Source of the DNA: Isoperla grammatica
Taxonomy: Eukaryota; Arthropoda; Insecta; Plecoptera; Perlodidae
Direction of reading: 5' to 3'
Length of the DNA stretch: 64,000 nucleotides
Assembly (NCBI GenBank): GCA_945910005.1
Contig: OX246740.1
Coordinates: forward strand, 3,698,897-3,762,896
The notes beneath the pieces are model-generated. The model was not told the DNA's origin. It saw only the letters and a program-made list of their open reading frames with translations, and ran no database searches. Shown one piece after another: positions 1-64,000 of the stretch. Positions within the stretch are counted from its first letter, which is position 1; each line of letters starts with the position of its first letter. Made by a program: the position numbers and the translations under genes.

Positions 1-766
1 ATGTCGAAATTGTGGTTTTGTAAGTGATAAAACAATAATTGATACAAACAGTTTCAATTATTTTTATCATCAGCAGTACAATTACGTACAAGAACAGAAA
101 TACAATTACGAAGAAATATTGTAGGCCTACGTGTAACTAAAAATAACAAAATAATTCAGCCTTATAGATGAAGAAACAAAATGGTGTTGCAGGATTCCGT
201 ATTTGCTTTATAAACGTTGAACATATGACTTAATTCTTGTGTTCAATTGATTAGTAATCGCGGCTATGACTGAGTAATTTCGAAGAATATATTTGAAACG
301 TGGGTTTTGTTTGTTTTTCTTTACCACCATATTTACCGAATATAAAATGAACACGATTTTTATATTATACCGTTCTATGTTTCAAGAAAATAAATTGTTA
401 GTGTTCCAGAGCGTTTTACTTTCAAGTTGTTTGTCACAATATTTTATTGTCACTGTATAAACAGTGTGTGTTTATTTTCCGTTGTCTGACTGACAACATT
501 TATTAAACAACACTATTACGTTGCTTTTAAAACAAGTCAGGTTCAAACTGTATTCATGGTCGCTGAAGCGGTAAAACTTGAGTTGACATAATCAACAAGT
601 AGGTAAATCATGTGAGCGTTATGCGATAAATATGATTCTTAATATTTGTATGTTGATCTCGATACCTCCTAGCACAGATTAATTCACAAGTACACAAAAT
701 TACCCAACAATCTAGTAACAAATGTAATATATATACATATATAGGAAACTTTGCCGGGATCATATA

Positions 767-769
<3 letters not shown>
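1..769. other. AT-rich intergenic sequence, nothing recognised
   Basis: No open frame with coding character, splice-like structure, tRNA or repeat was recognised. The short minus-strand frame here reads through a TA microsatellite and is not a gene. Confidence 0.5.
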
Positions 770-802
<33 letters not shown>

Positions 803-870
803 CAATGGCCCATTTCTGGGCCAGCAACCAGAGAGAGCAAGTTACGTGGACAGTAACCTGAGAACCTAGT

Positions 871-918
<48 letters not shown>

Positions 919-974
919 AAGGATACATTTTTCGGTTAAACCAATCCAAATTTTATTTTAACAAAATCTAAAAA

Positions 975-1006
<32 letters not shown>
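770..1006. repeat. Three (TA)n microsatellites with a partial foldback copy between them
   Basis: TA dinucleotide runs lie at about 770..800, 876..914 and 979..1006. The sequence at about 914..960 (taaagtaaggatacattttt and onward) is a diverged copy of the end of the foldback element that starts at 1012. The element end therefore occurs twice, each time next to a TA run. Confidence 0.8.
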
Positions 1007-1011
<5 letters not shown>

Positions 1012-1012
<1 letters not shown>

Positions 1013-1406
1013 AAGTATGAAAACATTTTTCGGTAAAACCAATCCAAAGTTTATTTAAAATAATAAGTCATCGTATCGACAACAGCTGTACCGTCGTCCT
1101 TTTCAAGACATACAAAAACAAATAAAAAACCACAACAACCAAAAAACAATTGCATACAAAATCAAAAACACTGCCACAGCGATACATCACTGCGTAGCTC
1201 TAGCAAGCTCTTTGTATCTGCTCCCAGTCATGGGTCCCCCTTGTGCAGTGTTTTTGATTTTGTATGCAAGTGTTTTTTGGTTGTTGTGGTTTTTAATTTG
1301 TTTTTGTATGTCTTGAAAAGGACGACGCTACAGTCGTCGAAACGTTGACTTATTATTTTAAATAAACTTCGAATTGGTTTTACCGAAAAATGTTTTCATA
1401 CTTTAC
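1012..1406. mobile_element. Large foldback (inverted-repeat) element
   Basis: The left arm (about 1012..1175) and right arm (about 1240..1406) are long imperfect reverse complements. Both carry the element end (aaagtatgaaaacatttttc), an inner (gacatacaaaaacaaat) and an innermost (atacaaaatcaaaaacactg) segment. The spacer is only about 65 bp. The right arm contains cgaaacgttgac. No open frame is present. The structure is that of a non-autonomous foldback or MITE-type element inserted beside a TA microsatellite. The family is not identified. Confidence 0.75.
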
Positions 1407-4400
1407 ATTTTGCAACCAACAAAATCTAAGAAATCGTACATATTTATTTGTATCATTTTCGAATGACTTCTTTTTCAATATAGAATCACAACAGCTAATC
1501 TTAGCGTGTATGTACTAGTTTATGATGCTACCAAATACTGTAGTAGACGCTATCGCTTTAGCGTCTATTACAGTATTTGATGCTACACAGCTGAATGAAT
1601 ACTCTATTTCCAATACACTTAAGTGATTATACCATTTTGCTATAAACCATGCAAATCTCGATAAAAACTATATAAATCGCTGTGACAAAAACAACGAATA
1701 CATTGTTAATAAAAAATTTCTCGGAGAAAACACGATTGCATGCTGTAAATCTCGCGAGAAATATCGTAATGAACTTTCCCATCTTTCCATGAACATTTTC
1801 CCGTTTTTATTAACTTTTTCTTGGCATGCATTTCACGTAGCTTGGCCGAGCGAGTCTGTCTCAGAAGGTTTGGAGGCTGATAAAAATAATAATTTTCTTT
1901 CATCGTGTTAAGGTTGGCAAGAACTCTGGGATTGTCGCGATTATAATGTCTTACTACTTAAATTAAAGGCAACTCTGCGGTAGGATTTAGTCTGTACCTA
2001 CTTTCTGAGATAAGTTGTATTGTATTGTATTTGAAACTATGCAACTACGATAGTTACAATGATAGGGTCTCACATTTGGGTTCTGCGGCAGCGGAGCGCG
2101 AGTATTTAAGATTTTCTGTTAGCATGATTGAAACCACTTTTAAAATCATAACTGTGGAAAGACACATGCGAGGTATTATCAGGGTCCACAGACAACTAAA
2201 ACAAGAATATGCAACATTTATTACGTTCTGAATACAATAAGTGGTTTTCTATGTACTCGTCAAACAGATCATACCATGGACTTATAACAGTAATGGTCAT
2301 ACGAAAGAGACAGTTCACTCCCATGTGCGTATTTTATGAACTGTTGAGCCCATAACTTATTTATAATTAATGTGATTTCCTAGGTTCGCTGCTGTCATTT
2401 AAATTTGTCTTCTCAAGTGTATTTATTAATAGACGAGGAATAAATAAATAAGAAATTGAAAATAAATATTTTTATATTATGAATGTATATGTACGTCAAA
2501 GAAATATCATTTTCAATGCTTTACGGCGAAATTACATTCAAAATTTTAATTTTAATATTTGAACATAAATGGGACACATATCTTCGCGTGTGCTCTGCAA
2601 CATTTTATGTCTACATTTGGACTAATCTAGTGGAAAAAAAGAAAATTTACGCTTTTAACGTCGTTAAGATGAAGTGGCCGGGATTTTACGAATCTTTGCA
2701 GGTCTTGAGTCCAATATTGCATCAAACTAATATCGATTTGTTGCTATCTTAGTAAAACAAAGTTTACATTACCCGAAACGCATCGACTAAAGGTATACCC
2801 ACTTAATTTTGTTAATGAGAATTTTGAATTCCGATTTGGATTCATTACCCTTTACCTCTCGATTTTTTTCAACACTGATAAACATAGTTTGTCTCTGATG
2901 TGACTTGAGCCATTCTATACTAGCCGTAAGAAGCAAGGAGGTGTCCCCTAAAATTCTGATAAGATAAGGTCGCTCCACACGGTCTATTCAACTGTATTCA
3001 CCGCGGGATTTCCCGAAACTTGCATTGTTATTGTCTACTGCATTAACTGCACCAACCGTGAATGGAATGCAACCCCACCACGCCTTGACCACAGACGAGC
3101 GATATTATCACTACAATACCTGATGCATAAGAATGAGATGCAACTAGTTTTAGTAGTTGTCACATGCGTCACTTCACTAACTACATAATCCGTGACGACA
3201 ACACCTTGCAAGTTAATTTGACGGGACTTTACCATTATCATGTCTTTGTTAGGATATTCGTCCCCGCATGTTCGTTGATATTCAAGAGACGAGACCCTTA
3301 GCCCCACCAGTTAGGACCAAGGCCTGACAACGGAAAGTGGACCTCAGCCAACAAGTCCTTTCATGAGTTCAATATTATCAGTGATATAATTCAATACGAG
3401 TGAAGTTCGTCTACGATTTACTCCTAAAGTTCGGTTCGCTCCGACAGTAAGCGATAATTCACCAAACTATTCGGAGAACTGAAGGTAATTCATTATTGCA
3501 CGCATAGAAACTAGCAAGGTAAGTGTATGCTATGTATGCCTAACTACATACCAGAATTATAACACATTAAAAGTAATACAATGTCATCTCAAAACATGAA
3601 ACGAAGATGTTTCTCCCTATGAAACCAGAATTTGAAAAGTGTAAAATATGGTGCCAATTCACGACGGTGATTTTAACAGAGTTCACCTGAATAAAATCAG
3701 TACAATAGAAATTCAAAACAATTGTTTTATTTTACGAACGTAATCAGGAATTATTTTGTTTCAATTTTGTTATTGCCTCAGCTTTACTACAAAAAAAAAT
3801 TAAAATAATTGATTAGATAAATATAGATTAGTCATGTTAATAATTATAATTGTACCCCAGGTGTTATTATCTAAAAAAACTATCAAAAATAAAGTAAGAG
3901 GCCGGGAAAATATATTTAAAATTGCTCCATAATATACAGTAAAACAAAATAAAACGTATTCTGTATAATATTATGCATTCCTTCCCAGTGACCATGATAG
4001 TGTTTAAGTTAATAGTCTAGAGACGCCATGTTATAGAAACCTTTAGACTATTACATAGTCTATCTGAAAACAAGCTAACAAAGCAACAAAAACAGTCATG
4101 CAACAATGTAATCGCATGTTACGTGAGTTCGAAGAATCTTTTGCTTTCAAACACAATCGAGTGTCGACTTTCTTACTCACTGTCCTTTCAACCTGTATTA
4201 CCGTACCGGGACTGTTGTCTCTATTCTATGACGGTGTTGCCAATTCTACCCCCCCCCCCCCCCCCCCCCCTCACGCTAGATATCGATGTTTTTTTTTCTT
4301 CAATTTAACGGTTATACTTTATTTCATACAAGTGATTCAAGTAGCCAATACCCTACTGTATATTAAAATCAAGATTATAAGATCTTATTGTGATTTGTGG

Positions 4401-6364
4401 ATGAGCGTTATACACTTCTGCTATAGCGGTCACATTTCCATATACATAAAACATGTTCAATGGTGGTTAATGTGAAAAGTAATCACAGGTTTTGGCAGGG
4501 TGAGAATTGACGGCATGAAAGAGGCGGGGGGTGGGGGGGGGGGGATATTTGAGTATATCTGCGTGGGCAGTATGGGGTCTGGGGAAAGTCCCAGCCGCCG
4601 GAACAAAATTTGTTGGGGTATTATTGCCCTCAAGATGGCCTTAGAAGCGATCTGGCAGTCCATTGGTTTGGTTTATTAATGTAAAAACACTTCCTGGCTA
4701 GGAATATGTGTAAATTGACGCATTATTTATTAACATTACAAAAGATAGTCACGATATGATATGAGATAAGATGGGTATCCAGATATGAGGATTTAGCCAT
4801 CCCTGGCGGGGATACGTTTCAGTAAAACAGAGCCAGGGATGAAGTTACCAGTGGGGGGAAATCCATCCCACCAACAATTCGCGCCCTCGGCTTTGGTTTC
4901 ACAAACAGAGTTAATTAACATTGGTGTACCGGTATATTACGTATTACACAAATACAGGATACCAAAGATAATTCCAATTCATCTTATCTCTAGATTTTTA
5001 GAGTTTTCATCATTGCTATGTTATATGATACATTGTTTAATTTGATGTTGATAAATTCGAGTATATTTTATACGATTGGCATATTTTTAATATTTTCCTC
5101 CATCCTTTGTTCATTTTGAAATAAGTATATCAAGTTGCAAGTTTGTGAACCAAGAAGAAAATTTGATTACACGATATACATTCCCAGTAAAAAGAGCCAA
5201 TCCAATAAAGCACAATAATATATGTTGCAATATATTTCATTCATAACCAATTTTAGCTTCGTAAACTTTGTTAAAACTTGTTGTAAATCCAACATTTTCC
5301 TGTGAGGCTAAATGGGAAGTACCTCTGAAATACATCCGAATGGGGTAGTGTAATTATTTCGTCGGGACTGCCCCCACTACCCTCTGAAAATATCCTGGGG
5401 TCAACCATGATATTAGCAAGCAAATAATGATTAATCACAAGACGTACATATACATACATACATATAAGCTCAAATTTATATTTTGGTGACATAATCTACT
5501 ATAAACATTAATAATACCTTGAAATATATTAGTTTCAATACGGTAACTACCGTCACTTCAGGTTCTACTAACTCAGATTTGTCTGTTTTATTGCCTCTTA
5601 CTGGCATCTTGTAGCTGAACACACTAAACTTGCTGTACTGTGTGGTCTACTGGCTTGTAGCTTGTGGCGACAGCTTTTTTATTGTTTCTTATTTAAATAT
5701 ACCTTTGACTATTGCATGTTAACCTTTTATGCTTTGATTTTGGAACAAACTACGTAAATGAATTGTTTTAGTAAAGTAAACAATTCTCTTAGTTGTACAT
5801 TTACTAGGCCTACACAGCGAATAAACACAGCAGTTCACGTCGCCTACGATTGCTGCCTCCGCTCAGTAAGTCTAATCAATATTGTATCCACTCACTTAAC
5901 CTTTGTCATCAGAACAGTTAACATTGAATGCCAAGTCTTGTGCAACTGTCAACCTTGGAGCGCATACTGTCACCCGGTGAATATTTCGCCGTTATGAATA
6001 AACCAGAGTTGACTGTTTGCGGTTGGATTGGACAGACAGGGAGAAGAGAGTTAATGCAAAGCTTCGCTGAAAGCTCTACCCGTCCCACAACAAATCTATT
6101 ATTCAATCTAATGACAACAGAAGTGGAATGATTTCAGTCACTTCGTCGTCGTCGCATCACAGGATTGTGCGGTTGTATTCAGATTCTATTCATTGTATCC
6201 AACATGTACAATGTGTCACTATAAGTACATGCTATTTATTATATTATTAATATTACTAACATCAGCACCATAGCCAATAGTATTTTCACAAGTCACAAGG
6301 ATCCATTCGTGGTGGAGATTCTAGTAAAATTTGCCGGTTTGTAAAGATTAATTAACATAGTATC
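1407..6364. other. Intergenic sequence without recognised genes
   Basis: Only short frames (at most 125 codons) occur, with compositions expected of AT-rich non-coding DNA. The longest, at 4098..4475, is carried across the poly-C tract at 4249..4270 and has no supporting signal. No RNA gene was recognised. Confidence 0.5.
4249..4270. repeat. Poly-C tract of 22 bp
   Basis: This is an uninterrupted C run in AT-rich sequence. A mixed G-rich stretch lies nearby at about 4525..4543. It is one of at least nine such G/C homopolymers in the window. Confidence 0.9.
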
Positions 6365-6622
6365 AGTCACTACGTTTATCAAGCGGACTGGGTTCGGACT
6401 GATTTCAGTACGCACTGAGTTCGGAACCCGTTTAGCAAGCATACTTCAATCCGGACTCGTCCTATTAAACTCTATCCCTAGTCCTATTAAACTGGGCTCG
6501 ATCGGCTTCTTAACAGAATTGAAATAAACTCGAGCTGAGGTGTTTATTAGTCGAACTCGGTCGCACTATACTCGGCTCGCACCGCCAAGTGCGAGCCCAG
6601 TCCGCTTGATAAACGCAGTGAT
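6365..6622. mobile_element. MITE-like element with about 31-bp terminal inverted repeats
   Basis: The left end (6365..6395, cgtttatcaagcggactggg) is the near-exact reverse complement of the right end (6592..6622, cccagtccgcttgataaacg). The ends are about 258 bp apart. The interior has no open frame. A target duplication could not be fixed with certainty. A non-autonomous DNA transposon is the simplest reading. Confidence 0.65.
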
Positions 6623-8409
6623 GTAGGTACTGCATTTATAATAAAGAAAAAGAAAGAAGTTACAGTTGAGAGGTCATATTGTGTACTGCCTCAGGGCATA
6701 TGAACCGGTTAGTAAACTTTGTCCGAAGCAAAGCTGATAACGCCGCAGGGCATTTGTTTCATTGCATTTATAATAAGTTGTTTGTACACCCCGAATGCGA
6801 CCGCAGATTCCTTGAATGCGTTGGGTCCGAACTGTCAAAAAGTAATCAAATGTAACCGTTTGTTTGTTGTGTGGACGCCTATTATTTGACTAGATGTTGG
6901 GTTTCTACGTAAGAAATGTGCGCATGGTTGAACTTCTGTTTTGACTTCCGGTAATGAATCCGGGGATTTCGTCTCATGTTTGTGCTAGCCAGGTAGTGGG
7001 GGTGTACATCATTTGTGAAATTCCAAGATCGACTGTTTTTCTTGTTCTCAGCTAAGCCACGGCCCACTGCAGGGCACATATTGTCCAACTCTGGGGATAC
7101 GGTAGAAAGTTCGGGCGAGACGATCTGATGTAAAACGTACCATTCTTGGAAAGAGATATAACTACTTTGAAAATTACCATTTTCTTGTATCGACAATCGA
7201 AGTTTACGTGATATATTCCCAATATTTCAAATCATATTCATTTTCAATCACTATTATGCACAATATGATTTGAACCATGTTACTACGATGAAAACGCTCC
7301 GAACTCTCCATACTTCGTGCTCCGTAATGATTAAAATTTACGTATTTATTTTAATTAATGAGTCGCTCACTTATAATAATTATTGTCACTCATAACTCAT
7401 AATTTCAACATTTTGGAATGACGTGGCAATAGATAGCATCATGATATTTACCCATATTATCAAAACGATTCAACATAGATTCTGTTAGGATAAAATTAGA
7501 CAAATTCAATCCTTTCCCAAATTGCTTTATTTCATCCAAACTTAATACTTTTTAAATCTATTTTTAAGAATCATTATTATAACATTTTGATATCGAAATC
7601 GCTTCAAAGATACGGACAAAAACCTTATAAATTTGGATACTTTTCAGTCTGTTTGTTTTGAACACTCTTAAACTCCACTAAAAAGTATTATAACAAAGCT
7701 CATATAGTTTATTTACTTTGTTAGTAATATTTTTAGATTTCAAAAATAAACATTTAAAAATGTAGCGCCACTCCAGGAAACAAATAATGTCACCATTGGT
7801 AGCTGAACCTATTCATCAATAATTAAGGTTTAAAAAAGAATAAACAAACCTCGACAGTTAAAGAACCCCTTTTCAAACGATTAAAAATAATATTATACTA
7901 TCTGTCTTCGAATATTCTTTCATCAAACTTAAACGCAAACTCTGAAATTTACGTCAACATAACATAGCAAAGAACATTAATTGTTCACAGATTAAAAAAA
8001 ATAATTGAGTTTTTAGACATTAACTTCGTCACAATGCTGTCATCGAGTAAGTCTGCAGATACACTCATTAGCGTTCAATGGGTTGTTTTAGTAAGTGATG
8101 TGTTTCAAACACGCGTGACTCCTTCAGCAAACAATTTCATAACTGGATTGTGTCATAATAGCTCTACATTCGTTAACCACTCACCTCATCGCTATGACCG
8201 CTTAATGGACGTCACTCACAAATGCACAAGTATAAGAAAAGTGTTTCATGACTTGAGTATTGAGTAAACTGTGTCATAGTCGCAGTTACTGTGCTTTGTT
8301 GCATACTAGACCTCAACCCGGTCACGAACATCACTTGCATACCATCCATGTTTAAAACCCGTAACACGTTCCAAGGCCATAGTTTTCGTTAATCGTGACG
8401 CCGATATAG
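6623..8409. other. Intergenic sequence upstream of gene 1
   Basis: No gene was recognised. The frames at 6882..7196 (minus) and 8034..8267 (plus) lack splice or composition support. Confidence 0.45.
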
Positions 8410-8417
8410 TATATATT
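8410..8417 (+). promoter_or_regulatory. Candidate TATA box of gene 1
   Basis: TATATATT lies 92 bp upstream of the ATG of gene 1. Gene 2 has TATATATA at exactly the same 92-bp distance. The position fits a transcription start near 8440 and a short 5' UTR. Simple AT richness could also produce it. Confidence 0.35.
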
Positions 8418-8501
8418 CATATGCGAAGTAAAATTAAATGTTTTTACGAGTTCCACATGATGCAAGACGCAACCATTTTATAATGGTAAAATGAGTTTAC
8501 C

Positions 8502-8564
8502 ATGAAGTTCCAAAACTTAGTGTTTTTGGTGTTGGTAGCACTGTTATCCTGCCATCTACCCGAG
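8502..8564 (+). CDS. Gene 1, exon 1: signal peptide exon (21 codons)
   Basis: The ATG opens 21 codons: MKFQNLVFLV, then LVALLSCHLP and a final E. This is a typical secretory signal peptide with a polar start, a Leu/Val core and a small-residue end. It stops at GAG|GTTAGT, a good donor in phase 0. Joining to the acceptor at 10685..10686 (tctttcttag) keeps the long downstream frame open. Genes 2 and 3 have first exons of exactly the same length and phase, which is the main reason to accept this short exon. The gene 1 frame downstream has no Met start of its own near its 5' end. Confidence 0.78.
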
Positions 8565-9236
8565 GTTAGTTTATTTTACTTAATTTAAATTTTAAATATC
8601 AATAAAGAGTGTTCAATATCGCACGTATGAAAATTAAGATCTGAAATGTTCAGTGTTGAAGTCTTTAATTCAACAATTATCTGACACAAATCTTGACTTT
8701 TTCTCTTATTTTAGAGCAGAAAACCGGCAATATCAAAACCGTGCAGAAGTTCAGTTTTGTAATCATACGTCACAGCATCCGTACAAATCGAAAAGGGAAA
8801 ACTGGGTTCAATTTGGGTTCAAGAGAAATTAATACTAATATATTTGAATCTAATAGTTAGGCTTGTATTTTAGATTTATTTATAACGCAAGCCTCTAGTA
8901 CAAAGAATTACACTGTACTGGAACACGGGACTAATACAGTGAAATAACTGTTATAAATCTCCGGGGCTAAAAGTAAGCTTTAATAATGAAGAAAATGGGA
9001 ATAAATTCTTCGCTCAAAGGTTTATTTCAAATTGATTTTTTGTTTTGTTATAATGTATGCATACGCATACGCATTCGTCTTCATATATGATCAACATAAT
9101 AATGTAGACATATAATTTTAAAGGGTTGAACAGACGAGAGATGTATTATTATTTGCCATTCTTGGGTTCAATCCGTGTATAATAAATTAATATAATAAAA
9201 TGAAAATAATTAAATTATTAGTTTATATTTTTAATA

Positions 9237-9360
9237 ATATGACGTTTCGACGGAATAACATCCAACTTTTTCAAAAAAAATTTTAAACGAAACAAAATTT
9301 CAAGATTGTTAAAAAATTATTTCGAAAAAGTTTGATGTAATTCCGACAAAACGTCATATT
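9237..9360. mobile_element. Small foldback element with gacgtttcg ends
   Basis: The left arm (9237..9278, atatgacgtttcgacggaat) and right arm (9318..9360, attccgacaaaacgtcatat) are imperfect reverse complements around a spacer of about 40 bp. Both arms also contain complementary aactttttc/gaaaaagtt blocks. There is no coding content. Confidence 0.6.
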
Positions 9361-9453
9361 TTTTTAAAACCTTTCTTTAATTACTTTCGTTTTATTTTAT
9401 TTTATTGATTTGTCTTGCTTCAAACATTATACATGGATTGAAACCAAGAATTG

Positions 9454-9481
9454 CAAATAATAATAATTATAATAATAACCA

Positions 9482-9558
<77 letters not shown>

Positions 9559-9580
9559 GTAAAAATAATAATAATAATAA
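9454..9580. repeat. (AAT)n microsatellite
   Basis: This is an interrupted AAT repeat inside intron 1 of gene 1. It abuts a (TTTCA)n run at about 9581..9607 that marks the 3' tail of the antisense LINE remnant. It is probably derived from that tail. The apparent poly-Asn frame across it is an artefact. Confidence 0.85.
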
Positions 9581-10003
9581 TTTCATTTCATTTCATTTCA
9601 TTTCATTTATTTCATTGACACAAAAATACATATACACTCATTTTGGCATAAGACCACCATGAGCACTTTGCTCGCGCGGTGGTTAGCTCACAATGTCATT
9701 AAAACAAATATTTATTTGCTGTGCCGCCGCCTAATAACCATATACATATACACACAACTAAAAACTAAAAACTAAAACATTTAAAATGTAAAACTACAAA
9801 TAGATATTAAAACAACATTTGCATCACTCAATTAAAAAAGTATCTGTTGATTCGATTTGCTTTAAAACATCCCTAGCTTTCATTTTGAAATTACTCAGAG
9901 TCATCCTAGCATTAAAGTCAGGCATTAACTTAACCATTATGTTAAAAAGAGTTGGCCCTCTATATGACAGTTGATTGCGCGCATTTGACATTACAAACTT
10001 TTC
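9581..10003 (-). mobile_element. 5'-truncated non-LTR retrotransposon (LINE) remnant
   Basis: Read on the minus strand, 10000 down to 9824 encodes the C-terminal end of a LINE reverse-transcriptase protein. It reads KFVMSNARNQLSYRGPTLFN, then a stretch containing LMPDFNARMTLSNFKMKARD, then VLKQIESTDTFLIE and a stop. The YRGPxLFN...LSNFKxKxxDVL pattern matches the usual CR1/L2-type C-terminus (yRgPxLWNsLP...slxxFKxxLK). About 240 bp of 3' UTR follow, ending in a (TGAAA)n tail at 9607..9581. The element is 5'-truncated at about 10000 and inserted antisense in the gene 1 intron. The clade assignment is an inference. Confidence 0.7.
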
Positions 10004-10049
10004 ATTACAACATTTTTTCGTTACAAACGTCTCTCTTTTATTATTATAA

Positions 10050-10053
10050 TAAA

Positions 10054-10148
<95 letters not shown>

Positions 10149-10165
10149 TAATAACAATAATAATA
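10050..10165. repeat. (AAT)n microsatellite
   Basis: This is a long AAT run with a few AAC interruptions near its 3' end. It lies in intron 1 of gene 1, just upstream of the LINE remnant in the LINE's own orientation. The poly-Asn and poly-Ile frames across it are artefacts. Confidence 0.9.
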
Positions 10166-10686
10166 AACATAAAATATGGATATATTGAAGCATCATTCGA
10201 GCTAAAGACTTTTGGAAAGATCATTAAAATTTTCATTAGACCGGGTATGTCAAGTGAGGAAAGACACTAATCCCATTTTTACCTTCATATTGCAATGCAT
10301 GACTTTACTATTAGCTTACTTTATCTGGGAAAGAAAAATCCTGAATAGAAACGTGATTTTTGGCTTGGCTTATTACAACAGAAATCAAATAATTATATGC
10401 TAATTTGGCAATATCAACAGCCACTCAACTCAAGGGTGAAAGTGCTAGCAAATAAAATATCACTGTTCCGAAAATAAGTGGAAGTGTAACAAATAAGAGG
10501 GCTGTGACTTTACAGGTTGGAAAAACAATTGGCTGTTAGGTTGTTTCACTGTTTTGTATTTAATTGATTCGCGCTCATTGAATGTTTATCCAAGACAAAA
10601 CACGTTGGAATGACTATTTTTGTATTCCTAACTAATGCTATTGTATACAAGTTATCATTGAAAATATTAATACACATCTTTCTTAG

Positions 10687-13020
10687 TCCAGTCCAGTGGG
10701 GAATGCAGTGGTGCCAACTACTATTGACGACTTTTACTACATTTACTACGATTACGTTGATGATGACGTAGAAGAAGCAATTCATGACAGAGTTGAAAGG
10801 AAAAATGAAGACCAACAACAAGGTTCGAAACCTTTGGATATTCTAAACAGAGACAAACGAGGCAAAGAAGCAAATACCGACACAAAAACATCATCACTTG
10901 ATAAAAATACAACAAAACCAAGTAGTAAGGATGACAAAACACTAAAACCAAACAGTAAGGAAGATAAGACATCCAAGATAAGTGATAAGAACGATAAAAC
11001 ACTAAAGCCAAACAGCAAGGAAGATAAAGCAACAAAGACAAGTGATAAAGATGACAAAACACTAAAGCCAAACAGCAAGGAAAATAAAGCAACAAACACA
11101 AGTGATAAGGATGACAAGGCACTAAAGCCAAACAGCAAGGAAAATAAAGCAACAAACACAAGTGATAAGGATGACAAGGCACTAAAGCCAAACAGCAAGG
11201 AAGATAAAGCAACAAACACAAATGATAAGGATAAGGCACTAAAGCCAAACAGCAAGGAAGATAAGGCACCAAAGGCAAAAAGCAAGGAAGATAAGACACC
11301 AAAACCAAACAGCAAGGAAGATAAAGCAACAAAGACAAATGATAAGGATAAGGCACTTAAGCCAAACAGCAAGGAAGACAAGGCACCAAAGGCAAACAGC
11401 AAGGAAGCTAAAGCACCAAAGGCAAACAGCAAGGAAGATAAAGCACCAAAGGCAAACAGCAAGGAAGATAAAGCAACAAAGGCAAACAGCAAGGAAAGTA
11501 AAGCACCAAAGGCAAACAGCAAAGAAAATAAATCAACAAAGCCAAACAGCAAGGAAGATAAAGCAACAAAGGCAAACAGCAAGGAAGGTAAAGCACCAAA
11601 GGCAAACAGCAAGGAAGGTAAAGCACCAAAGGCAAACAGCAAGGAAGATAAAGCACCAAAGGCAAACAGCAAGGAAGATAAGGCACCAAAGACAAACAGC
11701 AAAGAAGATAAAGCACCAAAGGCAAACAGCAAGGAAAATAAAGCACCAAAGGCAAACAGCAAGGAAGATAAAGCAACAAAGGCAAACAGCAAGGAAGGTA
11801 AAGCACCAAAGGCAAACAGCAAGGAAGCTAAATCAACAAAGCCAAACAGCAAGGAAGATAAAGCAACAAAGGCAAACAGCAAGGAAGGTAAAGCACCAAA
11901 GGCAAACAGCAAGGAAGGTAAAGCACCAAAGGCAAACAGCAAGGAAGCTAAATCAACAAAGCCAAACAGCAAGGAACATAAAGCAACAAAGGGTGTAAAA
12001 GCGCAACCAGAATACTCTTACTATGACGACTACGAGGCACCTGAACAGGGTGAAAGAGACCTTATAGATGTCGTAGAAACTAAAACCACCGCAGCACCCC
12101 CTCCACCTCCCCCTCCACCTCCACCTCCACCTCCACCTCCACCTCCACCTCCACCTCCACCTCCACCTCCACCTCCACCTCCACCTCCACCTCCACCTCC
12201 ACCTCCACCTCCACCTCCACCTCCACCTCCACCTCCACCTCCACCTCCACCTCCACCTCCACCTCCACCTCCACCTCCACCTCCACCTCCACCTCCACCT
12301 CCACCTCCACCTCCACCTCCACCGCCACCGCCACCGCCACCGCCACCGCCACCGCCACCTCCACCTCCACCTCCACCTCCACCTGCCCGTTTAAGAAGAA
12401 TCAAACCTCCAAATGGCCGGAACGTCCCAGAAGACTATATTAACGACGAAGATGCTCTCGGATTGGGTGAAAGGGAAGACATCGCGAATCCAGGAGTTCT
12501 GAGAGGGGCACCTCGTCGGTACCAACCTCCTCGTCCGTGGGCTAGAAGACCCCAGGATATCCAGGAAGACTACATCAACGACGAAGATGCTCTCGGATTG
12601 GGTGAAAGGGAAGACAACGTGAATCCAGGAGTTCTGCGAGGGGCACCTCGTCGGTACCAACCTCCTCGTCCGTGGGCTAGAAGACCCCAGGACATCCAGG
12701 AAGACTACATCAACGACGAAGATGCTCTCGGATTGGGCGAACTGGACGACGAGTATCCAAGGGTTCTGGGAGGGGCACGTCGACCGTACAGACCTCAACG
12801 CGCTGGACTCCGACGGACGACGGGCGCCCCACGCGGCCCGGTCGTCAACTACTTGCCCATAGCCCTGAGCATCGATTGTGGAGGAAAAGAAGAAACGGAG
12901 ATCACAACGACGACGGGTCGACCACCGAGGAGGAGGCCACTGAGACGCCGGACCACCCGTCGTCCTCTGCGACGGAGGGTAACCACCACTCAGCGGACAC
13001 CATTCATTGATGTTTATTAG
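10687..13020 (+). CDS. Gene 1, exon 2: secreted Lys-rich repeat / poly-proline pro-protein (798 aa with exon 1)
   Basis: The exon starts after tctttcttag in phase 0 (SSPVGNAVVPTTIDD), since a TAG lies just upstream. Order by residue of the joined protein: signal peptide 1-21; acidic Tyr-rich pro-segment with DDFYYIYYDYVDDDVEE; furin-type site RDKR ending at 79; about 36 units of a decapeptide such as KANSKEDKAP (about 93-458); a linker with YSYYDDYEAPEQGERD; 96 uninterrupted prolines (492-587); three 45-aa units starting EDYINDEDALGLGE from 603; then YLPIALSIDCGG with the only mature Cys at 752; and an Arg/Thr tail. It shares architecture with gene 2 and the C-block with gene 3. The Lys-rich mature part beside an acidic pro-piece suggests an extracellular matrix or adhesive role, but no known family is recognised. 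Confidence 0.87.
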   Translation, partial: SSPVGNAVVPTTIDDFYYIYYDYVDDDVEEAIHDRVERKNEDQQQGSKPLDILNRDKRGKEANTDTKTSSLDKNTTKPSSKDDKTLKPNSKEDKTSKISDKNDKTLKPNSKEDKATKTSDKDDKTLKPNSKENKATNTSDKDDKALKPNSKENKATNTSDKDDKALKPNSKEDKATNTNDKDKALKPNSKEDKAPKAKSKEDKTPKPNSKEDKATKTNDKDKALKPNSKEDKAPKANSKEAKAPKANSKEDKAPKANSKEDKATKANSKESKAPKANSKENKSTKPNSKEDKATKANSKEGKAPKANSKEGKAPKANSKEDKAPKANSKEDKAPKTNSKEDKAPKANSKENKAPKANSKEDKATKANSKEGKAPKANSKEAKSTKPNSKEDKATKANSKEGKAPKANSKEGKAPKANSKEAKSTKPNSKEHKATKGVKAQPEYSYYDDYEAPEQGERDLIDVVETKTTAAPPPPPPPPPPPPPPPPPPPPPPPPPPPPPPPPPPPPPPPPPPPPPPPPPPPPPPPPPPPPPPPPPPPPPPPPPPPPPPPPPPPPPPPPPPPPPPPPARLRRIKPPNGRNVPEDYINDEDALGLGEREDIANPGVLRGAPRRYQPPRPWARRPQDIQEDYINDEDALGLGEREDNVNPGVLRGAPRRYQPPRPWARRPQDIQEDYINDEDALGLGELDDEYPRVLGGARRPYRPQRAGLRRTTGAPRGPVVNYLPIALSIDCGGKEETEITTTTGRPPRRRPLRRRTTRRPLRRRVTTTQRTPFIDVY
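10910..11997 (+). repeat. 30-bp coding tandem repeat (decapeptide), 60-bp higher order at the 5' end
   Basis: The unit is like aaggcaaacagcaaggaaga plus 10 nt, giving KANSKEDKAP. The first part alternates two related decapeptides, PNSKEDKATK and TSDKDDKTLK, as a 60-bp unit. From about 11380 the array is homogenised to nearly identical 30-bp units. The 30-bp period is a multiple of three and lacks stops, so other frames stay open as shadows. Confidence 0.92.
12097..12384 (+). repeat. (CCACCT)n coding microsatellite, 96 prolines
   Basis: An in-frame run of 288 nt encodes proline only. It is mostly the hexamer CCACCT, with a short CCACCG island at about 12321..12357. The minus-strand poly-Gly and Glu-Val frames here are shadows. 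Confidence 0.95.
12430..12760 (+). repeat. 135-bp coding tandem repeat, about 2.5 units
   Basis: Units begin at 12430, 12565 and 12700, exactly 135 bp (45 aa) apart. Each starts EDYINDEDALGLGE. The first two continue with GVLRGAPRRYQPPRPWARRP; the third diverges after GLGE. Confidence 0.93.
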
Positions 13021-16000
13021 AAACGGTCATTGTGATGATCACTTGTAAGTAAAAATCAGGGGCGGACTGGGAAAAAAATCTAGGCCGGGCAAAATTTTGG
13101 TCAGGCCAGGCACGGGGGGGTTTGGGGGCTGTGGCCCCCCTTCAACAGCGCCGCAGGTGACATTTTTTTAAATGAGGTTTTCAGAAGGCATTTTGGTGCG
13201 TTTTATAAAAAACATAGCAGGCTGAATGCACTACCGAAATACTGTAGTTTTCGACGGTTAAAAGTAGAAAAACACCAGCAATAAGATTGGAACACTGTCT
13301 AACGACTGATGAAAATGAGATCACGTTACACCAAAATCGAACGAATCTTACAATGTTATTTAAACCTTGCAATATCGTGAAGGAAGGGGTGGGAGGGACT
13401 CGTATTTAAAGAAATTTAAATTTCAAACTTGCACATGTAAGCCCATTGATTTTTGAGTATAATATAGACAATACAAAGCGAAAGTTTATCGGGAAATCTA
13501 TATCTCCTTAACAGTAACACATAGTTGTTATACATAATAGGTACAGAATATAAAATTGTCAGCAAGAACTAACATTGTTCTGTGGGAGGGACTGCAGCGC
13601 ACACCAATATCCGATTGTTATTAGTAGATTAGTGTTTTCTTCACTCACAGGTACACGGTGGGCAGCGCTGCCAGCGCCGCAACTTCCCGCTGTCACCAGG
13701 CAGTTTAGTTTATGCCTGTTCCAGTGCTGACCAGGCCAAATTTGGGCCAAAACAGGCAGGCCACCGGGCTTCAATGTGGATTGACCATGGTCTAAAGTGT
13801 AGGTTAGGTTTAGTCCTAGCAATTTAGGGGAGTTAGTTCGAGTGATGCTTTCCATTTAGTCAAAAAAGAGGGCTATATTTGGGAGTGTTAAGGGGCGAGT
13901 GTTGACAGGGGGGGGGGGGGAGTTAAAGGAAAAGTACGTATTTTGTGCTAACGATAATATGTTTAAGAGGCTGCGATGGCAGTAGTTCTACACAAATACC
14001 TGGGAAGAATGTTTATCAGCTAGTGGAGGAAAGGCTGTGGCAAAAAATCCAGTACAGTCTTCAAGGGTAAGCAAGATCCCGTGACCACCAACATAATGTT
14101 AGTTTCAGCTCTTTCTACGTCTGTTTAAACTTGAATTTTAATCGTTGGTTAAAATTTGGATCAGGGATGACACAATTAAAATCTCAAGTCAAACTAGTTC
14201 ATACCACACAGCAGAAGCACAAACAAGCTGGCAGGCCTACTAGCTAAATGGTACGCACCATATTTTAGTTACCAAACAAATTTCCGTCGGGTTCAAGTGC
14301 ATGAAAAGAATTATAAATTTCAGTCAGAACTTGACTTTCTATTTGTTAGTGTTCCACAACAAATAGTTATAGAGTTTTTGGGTCTTAGATGTATTTGCAA
14401 ACTATCTCCGTGAAAATATTTTCTAAGTACGGGCTCACAGAAATGTCAACAATAGTGAATAGAATCTGCTAACTAGTGCCAAAGCTTTCCAGTTGACATG
14501 CTACTCAAGTTAGCCACATTTATGATTGTGAAAGTAGAGTAAAGTACTGTTAAGTTTTAAGAATTGTTATTTACTATAAGCACAAACTGAATTGTAGTAA
14601 AATATAGTACATGGTCCGATGAGGGAATCACTAGATTAAATTGCCTTTAGAAATGTTGGTGCTCTAAGATTGTAAAGCTACACCACTAGAGCTAAAAGTA
14701 GAGTACACAATGAATTGGACCGAGCTGACACTGTTACGATGCAGCTTAGTTCCTGATAATAGATTTCAACAGAGCTCTCGAAATACTGAGGTATCGAGTT
14801 TGTTCTAAATATCCTAATGACGTCCATTTATGTAAGCTAGTAAAGCGGTCTAGTGAAACTCCATGGATATGAATGTAATGTCTTTTAGGTGAACAAATGC
14901 TTGCCCACATTGTGCCTCGTAAATCTTTGAGAGATACTTGTATACAGCTTAATGTCTTGACGGAGAGAGGTATACATCTTCTACAAATAGTTTCTTTTAT
15001 GGGTCGATGCAGACAAATTCTGAAATGCACCAGTTCACAAAGTAAGGTGAGGATTTTTATGTTGAATGTGTAAAAGGGCAGTATCGAGGTATATTTTACT
15101 AATTATTAATTCGACTTCAATATTATTTTACAAATAAGGACTGAATGTTTAGGAAAGATTACCTACATCTGCTTGAAGGGTAACATGCATGCATGTTTAA
15201 GCAAGGACAATGTCATGGTCAGCTTATAAGCGTTTCATTTTTTCGCCGTTGCTGTATGAGATTCATGTACAGTTAGTTTTGATTGTGAAATAACATAAAA
15301 ACCATTTGTTCTTTATATATTACTTTACAATCATAATTATTGTTGTTGCCAAGTTCACTACATTTTAACTTAATTTATTCCAGGTTTAAAATGTAATGGA
15401 TTTTAAGAATAAAACTTTACTAGTACAAACTAGTTATCAACGATCAACGTAAAAAATCAAGTATTGTACTTTATATTGATTTGTAATATGTGGAAACTGA
15501 ATAAAACAATGGAAATGAATTGAATTGAGTTATCATATAATGCACTCACTACCATTTTCCTTCAGCATCATGCCAATAAAACAAACCAGTTCCATTTCCG
15601 ATTAACCCCCATCGTAACATCCTGAATATTTCAACGTCACATGTCATCTTACTTGTAACTATATTCAACACAGGTAGCTTGATAACCAAAGATACTTGGA
15701 TACTTGGACGCATTGGTTCGTGTATTTAAAACAACATTTTGAATCATAATTTTGGGATTATAGTGGGCTAGTTATTACACCACGTCTACAGATAATATTC
15801 CAAAAACGATGTTCGCTGATTTGAATGCGTGGCGCTAAAGTCAGTTCAATGCAAACCAGGAAATGTGCACGTGTATTAACTATTGTATATTATAAAACAA
15901 CCTCAGTGTGTGTGATTGTCACCAAACCAATAATTTTTTAATTGTTTTAAATTACTATCGTTTAACCTAATAATTATTAATATCCGCCCTTGTTGTTACA

Positions 16001-16439
16001 TTTTTTAAATTTTGTACGTAGTTTTAACAATCAGAAAATAAGCCATGTACAGTTATCTTTTTTTAAATTTTTCTTGATTTTTTATAGAACAGTAGTTTTG
16101 TTTTGTTGTTATTGTTATTCATGATGCTATTATTATTATGCTCTCAGGCTTCATTGTCTATCTATTTAGTATAAATATTAAATAAAATATTCAACTTTTA
16201 TCATTTATCGTGTAACTGAACACGTTGACTCGGCATAGCTTAGAACACGGGATCCTTCTCGAGGCTGTCGCTCATAAATGTTAAAACTAACAACAAAATA
16301 TATAATTTGAAGAATTAAATCAGAAATAAATCGACAGGAAGTGCAATTAAATACTACTGACAGAAAACGGCTATTTAAAAGTTGAAAATATCCAAGAAAA
16401 GAAATGTACTGAAAATGAATTTAAGAAGTAAAACCTTTT
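13021..16439. other. Intergenic sequence between gene 1 and the pseudogene
   Basis: No gene was recognised. At 13058 the sequence caggggcggactggg resembles a hAT-family terminal repeat, but no matching right end was found. A 13-bp G tract lies at 13908..13920. A gtaagt shortly after the gene 1 stop (about 13045) could be a 3' UTR donor, and no nearby AATAAA is seen for gene 1. Confidence 0.45.
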
Positions 16440-16578
16440 GGAATTCATAGTCGGCCCCTACACCTAAGGGCACCCATTGTTGCTATGGATTTGTCTTGTT
16501 TATGGGAAATAACATGGAAACAACTGTAACCTTGGCAACAATGGGCGCCCCTAGGTGTAGGGGCCGACTATGAATTCC
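16440..16578. mobile_element. Foldback element with 44-bp arms
   Basis: The left arm 16440..16483 begins ggaattcatagtcggcccct and the right arm 16535..16578 ends ggggccgactatgaattcc. The arms are reverse complements over 44 bp with two mismatches, around a 51-bp spacer. It has no coding content. It sits directly upstream of the gene 2-derived pseudogene and may mark a duplication or insertion boundary. Confidence 0.8.
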
Positions 16579-16625
16579 ATTATCTTGAATCTTGAGTCCG
16601 TACTTTTCACACGTTCGTCCCCCCC

Positions 16626-16842
16626 CTACAACTGCTCGCCCAAGAGAACAACCACCGCCATGCCCAGACGTAGAAGACTGCGACCCGGCCGCCGTCGGAG
16701 TACGACCACGCCAATACCGCTCTTTGACGTCAAATATATCCGTCGGAGTACGACCACGCCAATACCGCTCTTTGACGTCAAATATATCCGTCGGAGTACG
16801 ACCACGCCAATACCGCTCGTTGACGTCAAATATATCGGCTGA
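16626..16842 (+). pseudogene. Truncated copy of the gene 2 C-terminal end
   Basis: The open frame reads CSPKRTTTAMPRRRRLRPG, then RRRSTTTPIPLFDVKYI and two more copies of the last 16 residues, ending VDVKYIG and TGA. It is near-identical to gene 2's tail (SPRRRTTTAKPRRRRLRPG, then TTTPIPLVDIKYIGC). Differences are triplication of a 48-bp unit beginning at about 16692, 16740 and 16788, and loss of the terminal Cys. Nothing of the signal exon, pro-segment or poly-Pro region is present, and no acceptor precedes it. Part of gene 2's 3' flank is also conserved at 17159..17295, so this came from a DNA-level duplication. It is probably non-functional. Confidence 0.85.
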
Positions 16843-17034
16843 CGAGTCGTGCTACTTAAGTACTTAAAACTGTATGGGCAAACTTTCCGATAATTGATAT
16901 AAAAAGTCAGATTCCTTCATAATATTATACGTTTAACACAATATTATATTTTGTCCGTAAGTATAATGTGTTATGTATAATTTTACGGGTAATTAAGCTT
17001 AAACCCGCTATATGGATCATGTATGGAGAGGTGT

Positions 17035-17120
17035 AGCAATTGTAATAAAAGATTGTTCCACCACCTTGTAAAAGGTGCTCAAGTAGAGCCAGCAATCTGG
17101 GTTCGATCCTCAATCTGGAA
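17035..17120 (+). mobile_element. tRNA-like fragment, possible SINE head
   Basis: gggttcgatcctc at about 17099 fits a pol III B box. The upstream part (caccttgtaaaaggtgctca) resembles a tRNA anticodon region but is degenerate. It lies inside a stretch of about 300 bp absent from the homologous gene 2 flank, which supports insertion of a retroposon. Confidence 0.4.
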
Positions 17121-17158
17121 AAACTTGTATAATCTCCACAATATTGAGGTAAATGTTC

Positions 17159-17295
17159 ATGGTCAATTTTTATGTATCTAATTGGTTTTCTTTCGGTTTA
17201 AAACCACGTTTACATGATATATAGTTATTTCTAGAAAATAACTTATCATACACAAGGAACAAACTAGAAATCAAAAGAGAATAATTACAATACAT
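17159..17295 (+). repeat. Duplicated gene 2 3' flank
   Basis: The segment aligns with 24320..24434 downstream of gene 2. Shared blocks in order are ggtcaatttt, acgtttacatgatat, atcatac-caagg, aaatcaaaag and ataattacaataca. It extends the pseudogene duplication beyond the coding end. The interval 16860..17155 is unmatched and looks like a later insertion. Confidence 0.7.
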
Positions 17296-17556
17296 ATTAT
17301 GTATATTCTGAAGTGATATGACATCTGACAACATCTGACAACGAAATTAAAACCTTCCAGCATCCAACCAGCAAATAGATTTGTGTTATAAATGTATGTG
17401 TCTACACTTTATATTTCAATATCAACAATACGATGTGCTCACCGTTGCATTCTAAAACGTAACAAGAGTATTCATATTACTGTCACTTCCTCATTATTAA
17501 CAAAAGCGTTTTTGACAACGTGAAAAGAATTCCCAGTTTGAAGCTGTGTGTTGTAG

Positions 17557-17766
17557 CTAATGTCTGACGTCACTTCTGTGTGGGTTGTGGTGATCGCATG
17601 GAGATGGGACCTGGACAGTGGACACGTTTGTGGTTGCAGTTCGTTTAGTCACTAATTGAGGAATCATTGGTGACCGAGGTAGCTGTCGTGGAGGTTGTGG
17701 TGTTTGCATGTCCTCCGCTGATGCACTTTCAATGACTTGGAGTGTCGCTGCAGTCGGGACATAGTT
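17557..17766 (-). other. GC-rich 69-codon open frame, possible exon or old element
   Basis: The minus strand reads NYVPTAATLQVIESASAEDM, then QTPQPPRQLP and PRSPMIPQLVTKRTATT, ending at TAG (17557..17559). The frame is bounded upstream by TGA. Its balanced Pro/Thr/Ser/Gln composition and higher GC stand out from the AT-rich surroundings. No family is recognised. A retroelement relic or a terminal exon are both possible. Confidence 0.25.
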
Positions 17767-18742
17767 TCATATGGTTTTATGGTGGAGCCAACCGTTCCCT
17801 TTCTCACCTCTATCTTACCTCATGATTGCATTTTGGGGATGATTTTCCTTTCCTTCAAAGGTGATTTTTTTTTTCATTAAGTTTCGTAATATTTGGATAC
17901 CTTTGTAAAATTGGTTTGTACAATGAATATTTGTTATGATATAGGTTTAAGCTACTTGTATGCTAATACAACATGGCTGTAGTTGTATACCTAGTTTAAA
18001 TTACTTTTTATGTGGGTTGGGTGTCCATTTTTGTATTTGGATCTGTGCTCTTATCTGCCAATCCCCTCTCATTACATAAATGGAAATAAATACTAAATAA
18101 AATCATACAGCGACTTATATTTTACTCGCATGCATTTTTGATATTGATATTGGAAGCATATCCTTCCCATAAATTAAAAACAATAATAATTGTTGCAATA
18201 AGTACATCTCTCATTCAGCCACGATTAATGAATATTTAGGATTTTATAAGCTCGTTACAGCAATATATGTACAATAACCACTTTCTCAAGGAAACACCAA
18301 ACAAATGTATCTAACAAATAAAGTAAATATCGTTATTTTTTAGAAAAAAGTAAAACAATCCAAGATAAAAGCATTAATTAGCTCTAATTTGTAATTTGTC
18401 AGTTCTACAAATTTTTGGCCACCGCATGTAGCCCAAGAAAGTTTCTAACCAATAGATTACTTGAATATTCACGTACCTTCCATGAAAACGTTAGCTTGCA
18501 CAACTGGCCCTTCTGATAACTAAGTAAAGCCCCATGTGTGGGTAGAGAGGGGTACATAGATGAGATCTCTGAATATAGTTGTCTGGTCTAACGCTAGTTA
18601 GTGACCGAGTAAGATGTGACGACATATGTAGCTGACGTGATCCAGAGAAACTGCAGTCCGTATACGCAATACACCGACGTTTTTTTTTTAGTTTTAATTT
18701 TTAGTCGCACTTATACGATACCCATTTAAAATGCATTACATT
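17767..18742. other. Intergenic sequence with plus-strand polyadenylation-like signals
   Basis: No gene was recognised. The segment ends at about 18085..18105 in ggaaataaatactaaataaa, like the A-rich 3' end of a transcript or LINE. No coding remnant was identified in it. Confidence 0.35.
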
Positions 18743-18935
18743 TAGGTGGCCGGCGCAGTTGGCCGAGGTCGATTAGGCGTTAGTTTAATAAACCTCGGTC
18801 TCGGTGTTCCAGGTTCGAATCCTGGCTTTGGCGTGAATGTCATGTGATGCTTTTCATCCTCATAATCCCTTATTTATCGTCTCGATTAGCCTCTTTGCAA
18901 AAATATGAGACGTTAAACCTCAAATATTATCATAA
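18743..18935 (+). mobile_element. tRNA-derived SINE with conserved mollusc-type tail
   Basis: The head (ggtggccggcgcagttggcc, then ttaggcgttagtttaataaa) resembles a tRNA-Leu gene. The B box is ggttcgaatcctgg at about 18812. A tRNA-unrelated body follows, with catcctcataatccc and the block ctcgattagcctctttgcaa ending in atatgagacgttaaacc. The same tail block recurs at about 40360 and 44597. Acceptor-stem pairing is absent, so it is not a functional tRNA. Confidence 0.75.
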
Positions 18936-19934
18936 TCTTCTTTAAATGTAGGTGTATATGCAGAAAACATGGCCTGACTTGTATAACCCTGTGTTAAGGT
19001 ACTTTTGTTTTGCTTTGTGTTTAGAATGGCAACAATGCTAAATGTTTTGTTACCCTTTGGCATACAAATAGATGATATTGCCCATATTGATGATTCTCTA
19101 AATAATTCTATGCTTAAATTATGTGTTTCTATTAAAGTAGATGTCCTTATCTGTGCTACCTTTATATACATTATGCAGCTTTTGTACTCGGATTGGTAAT
19201 AGTTTGTAAATTAATACCAAAGAAGTAGAGTTGGGTAACCACAAGTTTCCCCTTTTATCTTCAAAGATCCGTATTCATACTACTCAAATTACTCATATAA
19301 ATTCATAAACAAACGAAAACATCAGAAAATAGCATGTAAGATAATTTAAGTTTATCATGTTCACGTTTATGAAGGCGCAGGCACATTAAATAAATAAATA
19401 AATAAAAATAAATAAAATTTCTAGCATCTTTGATTCGAATTATGATCAGACTAGCGGTTACGACAATAGTCGTTACGTGTTCGTTATGTTCTTGCAAATA
19501 AAACAATTTGTTAGCTACGTTGAACGTTTATAGTAGGCATGAGTGTGTAAGTAACTAATAACCATTGTCGGACAAGAACCAGCTACGTTTAGACAAGTGC
19601 TCTTGTAAATCTTGAGAGTCGTGAAATATTTCAAATAGTATGATGGCTACATATACTGTTACAGTAAATTCAGCCAATAGCCTCCACATCATAACCTGAT
19701 AGGCGTATTTCTAGAGTGTCGCGTCGACGTTCAATGTTGACTTGAAAAGCAGCAGCAGTCTGCATGTCTTTTTAAACGTTTTCGTGATTCAATTATTTGT
19801 AAATTCATCAGACCAACACATCACTGAACGATGCAACAATGGGAATAACACATCCCGTCGTGTCTTTATCCACAACAAAACATGTGAAGCATATTAGGTA
19901 TATAGGTTAGTAGTATGACTGATTCAAATATCTC

Positions 19935-19942
19935 TATATATA
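19935..19942 (+). promoter_or_regulatory. Candidate TATA box of gene 2
   Basis: TATATATA followed by ggctcag lies 92 bp upstream of the proposed gene 2 ATG at 20027. That is the same spacing as the candidate in gene 1. Confidence 0.42.
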
Positions 19943-20026
19943 GGCTCAGAATTTGCTGTCATCTGACAGTGTTCAAAGAAACTACGGTATGAAACGTATT
20001 ATGTTTTCCAAATGATACAATGTGTC

Positions 20027-20089
20027 ATGAATGGTAGACATGTAATATTCAACCTACTTGTAGGTACTTTATTAGGACTTTACATAGAG
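20027..20089 (+). CDS. Gene 2, exon 1: signal peptide exon (21 codons)
   Basis: The ATG opens 21 codons: MNGRHVIFNL, LVGTLLGLYI and a final E, then GAG|GTAAGT, a consensus donor in phase 0. Basic start plus hydrophobic core fits a signal peptide. The length (63 nt), phase and final GAG match gene 1 exon 1. An in-frame ATG at 20012 would add MIQCV; I prefer 20027 because it reproduces the 63-nt length of the paralogs. The donor joins in frame to the acceptor at 22873..22874. Confidence 0.72.
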
Positions 20090-22874
20090 GTAAGTCTACA
20101 TTTACATACACTTATTTCAAGGGTCGAGACGGAGTTTCTAAATAATATTTGTGATCATTTTAAAATTATGTGTTATATTATTATGTAAGCTAATAGGTAT
20201 GTGTCCCAAACGAGTAGATCCTAGTTTACAGATTGCAATCATTGGCTGGGTGGTGGGGGGGGGGGGGGGGGGGCTGAGGATGGGCACTTCCAGTACTCGA
20301 GTGAGGGGGAAACGTCCCAAAATCGTGGAGATAGTTATGTATGTGGGTTCATGACTTGGGGATTAGAAACTATATACCGGAAAAGACCTGCAAATACAGT
20401 TCCATTCACTTATAAATTAACACTATATATAGTGTCTGCGGCATCAAAGCGTGAGAATGTGATGGTTTATATTCATATATTTGACAACTTAAAATATTTA
20501 AAATTGTGGGTAGATACCGTAGCTAAATATTATCAAGGTCAACAGATAATGAAACAAAATATATTATGCAAAATCATTTTTTTTTCATTAAATCCAATAA
20601 TTGAGATAGTATTGTATTATCAGATTTTATCCAACCTGATTTTTGCACATTTTTTCCGTTGTTGTTATAGACGTCGATAATATCTATCTGTGATATATAC
20701 TTACAATTTCGATTGTAGAAGTCGTTTTTAAGATTCGAACAGAAAATCGTAATACTCAAGATTTTCTGCCTAAGACTCTAATCATGTTTATAGCGATTTT
20801 CTGTTTGATTTACTTACTATATGTAATATTGAATCGCGTTGCTGTTGTGAAAACCAACCGAGCTTTACTCTTGTACAAGGACTCGCCATAATAAATAGTG
20901 AGAATATAAATTATATTAGCACAAAGCTTAAAGCCTGCACTTTCGTTATATGAATGTAATAAAAGTTTGATATACATATGGATAACAACTTTTTAGCTTC
21001 TACGGATATTGATTTCTCATTTTGTATTGCCGATTATTTTGAGTTATATGATCGCCAAGTTAGCAAGTTCATGCAAGAACTCATAGTACGATAAATTTGG
21101 CAATTATTTACTTGATTGCAAATGTAAATCGAAATCAATGCAATCTTCTTTTAGTTTCATTTGTAGATTCCAACCTTACATTTTATCAAATATCACTTCT
21201 TTCATGAACTTTCATGAACATGAACTTCTTCAATGATCTACAATCGACTAGGATTTTTAAAAATATTATTAATTGTTGATCAGAACCTCACCCCAGTGTA
21301 TCCGCTCACGCACGTTACAAAGCCAAATGAAGCAACGTCATATATATTTATACTGCATTCCGAAAACTGTGATACGCGATAGCAAACTAACTTCACACGT
21401 GGTCAATCAGTACTGCTCCAGCTTCTGGCTGTCAATAAAAGACAAGTGTATAAGTACACGTGCTCAATCAGTACTGCTCCAGCTACTGGCTGTCAATAAA
21501 AGGCAAGTCTATAGGCACACGTGCTCAATCAGTACTGCTCCAGCTACTTGCTGTCAATAAAAGGCAAGTGTAAAGGCACACGTGCTCAATCAGTACTGCT
21601 CCAGCTACTTGCTGTCAATAAAAGGCAAGTGTAAAGGCACACGTGCTCAATCAGTACTGCTCCAGCTACTTGCTGTCAATAAGAGGCAAGAGTATAGGCA
21701 CACGTGCTCAATCAGTACTGCTCCAGCTACTTTCTGTCAATAACAGGCAAGAGTATAGGCACACGTGCTCAATCAGTATACTTCTCCAGCTACTTGCTGT
21801 CAATAAAAGGCAAGTGTAAAGGCACACGTGCTCAATCAGTACTGCTCCAGCTACTTACTGTCAATAACAGGCAAGAGTATAGGCACACGTGCTCAATCAG
21901 TACTTCTCCAGCTACTTGCTGTCAATAAAAGGCAAGTGTAAAGGCACACGTGCTCAATCAGTATTGCTCCAGCTACTGGCTATACTGGCTGTCAATTAAT
22001 GCAAGTGTTTATAGGCAAATTGGAGATAGCAGAACTGGATGTTTTATTTTTAAACGTAATTATAGTAAAAAGTAATTGTAACATTTTTATGGTAGATGTT
22101 CATACCAAAATATAAATTTTGAACGTACCGCGGTACGCTTAGGTCAATGCAGGTATTACATTATGCGTTTGCTTATATCAAGGGGGCGCTTGCACAACAA
22201 CGACAGGACATTTAACAGGGTCAATATACTCCATTAAATTTTTAAGAAAGAAATGGCAGGCGTAAACCTCCCATCTATCCGCGCCGGGAACGTTTTTAAA
22301 ATTAAAAACTTATTAAGCAATTAAACGCCGTTAAAATAGCTCAATAATTTAATTAATTAGGGCACAATGACACTTTATTAAAGAAAATAGTTTGATATAC
22401 ATTCATTCATAAGTCAACTTCTTGTGATCAACTTATCTTCTGGTTACACAGAAGTATTTTGACAAAGTTGTTTCCAGTGAAGCCAATGTGAAAGATTATT
22501 AAAAATATATCGTGTTATGAAACGTACAAATGATCAAAACATGGAGAGGGCAAATCACAAGAAACCCCCAACTGTACTGTTAACCCAGCTAACTATGGAT
22601 CTCTAAAGAATCCTCGCCCAGGTCAGATGACGAAATTACTAGTTCCTAGTGGGAACAAAGATGAAACGCGTAATTCAATAATTGGTATTTAGTATTTGTT
22701 CTCAGATATGAGCCGGGTTTCACAGGAGGTAGAAAGTGAGATTGGACTAAGAGTTAAGACCAGAAATGGACTTCGAATCTCTTGTGAATCCCCCGTATAT
22801 ATTTATATATTAGATTGTTTATGGTAAAACACCACCAAAGGAAACATCCAATACTAACACACGTTCTCTCTCAG
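20090..22874 (+). other. Gene 2 intron 1 (2,785 bp, phase 0)
   Basis: The intron runs from gtaagt to the pyrimidine-rich acceptor gttctctctcag. It contains a 19-bp G tract (20255..20273) and the 61-bp tandem array at about 21400. Short frames at 20351..20680 and 21273..21560 are not supported as exons. Confidence 0.68.
21400..22015. repeat. 61-bp minisatellite, about 10 units
   Basis: The unit starts gctcaatcagtactgctcca and continues with gctacttgctgtcaataaaa and ggcaagtgtaaaggcacacg. Units start near 21400 and then about every 61 bp. The first and last are diverged, and one has a 2-bp insertion. It lies in the gene 2 intron. The Ser/Gln-like frames over it are repeat artefacts. Confidence 0.92.
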
Positions 22875-24287
22875 TCAGGATATCAAGCCTCGGTGGTGAA
22901 CGCAGCTTTGCCCGGCGACTACAACGACTACTATGACTACGTTTACTACGATTTCGTTGACACAGATGAAGATTCAACTGGAGGCAGAACTCAGCTTGGA
23001 TACCAACATCAAACTGAGGGAGATAATGACCATACACAAATTTCAGCGAAAGCGCAGACAATTAATGACAAACAAACGTCATTGGTTCTTAAAAGAGTGA
23101 AACGGGCGAAAGAAACAGATCCTAGTACAACAACAACGAAAGAACCCAAAACCCCTAAACCAAGTAGCAAAGAAGTGAACGGAACAACTACTCCCAAGCC
23201 AACCAAAACCCCCAAACCAAGTAGCAAAGAAGTGAACGGAACAACTACTCCCAAGCCAACCAAAACCCCCAAACCAAGTAGCAAAGAAGTGAACGGAACA
23301 ACTACTCCCAAGCCAACCAAATCCACCAAACTAAGTAGCAAAGAAGTAAAGGCATCGGGCACGTCCACAACCTCACCGACAACAGCAAGTTCACCGGTTG
23401 GCGGAGAAACAGCCCCAACAGCCACAACAACCCCAACAACCATATCACCAGACTACAATTATGATTATTATGACTATCAGCAACCTGATCAAGGTGTCAG
23501 AGATCCCATAGAAGCAACCCCATCGCCACAAGAACCAAGCACCACTCCCCCGCCTCCACCACCACCACCACCACCACCACCACCACCACCACCACCACCA
23601 CCACCACCACCACCACCACCACCACCTCCACCTCCACCTCCACCTCCACCTCCACCTCCACCTCCACCTCCACCTCCACCTCCACCTCCACCTCCACCTC
23701 CACCTCCACCTCCACCTCCACCTCCACCTCCACCTCAACCTCCACCTCCACCTCCACCTCCACCTCCACCTCCACCTCCACCTCCACCTCCGCCTCCACC
23801 TCCACCTCCACCTCCACCTCCACCACCACCTCCACCTCCACCACCACTATCCTCTACGCCTCGCTCCCCAGGCCCACGTATCAGAGTGGCCGGCACGCGT
23901 CCTCCCAACCCCAAAAATCCCGACTACATCTATGACGACGACGCCTTGGGTTTAGGTGAGTACGACCCAGTTCCTGTAGCCCCGGACAATCCTGGAGCTC
24001 CGTACAATCCTAGAGCTCCGTACAATCCTGGAGCTCCGTACAATCCTGCAGACCCCTATCGCCTCTACAGTCCAGGGAGGAGACGAACAACACGTGCTGC
24101 CCCGGTGTACAACTACATGCCGATAGCCTTGAACGTCGGGGGCTGCGACAAGGACACCACTACTGCTCGCTCGCCCAGGAGGAGAACGACCACCGCCAAG
24201 CCCAGACGTAGAAGACTGCGACCCGGCCGCCGTCGGAGGACAACCACGCCAATACCGCTCGTCGACATCAAATATATCGGCTGCTAA
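22875..24287 (+). CDS. Gene 2, exon 2: secreted Thr/Lys-repeat / poly-proline pro-protein (491 aa with exon 1)
   Basis: The acceptor gttctctctcag|tca gga tat is in phase 0. Order by residue of the joined protein: signal 1-21; acidic Tyr-rich pro-segment with DYNDYYDYVYYDFVDTDED; furin-type site RVKR ending at 98; a 19-aa repeat TPKPSSKEVNGTTTPKPTK in about 3.5 copies; Thr-rich linker; DYNYDYYDYQQPDQGVRD; proline tract 246-345 (63 P, one Q, 36 P); DYIYDDDALGLGE from 371; APYNPG hexapeptides; YMPIALNVGGCDK with Cys445; and a basic tail RRRRLRPG...TTTPIPL ending in Cys491. It matches gene 1 block for block, though the repeats differ. The frame continues upstream of 22875 to a Met at 22821, but that stretch lacks a signal peptide and is read as intron. 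The likely role is extracellular structural; it is not a known family. Confidence 0.86.
   Translation, partial: SGYQASVVNAALPGDYNDYYDYVYYDFVDTDEDSTGGRTQLGYQHQTEGDNDHTQISAKAQTINDKQTSLVLKRVKRAKETDPSTTTTKEPKTPKPSSKEVNGTTTPKPTKTPKPSSKEVNGTTTPKPTKTPKPSSKEVNGTTTPKPTKSTKLSSKEVKASGTSTTSPTTASSPVGGETAPTATTTPTTISPDYNYDYYDYQQPDQGVRDPIEATPSPQEPSTTPPPPPPPPPPPPPPPPPPPPPPPPPPPPPPPPPPPPPPPPPPPPPPPPPPPPPPPPPPPPPPPQPPPPPPPPPPPPPPPPPPPPPPPPPPPPPPPPPPPPLSSTPRSPGPRIRVAGTRPPNPKNPDYIYDDDALGLGEYDPVPVAPDNPGAPYNPRAPYNPGAPYNPADPYRLYSPGRRRTTRAAPVYNYMPIALNVGGCDKDTTTARSPRRRTTTAKPRRRRLRPGRRRRTTTPIPLVDIKYIGC
23148..23350 (+). repeat. 57-bp coding tandem repeat
   Basis: Three near-identical 57-bp units (ccaagtagcaaagaagtgaa and onward) start at 23160, 23217 and 23274. 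A diverged fourth (ctaagtagc) starts near 23331. They encode PSSKEVNGTTTPKPTKTPK. Confidence 0.93.
23547..23846 (+). repeat. CCA/CCT coding microsatellite, 63 Pro + Gln + 36 Pro
   Basis: A 300-nt in-frame tract. It begins as pure (CCA)n, then becomes the CCTCCA hexamer, with one CAA (Gln) at 23736..23738. The minus-strand Trp/Arg and Glu/Val frames are shadows. Confidence 0.95.
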
Positions 24288-24460
24288 CGCGTTCGCAATC
24301 CATGTTATATATATTTACAGGTCAATTTTGGTGGTCCATTTTCTATATTGTTCTTCATTTTACAACTACGTTTACATGATATGATATCATACTCAAGGGA
24401 CAATTCAAATCAAAAGTGGATAATTACAATACACACACACATATATATATATATGTACAT

Positions 24461-24710
24461 GTTGCGATTTTCTGAGGATTGTGGCCGCGAATAATGTACT
24501 AACGAAGGAGGCACTGACTTACCGCGACTAGACTGACTTGAATTGATTGACTTGACAATTGCGGCTACGAAGCTCGAGCTGCACATCGTCGAGTGAGGGC
24601 CTCTGAGGATGGGAGATGTGACTTTCCCGAAACGTCAGGAAGAGAAGGGCAAGTCAGTGCCTCCTTCTTTAGTACATTATTCGCGGCAACAATCCCCAGA
24701 AAATTGCAAC
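24461..24710. mobile_element. Foldback element with 60-bp arms beside TA/CA microsatellites
   Basis: The left arm 24461..24520 begins gttgcgattttctgaggatt. The right arm 24651..24710 ends aatccccagaaaattgcaac. Inner arm ends are ggcactgactt and aagtcagtgcc. The spacer includes ttcccgaaacgtcagg. (CA)n(TA)n runs flank both sides. Like the elements at 1012 and 9237 it carries a gaaacgt/acgtttc core, so these may be one family. Confidence 0.75.
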
Positions 24711-25089
24711 AGGTACACATATGTCCGTGAAAACTTGAGAACTTATATATATATATATATATACACACACTAGTGAAGTGATACATATACAGTGAGGTGC
24801 GGGACATGTCAGCAATTGTCAAAAAGGCATGGCCCTACAGTGGAGAATAAGAGAGCCAATAGAAATAAATTTGAATGGTAAGATTAAAACATTCTTTCAA
24901 ATCAAATACATTTACTCATTATACCGGAATCGAAAATCGAGGTGAAGACCCCTGGAACCAAACAAAAATTATAATAGCAATCAAAACTAATATAAAATTG
25001 GACCATCATAAATATTGCTGTTCGCGCCAAGTATTTAAATACATTTCCGTTTCCCCTCATTTTAGTATCTTCTCCTAGCTCTTCACCTT

Positions 25090-25440
25090 CAACCCCCGAT
25101 TCACTGTCAGAGTGCTGTCGACCGGGCTTATCTCGGTCTCTCTCGCCGTTGAACGCTCACGGACTGCACATCGGCGAGTCTGCGTGTCTCCACACTTTTC
25201 GTGTTTCGTTGCCCTCGTATTCGAGACGAGGGCAAAAGTGTTTACTTCGCCATTTTCACAGTGTTTCTTTTTTATTTGTATTTCTTCACGTTACTTTACT
25301 TATTAACTGTGCATACGTGTTTTTTTGTGTTAATTTTCAATCATTCTTCAACCGCGACTAAACTTCAACCATCTTCGTCCACCACGGCCTCTCCGCAACC
25401 ACCATCTTCGAGCTACCGGAAACTAAGCAAGGTAAGACAG
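25090..25440 (+). other. Pyrimidine-rich, relatively GC-rich segment with a donor-like end
   Basis: The stretch is unusually rich in ctcggtctctctcgcc and related motifs. It ends at aaactaagcaag|gtaagac, a good splice-donor match. Overlapping short frames in all three plus-strand registers give no recognisable protein. It precedes a LINE C-terminal remnant, so it could be that element's 5' region or a non-coding first exon. Confidence 0.3.
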
Positions 25441-25584
25441 TGAAATCGGTCCTTTCCTCACCTCCTATCTTGACCAGTCCGTTTTCCCCCTCATTCCCCC
25501 TCTTTTTTCTTGCCTCGTTCGCAACATTGCAATTTCACAAAGGGACGAAGGGTTCTGTTTTACCAACCTCGGACGTGCACCTCT

Positions 25585-26065
25585 GCCTACCAACGCTAAT
25601 TCTTTTACCGTGCAACATTGCTATGGAATACTCTACCGAGCTCCATGAAAACTTTAAAATAAGATAACATTAGAAGTACACTAAAGACCCACTTGTTAAA
25701 AACATAAACTCACTAACATTATTATTTTACATATCTTACTGTAATGTACCTTATAGTACTATGCGTATTTTAATATTATATTTGGTCAAACACCAAGCAA
25801 CAGATAAATGCTTCAACCAACTTTTCTCCATTCTAACACTTACTTTCGTGTCTTCCTAACCTTACACACTGAACTGATACCTGTATAGAAGCTTGGCAAT
25901 GACTTATGGCATGTTAGGTAAATCAAATTGTACGAAAATACTAAATGTTATATAATTTAAAGTACGCCTATGCTAGTCTCAAGTATTATAATGTACTATT
26001 CATGTATTATAGTCACATCTAAAGTTTACTAATGTTAATGACAATAAGCAAAGCAACAATAAATA
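25585..26065 (+). mobile_element. Decayed non-LTR retrotransposon (LINE) 3' end
   Basis: In one frame with internal stops the plus strand reads SAYQR, stop, FFYRATLLWNTLPSSMKTLK, stop, DNIRSTLKTHLLKT, stop (25707). YRAxLLWNTLPSS...STLKTHLL is the standard C-terminal signature of CR1/L2-type LINE proteins. The following about 350 bp would be 3' UTR, ending near caataaataaatg (about 26058). The nonsense codons show that it is dead. Confidence 0.65.
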
Positions 26066-27961
26066 AATGTAATCTAATGAGTCATTAATACAGGTGATAG
26101 GCCCAAAGTGGTACGAAATATGCTCTGTTGGCTACCTCCTTTAATATTCACTTAACGCTTGTTGTATTTTAATACTGTCAATATATAACTTCCACCTCTC
26201 TTTGCAACCGAATGTATCAACTTTCGTGTATAAAAATTATTTTCAAGGCATTCGACACAGTCACATAAACAATAAACCACCTTATTCCGGCCAACTAAAG
26301 CAACGAATATTAATATTCCAAACACTTCCGATTCAGACCCCATGACAACAAGTCGGACTAATAAGACAATTGAGACTCAATTTGACTTCGCCGCCCCGCA
26401 CCATAATCATAGGTTGCACGTACGTCACATCTTTGCGCGTGGCGGTCACATATGCGATCAAACTTTGACGTTGCCATGGAGAAACAATTGAAGGCTGTTG
26501 TGGTAGAACACATAAATGCTCAGTTCTTTAAAATCCAGCCTGTTTTTTGAATAAAATTGGTAAAAGTGGTATTTTTAATTGTTTTATTCCTTATTTTTAC
26601 TTTTAAATTCTATAAGGCTTATTTATTAAATTTGTATAATATTTGCTAATGATCTAGGATTGGTCTTTCTCAATTGTGTCGCAATCATGGCCGCTGTGAC
26701 GTCACGTGGGAACTATGAATACCACATGATGTATACGGGACAGAAGTCGGAGCACGCACCACTGTGATATGACCTCATAGTCACTTTGCAAATACTTGAC
26801 GTAGGTTAGGCGATACGTCGGTGGACAGTCCAATCCCTAGCGCTTTTTATCATCTCTACGTGGATATTTCAAAAACACATAGTAATCCAATATAAACACA
26901 TTATTGGCCTACACCAGGAAGATAGGAGTGATCCAGGTTCTGTCATGCAGTAGTGGACTAACCAGCTGCCCCGCACCTCCCTTCTATACTCACAATAAAG
27001 CCAACGTCTACGCGGACACGCCGAAACCAGCAGTGCCTGCAAGGTTAGTCAGGTCCACAAGACAGTGAGGAAGCCAGCTGGTGTTATCGTGCTGTAAAGT
27101 CTTGGAATATGACAACGCCCAGTTACGACTGGTAAACTGAAAGGTAGGTGGGGATAACCGTAAAAGTACAAATATGTCATATAAAATTATGTGTTTTAAT
27201 ATATATATATATTTTATATATACGTTTTTTTATTATGTTGGTTGCAAAACATATTAAAAGAAAACATTTTTTTTTTCAAACGTAATTTTTGATTTACCGT
27301 GAAAATGTTTTTCATATCATATAGATATGATATTTTAGATTTTGTTTGTTGCAAAATGTTTTACAAGGAAACATCTTTACGGAAAACCAATTCTTTACTT
27401 TTATTTTTAAAAATTCAACGTTTAAACCGAAGTATAGAGTGGTCTTTTTCAGGATGTATAAACAGCAACATCACATTACAAAAGGTAAATATAAGGAAGT
27501 CAAAAAAACTGAAATGTTGATTGAAACAAACATTCATAAAAAAGAGCAGTACATTATTTACAGGATGACATATTTTGACACATTTGGGACGGTTTAAACA
27601 CATTTAAAAGCAATTTATACAGACTGAAATCGGAAGTTTCGCAGACAAGGTGAAGTTGGGCGGCAAAAGACTACAACAGTTTATACTTGCAAATCCCAAG
27701 AAAATGACAGGTGGTCAACATTTGATTTGGCTAGATCGTAACCACACGTCCGTCCAAGTGTACTCCAGACAGCCGTCATTACTCCTTGAGGGGTTTGTAT
27801 GACCACATCATACTAATCTGCAATGGATTGAGCGTGAACTGGCTAAAAGTCATTTCCAGGGATTTTCATTGACAATCGAATAACTAAGTATTATACCGTT
27901 GAGTATATAGTCTAAAGGTAAATGCAAAACGCCAGCAGCTGTTTGACAAACGTTTCGTACA
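26066..27961. other. Intergenic sequence with dispersed-repeat pieces
   Basis: At 26684..26735 a segment with ctgtgacgtcacgtgggaac and ctatgaat recurs inverted at about 63160..63212. Around 27235..27400 (tgttggttgcaaaac and tttgttgcaaaatg) are diverged copies of the end of the foldback at 1012..1406. No gene was recognised. Confidence 0.45.
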
Positions 27962-28106
27962 GTCAACATACGCGAGTCGACTAGTAGCAGAATGTAGGCA
28001 CACGCTGCGCGATGACATCGAATCATAAGCGTAGCATCGTTGATCATAACCTTTGTCACTGCGCATGCTCTATAATTCTGCTACTAGCCGACTAGCATAT
28101 GTTGAC
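27962..28106. mobile_element. Foldback element with 32-bp arms
   Basis: The left arm 27962..27993 begins gtcaacatacgcgagtcgac. The right arm 28074..28106 ends ccgactagcatatgttgac. They are reverse complements with about three mismatches over 32 bp. The 80-bp interior is non-coding. No clear target duplication was seen. Confidence 0.6.
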
Positions 28107-28388
28107 CGGTAGACGGAGAGCCACTAGCGTTGCATCTATCTACCTTACACTCTTTACTCGACGCTTCTACATTACACTCATTACCTGTGAGGCACGAGCA
28201 CGGTTTAATAAAACCTACCTTCATGTATTTTTGATCGCTTTTCTTTGTAATAAATCTATGACAGCATTATTTAAAGTGAATATACGGTGATATTAAAAAA
28301 AAAATATTCTCCAATGGCTATTCAAATTCACTTGCAGTTTCGGTAGGAGTGTTTCCGCGCGTGTCCAAACAATTCTGTTTCATATTAC

Positions 28389-28444
28389 TAGTGGTTAAAG
28401 CAACCCATTATCTTGGAGACCCGTGTTCAATTCTCAGCTCTGGT
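28389..28444 (+). mobile_element. tRNA-like fragment, possible SINE head
   Basis: tagtggttaaagcaaccc resembles an A box region and gtgttcaattctc resembles a B box, about 34 bp apart. The acceptor stem is not preserved. Confidence 0.45.
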
Positions 28445-28746
28445 TTTATTGTTATATCTGAACGAGTAAGGGAGTGAGTTGCGAGTAGTAGATTGTCATC
28501 GTGATTTCATGTCAACGTGATGTTTTTCACACAATGCACGCAACGTAATAAAATGTACTCGTTTATTAGGACTTTCATACACGTTCCTAATTATTGTTAT
28601 TGTTCTTAGCACGGTCCAATTTGGTGCGTGTCTTCACTTTAAATCGCAATTCTTTCTATTACTGGTGTGTGTAGTTTAATCTTACAAATTACAATAGCCG
28701 GTGGATAACAACAAGTACTGGTTTCCCAACTTCGGTTTGTAGAATG

Positions 28747-28753
28747 TTATATT
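28747..28753 (+). promoter_or_regulatory. Candidate TATA box of gene 3
   Basis: gTTATATTg lies about 73 bp upstream of the gene 3 ATG. It is weaker than the candidates in genes 1 and 2, and is proposed only by analogy. Confidence 0.25.
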
Positions 28754-28820
28754 GCGCTGTTCATGGAAGTGTCACACTTGCTGGCCAGTATACAACGGCT
28801 TAGGTACTAAAGTGGTGGCA

Positions 28821-28883
28821 ATGAGAAGCACAATGGTGCAATGTTTGGTTCTACTTACATCGCTTTTCGGTCATGCTGTCATG
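28821..28883 (+). CDS. Gene 3, exon 1: signal peptide exon (21 codons)
   Basis: The ATG opens 21 codons: MRSTMVQCLV, LLTSLFGHAV and a final M, followed by ATG|GTGAGT, a strong donor in phase 0. The sequence is a typical signal peptide. The exon length and phase are identical to genes 1 and 2, which supports both the start choice and the grouping of the three genes. It joins in frame to the acceptor aattatttcag at 29461..29471. Confidence 0.8.
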
Positions 28884-29471
28884 GTGAGTGATTTTTGTAA
28901 TTTTTAATATTTTTTATATTTGATTGTTATAATACATACAAACTCGGTCAAAACCGGAAGTCCAAAAAAACATACAATAGACAACAAATATAGAATGAAA
29001 ATAAGCCCGAATGCTTACGTTAGCTGAGCAGGGTTGGATATCTCAATCGTAGTAGTATGATTAGTTGGATATCATAAATGAACTTTCACACATTATTATC
29101 TAAGTAGTAAATAAACAACGTCATCCAATTATTGACCCAGCAAAACCGTCATTCTTTTATGTAGCTCTCTATTCATACATACCTCATCATGCACAGCCAT
29201 CATATACAGCTGTTCATATCGTCATCGTCATCGTCATCGACATCGTCATCCCCATCGTCATCCCCATCGTCATCATCATCACTATATTAGAACAATAATT
29301 TAATTCACACCTATTTCATTCAGGAATATCTCAATCAGATTTCCATTTCCACTGACACAAGCTTCACTATCCTAGTCTTCAATTTTTCTTATTGTAGCAA
29401 ATAAGCCTTAAACTATTTCAACATGGAAAAATCGAAATCACAACTTCTAATATAAATATCAATTATTTCAG
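28884..29471 (+). other. Gene 3 intron 1 (588 bp, phase 0)
   Basis: The intron runs from gtgagt to tatttcag. It contains an interrupted CATCGT/CATCCC microsatellite at about 29219..29280. Nothing else was recognised. Confidence 0.75.
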
Positions 29472-31484
29472 GCAATGAATCAAAACAATGAGGACGTTGT
29501 CTCAAAGCTGGAATTCGATGCTATAGCGCATGAAGACATAAACCCTTATAACGCCAATGGGGTAGGTGACATAATAAAAACGCTTTCGTCTACGCGTTTA
29601 TTGTCAAATGTAAGGAATAAAAGACAAGTTCCGTACACAGAGACTACAATCGACACTACCACTACCGCAACCACTACTCCCGAAACTGCAACGACAGTGA
29701 CTACTGTTGAATCGCCCCCGAGTACTACACCTTTGGAAACTACGTCGACCACAGTAGACACTACCACTACCACGACCACAACCACTTCTCCCGAAACGGC
29801 AACGACAGCGACTACTGTAGAAACCTCCCCGAGTACTTCACCTTTGGAAACTACGTCGACCACAGTAGACACTACCACTACCACGACCACAACCACTTCT
29901 CCCGAAACTGCAACGACAGCGACTACTGTAGAAACCTCCCCGAGTACTTCACCTTTGGAAACTACGTCGACCACAGTAGACACTACCACTACCACGACCA
30001 CAACCACTACTCCCGAAACTGCAACGACAGCGACTACTGTAGAAACCTCCCCGAGTACTTCACCTTTGGAAACTACGTCGACCACAGTAGACACTACCAC
30101 TACCACGACCACAACCACTACTCCCGAAACTGCAACGACAGCGACTACTGTAGAAACCTCCCCGAGTACTTCACCTTTGGAAACTACGTCGACAACAGTA
30201 GCTCCAGAGACCGCGACCACAATTGGTCCAACCACAATTTCCAGTGTTACAACAGCTTCTGACGCTACTACCACTCCTACCACTATCAGCTCTCAAACTA
30301 CTGCACAACCAACTACTCAAATAAGCCCTGAAACAACACCACTTTCCACCACACCAGCAACTGAAACAACACCATTCTCCGCCACACCAGCAACTGAAAC
30401 AACACCATTCTCCACCACACCAGCAACTGAAACAACTACAGCAACCGAAACAACACCATTCTCCGCCACACCAGAAACTGAAACAACTACAACAACTGAA
30501 ACAACACCATTCTCCGCCACACCAGCAACCGAAACAACTGCACTTTATCCGGACTATGATTATCCTATACAAAATGCACGAACAGATACACCAAGTACAA
30601 AAGGAACTATTGAAACCCCGGCAAACACAGACTATCCTGACTACTATATTGACCAAAATGCACGAACAGATACACCAAGTACAATAGCAACATTTGTTAC
30701 TCCGGCAAACACAGACTATCCTGATTACTATATTGACCAAAATGCACGAACAGATACACCTAGTACAATAGCAACATTTGAAACTCCGGCAAACACAGAC
30801 TATCCTGACTACTATATTGACCAAAATGCACGAACAGATACACCTAGTACAATAGCAACATTTGAAACTCCGGCAAACACAGATTATCCTGACTACTATA
30901 TTGACCAAAATGCACGAACAGATACACCAAGTACAATAGCAACATTTGTAACTCCGGCAAACACAGCAAACACAAATGAACCACCAACAAACCCAGCAAA
31001 AATCACAAATACAGACTCCCCTAACGACTATCCTGACTTTCCTGATGACTATGCATACGATCCTGACTATCCCGATTTAAAAAGTACAACGAATACAACG
31101 CAACCCGAAAAACAATCCCAGGTTGAATTAATGCCAACAAATACGACCACAGATAATCCAAAACCAGAAGTGTCTACCCTTCCCGACGAAGAACCAGTAT
31201 ACAGAGGACCTGTCCCCAGAATACCTGCAAAGGGTCTGAAGAAACCCACCAGAAACCCAGAAATCCTGTTCGACGAAGGGGTCCTAGGCATGAGCGAGAA
31301 GGAGTTCTTTGCTCTGTTCCATCCAGACGGACTACCAGACAACTTTTACGAGGTGCCTCCTATCATCAATATCATGCCGATCGAACTGAACATAACGTGC
31401 GGCAAGAAGGGACTGAAAGGACTTAACTGTGGGAAACCAGCGAAGAGGAGGAGGACTACTTTGGCACCGAGAAGATGGATCTAG
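29472..31484 (+). CDS. Gene 3, exon 2: secreted Thr-rich mucin-like pro-protein (691 aa with exon 1)
   Basis: The acceptor aattatttcag|gca atg aat is in phase 0. Order by residue of the joined protein: signal 1-21; acidic pro-segment; furin-type site RNKR ending at 72; Thr/Ser block about 78-378 with 37-aa units containing SPETATTATTVETSPSTSPL, then TETTPFSATPA units; five 28-aa units with DYPDYYIDQNARTDTPSTIA; a Pro/Asp/Tyr linker; ILFDEGVLGMSEKE, a diverged version of the DEDALGLGE motif of genes 1 and 2; INIMPIELNITCGKKG with Cys664 and Cys674; and a basic tail KRRRTTLAPRRW. The dense Thr/Ser block should be heavily O-glycosylated. There is no poly-Pro. The C-block and exon structure tie it to genes 1 and 2. 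It is likely a mucus or matrix component. Confidence 0.87.
   Translation, partial: AMNQNNEDVVSKLEFDAIAHEDINPYNANGVGDIIKTLSSTRLLSNVRNKRQVPYTETTIDTTTTATTTPETATTVTTVESPPSTTPLETTSTTVDTTTTTTTTTSPETATTATTVETSPSTSPLETTSTTVDTTTTTTTTTSPETATTATTVETSPSTSPLETTSTTVDTTTTTTTTTTPETATTATTVETSPSTSPLETTSTTVDTTTTTTTTTTPETATTATTVETSPSTSPLETTSTTVAPETATTIGPTTISSVTTASDATTTPTTISSQTTAQPTTQISPETTPLSTTPATETTPFSATPATETTPFSTTPATETTTATETTPFSATPETETTTTTETTPFSATPATETTALYPDYDYPIQNARTDTPSTKGTIETPANTDYPDYYIDQNARTDTPSTIATFVTPANTDYPDYYIDQNARTDTPSTIATFETPANTDYPDYYIDQNARTDTPSTIATFETPANTDYPDYYIDQNARTDTPSTIATFVTPANTANTNEPPTNPAKITNTDSPNDYPDFPDDYAYDPDYPDLKSTTNTTQPEKQSQVELMPTNTTTDNPKPEVSTLPDEEPVYRGPVPRIPAKGLKKPTRNPEILFDEGVLGMSEKEFFALFHPDGLPDNFYEVPPIINIMPIELNITCGKKGLKGLNCGKPAKRRRTTLAPRRWI
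29754..30197 (+). repeat. 111-bp coding tandem repeat, four near-identical units plus one diverged
   Basis: The marker gtagacactaccactaccac occurs at 29754, 29865, 29976 and 30087, exactly 111 bp (37 aa) apart. A diverged unit lies upstream at about 29645..29753. The minus-strand Val-rich frame is a shadow. Confidence 0.95.
30570..30989 (+). repeat. 84-bp coding tandem repeat, five units
   Basis: The marker caaaatgcacgaacagatac occurs at 30570, 30654, 30738, 30822 and 30906, exactly 84 bp (28 aa) apart. Each unit carries a DYPDYYIDQNARTDTPST-type sequence. The first unit is diverged. Confidence 0.95.
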
Positions 31485-34240
31485 ACTGTGCACAATTGTT
31501 TATTTACTGAGTTGTTTGGAATAAGATTCCATGCAAAGTCCGTCCATGATTTGGTTAAGAGAAAGACGAGACTAACCCTGTACTCGTGGATGTAATCACA
31601 TCAAGGGTAGTAAAGACATACATCTTCCTTATCAACACAACTTTTGGTTATTTTGTGGGTTTCTTAAAGCCTCTTAAGCCATCAAGCGTACTTCGGTGAT
31701 TAGCGATTCAGACCAAACAGTCTTAAAATAAGCCTTCACTATAGTAAAAGCACGTTTGACGAAGACTTTTATGTATACCAAGCTAATTGTAATATTCCTT
31801 CTACTGGGGTTCGAGTATTTAAAATATATGCAATACAGTAACGAGTCAAACATTGACTCTCGTAATTGCTCGATTCATTCAACAAGGAACACACGAATTT
31901 ACCCGAAGAAAAGTTGGTAAATAAGTTTTATGTACAACACTCCAAACCGGTTGTAAAGCTGGATTTTTATTCTAAACGTTTATTTATTCAAAACAATTAT
32001 TTATTATGGTTATGTTACCGTTTAAATGTGTGGTTTTTGGAAAATGTTTTATTATTTATTATTGTACTAAATACATTGCCTTTATCAATATGAAGAGTCA
32101 GCAAAAATTACAAACCAGAGTATGTTTTGTGATTATTGTTCGTTACACCGTTATTATACTAACAATACAAAATATATAATATCATTACGTCATAGCACTT
32201 ATTTCTGTCATGTATTGGTAAATCGGCCGATTAAAAAGTTTGGTAAATTCGGACCTTTGTAATTTCTAACCAGCCACATTGCATCTTCCTCTCCTTCTTC
32301 CGCGCTAATACTAAAATATCGTAATTAAGTTTCGAAAAAGTAAATTTCTTTTTTTCGTCGTTTACAAAAAAAAATACTTTCCATACTTCATTATTACTGT
32401 TTATACGTATTACAATTTTCATCTTCATTCGAACTTTTCATGTTCACTTTACCCTAAATAAAAAACTTATCACTCATTCGTGGTTTTGATTATGACAAAT
32501 TCACATCACTTTCCATTAAACTTTCCAGAACTTCATCTTTAATCTTCTTCCTAGTGATTTCTCATTTGTTGTTTCATTTAGCCTAGAGATTTGCGGAAAT
32601 CAACGGAAAAATCACACCTTAAGCGTCTTTTAAACTGTATTACTCTTTTCGGTATTGCAATGCTTAAATCCGTGCATTGCTATGCTCTCTCTCTACACAT
32701 TTTTTAAAAGTTAATAATGCACGAACGATCAAAAAGAAATACACTTTCTGACCAGTGGCTCACGCGGCTAGGAAGAAATGCCTTAGCGTACACCATCTAG
32801 AGATGTGGTTTAGAGTCCTCCATGGGCATGTACATGCATGGAATGCTCCAGATATGGTCAATTCAATAGTCTTTGGTCTTAGTTCATCACCCCTCACCCC
32901 CTCGAATAACATGGTTGCAATATATGGAAAGCCACACGAATCATCGTCATCACAACCAAAAACTAAATTAGAGATTACAAAATTATCAAAAATATATGTT
33001 TGTTTATTTAAACATATTTGCAACATTTCATTTGCAACATAATGTACGTTAACGCAGCGCAATGCACAAAAATCAAGAACACAAGGGACAGAACACACTC
33101 TAGTTAATTACACAATTTGTTTATGGTTGCTATACGGAGTTTGTTTATCTTATTTAAAATAGAATGTAATAAAACAATTCCATAGCAACAATGCCCATAT
33201 TCACAAAGGTCATATGAAGTTGGGGAGTAGTTTGAGAAAGGAAACAATTGTAAGAACATATTCAATTGTGTAATACGAGATAAAAAGGAAGTGTATATCC
33301 TTTTTTTAACGACGTCCTCAACAACTAGATCATATGACGACGGAGTAGATGATATAAGAGTAATGGGAGAAGGAGAGAAATAAATTTAATATTATATTAA
33401 AAGGGCTGAAAAGGGAAATTGGAGAACCACATCGCCGTCTCTTACGATTGGCCGAAACACCCTGGGCCAAAGTCTACCCCGGGCTCAGACGGGAACTGAG
33501 ATACTTTCAGAATGACGAATTAATAGGGCAACAATAGCTGTAATGAAAACAGTGCCTCGCGAGGACCCCCGTACATCTGTAAATGGAGATTACACGAGGA
33601 ATGGCGGCAATTTATGAATGCGAAAATGGACTAGTTTAATCCCAGCTTAATGACGTCACAGTGAGATTGTTTCTCACAATGGCGGCTAATGAGAGTCTGA
33701 GGGGGGTGGGGGGGGGGGGGGGGGAAAGGTGGTCTCTTTCATTTCATTCGTCAAATAATCCCGACGCGCAAGTCTGGCGATGGGGATTTATTTTTAGAAA
33801 ACAGTTAGTGCCTGATTTTAGCGATAGAGTTCAAGGACTTTGCTGATAATAAAATACGTGTCGTGCTTTGTTATTTTGGTACCAGGGTAAAAATGGGTAC
33901 CGACATCTGACCTACCACTTGGGTACATTGTTTTAATTCCAATAATCAAAACTTGATTTTATGTTTTTCTGTCGGTATTTACAAACACATAATCATAATA
34001 GGAGTTATAATTTAATTGCTGTATCTAATAAAAGTTAAAATGTCTTTACTCGTTTAATCCAAATTTAAAACATCAATAAAATGTAGGCTTACATTGTCTA
34101 CCTACTCAGATGCAGGAACTGATTTGGTGGAGTGGAGGATATTATTGCATCGTTAATATGACGGCTTCAAAGTCATCGTACAAATTGCACACACTAGTAC
34201 TATATAAATAGAGATTGAAGTATATTTTCATAGTTTGAAA
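31485..34240. other. Intergenic sequence downstream of gene 3
   Basis: No gene was recognised. The opposing frames at 32755..33098 overlap on both strands without support. A 17-bp G tract lies at 33708..33724. No clear AATAAA closely follows gene 3; ggaataagatt near 31530 is only a weak match. Confidence 0.45.
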
Positions 34241-34317
34241 ACTCCTGTCCGAATCTGGAGTCGAACCCAAAACCTTCTGCACTGGAAGCAGGAATAAACT
34301 CAGTAGACCAAAGAGCC
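34241..34317 (-). mobile_element. tRNA-derived SINE head (tRNA-Gly-like)
   Basis: On the minus strand gctctttggtctactgagtt carries an A-box-like region. The loop tgcttccagtgca and B box gggttcgactcc follow at tRNA-like spacing. The end stems do not pair. The plus-strand fragment at 51303 (ctgcttccaatgca, gggttcaaatccc) looks related. Confidence 0.55.
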
Positions 34318-34436
34318 GCAATAATATACGTATGTAATAAGTCAAAATATTAAAACAATACGAACAATTTCCACGATTATACATGTGTAAATTGTTTGCT
34401 ATCATTTGTAATGAATCCGCTCACAAATCTATTTGA

Positions 34437-36255
34437 AAAACAGAGCTCTGCTTCTCAGCGTTAGTTGTGTGTGCAAACCGCCCGCACGACGATGTAGCTA
34501 GAAGCTTGGAAAACAGAGCTCCGCTTCTCAGCGTTAGTTGTGTGTGCAAACCGCCCGCACGACGATGTAGCTAGAAGCTTGGAAAACAGAGCTCTGCTTC
34601 TCGGCGTTAGTTGTGTGTGCAAACCGCCGCACGACGGTGTAGCTAGAAGCTTGGAAAACCGAGCTCTGCTTCTCGGCGTTAGTTGTGTGTGCAAACCGCC
34701 CGCACGACGGTGTATCTAGAAGCTTGGAAAACAGAGCTCTGCTTCTCAGCGTTAGTTGTGTGTGCAAACCGCCGCACGACGATGTATCTAGAAGCTTGGA
34801 AAACAGAGCTCTGCTTCTCGGCGTTAGTTGTGTGTGCAAACCGCCCGCACGACGGTGTAGCTAGAAGCTTGGAAAACAGAGCTCTGCTTCTCGGCGTTAG
34901 TTGTGTGTGCAAACCGCCGCACGACGATGTATCTAGAAGCTTGGAAAACAGAGCTCTGCTTCTCGGCGTTAGTTGTGTGTGCAAACCGCCCGCACGACGG
35001 TGTAGCTAGAAGCTTGGAAAACAGAGCTCTGCTTCTCAGCGTTAGTTGTGTGTGCAAACCGCCCGCACGACGGTGTAGCTAGAAGCTTGGAAAACAGAGC
35101 TCTGCTTCTCGGCGTTAGTTGTGTGTGCAAACCGCCCGCACGACGGTGTAGCTAGAAGCTTGGAAAACAGAGCTCTGCTTCTCAGCGTTAGTTGTGTGTG
35201 CAAACCGCCCGCACGACGGTGTAGCTAGAAGCTTGGAAAACAGAGCTCTGCTTCTCGGCGTTAGTTGTGTGTGCAAACCGCTCGCACGACGGTGTAGCTA
35301 GAAGCTTGGAAAACAGAGCTCTGCTTCTCGGCGTTAGTTGTGTGTGCAAACCGCCGCACGACGATGTAGCTAGAAGCTTGGAAAACAGAGCTCTGCTTCT
35401 CGGCGTTAGTTGTGTGTGCAAACCGCCCGCACGACGGTGTAGCTAGAAGCTTGGAAAACAGAGCTCTGCTTCTCAGCGTTAGTTGTGTGTGCAAACCGCC
35501 GCACGACTTTGTATCTAGAAGCTTGGAAAACCGAGCTCTGCTTCTCGGCGTTAGTTGTGTGTGCAAACCGCCTCACGACGGTGTAGCTAGAAGCTTGGAA
35601 AACAGAGCTCTGCTTCTCGGCGTTAGTTGTGTGTGCAAACCGCCGCACGACGATGTATCTAGAAGCTTGGAAAACAGAGCTCTGCTTCTCAGCGTTAGTT
35701 GTGTGTGCAAACCGCCCGCACGACGATGTAGCTAGAAGCTTGGAAAACAGAGCTCTGCTTCTCAGCGTTAGTTGTGTGTGCAAACCGCCCGCACGACGAT
35801 GTAGCTAGAAGCTTGGAAAACAGAGCTCTGCTTCTCGGCGTTAGTTGTGTGTGCAAACCGCCAGTACGACGGTGTAGCTAGAAGCTTGGAAAACAGAGCT
35901 CTGCTTCTCAGCGTTAGTTGTGTGTGCAAACCGCCCGCACGACGGTGTAGCTAGAAGCTTGGAAAACAGAGCTCTGCTTCTCGGCGTTAGTTGTGTGTGC
36001 AAACCGCCGCACGACGATGTAGTAAGAAGCTTGGAAAACAGAGCTCTGCTTCTCGGCGTTAGTTGTGTGTGCAAACCGCCTCACGACGGTGTAGCTAGAA
36101 GCTTGGAAAACAGAGCTCTGCTTCTCAGCGTTAGTTGTATGTGCAAACCGCGCGCACGACAATGTAGCTAGAAGCTTGGAAAACAGAGCTCTGCTTCTCG
36201 GCGTTGGTTGTGTGTGCAAACCGCCCGCACGACGGTGTAGCTGAAGCTTGAAAAA
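34437..36255. repeat. 72/73-bp minisatellite array, about 25 units
   Basis: The unit is gcttggaaaacagagctctg, cttctcagcgttagttgtgt, gtgcaaaccgcccgcacgac, then gatgtagctagaa. Units are 73 bp (cccgcac) or 72 bp (ccgcac), often alternating as a 145-bp dimer. Each unit has the perfect 10-bp palindrome cagagctctg. The first (34437) and last (ends 36255) units are partial or diverged. Frames of 77-125 codons on both strands come from the array and are not genes. Confidence 0.97.
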
Positions 36256-39200
36256 CAACACTAGGGCATCGTTCAACAAGGATCAAGTTCTTCTCATTTC
36301 CGGCCACTTACGAACTACTTCTCGAACCCGTTGTTTACAGGAGAGTGTGGGCGTGTACAAGGGATGTAACGACAACACTCTTTGCGCTACACAACAAGGA
36401 GTCAAGTAAAGCGATGTATCATGGGCTACAGTATACATCAGCGGTTTGAGAAATCTGGTTCGCGCCCTAAACTGAGGACACTGATGATTTTCATTTGGGA
36501 CACCAACAACATTTATTTCGTTATAAATATTATTTTTTTAATATTGCATTATTGTATTACTTTCATTAAAAACCGATCTATAAAATTGCGAAACAATCTT
36601 GTTGTATGGAATATCTTGTATATATCTTGTTATAATATGGACGTTTAATATGGACGTTTAAGGACGTTGATATAACGCGTACATTATACATACGTGCACA
36701 TACGAAAGAAGTAAAATTCGATCTTAATTTTACGATTCATAACATTGTTTTTCTAAGGGGGGGGGGGGGGGTTAAAGGTGTAGAGACGGATAAATTTCCA
36801 ATAAAAAAAACTGAGACAATTGAAAAAGTTGGAAGACCGCTGGTATACATGATGGGCTACAATAATCGCTAATGTCACATTCATAAACAAATTAAAACAT
36901 TTGCAAAACTGAATACAATTCTGTAAAATAGTGAATAAGGTAAATTATAATATTATTTAATGTTAAACGTGCTTTATTTCTTGAAAAAGGTCAAATTTTT
37001 CAATTTTGGGAATATAAATACTAATATACTAAGCCTGTTCTGAAAACTTAACTAAAAACAAACATCAAACTGCTATACATTAATTTCAACACATAAAATG
37101 GATTACTATACAATTTCTATTTCTTGATTGATGAAATTAAATGTTATAAATGTGTACATTCCTTACTTAATTATATTTATGTGTATGAACAAGTATAAAA
37201 ACACCAGAGAAATCTCATGATTTTGTTTCCTTTATTTGCCAAACCAATACCCAAAACATAAATTATAATGAACTTTCACGCAAAAAACAAGTATACTAAA
37301 ATAATAAAGAATATTTTCCTTGTATACTAATATTGGTTAAAAGGTTTTAGAAATATAATAACCAAACAGGGACCTGTAAATGGGTTTTAGAGGTAGAAAG
37401 TGTTTAAACCAAGATAAGTGTAGATGTAGAAGATAATGATTGGTGGAAGCGCCGGGTCTCGACCAAGGTGTGTAGATGTTAAAAGAACAAGGTTGACTGG
37501 TTCGTAGAGGGCCTGTGACCCAGTTTAGTGACAACCCATTAAAATGGTTAATTACCGAAATGCCCGCCCGGAAAATGCAACTGAACTATATACATACGTA
37601 ATTGAGTTTCAAAGCATGACTTATCGAATGTATTTAAACATGTAACATCACCTTAATTAAAATATGGTATGACATGTTTTCAAAAAGCTGTACTAGTTAA
37701 AACATTGGCTTTGGAGTATCACTGGAAAAATTCAGTTGTTTAGATGGAAAAAGTACATCAAGTATTTTACTTTATGGTCAAACTTTAACAGTATAAGTGA
37801 AACAAGTTTATTTTTCTAACAATTTTCAATTAGTTCTCGTTGATACTATATTGTGATTGTACTACTCTATTCGTTATCGGTTTCAGTTTTAAAATATACA
37901 CATTTCACGGAATATATATGTGAATCTAATTTGGTACCATTTCGATAGTGTGAATGCAAATTAGATTCGCATAATATCGTCTCCCGATAATCTTCTTCAC
38001 GAGCAGGAAGGCGTGGTTTTATGCCTTCTCCCCTGCCGCATTCATCCCGACCAGACTTAGACCCTATTACAATTGTCCCATTGCCAGATTAATGAGAAAA
38101 TGAGAGGAACCTGAAATAGAAGGAGATAGGAAGAAGGAGAAAATTACTTTGGAACGTGTAAGAGAGAAAGTAATTAACTCTTCTACTAATTGAGTTAATG
38201 AAGACGATGGTTAACCATCTTTGAACTAACTCCAGTCAGCAAGGGTGGGGCCACATACCAGAACATGAGATATAACTTTGCTATTAGAGAGTTTCACTTG
38301 GAAGTTGCTAGATTGCCCCGATTTCCAGTTGGTAGCTGCTTTTGACGATGTGGAACTGAATTATTTAATTACATTTCATATTATCATAATGTCAAAATAG
38401 TTGGGCGAACAATTATAATCTGTTTGGGATTAGAAATTCCTTTCTACACGCCTAAGTTAAAGTGGAATTTAGGTGTGCGCAAAGTTGCTAGAAAGTATTT
38501 TCTCTGAAAGAATTCACTTGCTGTATCAGAAAAAATTGAAATAAAGAATATGAGACTAACGTTAGTCTATTCTTGACTATTGTGTCTTCAGTCAATAAGT
38601 TTGCACACGATTTCTAGAAAACATCACATTGGGAATACATGTCCACATTATGAAACATTTCTACGAAATTAACGTCTAGTAACTTTTAATATAATACAAT
38701 ATAATATATGTACATTGAAAGTAAACATTTAATTCTATTTTTTAATCAGCAAGCATATTTATTCACATTGGAATAAAATATCATAATTTTTTATGCACAG
38801 CGAACATGTATTAAATTGTGGGTTTTCTTTGTTTTTCTATTGTATTGTATTTCTGTTTAGTTTAGTTTATTATAAACAATCAAAATCCATTATAAGAAAA
38901 GTGATGCACACAACAACAAACTTCTCAAAATTATTTACAATTTCTTCAAATAGGCTACCCTATTCTATTATTTTATGATACATCAGTCAATTTGTCAAGA
39001 ACTTATTAAAGCTTACTCTGTGTTTGTTTATGCGAAGATGGTTGCGGTTTGATCTTATATCCGTATTAAACAAGTAATTAAACAACTAAATAAGTACAAT
39101 AAGTAATTATTATTCTCTCTTTACTGTTTAAACACTAATTTATGAATGGTAAGAGTTATCTCCAATACAGTGAACAACGCCAGTAAAATGTGTTTGATGA

Positions 39201-39288
39201 TTGGATGAGAGCAGTAATAGCAAGGATATTGCCTCATCGTAGTTGTCATAGCGCTTTGTGATCTTGATGAAGTCTTGCCATGTCGTAT
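36256..39288. other. Intergenic sequence, nothing coding recognised
   Basis: Contains a 15-bp G tract (36757..36771) and a short inverted repeat near 37920..37972 (gtgaatctaattt and aaattagattcgc). No gene or RNA was recognised. Confidence 0.45.
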
Positions 39289-39470
39289 GTTTGCTTCTAG
39301 AGTCCGGAATTGCTGCTAGGTGACAAAGACATGATGTTTGCTTCTAGAGTCCGGTTGCTGCTAGGTGACGAAGACATGATGTTTGCTTCTAGAGTCCGGT
39401 TGCTGCCAGGTGACGAAGAATTGATGTTTGCTTCTAGAGTCCGGTGGCTGAATGGTGACTTCATGTCAAG
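39289..39470. repeat. 45-bp tandem repeat, about four units
   Basis: gtttgcttctagagtccggt starts units at 39289, 39336, 39381 and 39426. Each continues with tgctgctaggtgacgaagac. A diverged piece (gtttgctactatagtccgc) follows near 39500. Confidence 0.88.
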
Positions 39471-40299
39471 TAGTCTCGTTGCTGATGTCGTGCTGTGATG
39501 TTTGCTACTATAGTCCGCTCACTGTAAGGTAGAACACCAAACGATACAAAGCTCGAGGCTTGGTGTTCGAGCTTAGAGTGGACGGACCATAGTGATATCC
39601 CATGTTGCCTTCCTCCATCATATCTGGTCTTGGGTTGGCGCTTATTACGTTGCATTTATTTATCGATTGAATCAAATCTAATTCACTTAATTATTTAAGA
39701 ATCGTTTCACTATAATATTATTGTATAGTTATATGTGTGTATTATACGAGGATGTAGTTATTTTACTAACAGTTGGCAGAAGCTAGTTGATTTTGTACAG
39801 CCCATGCAAATCAAATCATACATACAAAAAATTAAATAATATTTTTTGTCATCGCCCCTTAATTTTCTCGCAATCACTTGTGAACGATACGAGAAAACCA
39901 AGGTCAAAAATGCACATTATTACGATTGCCAAGCAAAGTTCTGTTTTATTAAGTATGTTTGCTTCTCAGTTTACATGAATAGATTTCATATTTGTGTGGG
40001 CGTGTTTCTTTAATTTTCAATGTGGTAACACGCATCATTATTAAATACAGGGAAAGATAAAGATGCTACAGTGAAAATGGATACTTGAACACTGACCTAA
40101 CAACATGATAACTGAGTAGCAGTCGATGCCAAATGTTAATTTATTGTTACAAGAACGTGGGTAATGCGTTGATTTAGTAATTAGTTACCAAACAAAACTC
40201 CACCTAAGAAAACAAAATAGATTTAAGTTCATATTCATATGTGTAAGCTTAAGTTTATACAAATATGACGACCCACGCGACGTACAATGGATCTGATTC

Positions 40300-40425
40300 G
40301 GATGTGGCTTTATCCTTCATCATCATCTTTCTCATCTTCATTATCACCCGCTCATCGTCTCGATTAGCCATTGTTGCAAAAATATGAGACGTTAGCCCCA
40401 TTAATCAATCAATCAATCAATGCAA
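40300..40425 (+). mobile_element. SINE tail fragment with (AATC)n end
   Basis: ctcatcgtctcgattagcca, then ttgcaaaaatatgagacgtt matches the tail of the SINE at 18743..18935. It ends in a short aatcaatcaatcaatc repeat. The tRNA-like head is missing or unrecognisable. Confidence 0.6.
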
Positions 40426-41437
40426 CTTACGGACTTGATCGGTGACATTTAAATTTAAGAACGTTTCCAACAGACAGTATGAAGACTTGTTTTGCACCGA
40501 CGGATAAAAAATACGTTTTCCGAAAATTAATACGGATCAAAGTTTACATACTTCGTCATATAAATTTCAATAAATTGACAAAAATATAAATTTTCAACCT
40601 CCACATCATATCTTCCAGATATCAATAAAACATTTTTCGATTATTTTGAGTAAGCAATACGGTTCCTTTTTTTGACACATTTAACACTTCTCATCTACTG
40701 TATCCCTTGAGTTCGCGACACAAGAGTCCAGAACGGAGAGGTTAGGCGGTATTTGCTTACATAATGTTTTAGTTCAACTCTCGGTAAAGTTATTTCTTTG
40801 GATACTTCAAAATAATAAACAAATCTCAAAGGCGGCTTGGTTAGAAAGTAGATTGTTACTTGTAATCGTGTCCAGATCAGGTATAGTTGAGTACAAAAAC
40901 ATTGGTTTCGTATTAACTACGATCCAATATATCATGATGGAAAACTGATGCATGATCAAATCAACCTAAAAATACAGACGTTATGAAGGTTCGCGAAGAT
41001 TTAAAGCTTTGTATCCAAAGAACATACGAACGCTCTCTGGTAAATCCCACGGATTTCAGAACTCTTTCACAACGTTGTGAAACGACAATTGTGAGAACAA
41101 TGCTTGCAACTTCCGCCGATCTCCCTTTCCAAATGTCTGAGGGCTCAAGTTGGCTTTCCGCTCCATGTCTCAAGTTTGAATTCACTTTGCGTGCTTTCTA
41201 GAGAAGCTTTTAGATATTACCACCATCGGTTTCAAAGCGTTTCTTTTCCTTTGACTAAGAAAAGAATTAATTCAATATTCCATTTAGAGAATGGTAAGAA
41301 TGGAAGAGAGAAAGAAACGCTCAGATATAAGGCATGTCAATAAGTCAAAGGTTATACATTCTGGGATCTAAAATTGAAGGGACATAAATGAATCATGTCG
41401 TAATCACAATCGTTTTTCTAAGGGATCTTTTCTGTAG

Positions 41438-41647
41438 GGTGAAGTGAACACCAGCTTTAGCAGATGTGCCCTTTATGTCACAAACTGCACAAAACAATGT
41501 TTGGATAATTATGAAGGAATCTACGAGGGATGTGTACGAGTCAGTCACACACGTTTTGACTCACGTTTAAGAGGAAATGCTACCGCCAATATTACAACCC
41601 AGCAAAATGTATGTTTTAGCAAACTCAATTATGCTACACCACTTTGA
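41438..41647 (+). CDS. Possible terminal exon: Cys-rich peptide (69 codons)
   Basis: A pyrimidine-rich acceptor-like tract (gggatcttttctgtag) precedes a frame GEVNTSFSRCALYVTNCTKQ, then CLDNYEGIYEGCVRVS, later NATANITTQQNVCF, ending at TGA. It has five Cys (C-x6-C-x3-C-x10-C, then one late) and two Asn-glycosylation sequons. AATAAA occurs at about 42068. This looks like the last exon of a small secreted protein, but no upstream signal exon was identified and the family is unknown. Chance is a real alternative in AT-rich DNA. Confidence 0.3.
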   Translation, partial: GEVNTSFSRCALYVTNCTKQCLDNYEGIYEGCVRVSHTRFDSRLRGNATANITTQQNVCFSKLNYATPL

Positions 41648-43059
41648 AAAAGTGAACACCTAGCTCATTTCGGGTGCCAAAGTACTGAATATAGTATCTA
41701 AGAAAACCTGCAATGTTATAAGAGTACGGTTGTTATTCTAAATTTACATAATTTCGATGTAAATTTAAAAAAAGCAACCATGATAATTTAAATATTGGAC
41801 ATAATTTTCACATGCTATGTTTCTCATTCTAACTCAAATTGAGCTCGGTTTATATTTTCTCGATGTGGTGCAGAATTATTGAGATGTGATGACAACACGA
41901 CAACATCTCGTTGTTTTATTATTGGCAGTTGTCTTTCGTTTTAACTCCTTAACCCAAGAGAAAAAAACTTAAACCAGGATTGTCAGAACCGGTGGCATCC
42001 CCAATATATATTATTTTATTACATTATGTACTAAATATTATAACCTTATAATTTCATTCACGTTAGAAATAAATATACATCCTTGTGACGAAATTACAAT
42101 TCAACAAACATCCAAATATCGCTTAAGGCCCGGAAGCATGAACTTCGGATAGATATTTAGAATGCTACTAGCTTGTGTTTACCACAACAACAGCCAATGG
42201 GAAGCCTGGGTGCCATCTATAAAACAAGAAAGTAGACTACTAAATATTTATCCAAAGTTCCTTATACCGGTCAACTAATTCAAATTAACAATACACATTA
42301 TTAAGGATTATCCTAGTACATTCCAGACCTCATAGATAGTGACATTTGAGATAGTGGGTCAACAAATGCCAAGAGTGGAGAGCTTTGTTCATTGTGGAAT
42401 GCGATCCAGCGAGCCCCCCCCCCCCCCCCCCCAGCGGCCACACGCATGGATGCGCATCTATAGATTGGGGTAGACCGTAGCTTTGTTATGCCCACATAAT
42501 GCAACTGGGCATTTAGGTCACAGCATTGTTGGTTATCCAACCATATTCGATATTCCAAAGAATTCCAGAAATACATCTCTATTGGATCCGGGGGATGAGC
42601 TTATTTTTCAGCTGACATATCCTCAATATTGCGGCAAGGAATTATTATTGGAAAGGAATTAATTTGAACGGGTATGTCAGAAAATACTATTTATTAATAT
42701 AAACGGTGTTTTATGAGCCATAGAAAATATTTTCGTCTTGCCATTTAAATGATTGATTGAGAGACAAATAATTGAAAAATGGTTCGAATTCAATTGAAAA
42801 ATTTTAGGTTTTAAATTCATATTTGGGCCACTTTAAAGATATAATTTACATAACCAGTTGGTGGTTTTGTAAGACTGCTTTTATAATTTAACCTCTTACG
42901 AGATGGTTATATTTTGGCCCATTTCAAAAATGAAAAATGCAAATTGTATCTGTGAATAATCATTAATAATTTTTCTTTTTAACCCGTTACCCATCTAATT
43001 TACCCGTTATTGGGTGCACACCAGCTTCACATGATATGCCCCTCTTCAGGTGACTTACT
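41648..43059. other. Intergenic sequence with a 19-bp C tract
   Basis: The C tract is at 42414..42432. A minus-strand frame at 42313..42576 crosses it and becomes poly-Gly. The frame is not supported as a gene. Confidence 0.4.
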
Positions 43060-43300
43060 AGGGTATTAGGGTGGTTGGATAGTTGGGAAGGAATGTCCAA
43101 GGGATTAGTAGTACTAAATCCCAGGAGTCGCCTTTACGACTGAGGAAAACCTTAGAAAAATCTTCAGTCAGGACTGCAGGTGGCCGGAATCGAGCCGGCG
43201 ACCTCCCGAATTGGAGTCTCGGATCTTACGCTAAGCTACCTCTATCGGTATCTGGGAATCGAACTTCAAACTCAGATCTCCCACTTGCTGGGCGTAAATG
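43060..43300 (-). mobile_element. tRNA-derived SINE, minus strand, with two B-box regions
   Basis: On the minus strand tagcttagcgtaaga (A-box-like), an anticodon-arm-like ccgagactccaattcgg (anticodon tcc, as in tRNA-Gly) and ggctcgattcc (B box) are in tRNA order at about 43242..43178. A second B-box-like agttcgattccc with gcccagcaagtgggagatct upstream of it lies at about 43295..43245. The tRNA-unrelated body continues to about 43060. Acceptor pairing is lost, so it is a retroposon rather than a tRNA gene. Confidence 0.6.
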
Positions 43301-43896
43301 TTTTGTAAATTTGTTATGAACTGTCCCAATTTCTTACGTTAAATTGAACGAAATTTACTTTGCCCTAATTGTATTTTGTAATTAAGTTAAACTTATTTTA
43401 GTGTAGGCACGAATGAAAACAAACAATCGTAATAAGTGTTTGTTCAAGCATGAAAAAGAAGAACAATTTAACTGGTTTCATATTCTGTATTGCCATACTA
43501 GCTGTCATCATTGTCATCATAGTCGCCAGAAGAAAACAAATCGGAAAGAAATTTAGTTTTAGTAATTTGATACTTTTCAAAGTTTTTGTTTCTATGATAT
43601 GTACGTAAGCGCAATATATAAACGAATGGCGTTAGAATCGTGTCCATTATTACTTGGTAAGTAACAAGTTCAATACACTATAGCCTCAACGAAATCAGTC
43701 CCATACCGACCTCAGCTCAGATCACTACTGCTCTTTTCATGCGCTTGTTTCAACGAAAATTAACCGATTCCTGTCGTTCTTTCACACATGAGTGAATTTT
43801 CACTTAAAAGAGTGAACACGCCTCATCAGTCACGCTTTATGTATTTGAAATTTCTAAATGCGCAACATAAATTGGTACTATTTCGGCTATTTCGTA

Positions 43897-44059
43897 TAGT
43901 TGTCCGAAGACTACCTTACACATGCTGTCGTCACAGGCGAGGCACTCATAGCCAATCAGCGAACCGCCCGAGACAACCCCGCGCAAATACCGATCGCTGA
44001 TTAGCTATGAATGCCACGCCTGTGACGAACGCATGTGTATGGTAGTTTTGGGACAACTA
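43897..44059. mobile_element. MITE with 66-bp inverted arms and TA target duplication
   Basis: The ends are tagttgtccgaagactacc (left) and ggtagttttgggacaacta (right). The arms 43897..43962 and 43994..44059 are reverse complements with few mismatches around a 31-bp spacer. TA flanks both ends (43895..43896 and 44060..44061). The TA duplication is typical of Tc1/mariner-type transposition. There is no coding content. Confidence 0.8.
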
Positions 44060-44504
44060 TAAGCATGATGATAGATACGTTCGGGAAACTTTATTACATA
44101 CGTATGCATTAACTTGCAAGTGTGCATATATATGTTTCATGTAACTAATAAGTGATCAGTGATAATAAAAATCCAAATAACACAAGATTGCTATCTCGTT
44201 CTAAGTTAAAGGCCTAAGGTACTGTTACTAAAGGACACTTCTCAGTGTAGAAGTATCACTGTTTCTGTAAGCCCATCACTTAGCGACGAAACAAGTTCTG
44301 GCCCAAAGTGAATACAATTGCACCGACACCGAAAGGTTTTGTTCAGGAAATGACGTCACGCAGCTAATCAGGGAACTGTAGATCATAAACACATTGTTTG
44401 CATGATATTTCTCCGGGATTTAAGTTCTTCAATTATTTCTTTGTACTTTCGTAAAACTAAATGGACGATTCAGATTCCAGAAACCATCGTCTTTAATTTA
44501 ACGA

Positions 44505-44645
44505 ATATTGAAGATCGATGAGGCGTTGGTCTAGTGAATCCTAACAATGATAATGTTTGTCATTTGGAATGTTTGCATTCTCCTAATCACCCACTCATCG
44601 TCTCGACTAGAATCGTTGTGAAAATACGACTGTTAGACTTAAGCT
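44505..44645 (+). mobile_element. Degenerate SINE
   Basis: A tRNA-like start (gatgaggcgttggtctagtg) is followed by the tail block ctcatcgtctcgactagaat and a diverged atacgactgttagactt. The same tail order occurs at 18743..18935 and 40300..40425. Confidence 0.5.
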
Positions 44646-47600
44646 CAAATGCGATCAATATCATACAATACTTGTTACGTGTAAAGCATAGGAGTGGATA
44701 GAGTCAATATGAATGAATTAAATGAAGAATTGTGAAGGTAGGATGTATTTCCACTGTGAAACTTTTGAATATGTTTTTATCAAAAAGATAAGCTGTAAAA
44801 CAATCTCTTCAAGTCCTTAAGCTAAATAAACAGTTAATTAGGTACGTTGGAAAAGCGTAGATTTTTTATGACACATTGAAGCTATTGTATTTATACTTGA
44901 GACTCTAGATTATTCATAATTATTCGCACACTCTGAAATGATTATTGCAAAATCAATGAAAATCAATAAAAGTTGTTAAGATATGTATTTGTCTTCTATT
45001 CAAAATTGCTATGTCAGTATATATACAGATACATTTCAAAGTTTTTGTAAACAGCTGTTGTTTAAATATGTACGCAGGATACAAAAGTATCTAGAAATTT
45101 AACAAGCGTATTGAAAATAATGCAAATTTAGGAGCATAAACATACATACTGCCCCTCATCAACGAACTGAATACACTATACTTTAGTACTATTAGTCCTG
45201 GCATTTAGTGCCTACCGGTAAGTTCACACAACCAGCCTACCAACACAACAGTCCACTATCAGATTTTTTAGTGGCATGTTGTCAAAGGTATGACCCGTCG
45301 GCGGGGGGGGGGGGGGGGGGGATTGGGTAGGTTCACAGACCTTTGTGAAGTGCCCTCGTACATACCAGCTTCATTGTATAAATTTGGTTAATTTATTCTC
45401 CTCAACTCTCGCCATGGGATGGGATGAGCATCTATCTATAGGGCCGCGCGTGATCAATATTATCAATTGCTGAACGTGGTATCCGAAATGTAAACAGAGA
45501 CTGGGTGGGCGATGTACTTGTTTGTATATACTCTGTATGTGCAGCAACATCCATGCACACTTACGTGTGATGGAATTATGAAATTAATATTCATGAATTG
45601 TTTTAGTTCAGTCGTCACGTTTATGTGTAATTCTCGTAAAACAACAAACATTTAAAAGTAAGCAGAGAATGAAATGATAGCAAACTCGACAATGTTTCAA
45701 CATGGCGAGGGAAGTTATCAAAGCAAAATGCAAATCAAGTGCTGGAAAGTACTTGTCACGTAATGCATGCATTCTGAATTGCAGTACTAACAGCGTAACT
45801 GCAGTACCAGTGTATGAACACAGTGTTATGGCCAGGAAGTTTACCTGTTTCATTAATACTCGTTGCAGTATTTTTGTTACGGTTTCCTACGATCCAAATT
45901 ATTGTTTATACTTAATAACAAATAAGAATGTAGCCATCATTATTTGATGAGAGAGCAATAAACAAACGAACCCTATTAAATAAAAACTGAATAACTTCAT
46001 TCAACAATGACACGTAAATATATGTACAAAATAAAAAAAGTAAAAATAAATATATTTTCGATCATTCTTCCATCTCTTGTTAAAGATATAGTAAACAACA
46101 ATGCCTCATCTAAAATAAGCAAGAAGACTTTGAAGAATAAGAGTGTTTGAAAGTAGTTTTGGTGTTCGTAGTCAACTAATTTACTGCTTGCAGAGGGATG
46201 TCATATCTACGCATGGGTTTTAGTAAATTTGTGACAAGCCTGATCAAACATAATATACTTATGTATGAGTTACGCAAATAAATTACTTTCGTCGGAAATA
46301 TTGGGCGAAATAATATGGAGTATCTGTTCAAAAATGGGTACATTATTTTTGATTAGTTTGGTCACAAATGTACATGGTATCATGCGTAGTTATGCCATCT
46401 CTTCCTACGAGTAGGTAAATATTTATAATAGCCCTACTTAGTGACGGCCAATACATCTGTAAAACTCCTACTGCCGAATGCTCATAAGGTTTCTTTTTGC
46501 GCATAAGAGATTTTTCTTTCATTTCGGATAATGATTTCTATCTCAACAAATAAAAAAATGCTTGTTTTCATTGCTCTCCAATTTTATTCAAGGCAATAAG
46601 TTCAGACAATACAATTACAGTATACATCAAATTATCGTTACTTGATATTAAAAACAAAATAGAAAGAGTAAGGATTCATTTAGAACCATCATAATATCTA
46701 TAAAAGCAACGTTTAATGTTTCCGAAGTTGAGGGACCTTGTTAAGGTCCGGAACTAAATTGGCCGTGAAACCGTAAAACAGAACCGTTAACCAGTGTTAT
46801 CCAGTTTAATTTGGGAGTGAATGTAACACGGAAACAGATAACCCGAAAACCACCATCACGATAAGAACATTTACCGCTCCAGTTTTCTCGCATTTCGGTT
46901 ATCAACGTTGCGCAAGAGTACTGTTAAGATTTTATCGTCACATCTTCAGAGAAGAAAAAGAAAATATTAATTAACTTCACTTAACGTATTGTTTAAGTGT
47001 TCTGGTAATTAAACGTTTAAACGCCTCTTAAGTTGTACGAGCGTCGCGACGTTCAAATCTCGAAGTTCATCGGCGAACGACGAGGTGGTAAATGATTTAA
47101 GTGCAGATTGAGATTTCATTAAATTTGTTCTCGGATGAGTTTAGTGATATTACACACTTTTAAGACGTAATTTATAGAAATTTTCGCGATATGTTTAAAT
47201 AATTATGATGAATGCATCTTTGGTTCATCATCAACATCACACCGCCTTCCTTCTACCTTCAACAAATTATCTTCCGATTTAACTCATCATGATGTATTTT
47301 CCCCGCCGAATGTATTTCAAAATGATATCAAATTAGCCGTAAGCAGTCACTGTAAGACCTAACGTTTTGTCACTTGTTACTTGTTTTGTTTTGTAAGTTG
47401 TTAAATGTTTCAATATAAACTGGGATTTGCTGTATTTGAAACTTTGAGAATAAATAAATAAAACAAAAATAAAAAATGTTAGACAACATAATGTGTGTCA
47501 ACTATTACACACAACCACACCTAAATCATGTCAAGAGCACCAATGGTGTCTCGCGTTTACAAAGTCTGCCACTAGCCGTGTGTTTGGTCTTATACCGGAC

Positions 47601-50600
47601 ATGTCTAGCTCGCACCCACCCACCCTTACACCCTGGCTCACCACCTCAATCTTAGCCCACGACACATCTACCCTGGAGACCGCTTCCACCCAAATCCTAC
47701 CCAAGCCTCGACGACAGTTGGCTAGAGATTCTCTCGGCCAGCGCTTCACTGCGGATGAATAAACAACGACATGTGCTTGCAAGGCGCCGATAGCGGTGAT
47801 TTACTAGAGTATTGGACGCAGGTTCGATTCTCACCGTCGGCATTTCTGACTGGAGAGTATCCGAGGTTTTTATACACATTCCCTTCACTATTTGCAATTA
47901 TTGCAACATTAAATTACATGTGTTAGGTTACAGTTATACTAAACTTAGCCAGAGAACGAGAAAAAGATTGAGTATTGGCTACTAATTATACTTAGACCTG
48001 TAGAATATTTATTTAGTTTGTTACAGAACTTATTTTAAAAGGGTTTTACTAATGTTTTCATTTATATGGAAAAAGCAAGGTACAACTTAATAATTGTATA
48101 AGTTATAATACATAATTTTATTAATTGATAATGTCTTATTATGTCAACCCCATTCCCCCCCAACCGTGAACTAATCCGTGCGTATTCGGTTTTAGAATTT
48201 TGTATAAAATGGGTCTCCACAACCAAAATATAATATCATCAGAACCCCACTTGTGTCTCCCTTCTGTTTCGATAGTCATTCCATTTCTGCAAACATGAAA
48301 TTGATTTTATATTGCTTTTTTCAGTTCGAAGAGACAGAAATACTAATAATAACCATTCGAAAATACGGAGGAGTGTCATTTTTTAAGATACTAAATGATA
48401 TCTGGAGCGCATTGCATACTCAATCCTCATTCCTCCGTAAGAGTCAGAGCAAAAACAACCACTGTCGGATTTGGTTGCGCCTAAAAGCTTTGGCGCACTG
48501 AAAAACTTTTGATTTCCATTCCAAAGCTTTCACAGATGGTTCGTCCCATCGACCACTCAGAAGTATTTGCCTTATTAGAAAAATAAAATAAAATCCCTAT
48601 CTACAAGAATTCAGAGAAGTAATTTCGTTGTAGCGAAATGTATTTTAATTTATGAATCAAAATTAAGATTATATTGTCAGATTGGGTTGGAGTCAGTCAA
48701 GTCCATATTCCGCTTAAATGTGAAAATGTGATTTTAACAATTCCGCGGAAAACATGCAAATTTTTCCACAACTAAGCAACACTACGAGTTTACCAAAACT
48801 CGAATCTGAATTAATCTGCAACTATGCTTTCTTTACATCTCATTCTGTCTCAGAACTATTAACACCTATATATATTATCAACCCTTTACGAACTCCCCCC
48901 TCAATGTATTACCACTAAACATATCTCTTCACGAAGAACATTATTAATCGTACCAGCATGAGTAGTCCCACCCACAGCTAACTCAAAAGCCATCTATGCT
49001 TTGATTAATACCGTAAACGACTTTCTGTTAAACCGATTGATATGCACATAAAACTACATCGTACCAAATGAAAAACCAATGATGATTCTTGTTGTTTACG
49101 CCTCCGTTATTAGGGAATGCTATCTTAAACGATGAGAGGTGATACAGTATACAAACGAACCATTCCTTACGGCATACGATTAGGGTTTCAACCCAAACCA
49201 CATTAGCCTTCGCGGACTGCTCTCGTCATCAAGTATCATAACATTGAGGCAATTAAGAGCGGTATTTATATGCAAAGCTATACGTAAAGAGTGTAACGAT
49301 GTACGGATGAGAAATGGGGAAGATATTGAAAAGAAAATATAAGTGATTATAGGTAATTAAGATGTGCTGTATTGTAAGTTGTTAAAGATCCTGTAGATGG
49401 AAACATGATGCAGTCTTAAAACAGCAAATGAAAAAATATCAAACATAAAGAAAGAAATACTAAAGAACATTACTGTAACACACAAGAATTTAAAAAAAAT
49501 AGTTGACATTACTATTTACATATTCCTGGATAGGCCTACTCGTTGTAACGGAAGCATTGAAATGACAAGACTGGCAGAAAATGTATAACATGGAGACTTG
49601 TTTCAACCCAATCCACGGGTGGACACTCAAAATATACTAGATGCACTCAGGTGGCAAGCAAATAAACTATTATGGGGAGGAGTTTGCTGTCAATTTTGCA
49701 TTGTTGCTTTATTTTAAATCACCTAATGGCACAGATAATGTTTTGCTATCTATTTGTCAGCTTGAGTCTCCAGTAGTTGGATAATATTCGCAGTGCATTA
49801 TTATAAACAACAATACCTTTAGACGGTTATAAACAGTACCTGGTCTAGCGTGGCTTCTAGTGTCCACTTTATCCACCTTAATTACGGCTAAACCCTTGTC
49901 CCCATGGTTTTATTTAGTTGGATCATCAAGAAAATTGATAGCGTAAGTGCTTATTACAGCTTAGTTGGTTTCCACCTTTAGGGAATAGTGAGAAAGGTCT
50001 TAAGTACTTGAGTTATAATCATTATAAGCCTAGACGGTTTACCGTCAGATGGAACTTCATGAAAACAAATCGGATCGTGTTCACTCAACCTTAGAACCTC
50101 AACCACCCAATATAAGTTGTTAGGCCGATATTTGGAGACAAAGCGGCAGTTTTTGTACAGTTCAGTTATGGTATTATTGTTAACAATGTTATTTATGTAA
50201 TGATTTCAATCGTTTTCAATTAATTTAACAATATAGAAATAACAATTCAATATTTGAAAGTTTAAGTATCCGTTATTTAGCAGATTAAAACAAAATCTCG
50301 GGTATGATGAATCACTTTCAAAAAAACATTAATTTGGCGAGATCGGCTCTCCTTTAAAACAGATAAACACACAGGATCATCACCACCTGACCTGCCCTGT
50401 ATGTAGTAGTTGTGTACTCAACTGTCACGAGTAGAGAGCGCTACAATGTTCCACCACCACCCACATAACCACCGCCCACCTCACTTGAGATGCAAGGAAA
50501 CTGCTAAGCTGGCTTTATCGACTGATTGATCCAAGTACGGCCTAGAGAGGTCGTTAGTTTTAAATAGTAAATCGGTTTACCAAGGTAGGAGAATAATGCA

Positions 50601-51302
50601 TAGGCTTGTCAATACTTACAGCGTATACCGGTGTATAGGGTGGACATGGGTAACTGGAGGACATACTCAGGCGGCTTCACTCCTCAACAACAATGAGCAG
50701 CTCGCACCATTACCATCACTATTATTAATATATATAATATATAAATGTGTGTATTATATAAAACAGAAAGTAAAATACCGACCCCACTGGGGATCAAATC
50801 TTGATCTTATCTTACTTTGAAAACTTGCATTGCCATATTGGTTTTTGCTTACATACAGTAAGACACTGAACATAAAGCTTGATTTAACAATCGTATCATC
50901 ATATTATATTATAACATATTGTATAGCAATATTTAATATTATGCAACAAATTGGTTTCAAGTACAAAGGTAAAGATATTTGAGATTCACGACATGACATC
51001 CAAATAAATGTAAAGCAATATTTATTGTTCCCAAGTTTAAAGTAGAAGAAAGCTTCAATAGTGATGAATGGTGATGTGTTCCTTAGAATGGATTGTTTAT
51101 TAGATAGTATACGCGAGTCACTAGTATTGCACACCAAAATGACACCAAATTAAAAACATAATCAATGTTATTACGATATACGAATTTGCAAATAATCAAC
51201 AAAACAGTATTTTGATAATGAATACGAATAATGTTACAACGTTTTAACTCAAATGAAAATTTTTGAAACAATTCTGTTTATATTTAAATTACAACCATAC
51301 AC
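44646..51302. other. Intergenic sequence without recognised genes
   Basis: Contains a 19-bp G tract (45303..45321) and, at about 47445..47475, a LINE-like A-rich 3' end (gagaataaataaataaaac). A tRNA-like fragment at 47782 is listed separately. Short frames, including Cys-containing 45702..45947, lack splice or family support. Confidence 0.4.
47782..47842 (+). mobile_element. tRNA-like fragment
   Basis: gcgccgatagcggtgattta is followed by ggacgcaggttcgattctca and ccgtcggca. The B box and T arm are good, and the 3' end gtcggca partly complements the 5' gccgat. The D arm is degenerate, so it is probably a SINE head or tRNA pseudogene. Confidence 0.4.
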
Positions 51303-51365
51303 TATCAAGTTAGCATCCCTGCTTCCAATGCATAGGGTCCCGGGTTCAAATCCCGCTTCACGCAG
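51303..51365 (+). mobile_element. tRNA-like fragment (tRNA-Gly-like 3' half)
   Basis: tagcatccctgcttccaatg, then catagggtcccgggttcaaa and tcccgcttcacgca. The T arm (cgggttcaaatcccg) is perfect and the loop cttccaatg matches the minus-strand head at 34241. The 5' third is not tRNA-like. Confidence 0.5.
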
Positions 51366-54300
51366 AAGTTTTTTTAACTTCTAATGTGGATTCAATTCCA
51401 TTACTTCTTGGCTTAGGAATAAGTAAACGGTGACTTTGGAGCCGTCCTAGCAACGAAACACTCAATAAAATCAAAATTGTTCTAAATCGGCCTTGTTGAT
51501 TCAGGCATTTGTCCGCAGGTGTTCGCACTATTTATTAATCACTGATTTATATGTTTCGTATTTGAAATATCGATCTTTGATTGGTTATCGCTCACTCGTC
51601 GATGGTGTTCGAAGCCTACAGGGTTGGTTTAGTCACTTTAAATTAAAGTCCCCCACTGCAAATCAGTTTAGTTACTGAGTGGGTAGACTCTAAATGTGAA
51701 TTTATTTATTTTTTATTTATTTATATACAATTCTTCATGTGAGCAGATAACTATTTCCCTTTGTGTCAAAAGCGTTCATTTAAGCCAATAAATGTCTCAC
51801 GATAACTGTCTCATGCTCACGATATAGCAGAGTTCATCTCTTGTTTCTGTCATCAACTTGAAGCGGGCAGCGATAATATATGCGACAATAGATAGATACT
51901 AACCTGGGAATTCCTGACGGAGCGATCGTGACTAATGAGGCTTGTGCACTCTACTAAACAGAAGGATGCATTTACGAATGTGTGAAAGAACGCCAGGAAT
52001 CAGTTGACTTTCATTAAAACAACGCGCATTGAATGGTCGGTAGATAAGTATCTGAGGTCGGTATGAGACTAGTTGGTTACGTTGGGACTTGACTCTCTCT
52101 ACCAACAATGAAGCCGGTTGGATCAGGAGAACAGGAGAACCGCAGAGCAGCGTCAACTGCTCTACTTGCAAATGTGTGTAAATCCATCACCACACAACGG
52201 TGCCGGTCGTTTATGTAAATAAGCCCTAAGATAACAGTGACACTCCTTTGCCCTCACAAGAGTCACTTTACCCGTACCCCATTAAGTCAATAGCTGGAAC
52301 ACTTTGATTTGTTGCCTTCAACGAACATAATTATACCTCGTTGAGAATGAATACCAATTATACATTTTCCGATGGGGGAAATGGTATTTTCCTGGATGAC
52401 AAAGTTTTCCGTAGTCGTGTTTTTGGCTGCCCTACCCTACGGAACTTCCGATTTATGTCGGTTTAGATTGCTTTATAATGCTTAAAAATGGTCAAACCGT
52501 AAACCAAAATATGCCAGTCATCCTCCAGAGAATTAAATGCGCTTTCTTATTAAGTTGTTTCTTCTCTAATAAATATTTCCGAGTTTAAAATAAACTTATT
52601 TAACTTTGAAAGGTATTAAAAGGACACATTGCAAAAGTAAAACAAGTCAATGGAAAAAGGAAATTTTCGCTTTGAACGACAAAACAATCACAAATAGAAC
52701 ACAATACATTCTCTGAGAATGACATAATTATTTTGGTTTACTTTCTGCCAATATTGCAGCATTTTAAACTAATTTGAACCGAAACCGAATTTGAAGGAAA
52801 CCGTACTTTCTGGTGAATCATCTCGTTTCTTATTGTCTTCTTTTTTTATATTCATATTTAACGATAACGACACTGCCCTATAACGCGCATTAGTGCATCA
52901 TAATCCAGGACTTTACGGGGCCATATAAGAAGTATCATCTTGGTGTCTTAATGGTGTGTACATCTTATCCCGTGGTAGTAATAAACTAATACATTCTAAC
53001 CAGGGAATAACAGGCATACACAGTAAAGGCATTTATCAAAGTACTATTAAAAATGTATATTACAAAACCGATAAGGTAGTTGAACCGGAACCGAAACTGG
53101 AACCGAAATATAAAAATAAATATGAACCAGAACCCGAACACTACAGAACCGAAATAAATTCGACTCTTCGAATTTCGGTTCGACTCCCTGGTTATAGCAC
53201 GCAGAGCTTACAAAAGAAAACTAATTGAATTTATTAAATAAAAGTAGGTGTTTTTATAAACGCGAAGCAATGTAAGAAAATACACCAAAAATGTATGACT
53301 TACATACAAGATTATTTCCTTTTGCATATGGCTTAACTCGAGACAAACCATTGTAAGGTGTTATATAACGAAGATAATGACTATTATACAGTGCCTAAGC
53401 GTTAACCGTTCACAGAAAGAAGTGTAGACGAATTTACATATTCTGTCGAGAATTGTTGCTTCACTAAATGACTTACATATTTGATGTAGAAAAAGTAACA
53501 TGTGAAAATATGTGAAAGAAAGTAATTAAATTGCGCCCGACAGGAAAATACTGATGTCTGACTCCAGCCAATGCTAGTTTTTTTTTTATTCGTCCTGCCT
53601 TTATTCAGCTTCGACAATATTTAAAATTGAAAACAAGAAAACATCGAATAAAGAAATTCGAGAAATTCTTCGAGCAAAGACGGTAAAAACGAGTTTCCCC
53701 AATCATTTCCAATGCACAATAAAATAAAATAAAGTTTAAAAAGTGATCATGTGTTCAGTTTTCTCTTCTCCTCAACCACTTGTGGACTTCCATAATAAAA
53801 TACAGATCGCCATGTTCTCCAACACGTTTAATGTAACTTATCTATATCATGAGTGTTGTAAAGTGAATATTTTATATATATATATTGAATATCATTATTC
53901 CTGAAATTTACCCCAGTTGATCGGAAGCTTCATCATAAAAAGAACTTAAGGCCTAACAAAACACTAATGCTTATCAGATTAACATAAAACGCAATTATAC
54001 ACATTTTTAAATTTAAAATTGAAACCTTGAGCTAAACGAATGTACCAACATTGTGTTTATCTTAATTTTCCAACGGCCTTCAATAAGTTCAATAATGATA
54101 CTGCGCTGCTACAGGCCAGACATAACTTCCCCAAAATACGTGCTGCTGATAAACAACTGAATGAAGCAATCTAAGCAAACGGAAAATGATTTCAATAAGA
54201 CTCGGTTTCCAAGACACATCCAATAATCTAATGTTTTACATGATCCGTATAAGTCAGATCAATTAATCGATTGAATTATCACACAACAATGATTTCCACA

Positions 54301-55262
54301 AAGCATTTTCTATCAATATAAAACACACGAATGTTCTTACTATTATTTCCAATTCAAATCGGTACCATTTTCCATTGATAACATTCGCTTGGAAGAATTT
54401 TATATAAAAATACATTTACTAACACGAATCCAATCACACTTTATCATCAATCATGTAAGATAATTTCTAAAACTTGCTTAGATCTCCGGCAACGCGATGG
54501 GATCTGACCTCACAGACATTGCAAAGTGTTGTCTGCCTAATGACTGTCAGAATCTCGGCTAGTTCCCACCCCACGTGATGTATTGTCCATCCCAAGGGGA
54601 GCTCACTCCCATCTCTCAATTAAACTGGGAACTTGTGTGGATATTACACTGTTTTCCCAGATCGAGATGTATTTAATTATCTTATAATTATGTTATAGAG
54701 CGCAGCGGAGGATCATCAGTTAATATTACAAACTATATCTTGTTTGATAAACTTCCGTATTTTGGAGTATTTGTGCTGTGTATGAGAATTTCTAGACTTC
54801 ATCATAAATTTATCGAGAGTTTGAGTACATCTCTCAATTGTATTAAGTTATATGTCAGTAAAAATGAGGACATTAAATAGAACTATACCATTAATAATGA
54901 ACAAATCATACAATAGCAAGAATAACAAAACATCAAGGAAACGTGCTGTACTACAATTACTGACAATAAAACAAGAAAAATTAAAAAAAATTGTGGAAAA
55001 CAATATTAACTATTAGCAAATTGTATGACGGACAAAGTACTTAAATAATAATAAGTTTATTGAAAGTAGGAGTAATCTAATAAATGACATTATTTTATTG
55101 AATGTATCACAATCTCCGTCAAAACCAGCGTTAACATGTTATACGGACGTAATGTCCAGTCAACCTATTAAACTTCATTAATCACATTTTACTTGTTTAA
55201 ATAGTCATCTATTTCGGTCAAAGCCGGTGTTTACATATTATACGAATAATGTGGATGTAAAG

Positions 55263-55301
<39 letters not shown>

Positions 55302-56064
55302 TTTATTGTTATTATTATTATTTGTATTATTATTATGTATTACTTATTATTATTATTAATAAAAATATTAATCATAATAACTAATCATTATTAATTATTA
55401 TTTATTGCAATGTCTGGAAACATAACAGAAGGTTTTAAGGTTTGTGTTTATTGATAACGAGAACGCTTGAGGTCATGAACAAATGTGGGCGGTTTTTAAT
55501 GCACGAGCCCAAATAATGCAAGTCCGCGGTTTTAATAATACATTTCTATTCTAGTTAACTGTCAACAGCTGTTAGTAAAAGGGCTGACTCGACAGAATTA
55601 ACCCCTTTCATCGTTTCAATCATTTCCAGTCTGCGGCAACGTTGGGGCTGTTTAATTGAAAATGCATTCAAAGTGCGTTTATGCAAACTTTTAATTGGTT
55701 TTGAAAAAAGACAAAGGTGAACTATTTTGAGCGTTGTATTGACGTTTCAAAGAGCAAATATTTTTTATCTCAATTCAATTCAACGCCAGAAACATTTTTG
55801 TAGTATACCCTCGTTTTTAATTCGAGCACTGATCATTTATTTCAAAATCACTTTGTTAAGATAACGGCCACATAACATTCACATCAATTGAACAATATTT
55901 AAATAAATTGATAAATCTCATTCACCTGTTTTCAAAATACATCGGGTCAGGGAGTGGTTAATAATAACTATTATTATAATAAACATAACATACACCACAT
56001 GCATAGTGGTTAATACAAAACATTAATAAATATAATAATAACAAATATATGAAACCATTGTAAC
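51366..56064. other. Intergenic sequence without recognised genes
   Basis: Contains an interrupted (TTA)n microsatellite at about 55263..55340. Short frames only; no RNA gene was recognised. Confidence 0.45.
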
Positions 56065-56072
56065 AGTATAAC

Positions 56073-56454
56073 CAGGGGTGTAGTCGTAAATTAATATCAG
56101 CCTGGGCGCCTTGTTTGCGGTGGAGGGGGGGGGGGGGGGGGACCGGCAATGCCCACATACAGTCACAGTGGAACTACTTTGTTTAAAAGACAAAATTATA
56201 ACCAAACATTTCTAATGTACTTATATATTGTGGAGTATACATGTATGTTACTATTTCATTTTGTTTATGTCAAAATCACGCATCTATTATGCTTAGATAT
56301 GTAAGCATAATAATTGCCGCCGATTTTCATTAATAAGCCAAAGCGTCTAGGTCGCAAAGACAAAAGTGTGGCTGGGCTAAGCCCAGGCTGAAAAACACTA
56401 GCCTGGGCGGCGCCCAGGCCCGCCCAGGCCCGCCCAGGCCCGACTACAGCCCTG
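56073..56454. mobile_element. Non-autonomous hAT-type transposon with 8-bp target duplication
   Basis: The termini are caggggtgtagtcg (left) and cgactacagccctg (right), inverted repeats with one mismatch in 14. Both sides are flanked by the perfect 8-bp direct repeat agtataac (56065..56072 and 56455..56462). An 8-bp duplication with CAGGG-type ends is diagnostic of hAT elements. The 382-bp interior has a 17-bp G tract and repeated gcccaggcc units but no transposase. Confidence 0.88.
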
Positions 56455-57099
56455 AGTATAACCACAAAAATATGATAAAGGAAATTATGTAAAATTTGAT
56501 AGCAGAAATAATCTGAAATCATGAAGAAGTCGAAATCAGCATCAAAAGAGGTTTTAGTGTTTCAATAGCAGAATATCAGTGCCAATATTTCCCGTCCAGA
56601 GTATTCGAAAATAAAGCTTTTATAAAAACAGGGCACACTAAAATACTTTTTTACATTTTAGATGTACGTTAAAAATGATAAATTTCTTTCCAACATCTTC
56701 AAACATCCAGCACAAGTTGATGCCACTTTAAAATTACAACACACACTTATCATTCTAAAAAAACATTTTTTTTTTTTTACTTCGTTACTCTTGAGTTTTA
56801 CACAAGTACATTTAAGCTGCACCGTTTTCCCATAACAAATCCATACATTTCGTTGCTGATCAGTAATACATTTCATTATGTACACATTCTTTTTCGTAAC
56901 CTTCTTCCTCCTAGCGTTCTATTAGCAGTTATGTCCCTCTTTATCACTCCCCTCCCCCCTTCCCCCCTAGTCAACCTTCATGAAACAATGCTTACACTTC
57001 TAAAACTTCTTAAAGCACTAAAACTAGTGTCATAAACGGCAATTCCGATGTGAATACTGTTCATTATTCTGAAATGAATGCATATTTCTTCCTCTCCAG

Positions 57100-57245
57100 A
57101 ACATGCGGGAACACGACGACAATATGGGCTTGTGACAAATTCACTCTGCAACAAAACCGTCGGAAATTTACCATCTGTTTATTATTTAAGTGTAGACGAT
57201 TTGTTGAAAGAAGTAGATGTACGCGACGTCTGTCAGAGTGTTTGA
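57100..57245 (+). other. Possible small terminal exon
   Basis: After an acceptor-like tttcttcctctccag, one frame reads HAGTRRQYGLVTNSLCNKTV, then GNLPSVYYLSVDDLLKEVD and VRDVCQSV, then TGA. The composition is balanced and protein-like. A second register gives a longer Cys-rich frame to 57394, so the true frame is unclear. No upstream partner exon was found. Confidence 0.2.
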
Positions 57246-57719
57246 TACCTTTGCTTCAGTTTAGCGGGTATAGCTTGATGACTTGTTGCATAGTTTATTC
57301 TGGTGGCATTACTTATATCGTTCTCAGCACACGGATGATATGTCACAAAAGAGAAATTGTTCAACGTCTCAACTTCGGAAAAACCATCGTGTAAAGTATA
57401 CTTAAAAAAATGTCCAGGAAAGATAATATACAACATCAAAGTTTTCTGATGTTGACAAGAGAGTATGCGGCAGCAGATCGCGATAATTTAAGGTTTTCTG
57501 TGCGTTTTTAAATAACATAAAAACGAATTTGTGTAATTCAGCAAATTGTCAGGGTCTACCAATAACGAATACAAATACATGAGTTATTTATTACATTAAG
57601 ATTAAATACGGAGATACGATATTAACTGTGTTGTCGTATGTAATCCATGTCATGAATTTTGCATGTCTTCGTTTTCATTCTGATGTATCTTACCACAATT
57701 TCGAACCGTAGTCTAACAT

Positions 57720-57850
57720 CCAGGCCTCCTCTCCTCCCTTCCTCATTGTCATTCATCAATCATCACTCATCTGGATACAGAGGGCATTGTGCCCGACACT
57801 GGCCTTAATTACAATAAAATAAATAAATATATATATATATATATATATCG
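57720..57850 (+). mobile_element. Possible LINE/SINE 3' tail
   Basis: The segment cagagggcattgtgcccgac, then actggccttaattacaataa ends in an aaataaataaat run and (TA)n. This is the usual form of a non-LTR element 3' end. No coding remnant was found upstream. Confidence 0.4.
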
Positions 57851-59055
57851 CTACTCTTTATTCCAACGTCATTTAGTCTGGTGAAGAGGTGTTTCCAGCA
57901 TTGATCTTGGGCATCCCAGGAATCAGTATCGGCATGCCAAGCTCACATCATTTTCTTCAACTTCATTCTCTTTCTTTCTCAAAATAAATAAGTGAATAAA
58001 ACAATTGACGGTAGGGTACGTCTGAACTGAACATGATCTGAACCTTAGGTCGTCAGTGCATGTGTACTTCAACAGCCTACCTTAGGCGCATGAGTATAGG
58101 ACGTCTACTCTCATTATAAGAACATGTGGAATTAAGTTTTTAGTGATAGCTTGAGAACATTACACAATAGCTAAAAAAAGTGATCAAAAATCCGAATGTA
58201 GTTTCGTAAACACAATTAGCTGGCGAAATTAAGGTTAAATCACTTTAATAGCTAAGGCTAAGTTAAAACACTGTTATTAGTTAACCCCATCAATAACAAC
58301 CTTTCGAAATTAAAATATTGGGCACATTTTAATCCATTTTTTATAATACAAACAAGTAGAATTCATCACTTTCTACATTATTTAGTGTTCTTAAGATATT
58401 GCTAAAATTAACTTGAATTTCGCGCGGGCCCGTTAACTGACCTAAAAGTAGGTCTGAAATGATTTTATCCGCTACAAAAAAATTGAATAATAAAATAATG
58501 TTTACAATAATAATATAATATGATATGCATAAATAGAAGCACAAAAGTGATTGTTACGACATCGCAGACTGTGACGGCTGAGAGAAATATGTCGACATTC
58601 TACTGGTCGAACGGCTCACAGTAAATATCTTCCGTGTTTGATTGGAAGAGCGCCATTAATAATGCAGCGTTTCCGAGACGGATCCGCTCGCAAATAATTC
58701 AATGCTCCAAGAGGCAAGTGGAAAAATTAGACCCCTCGCACGATATGGGGTGGGGGGGGGGGGGGGGGGCGAGGGGGGGAGCGAGGGGAAGTTCGAGTTA
58801 AAGTGGGTGAGGTACTCCGTGGAGCTATGTGATAGAAAAGACAAGATACACAAAGAAGTGTTTAGAGCGTACCCTCATACGACCGATAAGGTAAACTCTG
58901 TTTGTTTGTGATTTTGTTTTAATGGTACTAAATTCGTCACCACTTCCTAAACACAAAACTATTTTTATTATGTTTTTAGTAAAAAAAAAAATAAGCTCAT
59001 AGATTCTCAAAGCATTGTTGTAAAGAAAATATGGCAATCAGCGGAATTTCATTAA
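57851..59055. other. Intergenic sequence
   Basis: Contains an 18-bp G tract at 58752..58769 within a longer G-rich stretch. No gene was recognised. Confidence 0.45.
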
Positions 59056-59563
59056 CCCTTTGAGGCCCACATTAATTCTTGATATCAAAAAACATTTTAA
59101 ACGGCACCAATAAGACTCTTGATTTTTTTCAAGATTTTTACATTTTTTTTCAAAATTATAGTATCATTTTTTTAAGGTTCGGGACATTTTTTTGAGTTTG
59201 AATTATTTACCAAAATGTTTCATGAATTGATAGTTTTTGGACTTCCAACAATTAGGTAGCAGACTTTGAGTTATATGAAAAAAGAATTTGGAAAATCGCA
59301 TGGAAATTAGCATTGTTATTAGGATCTGAATGTCCCGGAAAATTATCAAAAATGAGAAAATATTCATCCTTTTACACTTTCTATTTTTGAATATTGTCCA
59401 TAACGTGTAAATGTTGTTCGATTTGTAGCCAGAAAAAAAATTTCAACACAATTTAAAAGCATTTTTGTACCGTGATTCCAGGTGGCATCATTGGGCATGT
59501 GAGCTATGATCAAAATATTATGGTTAAGTACGATTCCAAATGGAATCGCTGGGCCTCAAAGGG
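59056..59563. mobile_element. piggyBac-like non-autonomous element
   Basis: The ends are ccctttgaggccca (left) and tgggcctcaaaggg (right), a perfect 14-bp inverted repeat, 508 bp apart. The left flank is TTAA, the obligate piggyBac target. The right flank is TTTA, one change from it. CCCTTTG-type ends fit piggyBac. The AT-rich interior has no transposase frame. Confidence 0.7.
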
Positions 59564-60361
59564 TTTAGAAAATAAAAAATAATCCTTTTGACGGCTACCT
59601 CACTCAGACATAAATAAAATATAATTTTTTTAGTTTAAATACTCATTTTAATAATGTAGTAACTTAAGCGCAACATAAACTACTTCATCACGTCAACATA
59701 AAATATTTTCAAGACATAATTTGTGTGAAATTTATTTTCTGAGAGATCGACAAGGAAACGTATACTTTTTGATTGATCTGTACCAACTGAAGCATTCACT
59801 AACAAACAGATCCCACAATATGACGTATTACGATAAAAGAAGATGACGATTATGGCGAAATGTGTAACTACTACTATCGAGGCTGTTCTATTGAAATTTT
59901 AAACAAAATATTCCCTGTTATATTATGTGGTCGTCTTTTGCGGCCCGAGTCAATAACAGCTCTTGGCTCGCGGCAATTTCTTCAATCTTGCTGGATAAAA
60001 TGCTGACATCTCGTTCAGGGAGGCTACTTTGGCTTACTACCCATACTATATCTTGAATTTAATAAACACAAATGTTTTCTAACAAAACTAGGGCACAAGA
60101 GTTGATAAATATCATGATATGATGATCTAAGTTTCGAGAGATTTGCAAAGAATCCAAAGATGTTAGGAAAGAAGACGATGCGAGATGTAGCTTAAATTAC
60201 ACAACATGGAATTATAATAAATACAAACGAAGAAGGAATAAAGAATAAGTCAACATTCATTGACAGCACAATCCATTAAAATAGTCTAGTCTAGATAACG
60301 CGCAAATATAGACAATAGGACACAAGAAACTATAAATTTAGTTGAAGTGAAAATTCAGTCA

Positions 60362-60420
60362 GAGATAAAAAGATAAGATAAGATAAGATAAGATAAGATA
60401 AGATAAGATAAGATAAGATT
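60362..60420. repeat. (AGATA)n pentanucleotide microsatellite
   Basis: About ten tandem agata/aagat units. They are followed by gattgtgtttatttagc, which resembles the junction of a retroposon tail with unique sequence. Confidence 0.92.
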
Positions 60421-62636
60421 GTGTTTATTTAGCTTCACCAGCGATTAATGCGGTACGTACATACACCGTTATTAATATCAATTAAATATTCATATACTTA
60501 CAAATTATTTGGACTATCAATTATTATTTCTAATTGTACAATTGATCAAATATAGGTATTGTATAGCTTCTGATGTAAATTTTAAATAGTCAATTAATTT
60601 AGATATCTCACATTTACATGTTGTAATCTTACGTTTCTGTAGCTACTAATCAAAATTACAGGGAGTTTGCTCACTGATGGAGTGTATAAGCGCTTGGAAC
60701 ACAGTAGTGAATAAATAATTTAAAAAAAATAGTTTTAACTCAAACGTTTCTCAGTGTCTACTATGTACCCAAAGTATCCCAGCCCCATTACTCGTCGCAT
60801 GTGCACGCGATCGCTCAAGCCGGTGTCTTCTTTACCGACCACGCTTCCTGCGCACGTCATTCCATGTTTAGGCCGGACGCAGCGGCGACCGAGCGACTTA
60901 AACACGAGTTCAGTTTTATCGGCCGTAAGATCATTTTATTAGCCAAAGTAATTTGGAAGTTATTGAATTATTGACCTTCGTTGAGGCAATTAACGTTTTA
61001 ATGGCGTCGACGTTTACACGCGACACAAATAGGTTCCGTCCTCTTTATATAGAGCGCAGCAGACGAGACATCAGACTCTGAGTTTTAAACATACGTTATA
61101 GCTATTAAGTCCACATGGATTTCATTGGACATTCAGATAGGTACAGATGCGCCAAAATGGTCACAACTAAATTCGTTTTTTTTTTTTTTTAGGTTGCAGT
61201 AATCCCTCCAAATTAAGTTGGCACACGAATCACTTGCGTTGCGGTTGAATGGGACCAATTTCGTATCGCAGTGTTTCGCGATACTGTAGTTAAAACCGCG
61301 AAATAGTGGCGAAATTAGCAATAGTGTCTTATAACGCGAATTAGAATTAGCTCGCGAAATTTTAAATTCACTCTAAATTATTATAAGTTTATATTAATTT
61401 TAGCTAAAAACAAGAACTGATTGACAGTTATATTCTTGTTTTTTTTTTACCAATCGAACGTGTATCATCCTAGTATTATTGTGTTCTCATACTGAATAGT
61501 CCATGTATGATTTGCCGGGCGCAGGATAGAAGGTTATCAGTTTATTTACGGATTTTACCGCACCAATATTTCCGTATTGAATGATTTGTATAGGCGCGCA
61601 CACACATCCGTTGCATAGTTATATATAAGCAAATGAAATCGCTAGGATGACAAAAAAAACAGAATTAACATTTCAAGTTGAGTTCTTGACAGTAAAACGA
61701 TTCGTTTTGACAGAGACGGCGCCTGAATTTGATGTATACCAACTGACCATATGCGTTTTAAAACGCAGAGCAGCCCATAGCCGCTAATACACGATTTCAA
61801 TTATCCGACAAAAAAGCACAGACGGGCTGGTGGGTGGCTTATCCACGGGGGTTGGAACGAGGTAAAGTCGTAAACTGACATTCTACATCACACGAGCTGA
61901 CAATATTGCGAGATTGATTTCTAAAACGGATAAGTAAGCGAAACGAAATTCAATATACAAATAGGACTTGTTTCTATAAAATACAAAAATAAAGTGTATT
62001 TTTGTGCTTCTTTATGAGACATTCGAAGTAATTTTTTATTATTACAGACGAATGAAAATATCCGTTTACGGACTTGTCACATCAGAATATAATCATGATA
62101 CACGAAATGTTATTTATATTTGTACGGCAAGGATGTTTGGGTGCTTTCACTGCTGTCAATATGTATTTGTGTTTAAGTAATAAAGTATTCTACTCTTTTC
62201 TACGACAAGTATAAATCTAAAAGAAAATCTCTGTACAAGAGCTAAACACTGTAATATTTCATGTTAAGAGATGAGGGTAGTCTCTACGTCAAAAAACGCA
62301 GAAAAGTTTAATTATTTAATCTCAAGATTGCAACAAGAAATCGAAATTCTAAATCAACAGCGCATTGTGTTTTGGTAAGCTCTACAGACTGAATACAATA
62401 TTATAACCATTATCGTAGTTATTTTTATATTAATTTGATAATGAATAATAAAATTAATTATATATAATAAACATACTGATTAAAATATAAAACACAACTT
62501 CCTAGAACCTAGAGCATTCAGTATGTAGGGCTTACTAAACAACAGTGTGTTTTTGATTCAGATTTTCGATTCCGAAGCCCATTCTTGAGACATAATTTAA
62601 AAATGAAAATTTTGTGTGGTTTTTGACGTAGAGGTA

Positions 62637-62847
62637 TTCTTCCCTGTTATCGTGTTGTATTTCACAGCTAAAATGTAACCAAAAAAACAACACATTTTCA
62701 TCCTTCCCTGTTAAGCATATCGTGTGGTATTTCACAGCTAAAATGTAAACAAAAAAACAACATATTTTCATCCTTCCCTGTTAAGCATTACGTGTTGTAT
62801 TTCACAGCTGAAATGTAAACAAAAAACAACACATTTTCGTGTATACA
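62637..62847. repeat. 64-70-bp tandem repeat, three units
   Basis: tccctgtta starts units at 62641, 62705 and 62775. Each has cgtgt(t/g)gtatttcacagct, then aaatgtaa(a/c)c and an aaaaacaacacattttc end. The unit length differs by small indels. Confidence 0.88.
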
Positions 62848-63353
62848 GTACGGCCGTATTGTAACTCCGAATGAATACTCCTTGTTGGACAAATGGATTG
62901 AAGCAAATGGCGGCTGTAAAGTCTACGATTACAGCAGTTGGAAGCGAATGATGTCTCCATTACAACAGAAACGCATTTCCCACCCTATCTCTCTTGAGGG
63001 GTTGGTTGTCTTCCATTAGGCCTCAGACTTGATGGATAAGCGAACACGGAATAAATCTGGTAGGAAACCCTAACGTAGTTAGGGGGTATACGCACACCCA
63101 TTGCTTGGAAGAAGTGAATCTAATTTGTGTTGCTGTTATTATGTGTTAACGCGAAAGTATTATTCATAGTTCCCACGTGACGTCACAGAGGCCACAATTG
63201 TGATACAATGAGTCTAAATTTAGCCTACAACAATGACAGGTAACATTTAAAAATTTACTAAAATCAATATTGACAATAAAAAGTATTAATGCAATTCACT
63301 ATTTCTGTGTTTTGAACACTTTTCTATAGAAAATGTCACAAATAAAAAATATG

Positions 63354-63513
63354 GTCATCGTACAACAACTTCGGTAATGCTTCCGTCACGGGTGGGTGAG
63401 CGGCAGCCAACCAGCGGCCGTGGCTACTTTAAAATACCTTTTCGGGTTGGCCGAGACCGTAAACACGTCATTGATTGATGACGAAAGCATTACCGAAGTT
63501 ATTGTAAGACGAC
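63354..63513. mobile_element. Foldback element with about 36-bp arms
   Basis: The left arm (63354..63389, caacaacttcggtaatgctt) and right arm (63477..63513, aagcattaccgaagttattg) are imperfect reverse complements. The interior is GC-richer (agcggcagccaaccagcggc) and non-coding. No certain target duplication was seen. Confidence 0.6.
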
Positions 63514-64000
63514 TTTAGCATGATTTACTCACATTTAAAAAAATTAATTCTCCCTAAAACAAACAAATAATACTTAATTTCTTTATATCCTTAGGCACCA
63601 TTACAAGGTGTGGCCTCGTAAAAATTGATCAATAGTTTAACTGTACGAATAACATTTCTTGTAAAATCGAACATCGTTTATTTGTACCATATTGTGCTAC
63701 AAAGAATGTCTGTTACCCCGTCAGGGTTACTAGCAGCAGAAGCCTGAGAGGCAAAGCAGCGAGATGGTGAAGTAAAGGGAGCCAGTGACGTCACGAGGAG
63801 TTCCGCCTCGGGGCAGCTCGTGTGATATAAACTCTCCGATTGACTCAACTTGATTACAACGCCAGAGGGAGCCTTGACTCGCGCTGCGCGAGGGATATTA
63901 CTAACACACATTCCAGAACATTCCTTGCCTTTCCAACCTTATTCGCTTCCCGTTACACTCCCGAGATAGTGGAGTGGGGTGAAGCAATGGTAACATAACC
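63514..64000. other. Window end, unassigned
   Basis: A minus-strand 77-codon frame (63678..63911) lies in a GC-richer stretch with gtgacgtcac and gtgatataaactc, which resembles promoter or LTR sequence. The protein has no recognisable motif. No call is made. Confidence 0.3.

Follow-up and report, generated by a model that had tools for sequence, protein, structure and literature searches.

The nearest design among known systems is that of the Drosophila Sgs glue genes, yet the family described here differs from them in intron phase and C-terminal signatures. According to parts of two published accounts, the genes Sgs1, Sgs3, Sgs7, Sgs8 and Eig71Ee have a short first exon, which carries part of the signal sequence, and one intron; they share a short conserved C-terminal part, are clustered and show duplications (PMC6352337, PMC10835880). 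The second exon of Sgs1 and Sgs3 is described as encoding Pro/Thr/Ser-rich repeats, the motif and number of which turn over (PMC6352337, PMC10835880). The Sgs intron is given as a phase 1 intron that splits the signal peptide at residue 10 (PMC10835880). Sgs4, Sgs5 and Sgs5bis are likewise secreted glue proteins, some of them with repeats; in the gene structures given in this account, Sgs4 is intronless and Sgs5 and Sgs5bis have two introns, compared with one in the present family (PMC10835880).

The genes A, B and C form a tandem on contig C8. The host of these genes is a winged insect, since the mitochondrial gene order of the genome is pancrustacean and 122 matches to insect odorant receptors are found in it. 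The mollusc and shell setting suggested by the initial annotation had to be abandoned on this ground, and an identity as mollusc shell-matrix or mucus proteins is ruled out because the host genome is not that of a mollusc. The window, meaning the whole stretch of 64,000 nucleotides that was analysed, contains the following features:

8502..8564, + strand: gene A exon 1, 21 codons encoding a signal-like peptide (63 nt, open, donor GTTAGT, phase 0, hydropathy 3.2)
10687..13020, + strand: gene A exon 2, 777 codons and a stop (AG acceptor, no internal stop, no Met); in order, an acidic Tyr-rich pro-segment, an RDKR site, Lys-rich NSKE repeats, a Tyr/Asp linker, a 96-residue polyproline, three DEDALGLGE units and the C-block
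16634..16842, + strand: fragment D, the 3′ end of a B/B′-like gene between A and B, ending in TGA (read by eye), with its last 48 bp present three times
20027..20089, + strand: gene B exon 1, 21 codons encoding a signal-like peptide (63 nt, donor GTAAGT; the B′ counterpart has 63 nt without an indel)
22875..24287, + strand: gene B exon 2, 470 codons and a stop (AG acceptor, no internal stop, match to B′ on contig C5); in order, an acidic Tyr-rich pro-segment, an RVKR site, SSKEVNGTTTPK repeats, a Tyr/Asp linker, a 100-residue polyproline-type stretch, a DDDALGLGE unit and the C-block
28821..28883, + strand: gene C exon 1, 21 codons encoding a signal-like peptide (63 nt, donor GTGAGT, hydropathy 2.2; no second copy for comparison)
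29472..31484, + strand: gene C exon 2, 670 codons and a stop (AG acceptor, no internal stop); in order, a pro-segment, an RNKR site, Thr-rich 37-aa repeats, YPDYYIDQNARTDTPST repeats, an LGMSE unit and the C-block

The encoded proteins are 798 (A), 491 (B) and 691 (C) aa long. The proposed plan of a 63-nt signal exon, a phase 0 intron with a GTNAGT donor and a single large second exon proved exact in all three genes, the introns of which are of the GT-AG type. When both strands of the window were scanned for an ATG followed by 20 sense codons and GTNAG[TG], exactly A, B and C were matched. This pattern is not rare on its own, as about 1.5 chance matches are expected per 64 kb; in control DNA taken from the C8 flanks and from C5 (approximately 170 kb, partly masked), five matches were obtained, including the gene B′ described below. 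The signal peptide was assessed through hydropathy only: the best 11-residue value is 2.2–3.2 for the family exons 1, versus −0.2 to 1.25 for the four background matches. Met is absent from the whole of exon 2 of A, while in B the second Met is residue 436 of the protein, with none earlier in exon 2; both genes therefore need an upstream exon. This argument is not applicable to C, because its exon 2 has a Met already at residue 23. The gene models are supported by the hydrophobic exon 1, the Met-less exon 2 of A and B, and the conservation of exon 1 and the splice sites in B′.

The family thus described resembles Sgs1, Sgs3, Sgs7, Sgs8 and Eig71Ee, as far as these are covered by the accounts cited, in its insect origin, short exon 1, single intron, conserved C-terminal part, clustering and duplication, and Sgs1 and Sgs3 in particular in its repeat-bearing exon 2. 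The combination of a signal sequence and two coding exons, which serves as a criterion for Sgs1, Sgs3, Sgs7 and Sgs8 (the long members having repeats in the second exon), is found here as well if the signal peptide is taken from hydropathy. Unlike the Sgs intron, that of A, B, C and B′ is in phase 0 after codon 21. The published C-terminal motifs, IRXC[L/V]C of Sgs1/3/7/8 and PCXXXXK of Sgs4/5/5bis, each occur in 0 of these four proteins. In contrast to Sgs1/3/7/8 and Eig71Ee as described, the present family has long polyproline and Lys/SKE repeats, along with R-x-K-R sites and a C-block of the Arg/Thr type.

Sequence comparison shows that A and B are clearly homologous. The scores of their pro-segments were reached by 0 of 500 shuffles, as were those of the C-terminal parts for each of the pairs A–B, A–C and B–C. 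With the last 120 residues, 0 of 2000 shuffles reached the A–C score and 1 of 2000 the B–C score. By the same comparisons C is tied to A and B through the C-terminal part only. Its pro-segment showed no detectable relation to those of A and B (score reached by 423 and 485 of 500 shuffles), and its YPDY repeats were not significantly similar to the Tyr/Asp linkers of A and B (76 and 451 of 1000 shuffles). The acidic pro-segment claimed for all three genes is accordingly shared by A and B, with net charges of −7 and −5, and not by C, whose pro-segment has a charge of −1. The common C-terminal part, by comparison, exceeds shuffled controls for every pair. Within it lies the C-block common to the members, which has an Arg/Thr tail and either one or two Cys residues. 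The furin-like site was also borne out: one R-x-K-R lies within the first 150 residues of each protein (A 76–79, B 95–98, C 69–72). The view that these genes form one family of secreted low-complexity pro-proteins with repeats differing by paralog is supported.

A fourth intact member, B′, is located on contig C5, on another chromosome. It was recovered with exon 2 of B as genome query, which matched B, B′ (three pieces, 88–94%), A (two pieces), D and one region on contig C16, and missed C. The C16 match was ascribed to polyproline and not counted as a member. The C-terminal part of A matched itself and an ORF on the reverse strand of the same locus, and missed B and C; the same query gave 12 weak matches (E 0.15–9.7) to a repeat region on C5. 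The C-terminal part of C matched itself alone, with no second copy. The negatives of these protein searches are weak, since known relatives were missed. A degenerate DNA pattern of the C-block core, which is blind to members with an altered core, gave 20 exact matches in the genome and one in the backward control. Four of the 20 are A, B, B′ and C; the other 16 lie in ORFs of 10–95 aa without family context. Inspection by eye of ORFs of at least 110 aa in the unmasked parts near the loci (30 kb per side on C8, about 50 kb per side on C5) revealed no further members. Fragment D shares 95.5% identity with B′ over 110 columns and 86% with the protein of B exon 2 over 36 aa.

B′ keeps the TATA-like stretch, exon 1, donor, acceptor and frame; it has RVER in place of R-x-K-R, a site thus present in three of the four intact members. 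Between B and B′, identity rises from 0.75 in the 5′ flank to 0.79 in exon 1 and 0.86 in the 3′ part of the intron, and it reaches 0.936/0.953 in exon 2 once polyproline is set aside. In this last region all three indels (3, 54 and 57 nt) are multiples of three, whereas the intron part has 2 such indels among 3, the 3′ flank 1 among 4 and the 5′ flank none among 4. In a neutral simulation with substitutions alone (2000 runs), the frame stayed open in 22%, 6% and 2% of runs at divergences of 0.03, 0.06 and 0.075. These data are signs of coding constraint on the pair. The omega of 0.63 outside polyproline (25 synonymous, 51 nonsynonymous changes) is indicative of mild constraint only, and gene conversion could also cause the high identity of exon 2.

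The absence of a named family, noted initially, agrees with the searches made. In Pfam, exon 2 of A scored 17.4 bits against a cut-off of 23.7, that of C 12 against 27, and that of B had no match; the C-blocks gave nothing above cut-off (best E 0.18). In PDB, exon 2 of C had no match, and the sole match of a C-block profile, a TFIID subunit at E 1.1, was taken as chance; these two were the PDB queries. Among 5.8 billion predicted proteins, no match at E up to 10 was obtained with the C-terminal part of C (85 candidates), that of B (7984 candidates sharing most words) or the four-member C-block alignment (7960 candidates). Gene A was covered there through the alignment only, and the candidates of the alignment search are about as long as its 127-residue first row, so that full-length relatives are invisible to it. 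Literature searches found no paper on furin sites in glue or polyproline proteins or on stick-insect egg glue, and nothing relevant on tyrosine sulfation in insect silk or mucin. No description of the family came to light in these searches, and it was matched in no database searched.

We propose, with a probability of roughly 0.55, that the genes encode a small insect family of secreted, probably disordered, furin-processed repeat proteins that build a structural or adhesive material, for instance a glue, a coating or a silk-like product. The structural role, which is read from composition only, may apply. The signal peptide of the precursors would be removed in the ER, and furin-type cleavage would separate the mature chain from the pro-segment. 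The Thr and Ser residues may be O-glycosylated, the Tyr/Asp linkers sulfated and the Ser-Lys-Glu sites phosphorylated. The S-x-E motif occurs 29 times in A (shuffled mean 3.3, maximum 10), 4 times in B, inside the shuffled range (maximum 5), and 3 times in C, without excess over the shuffled mean of 3.1. Caddisfly silk and sandcastle-worm cement consist of serine-phosphorylated secreted repeat proteins, with Ser near acidic residues and with basic residues. The proteins of the present family resemble them in repeated Ser near acidic residues together with basic ones, phosphorylation here being a prediction. The polyproline stretches of about 100 residues in A and B could act as stiff spacers, and the Cys residues of the C-block could cross-link chains. 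The oppositely charged members (net charge of the whole precursor +42 for A, +15 for B and −52 for C) may associate into the material. A model of the C-block of B is structureless (pLDDT 53, pTM 0.10); as a low-confidence model from four sequences, it is weak evidence for disorder. A more elaborate arrangement is speculative and unlikely: a self-contained set of genetically linked genes for an insect secretion that assembles electrostatically, in which the polycations A and B, with phosphorylatable Ser-Lys-Glu and polyproline rods, would join the glycosylated polyanion C. The components would be kept inert by furin-removable pro-segments, share a C-terminal docking and cross-linking block and be tuned by repeat swap with the block kept.

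It is somewhat unlikely that the proteins are instead mucin-like lining, salivary or gut proteins, whose extended glycosylated chains would hydrate or protect a surface and be neither load-bearing nor adhesive. The Thr-rich repeats of C, with 70% Pro/Thr/Ser and a net charge of −32, and the lack of a domain above cut-off are consistent with this; however, the main repeats of A are Lys-rich, with a net charge of +46 and only 26% Pro/Thr/Ser, and the explanation is more apt for C than for the other two. Proteins of the semen, spermatophore or egg coat are known to evolve fast, which would account for repeats that differ by paralog and for absent homologs, and the omega of B and B′ also speaks for such a function; nothing in the sequence points to reproductive tissue, however, and we consider it quite improbable. 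It is very doubtful that the long ORFs are a mere by-product of simple-repeat expansion rather than real genes. A (CCTCCA)n microsatellite codes for the polyproline, and further frames, including those of the opposite strand, are open across the repeats. Nevertheless, the non-repetitive ends are conserved among A, B and C, coding identity between B and B′ exceeds that of flank and intron, and the frame survives the indels with splice sites conserved.

As structural or adhesive proteins, the products would provide a defined positive/negative protein pair for in vitro assembly tests. If they are secreted together, A, B and C would constitute a new insect set of such proteins. Amid differing repeats, what persists is the signal exon, the C-terminal block and, in three of the four members, the furin site. 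The family would be a second insect case, beside the Sgs glue genes, in which the question of constrained parts in repeat proteins can be addressed.

The three genes were rebuilt from the window. They were proposed to share one two-exon plan, and this plan holds in the rebuilt models: in each gene, exon 1 comprises 63 nt, the GT-AG intron is in phase 0 and the frame contains no internal stop. The loci treated here are as follows.

8502-8564 and 10687-13020, + strand: gene A, 798 aa, intron of 2122 nt
20027-20089 and 22875-24287, + strand: gene B, 491 aa, intron of 2785 nt
28821-28883 and 29472-31484, + strand: gene C, 691 aa, intron of 588 nt
16634-16842: fragment D, a copy of the 3′ end of a B′-like gene, with its final 48 bp present three times
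C5:29.636-29.640 Mb: gene B′, exon 1 of 63 nt, GTAAGT donor, TTTCAG acceptor, intron of 2646 nt, 565 aa, frame free of internal stops

When both strands of the window were scanned for an ATG followed by 20 sense codons plus GTNAG[TG], the matches were exactly three, namely exon 1 of A, B and C. Five matches, including B′, were found in the 60 kb C8 flank and the 109.9 kb around B′. The pattern by itself is not decisive, since about 1.5 chance matches are expected per 64 kb; the exon-1 peptides of the family exceed all four background matches in hydrophobicity. None of the 777 codons in exon 2 of A encodes Met and the second Met of B is residue 436, so neither protein can be fully translated from any exon-2 ATG. 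As C has a Met already at residue 23, its exon 1 is supported by the splice pattern and hydropathy only. Tandem arrays occur in the intron of B (21394-21981, 9.6 copies of 61 bp) and at 34433-36257 (25 copies of 73 bp, 95% alike), 39287-39450 and 62648-62838.

Homology was assessed by comparison with shuffled sequences, counting the shuffles that scored as well. The N-terminal parts of A and B match (0/500), as do their C-terminal parts (0/500). The C-terminal part of C matches that of A (0/500) and of B (0/500), and the last 120 residues give 0/2000 for A–C and 1/2000 for B–C. The C-terminal block suggested by the initial annotation is thus common to all three genes, and its alignment was built. 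The pro-segment, also thought to be common, is shared by A and B but not by C, for which 423 and 485 of 500 shuffles were equally good against A and B, respectively. As judged from these comparisons, C is joined to A and B through its C-terminal part only. A Tyr/Asp-rich linker is common to A and B (0/1000 shuffles; the compared pieces hold seven prolines each) and is followed by a polyproline-type stretch of 96 residues in A and 100 in B; the match of C to these linkers is not significant, and its longest proline run is two. Between signal and C-block, the repeats differ in each paralog, as had been noticed: 28 NSKE in A, three SSKEVNGTTTPKPTK in B, and Thr-rich repeats plus YPDYYIDQNARTDTPST in C. 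The expected furin-like site was recovered: the N-terminal 150 residues hold a single R-x-K-R in each of A, B and C, and none in B′.

Gene B′ lies elsewhere in the 874-Mb assembly, of which the window is C8:3698897-3762896. The upstream TATATATAGGCTCA stretch is identical in B and B′. Identity between the two rises from 0.75 (5′ flank) through 0.79 (exon 1) and 0.86 (3′ part of the intron) to 0.936 and 0.953 (exon 2 without the polyproline), then falls to 0.45 over the 200 nt past the stop. Although on different contigs, the two copies are thus much closer in exon 2 than they are in the 5′ flank or exon 1. Indels in exon 2 outside the polyproline measure 3, 54 and 57 nt. When substitutions only were simulated without selection, the open frame was kept in 22%, 6% and 2% of 2000 runs at divergences of 0.03, 0.06 and 0.075, respectively. 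With the polyproline omitted, as it cannot be aligned codon by codon, dS is 0.103, dN 0.065 and omega 0.63; exon 1 has a dS of 0.46 (14.5 sites). Since the exon-2 dS of 0.07-0.08 is well under the flank divergence, gene conversion between B and B′ in exon 2 is possible. No fifth member was found among 20 matches to the C-block core pattern in the whole genome. Neither a protein search with part of A nor one with part of C recovered the other gene, so more distant members may exist.

Several neighboring features were observed. On the 5′ side of fragment D, some 55 bp away, a short element (16440-16579) has inverted arms of about 48 bp and by eye resembles a small inverted-repeat transposable element. 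Left of the window (C8 3693037-3695129), several ORFs that overlap on the minus strand contain WPPPALTDSAPVFHIQHVPLYDVI in tandem but no C-block and are probably satellite. By eye, ORFs about 20 kb from B′ (C5 29.610-29.616 Mb) resemble a ligand-gated chloride channel, and one about 7 kb past the right window end (C8 3769812-3770247) is LIM-domain-like.

No Pfam family reached the cut-off, and PDB held no relative of C exon 2 or of the C-block profile. Among 5.8 billion predicted proteins, no match with E up to 10 was obtained with the C-terminal parts of C and of B, which could reach full-length relatives, or with the C-block alignment, which is blind to them. These results agree with the initial annotation, which recognised no named family. 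The family is provisionally regarded as an orphan, since the protein collection may cover insects incompletely.

The nearest known design is that of the Drosophila salivary glue (Sgs) genes. Two papers (PMC6352337, PMC10835880) describe a short signal exon, a single intron and a conserved C-terminal part, with a second exon full of quickly turning-over repeats in the long members. The present genes likewise have a signal-like exon, one intron, a repeat-filled exon 2 and a kept C-terminal part. However, the Sgs intron is in phase 1 at residue 10, whereas that of the family is in phase 0, and the IRXC[L/V]C motif of the Sgs proteins is absent from the family. Because of these two differences, the family is not part of the Sgs family; by analogy, it may work in an Sgs-like way.

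COX1 is located on a contig of 16,163 nt (C603), whose reverse strand reads I-Q-M-nad2-W-C-Y-cox1-L2-cox2-K-D-atp6-cox3-G-nad3-A-R-N-S1-E-F-nad5-H-nad4-nad4L-T-P-nad6-cob-S2-nad1-L1-V, with atp8 and the rRNA genes not placed. We take this to be the pancrustacean ground order; of 24 tRNA predictions, two were left aside as likely false (a second Lys in nad1, a second Asn near I). The insect odorant-receptor family PF02949 has 122 matches in the genome and none in 14 control genomes, a weak control as those named were prokaryotes; such numbers indicate a winged insect. The genome has 26 COX1-family matches, 25 of them off the mitochondrial contig (e.g. C20:25.37 Mb, C1:81.9 Mb), and in 21 of these 25 the reading frame contains TGA, as in mitochondrial DNA copied into the nucleus.

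By residue counts, the whole precursors carry net charges of +42 (A), +15 (B), +22 (B′) and -52 (C). S-x-E occurs 29 times in A (shuffled mean 3.3), four times in B (0.7, maximum 5), five times in B′ (0.6, maximum 4) and three times in C (3.1). Tyr residues with at least three acidic neighbors are found in A and B, within both pro-segment and linker, as well as in the YPDY repeats of C (18/22, 13/19). The C-block model shows no structure (pLDDT 53). A, B, C and B′ form a real, small insect gene family of unusual modular design, ordinary in kind as fast-evolving secreted repeat proteins, with new details. We propose that furin would process the precursors, given RxKR in three of the four members, and that Ser phosphorylation, Tyr sulfation and O-glycosylation would modify them. 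Disulfide bonds would cross-link the chains, and the oppositely charged members would assemble into a structural or adhesive secretion.
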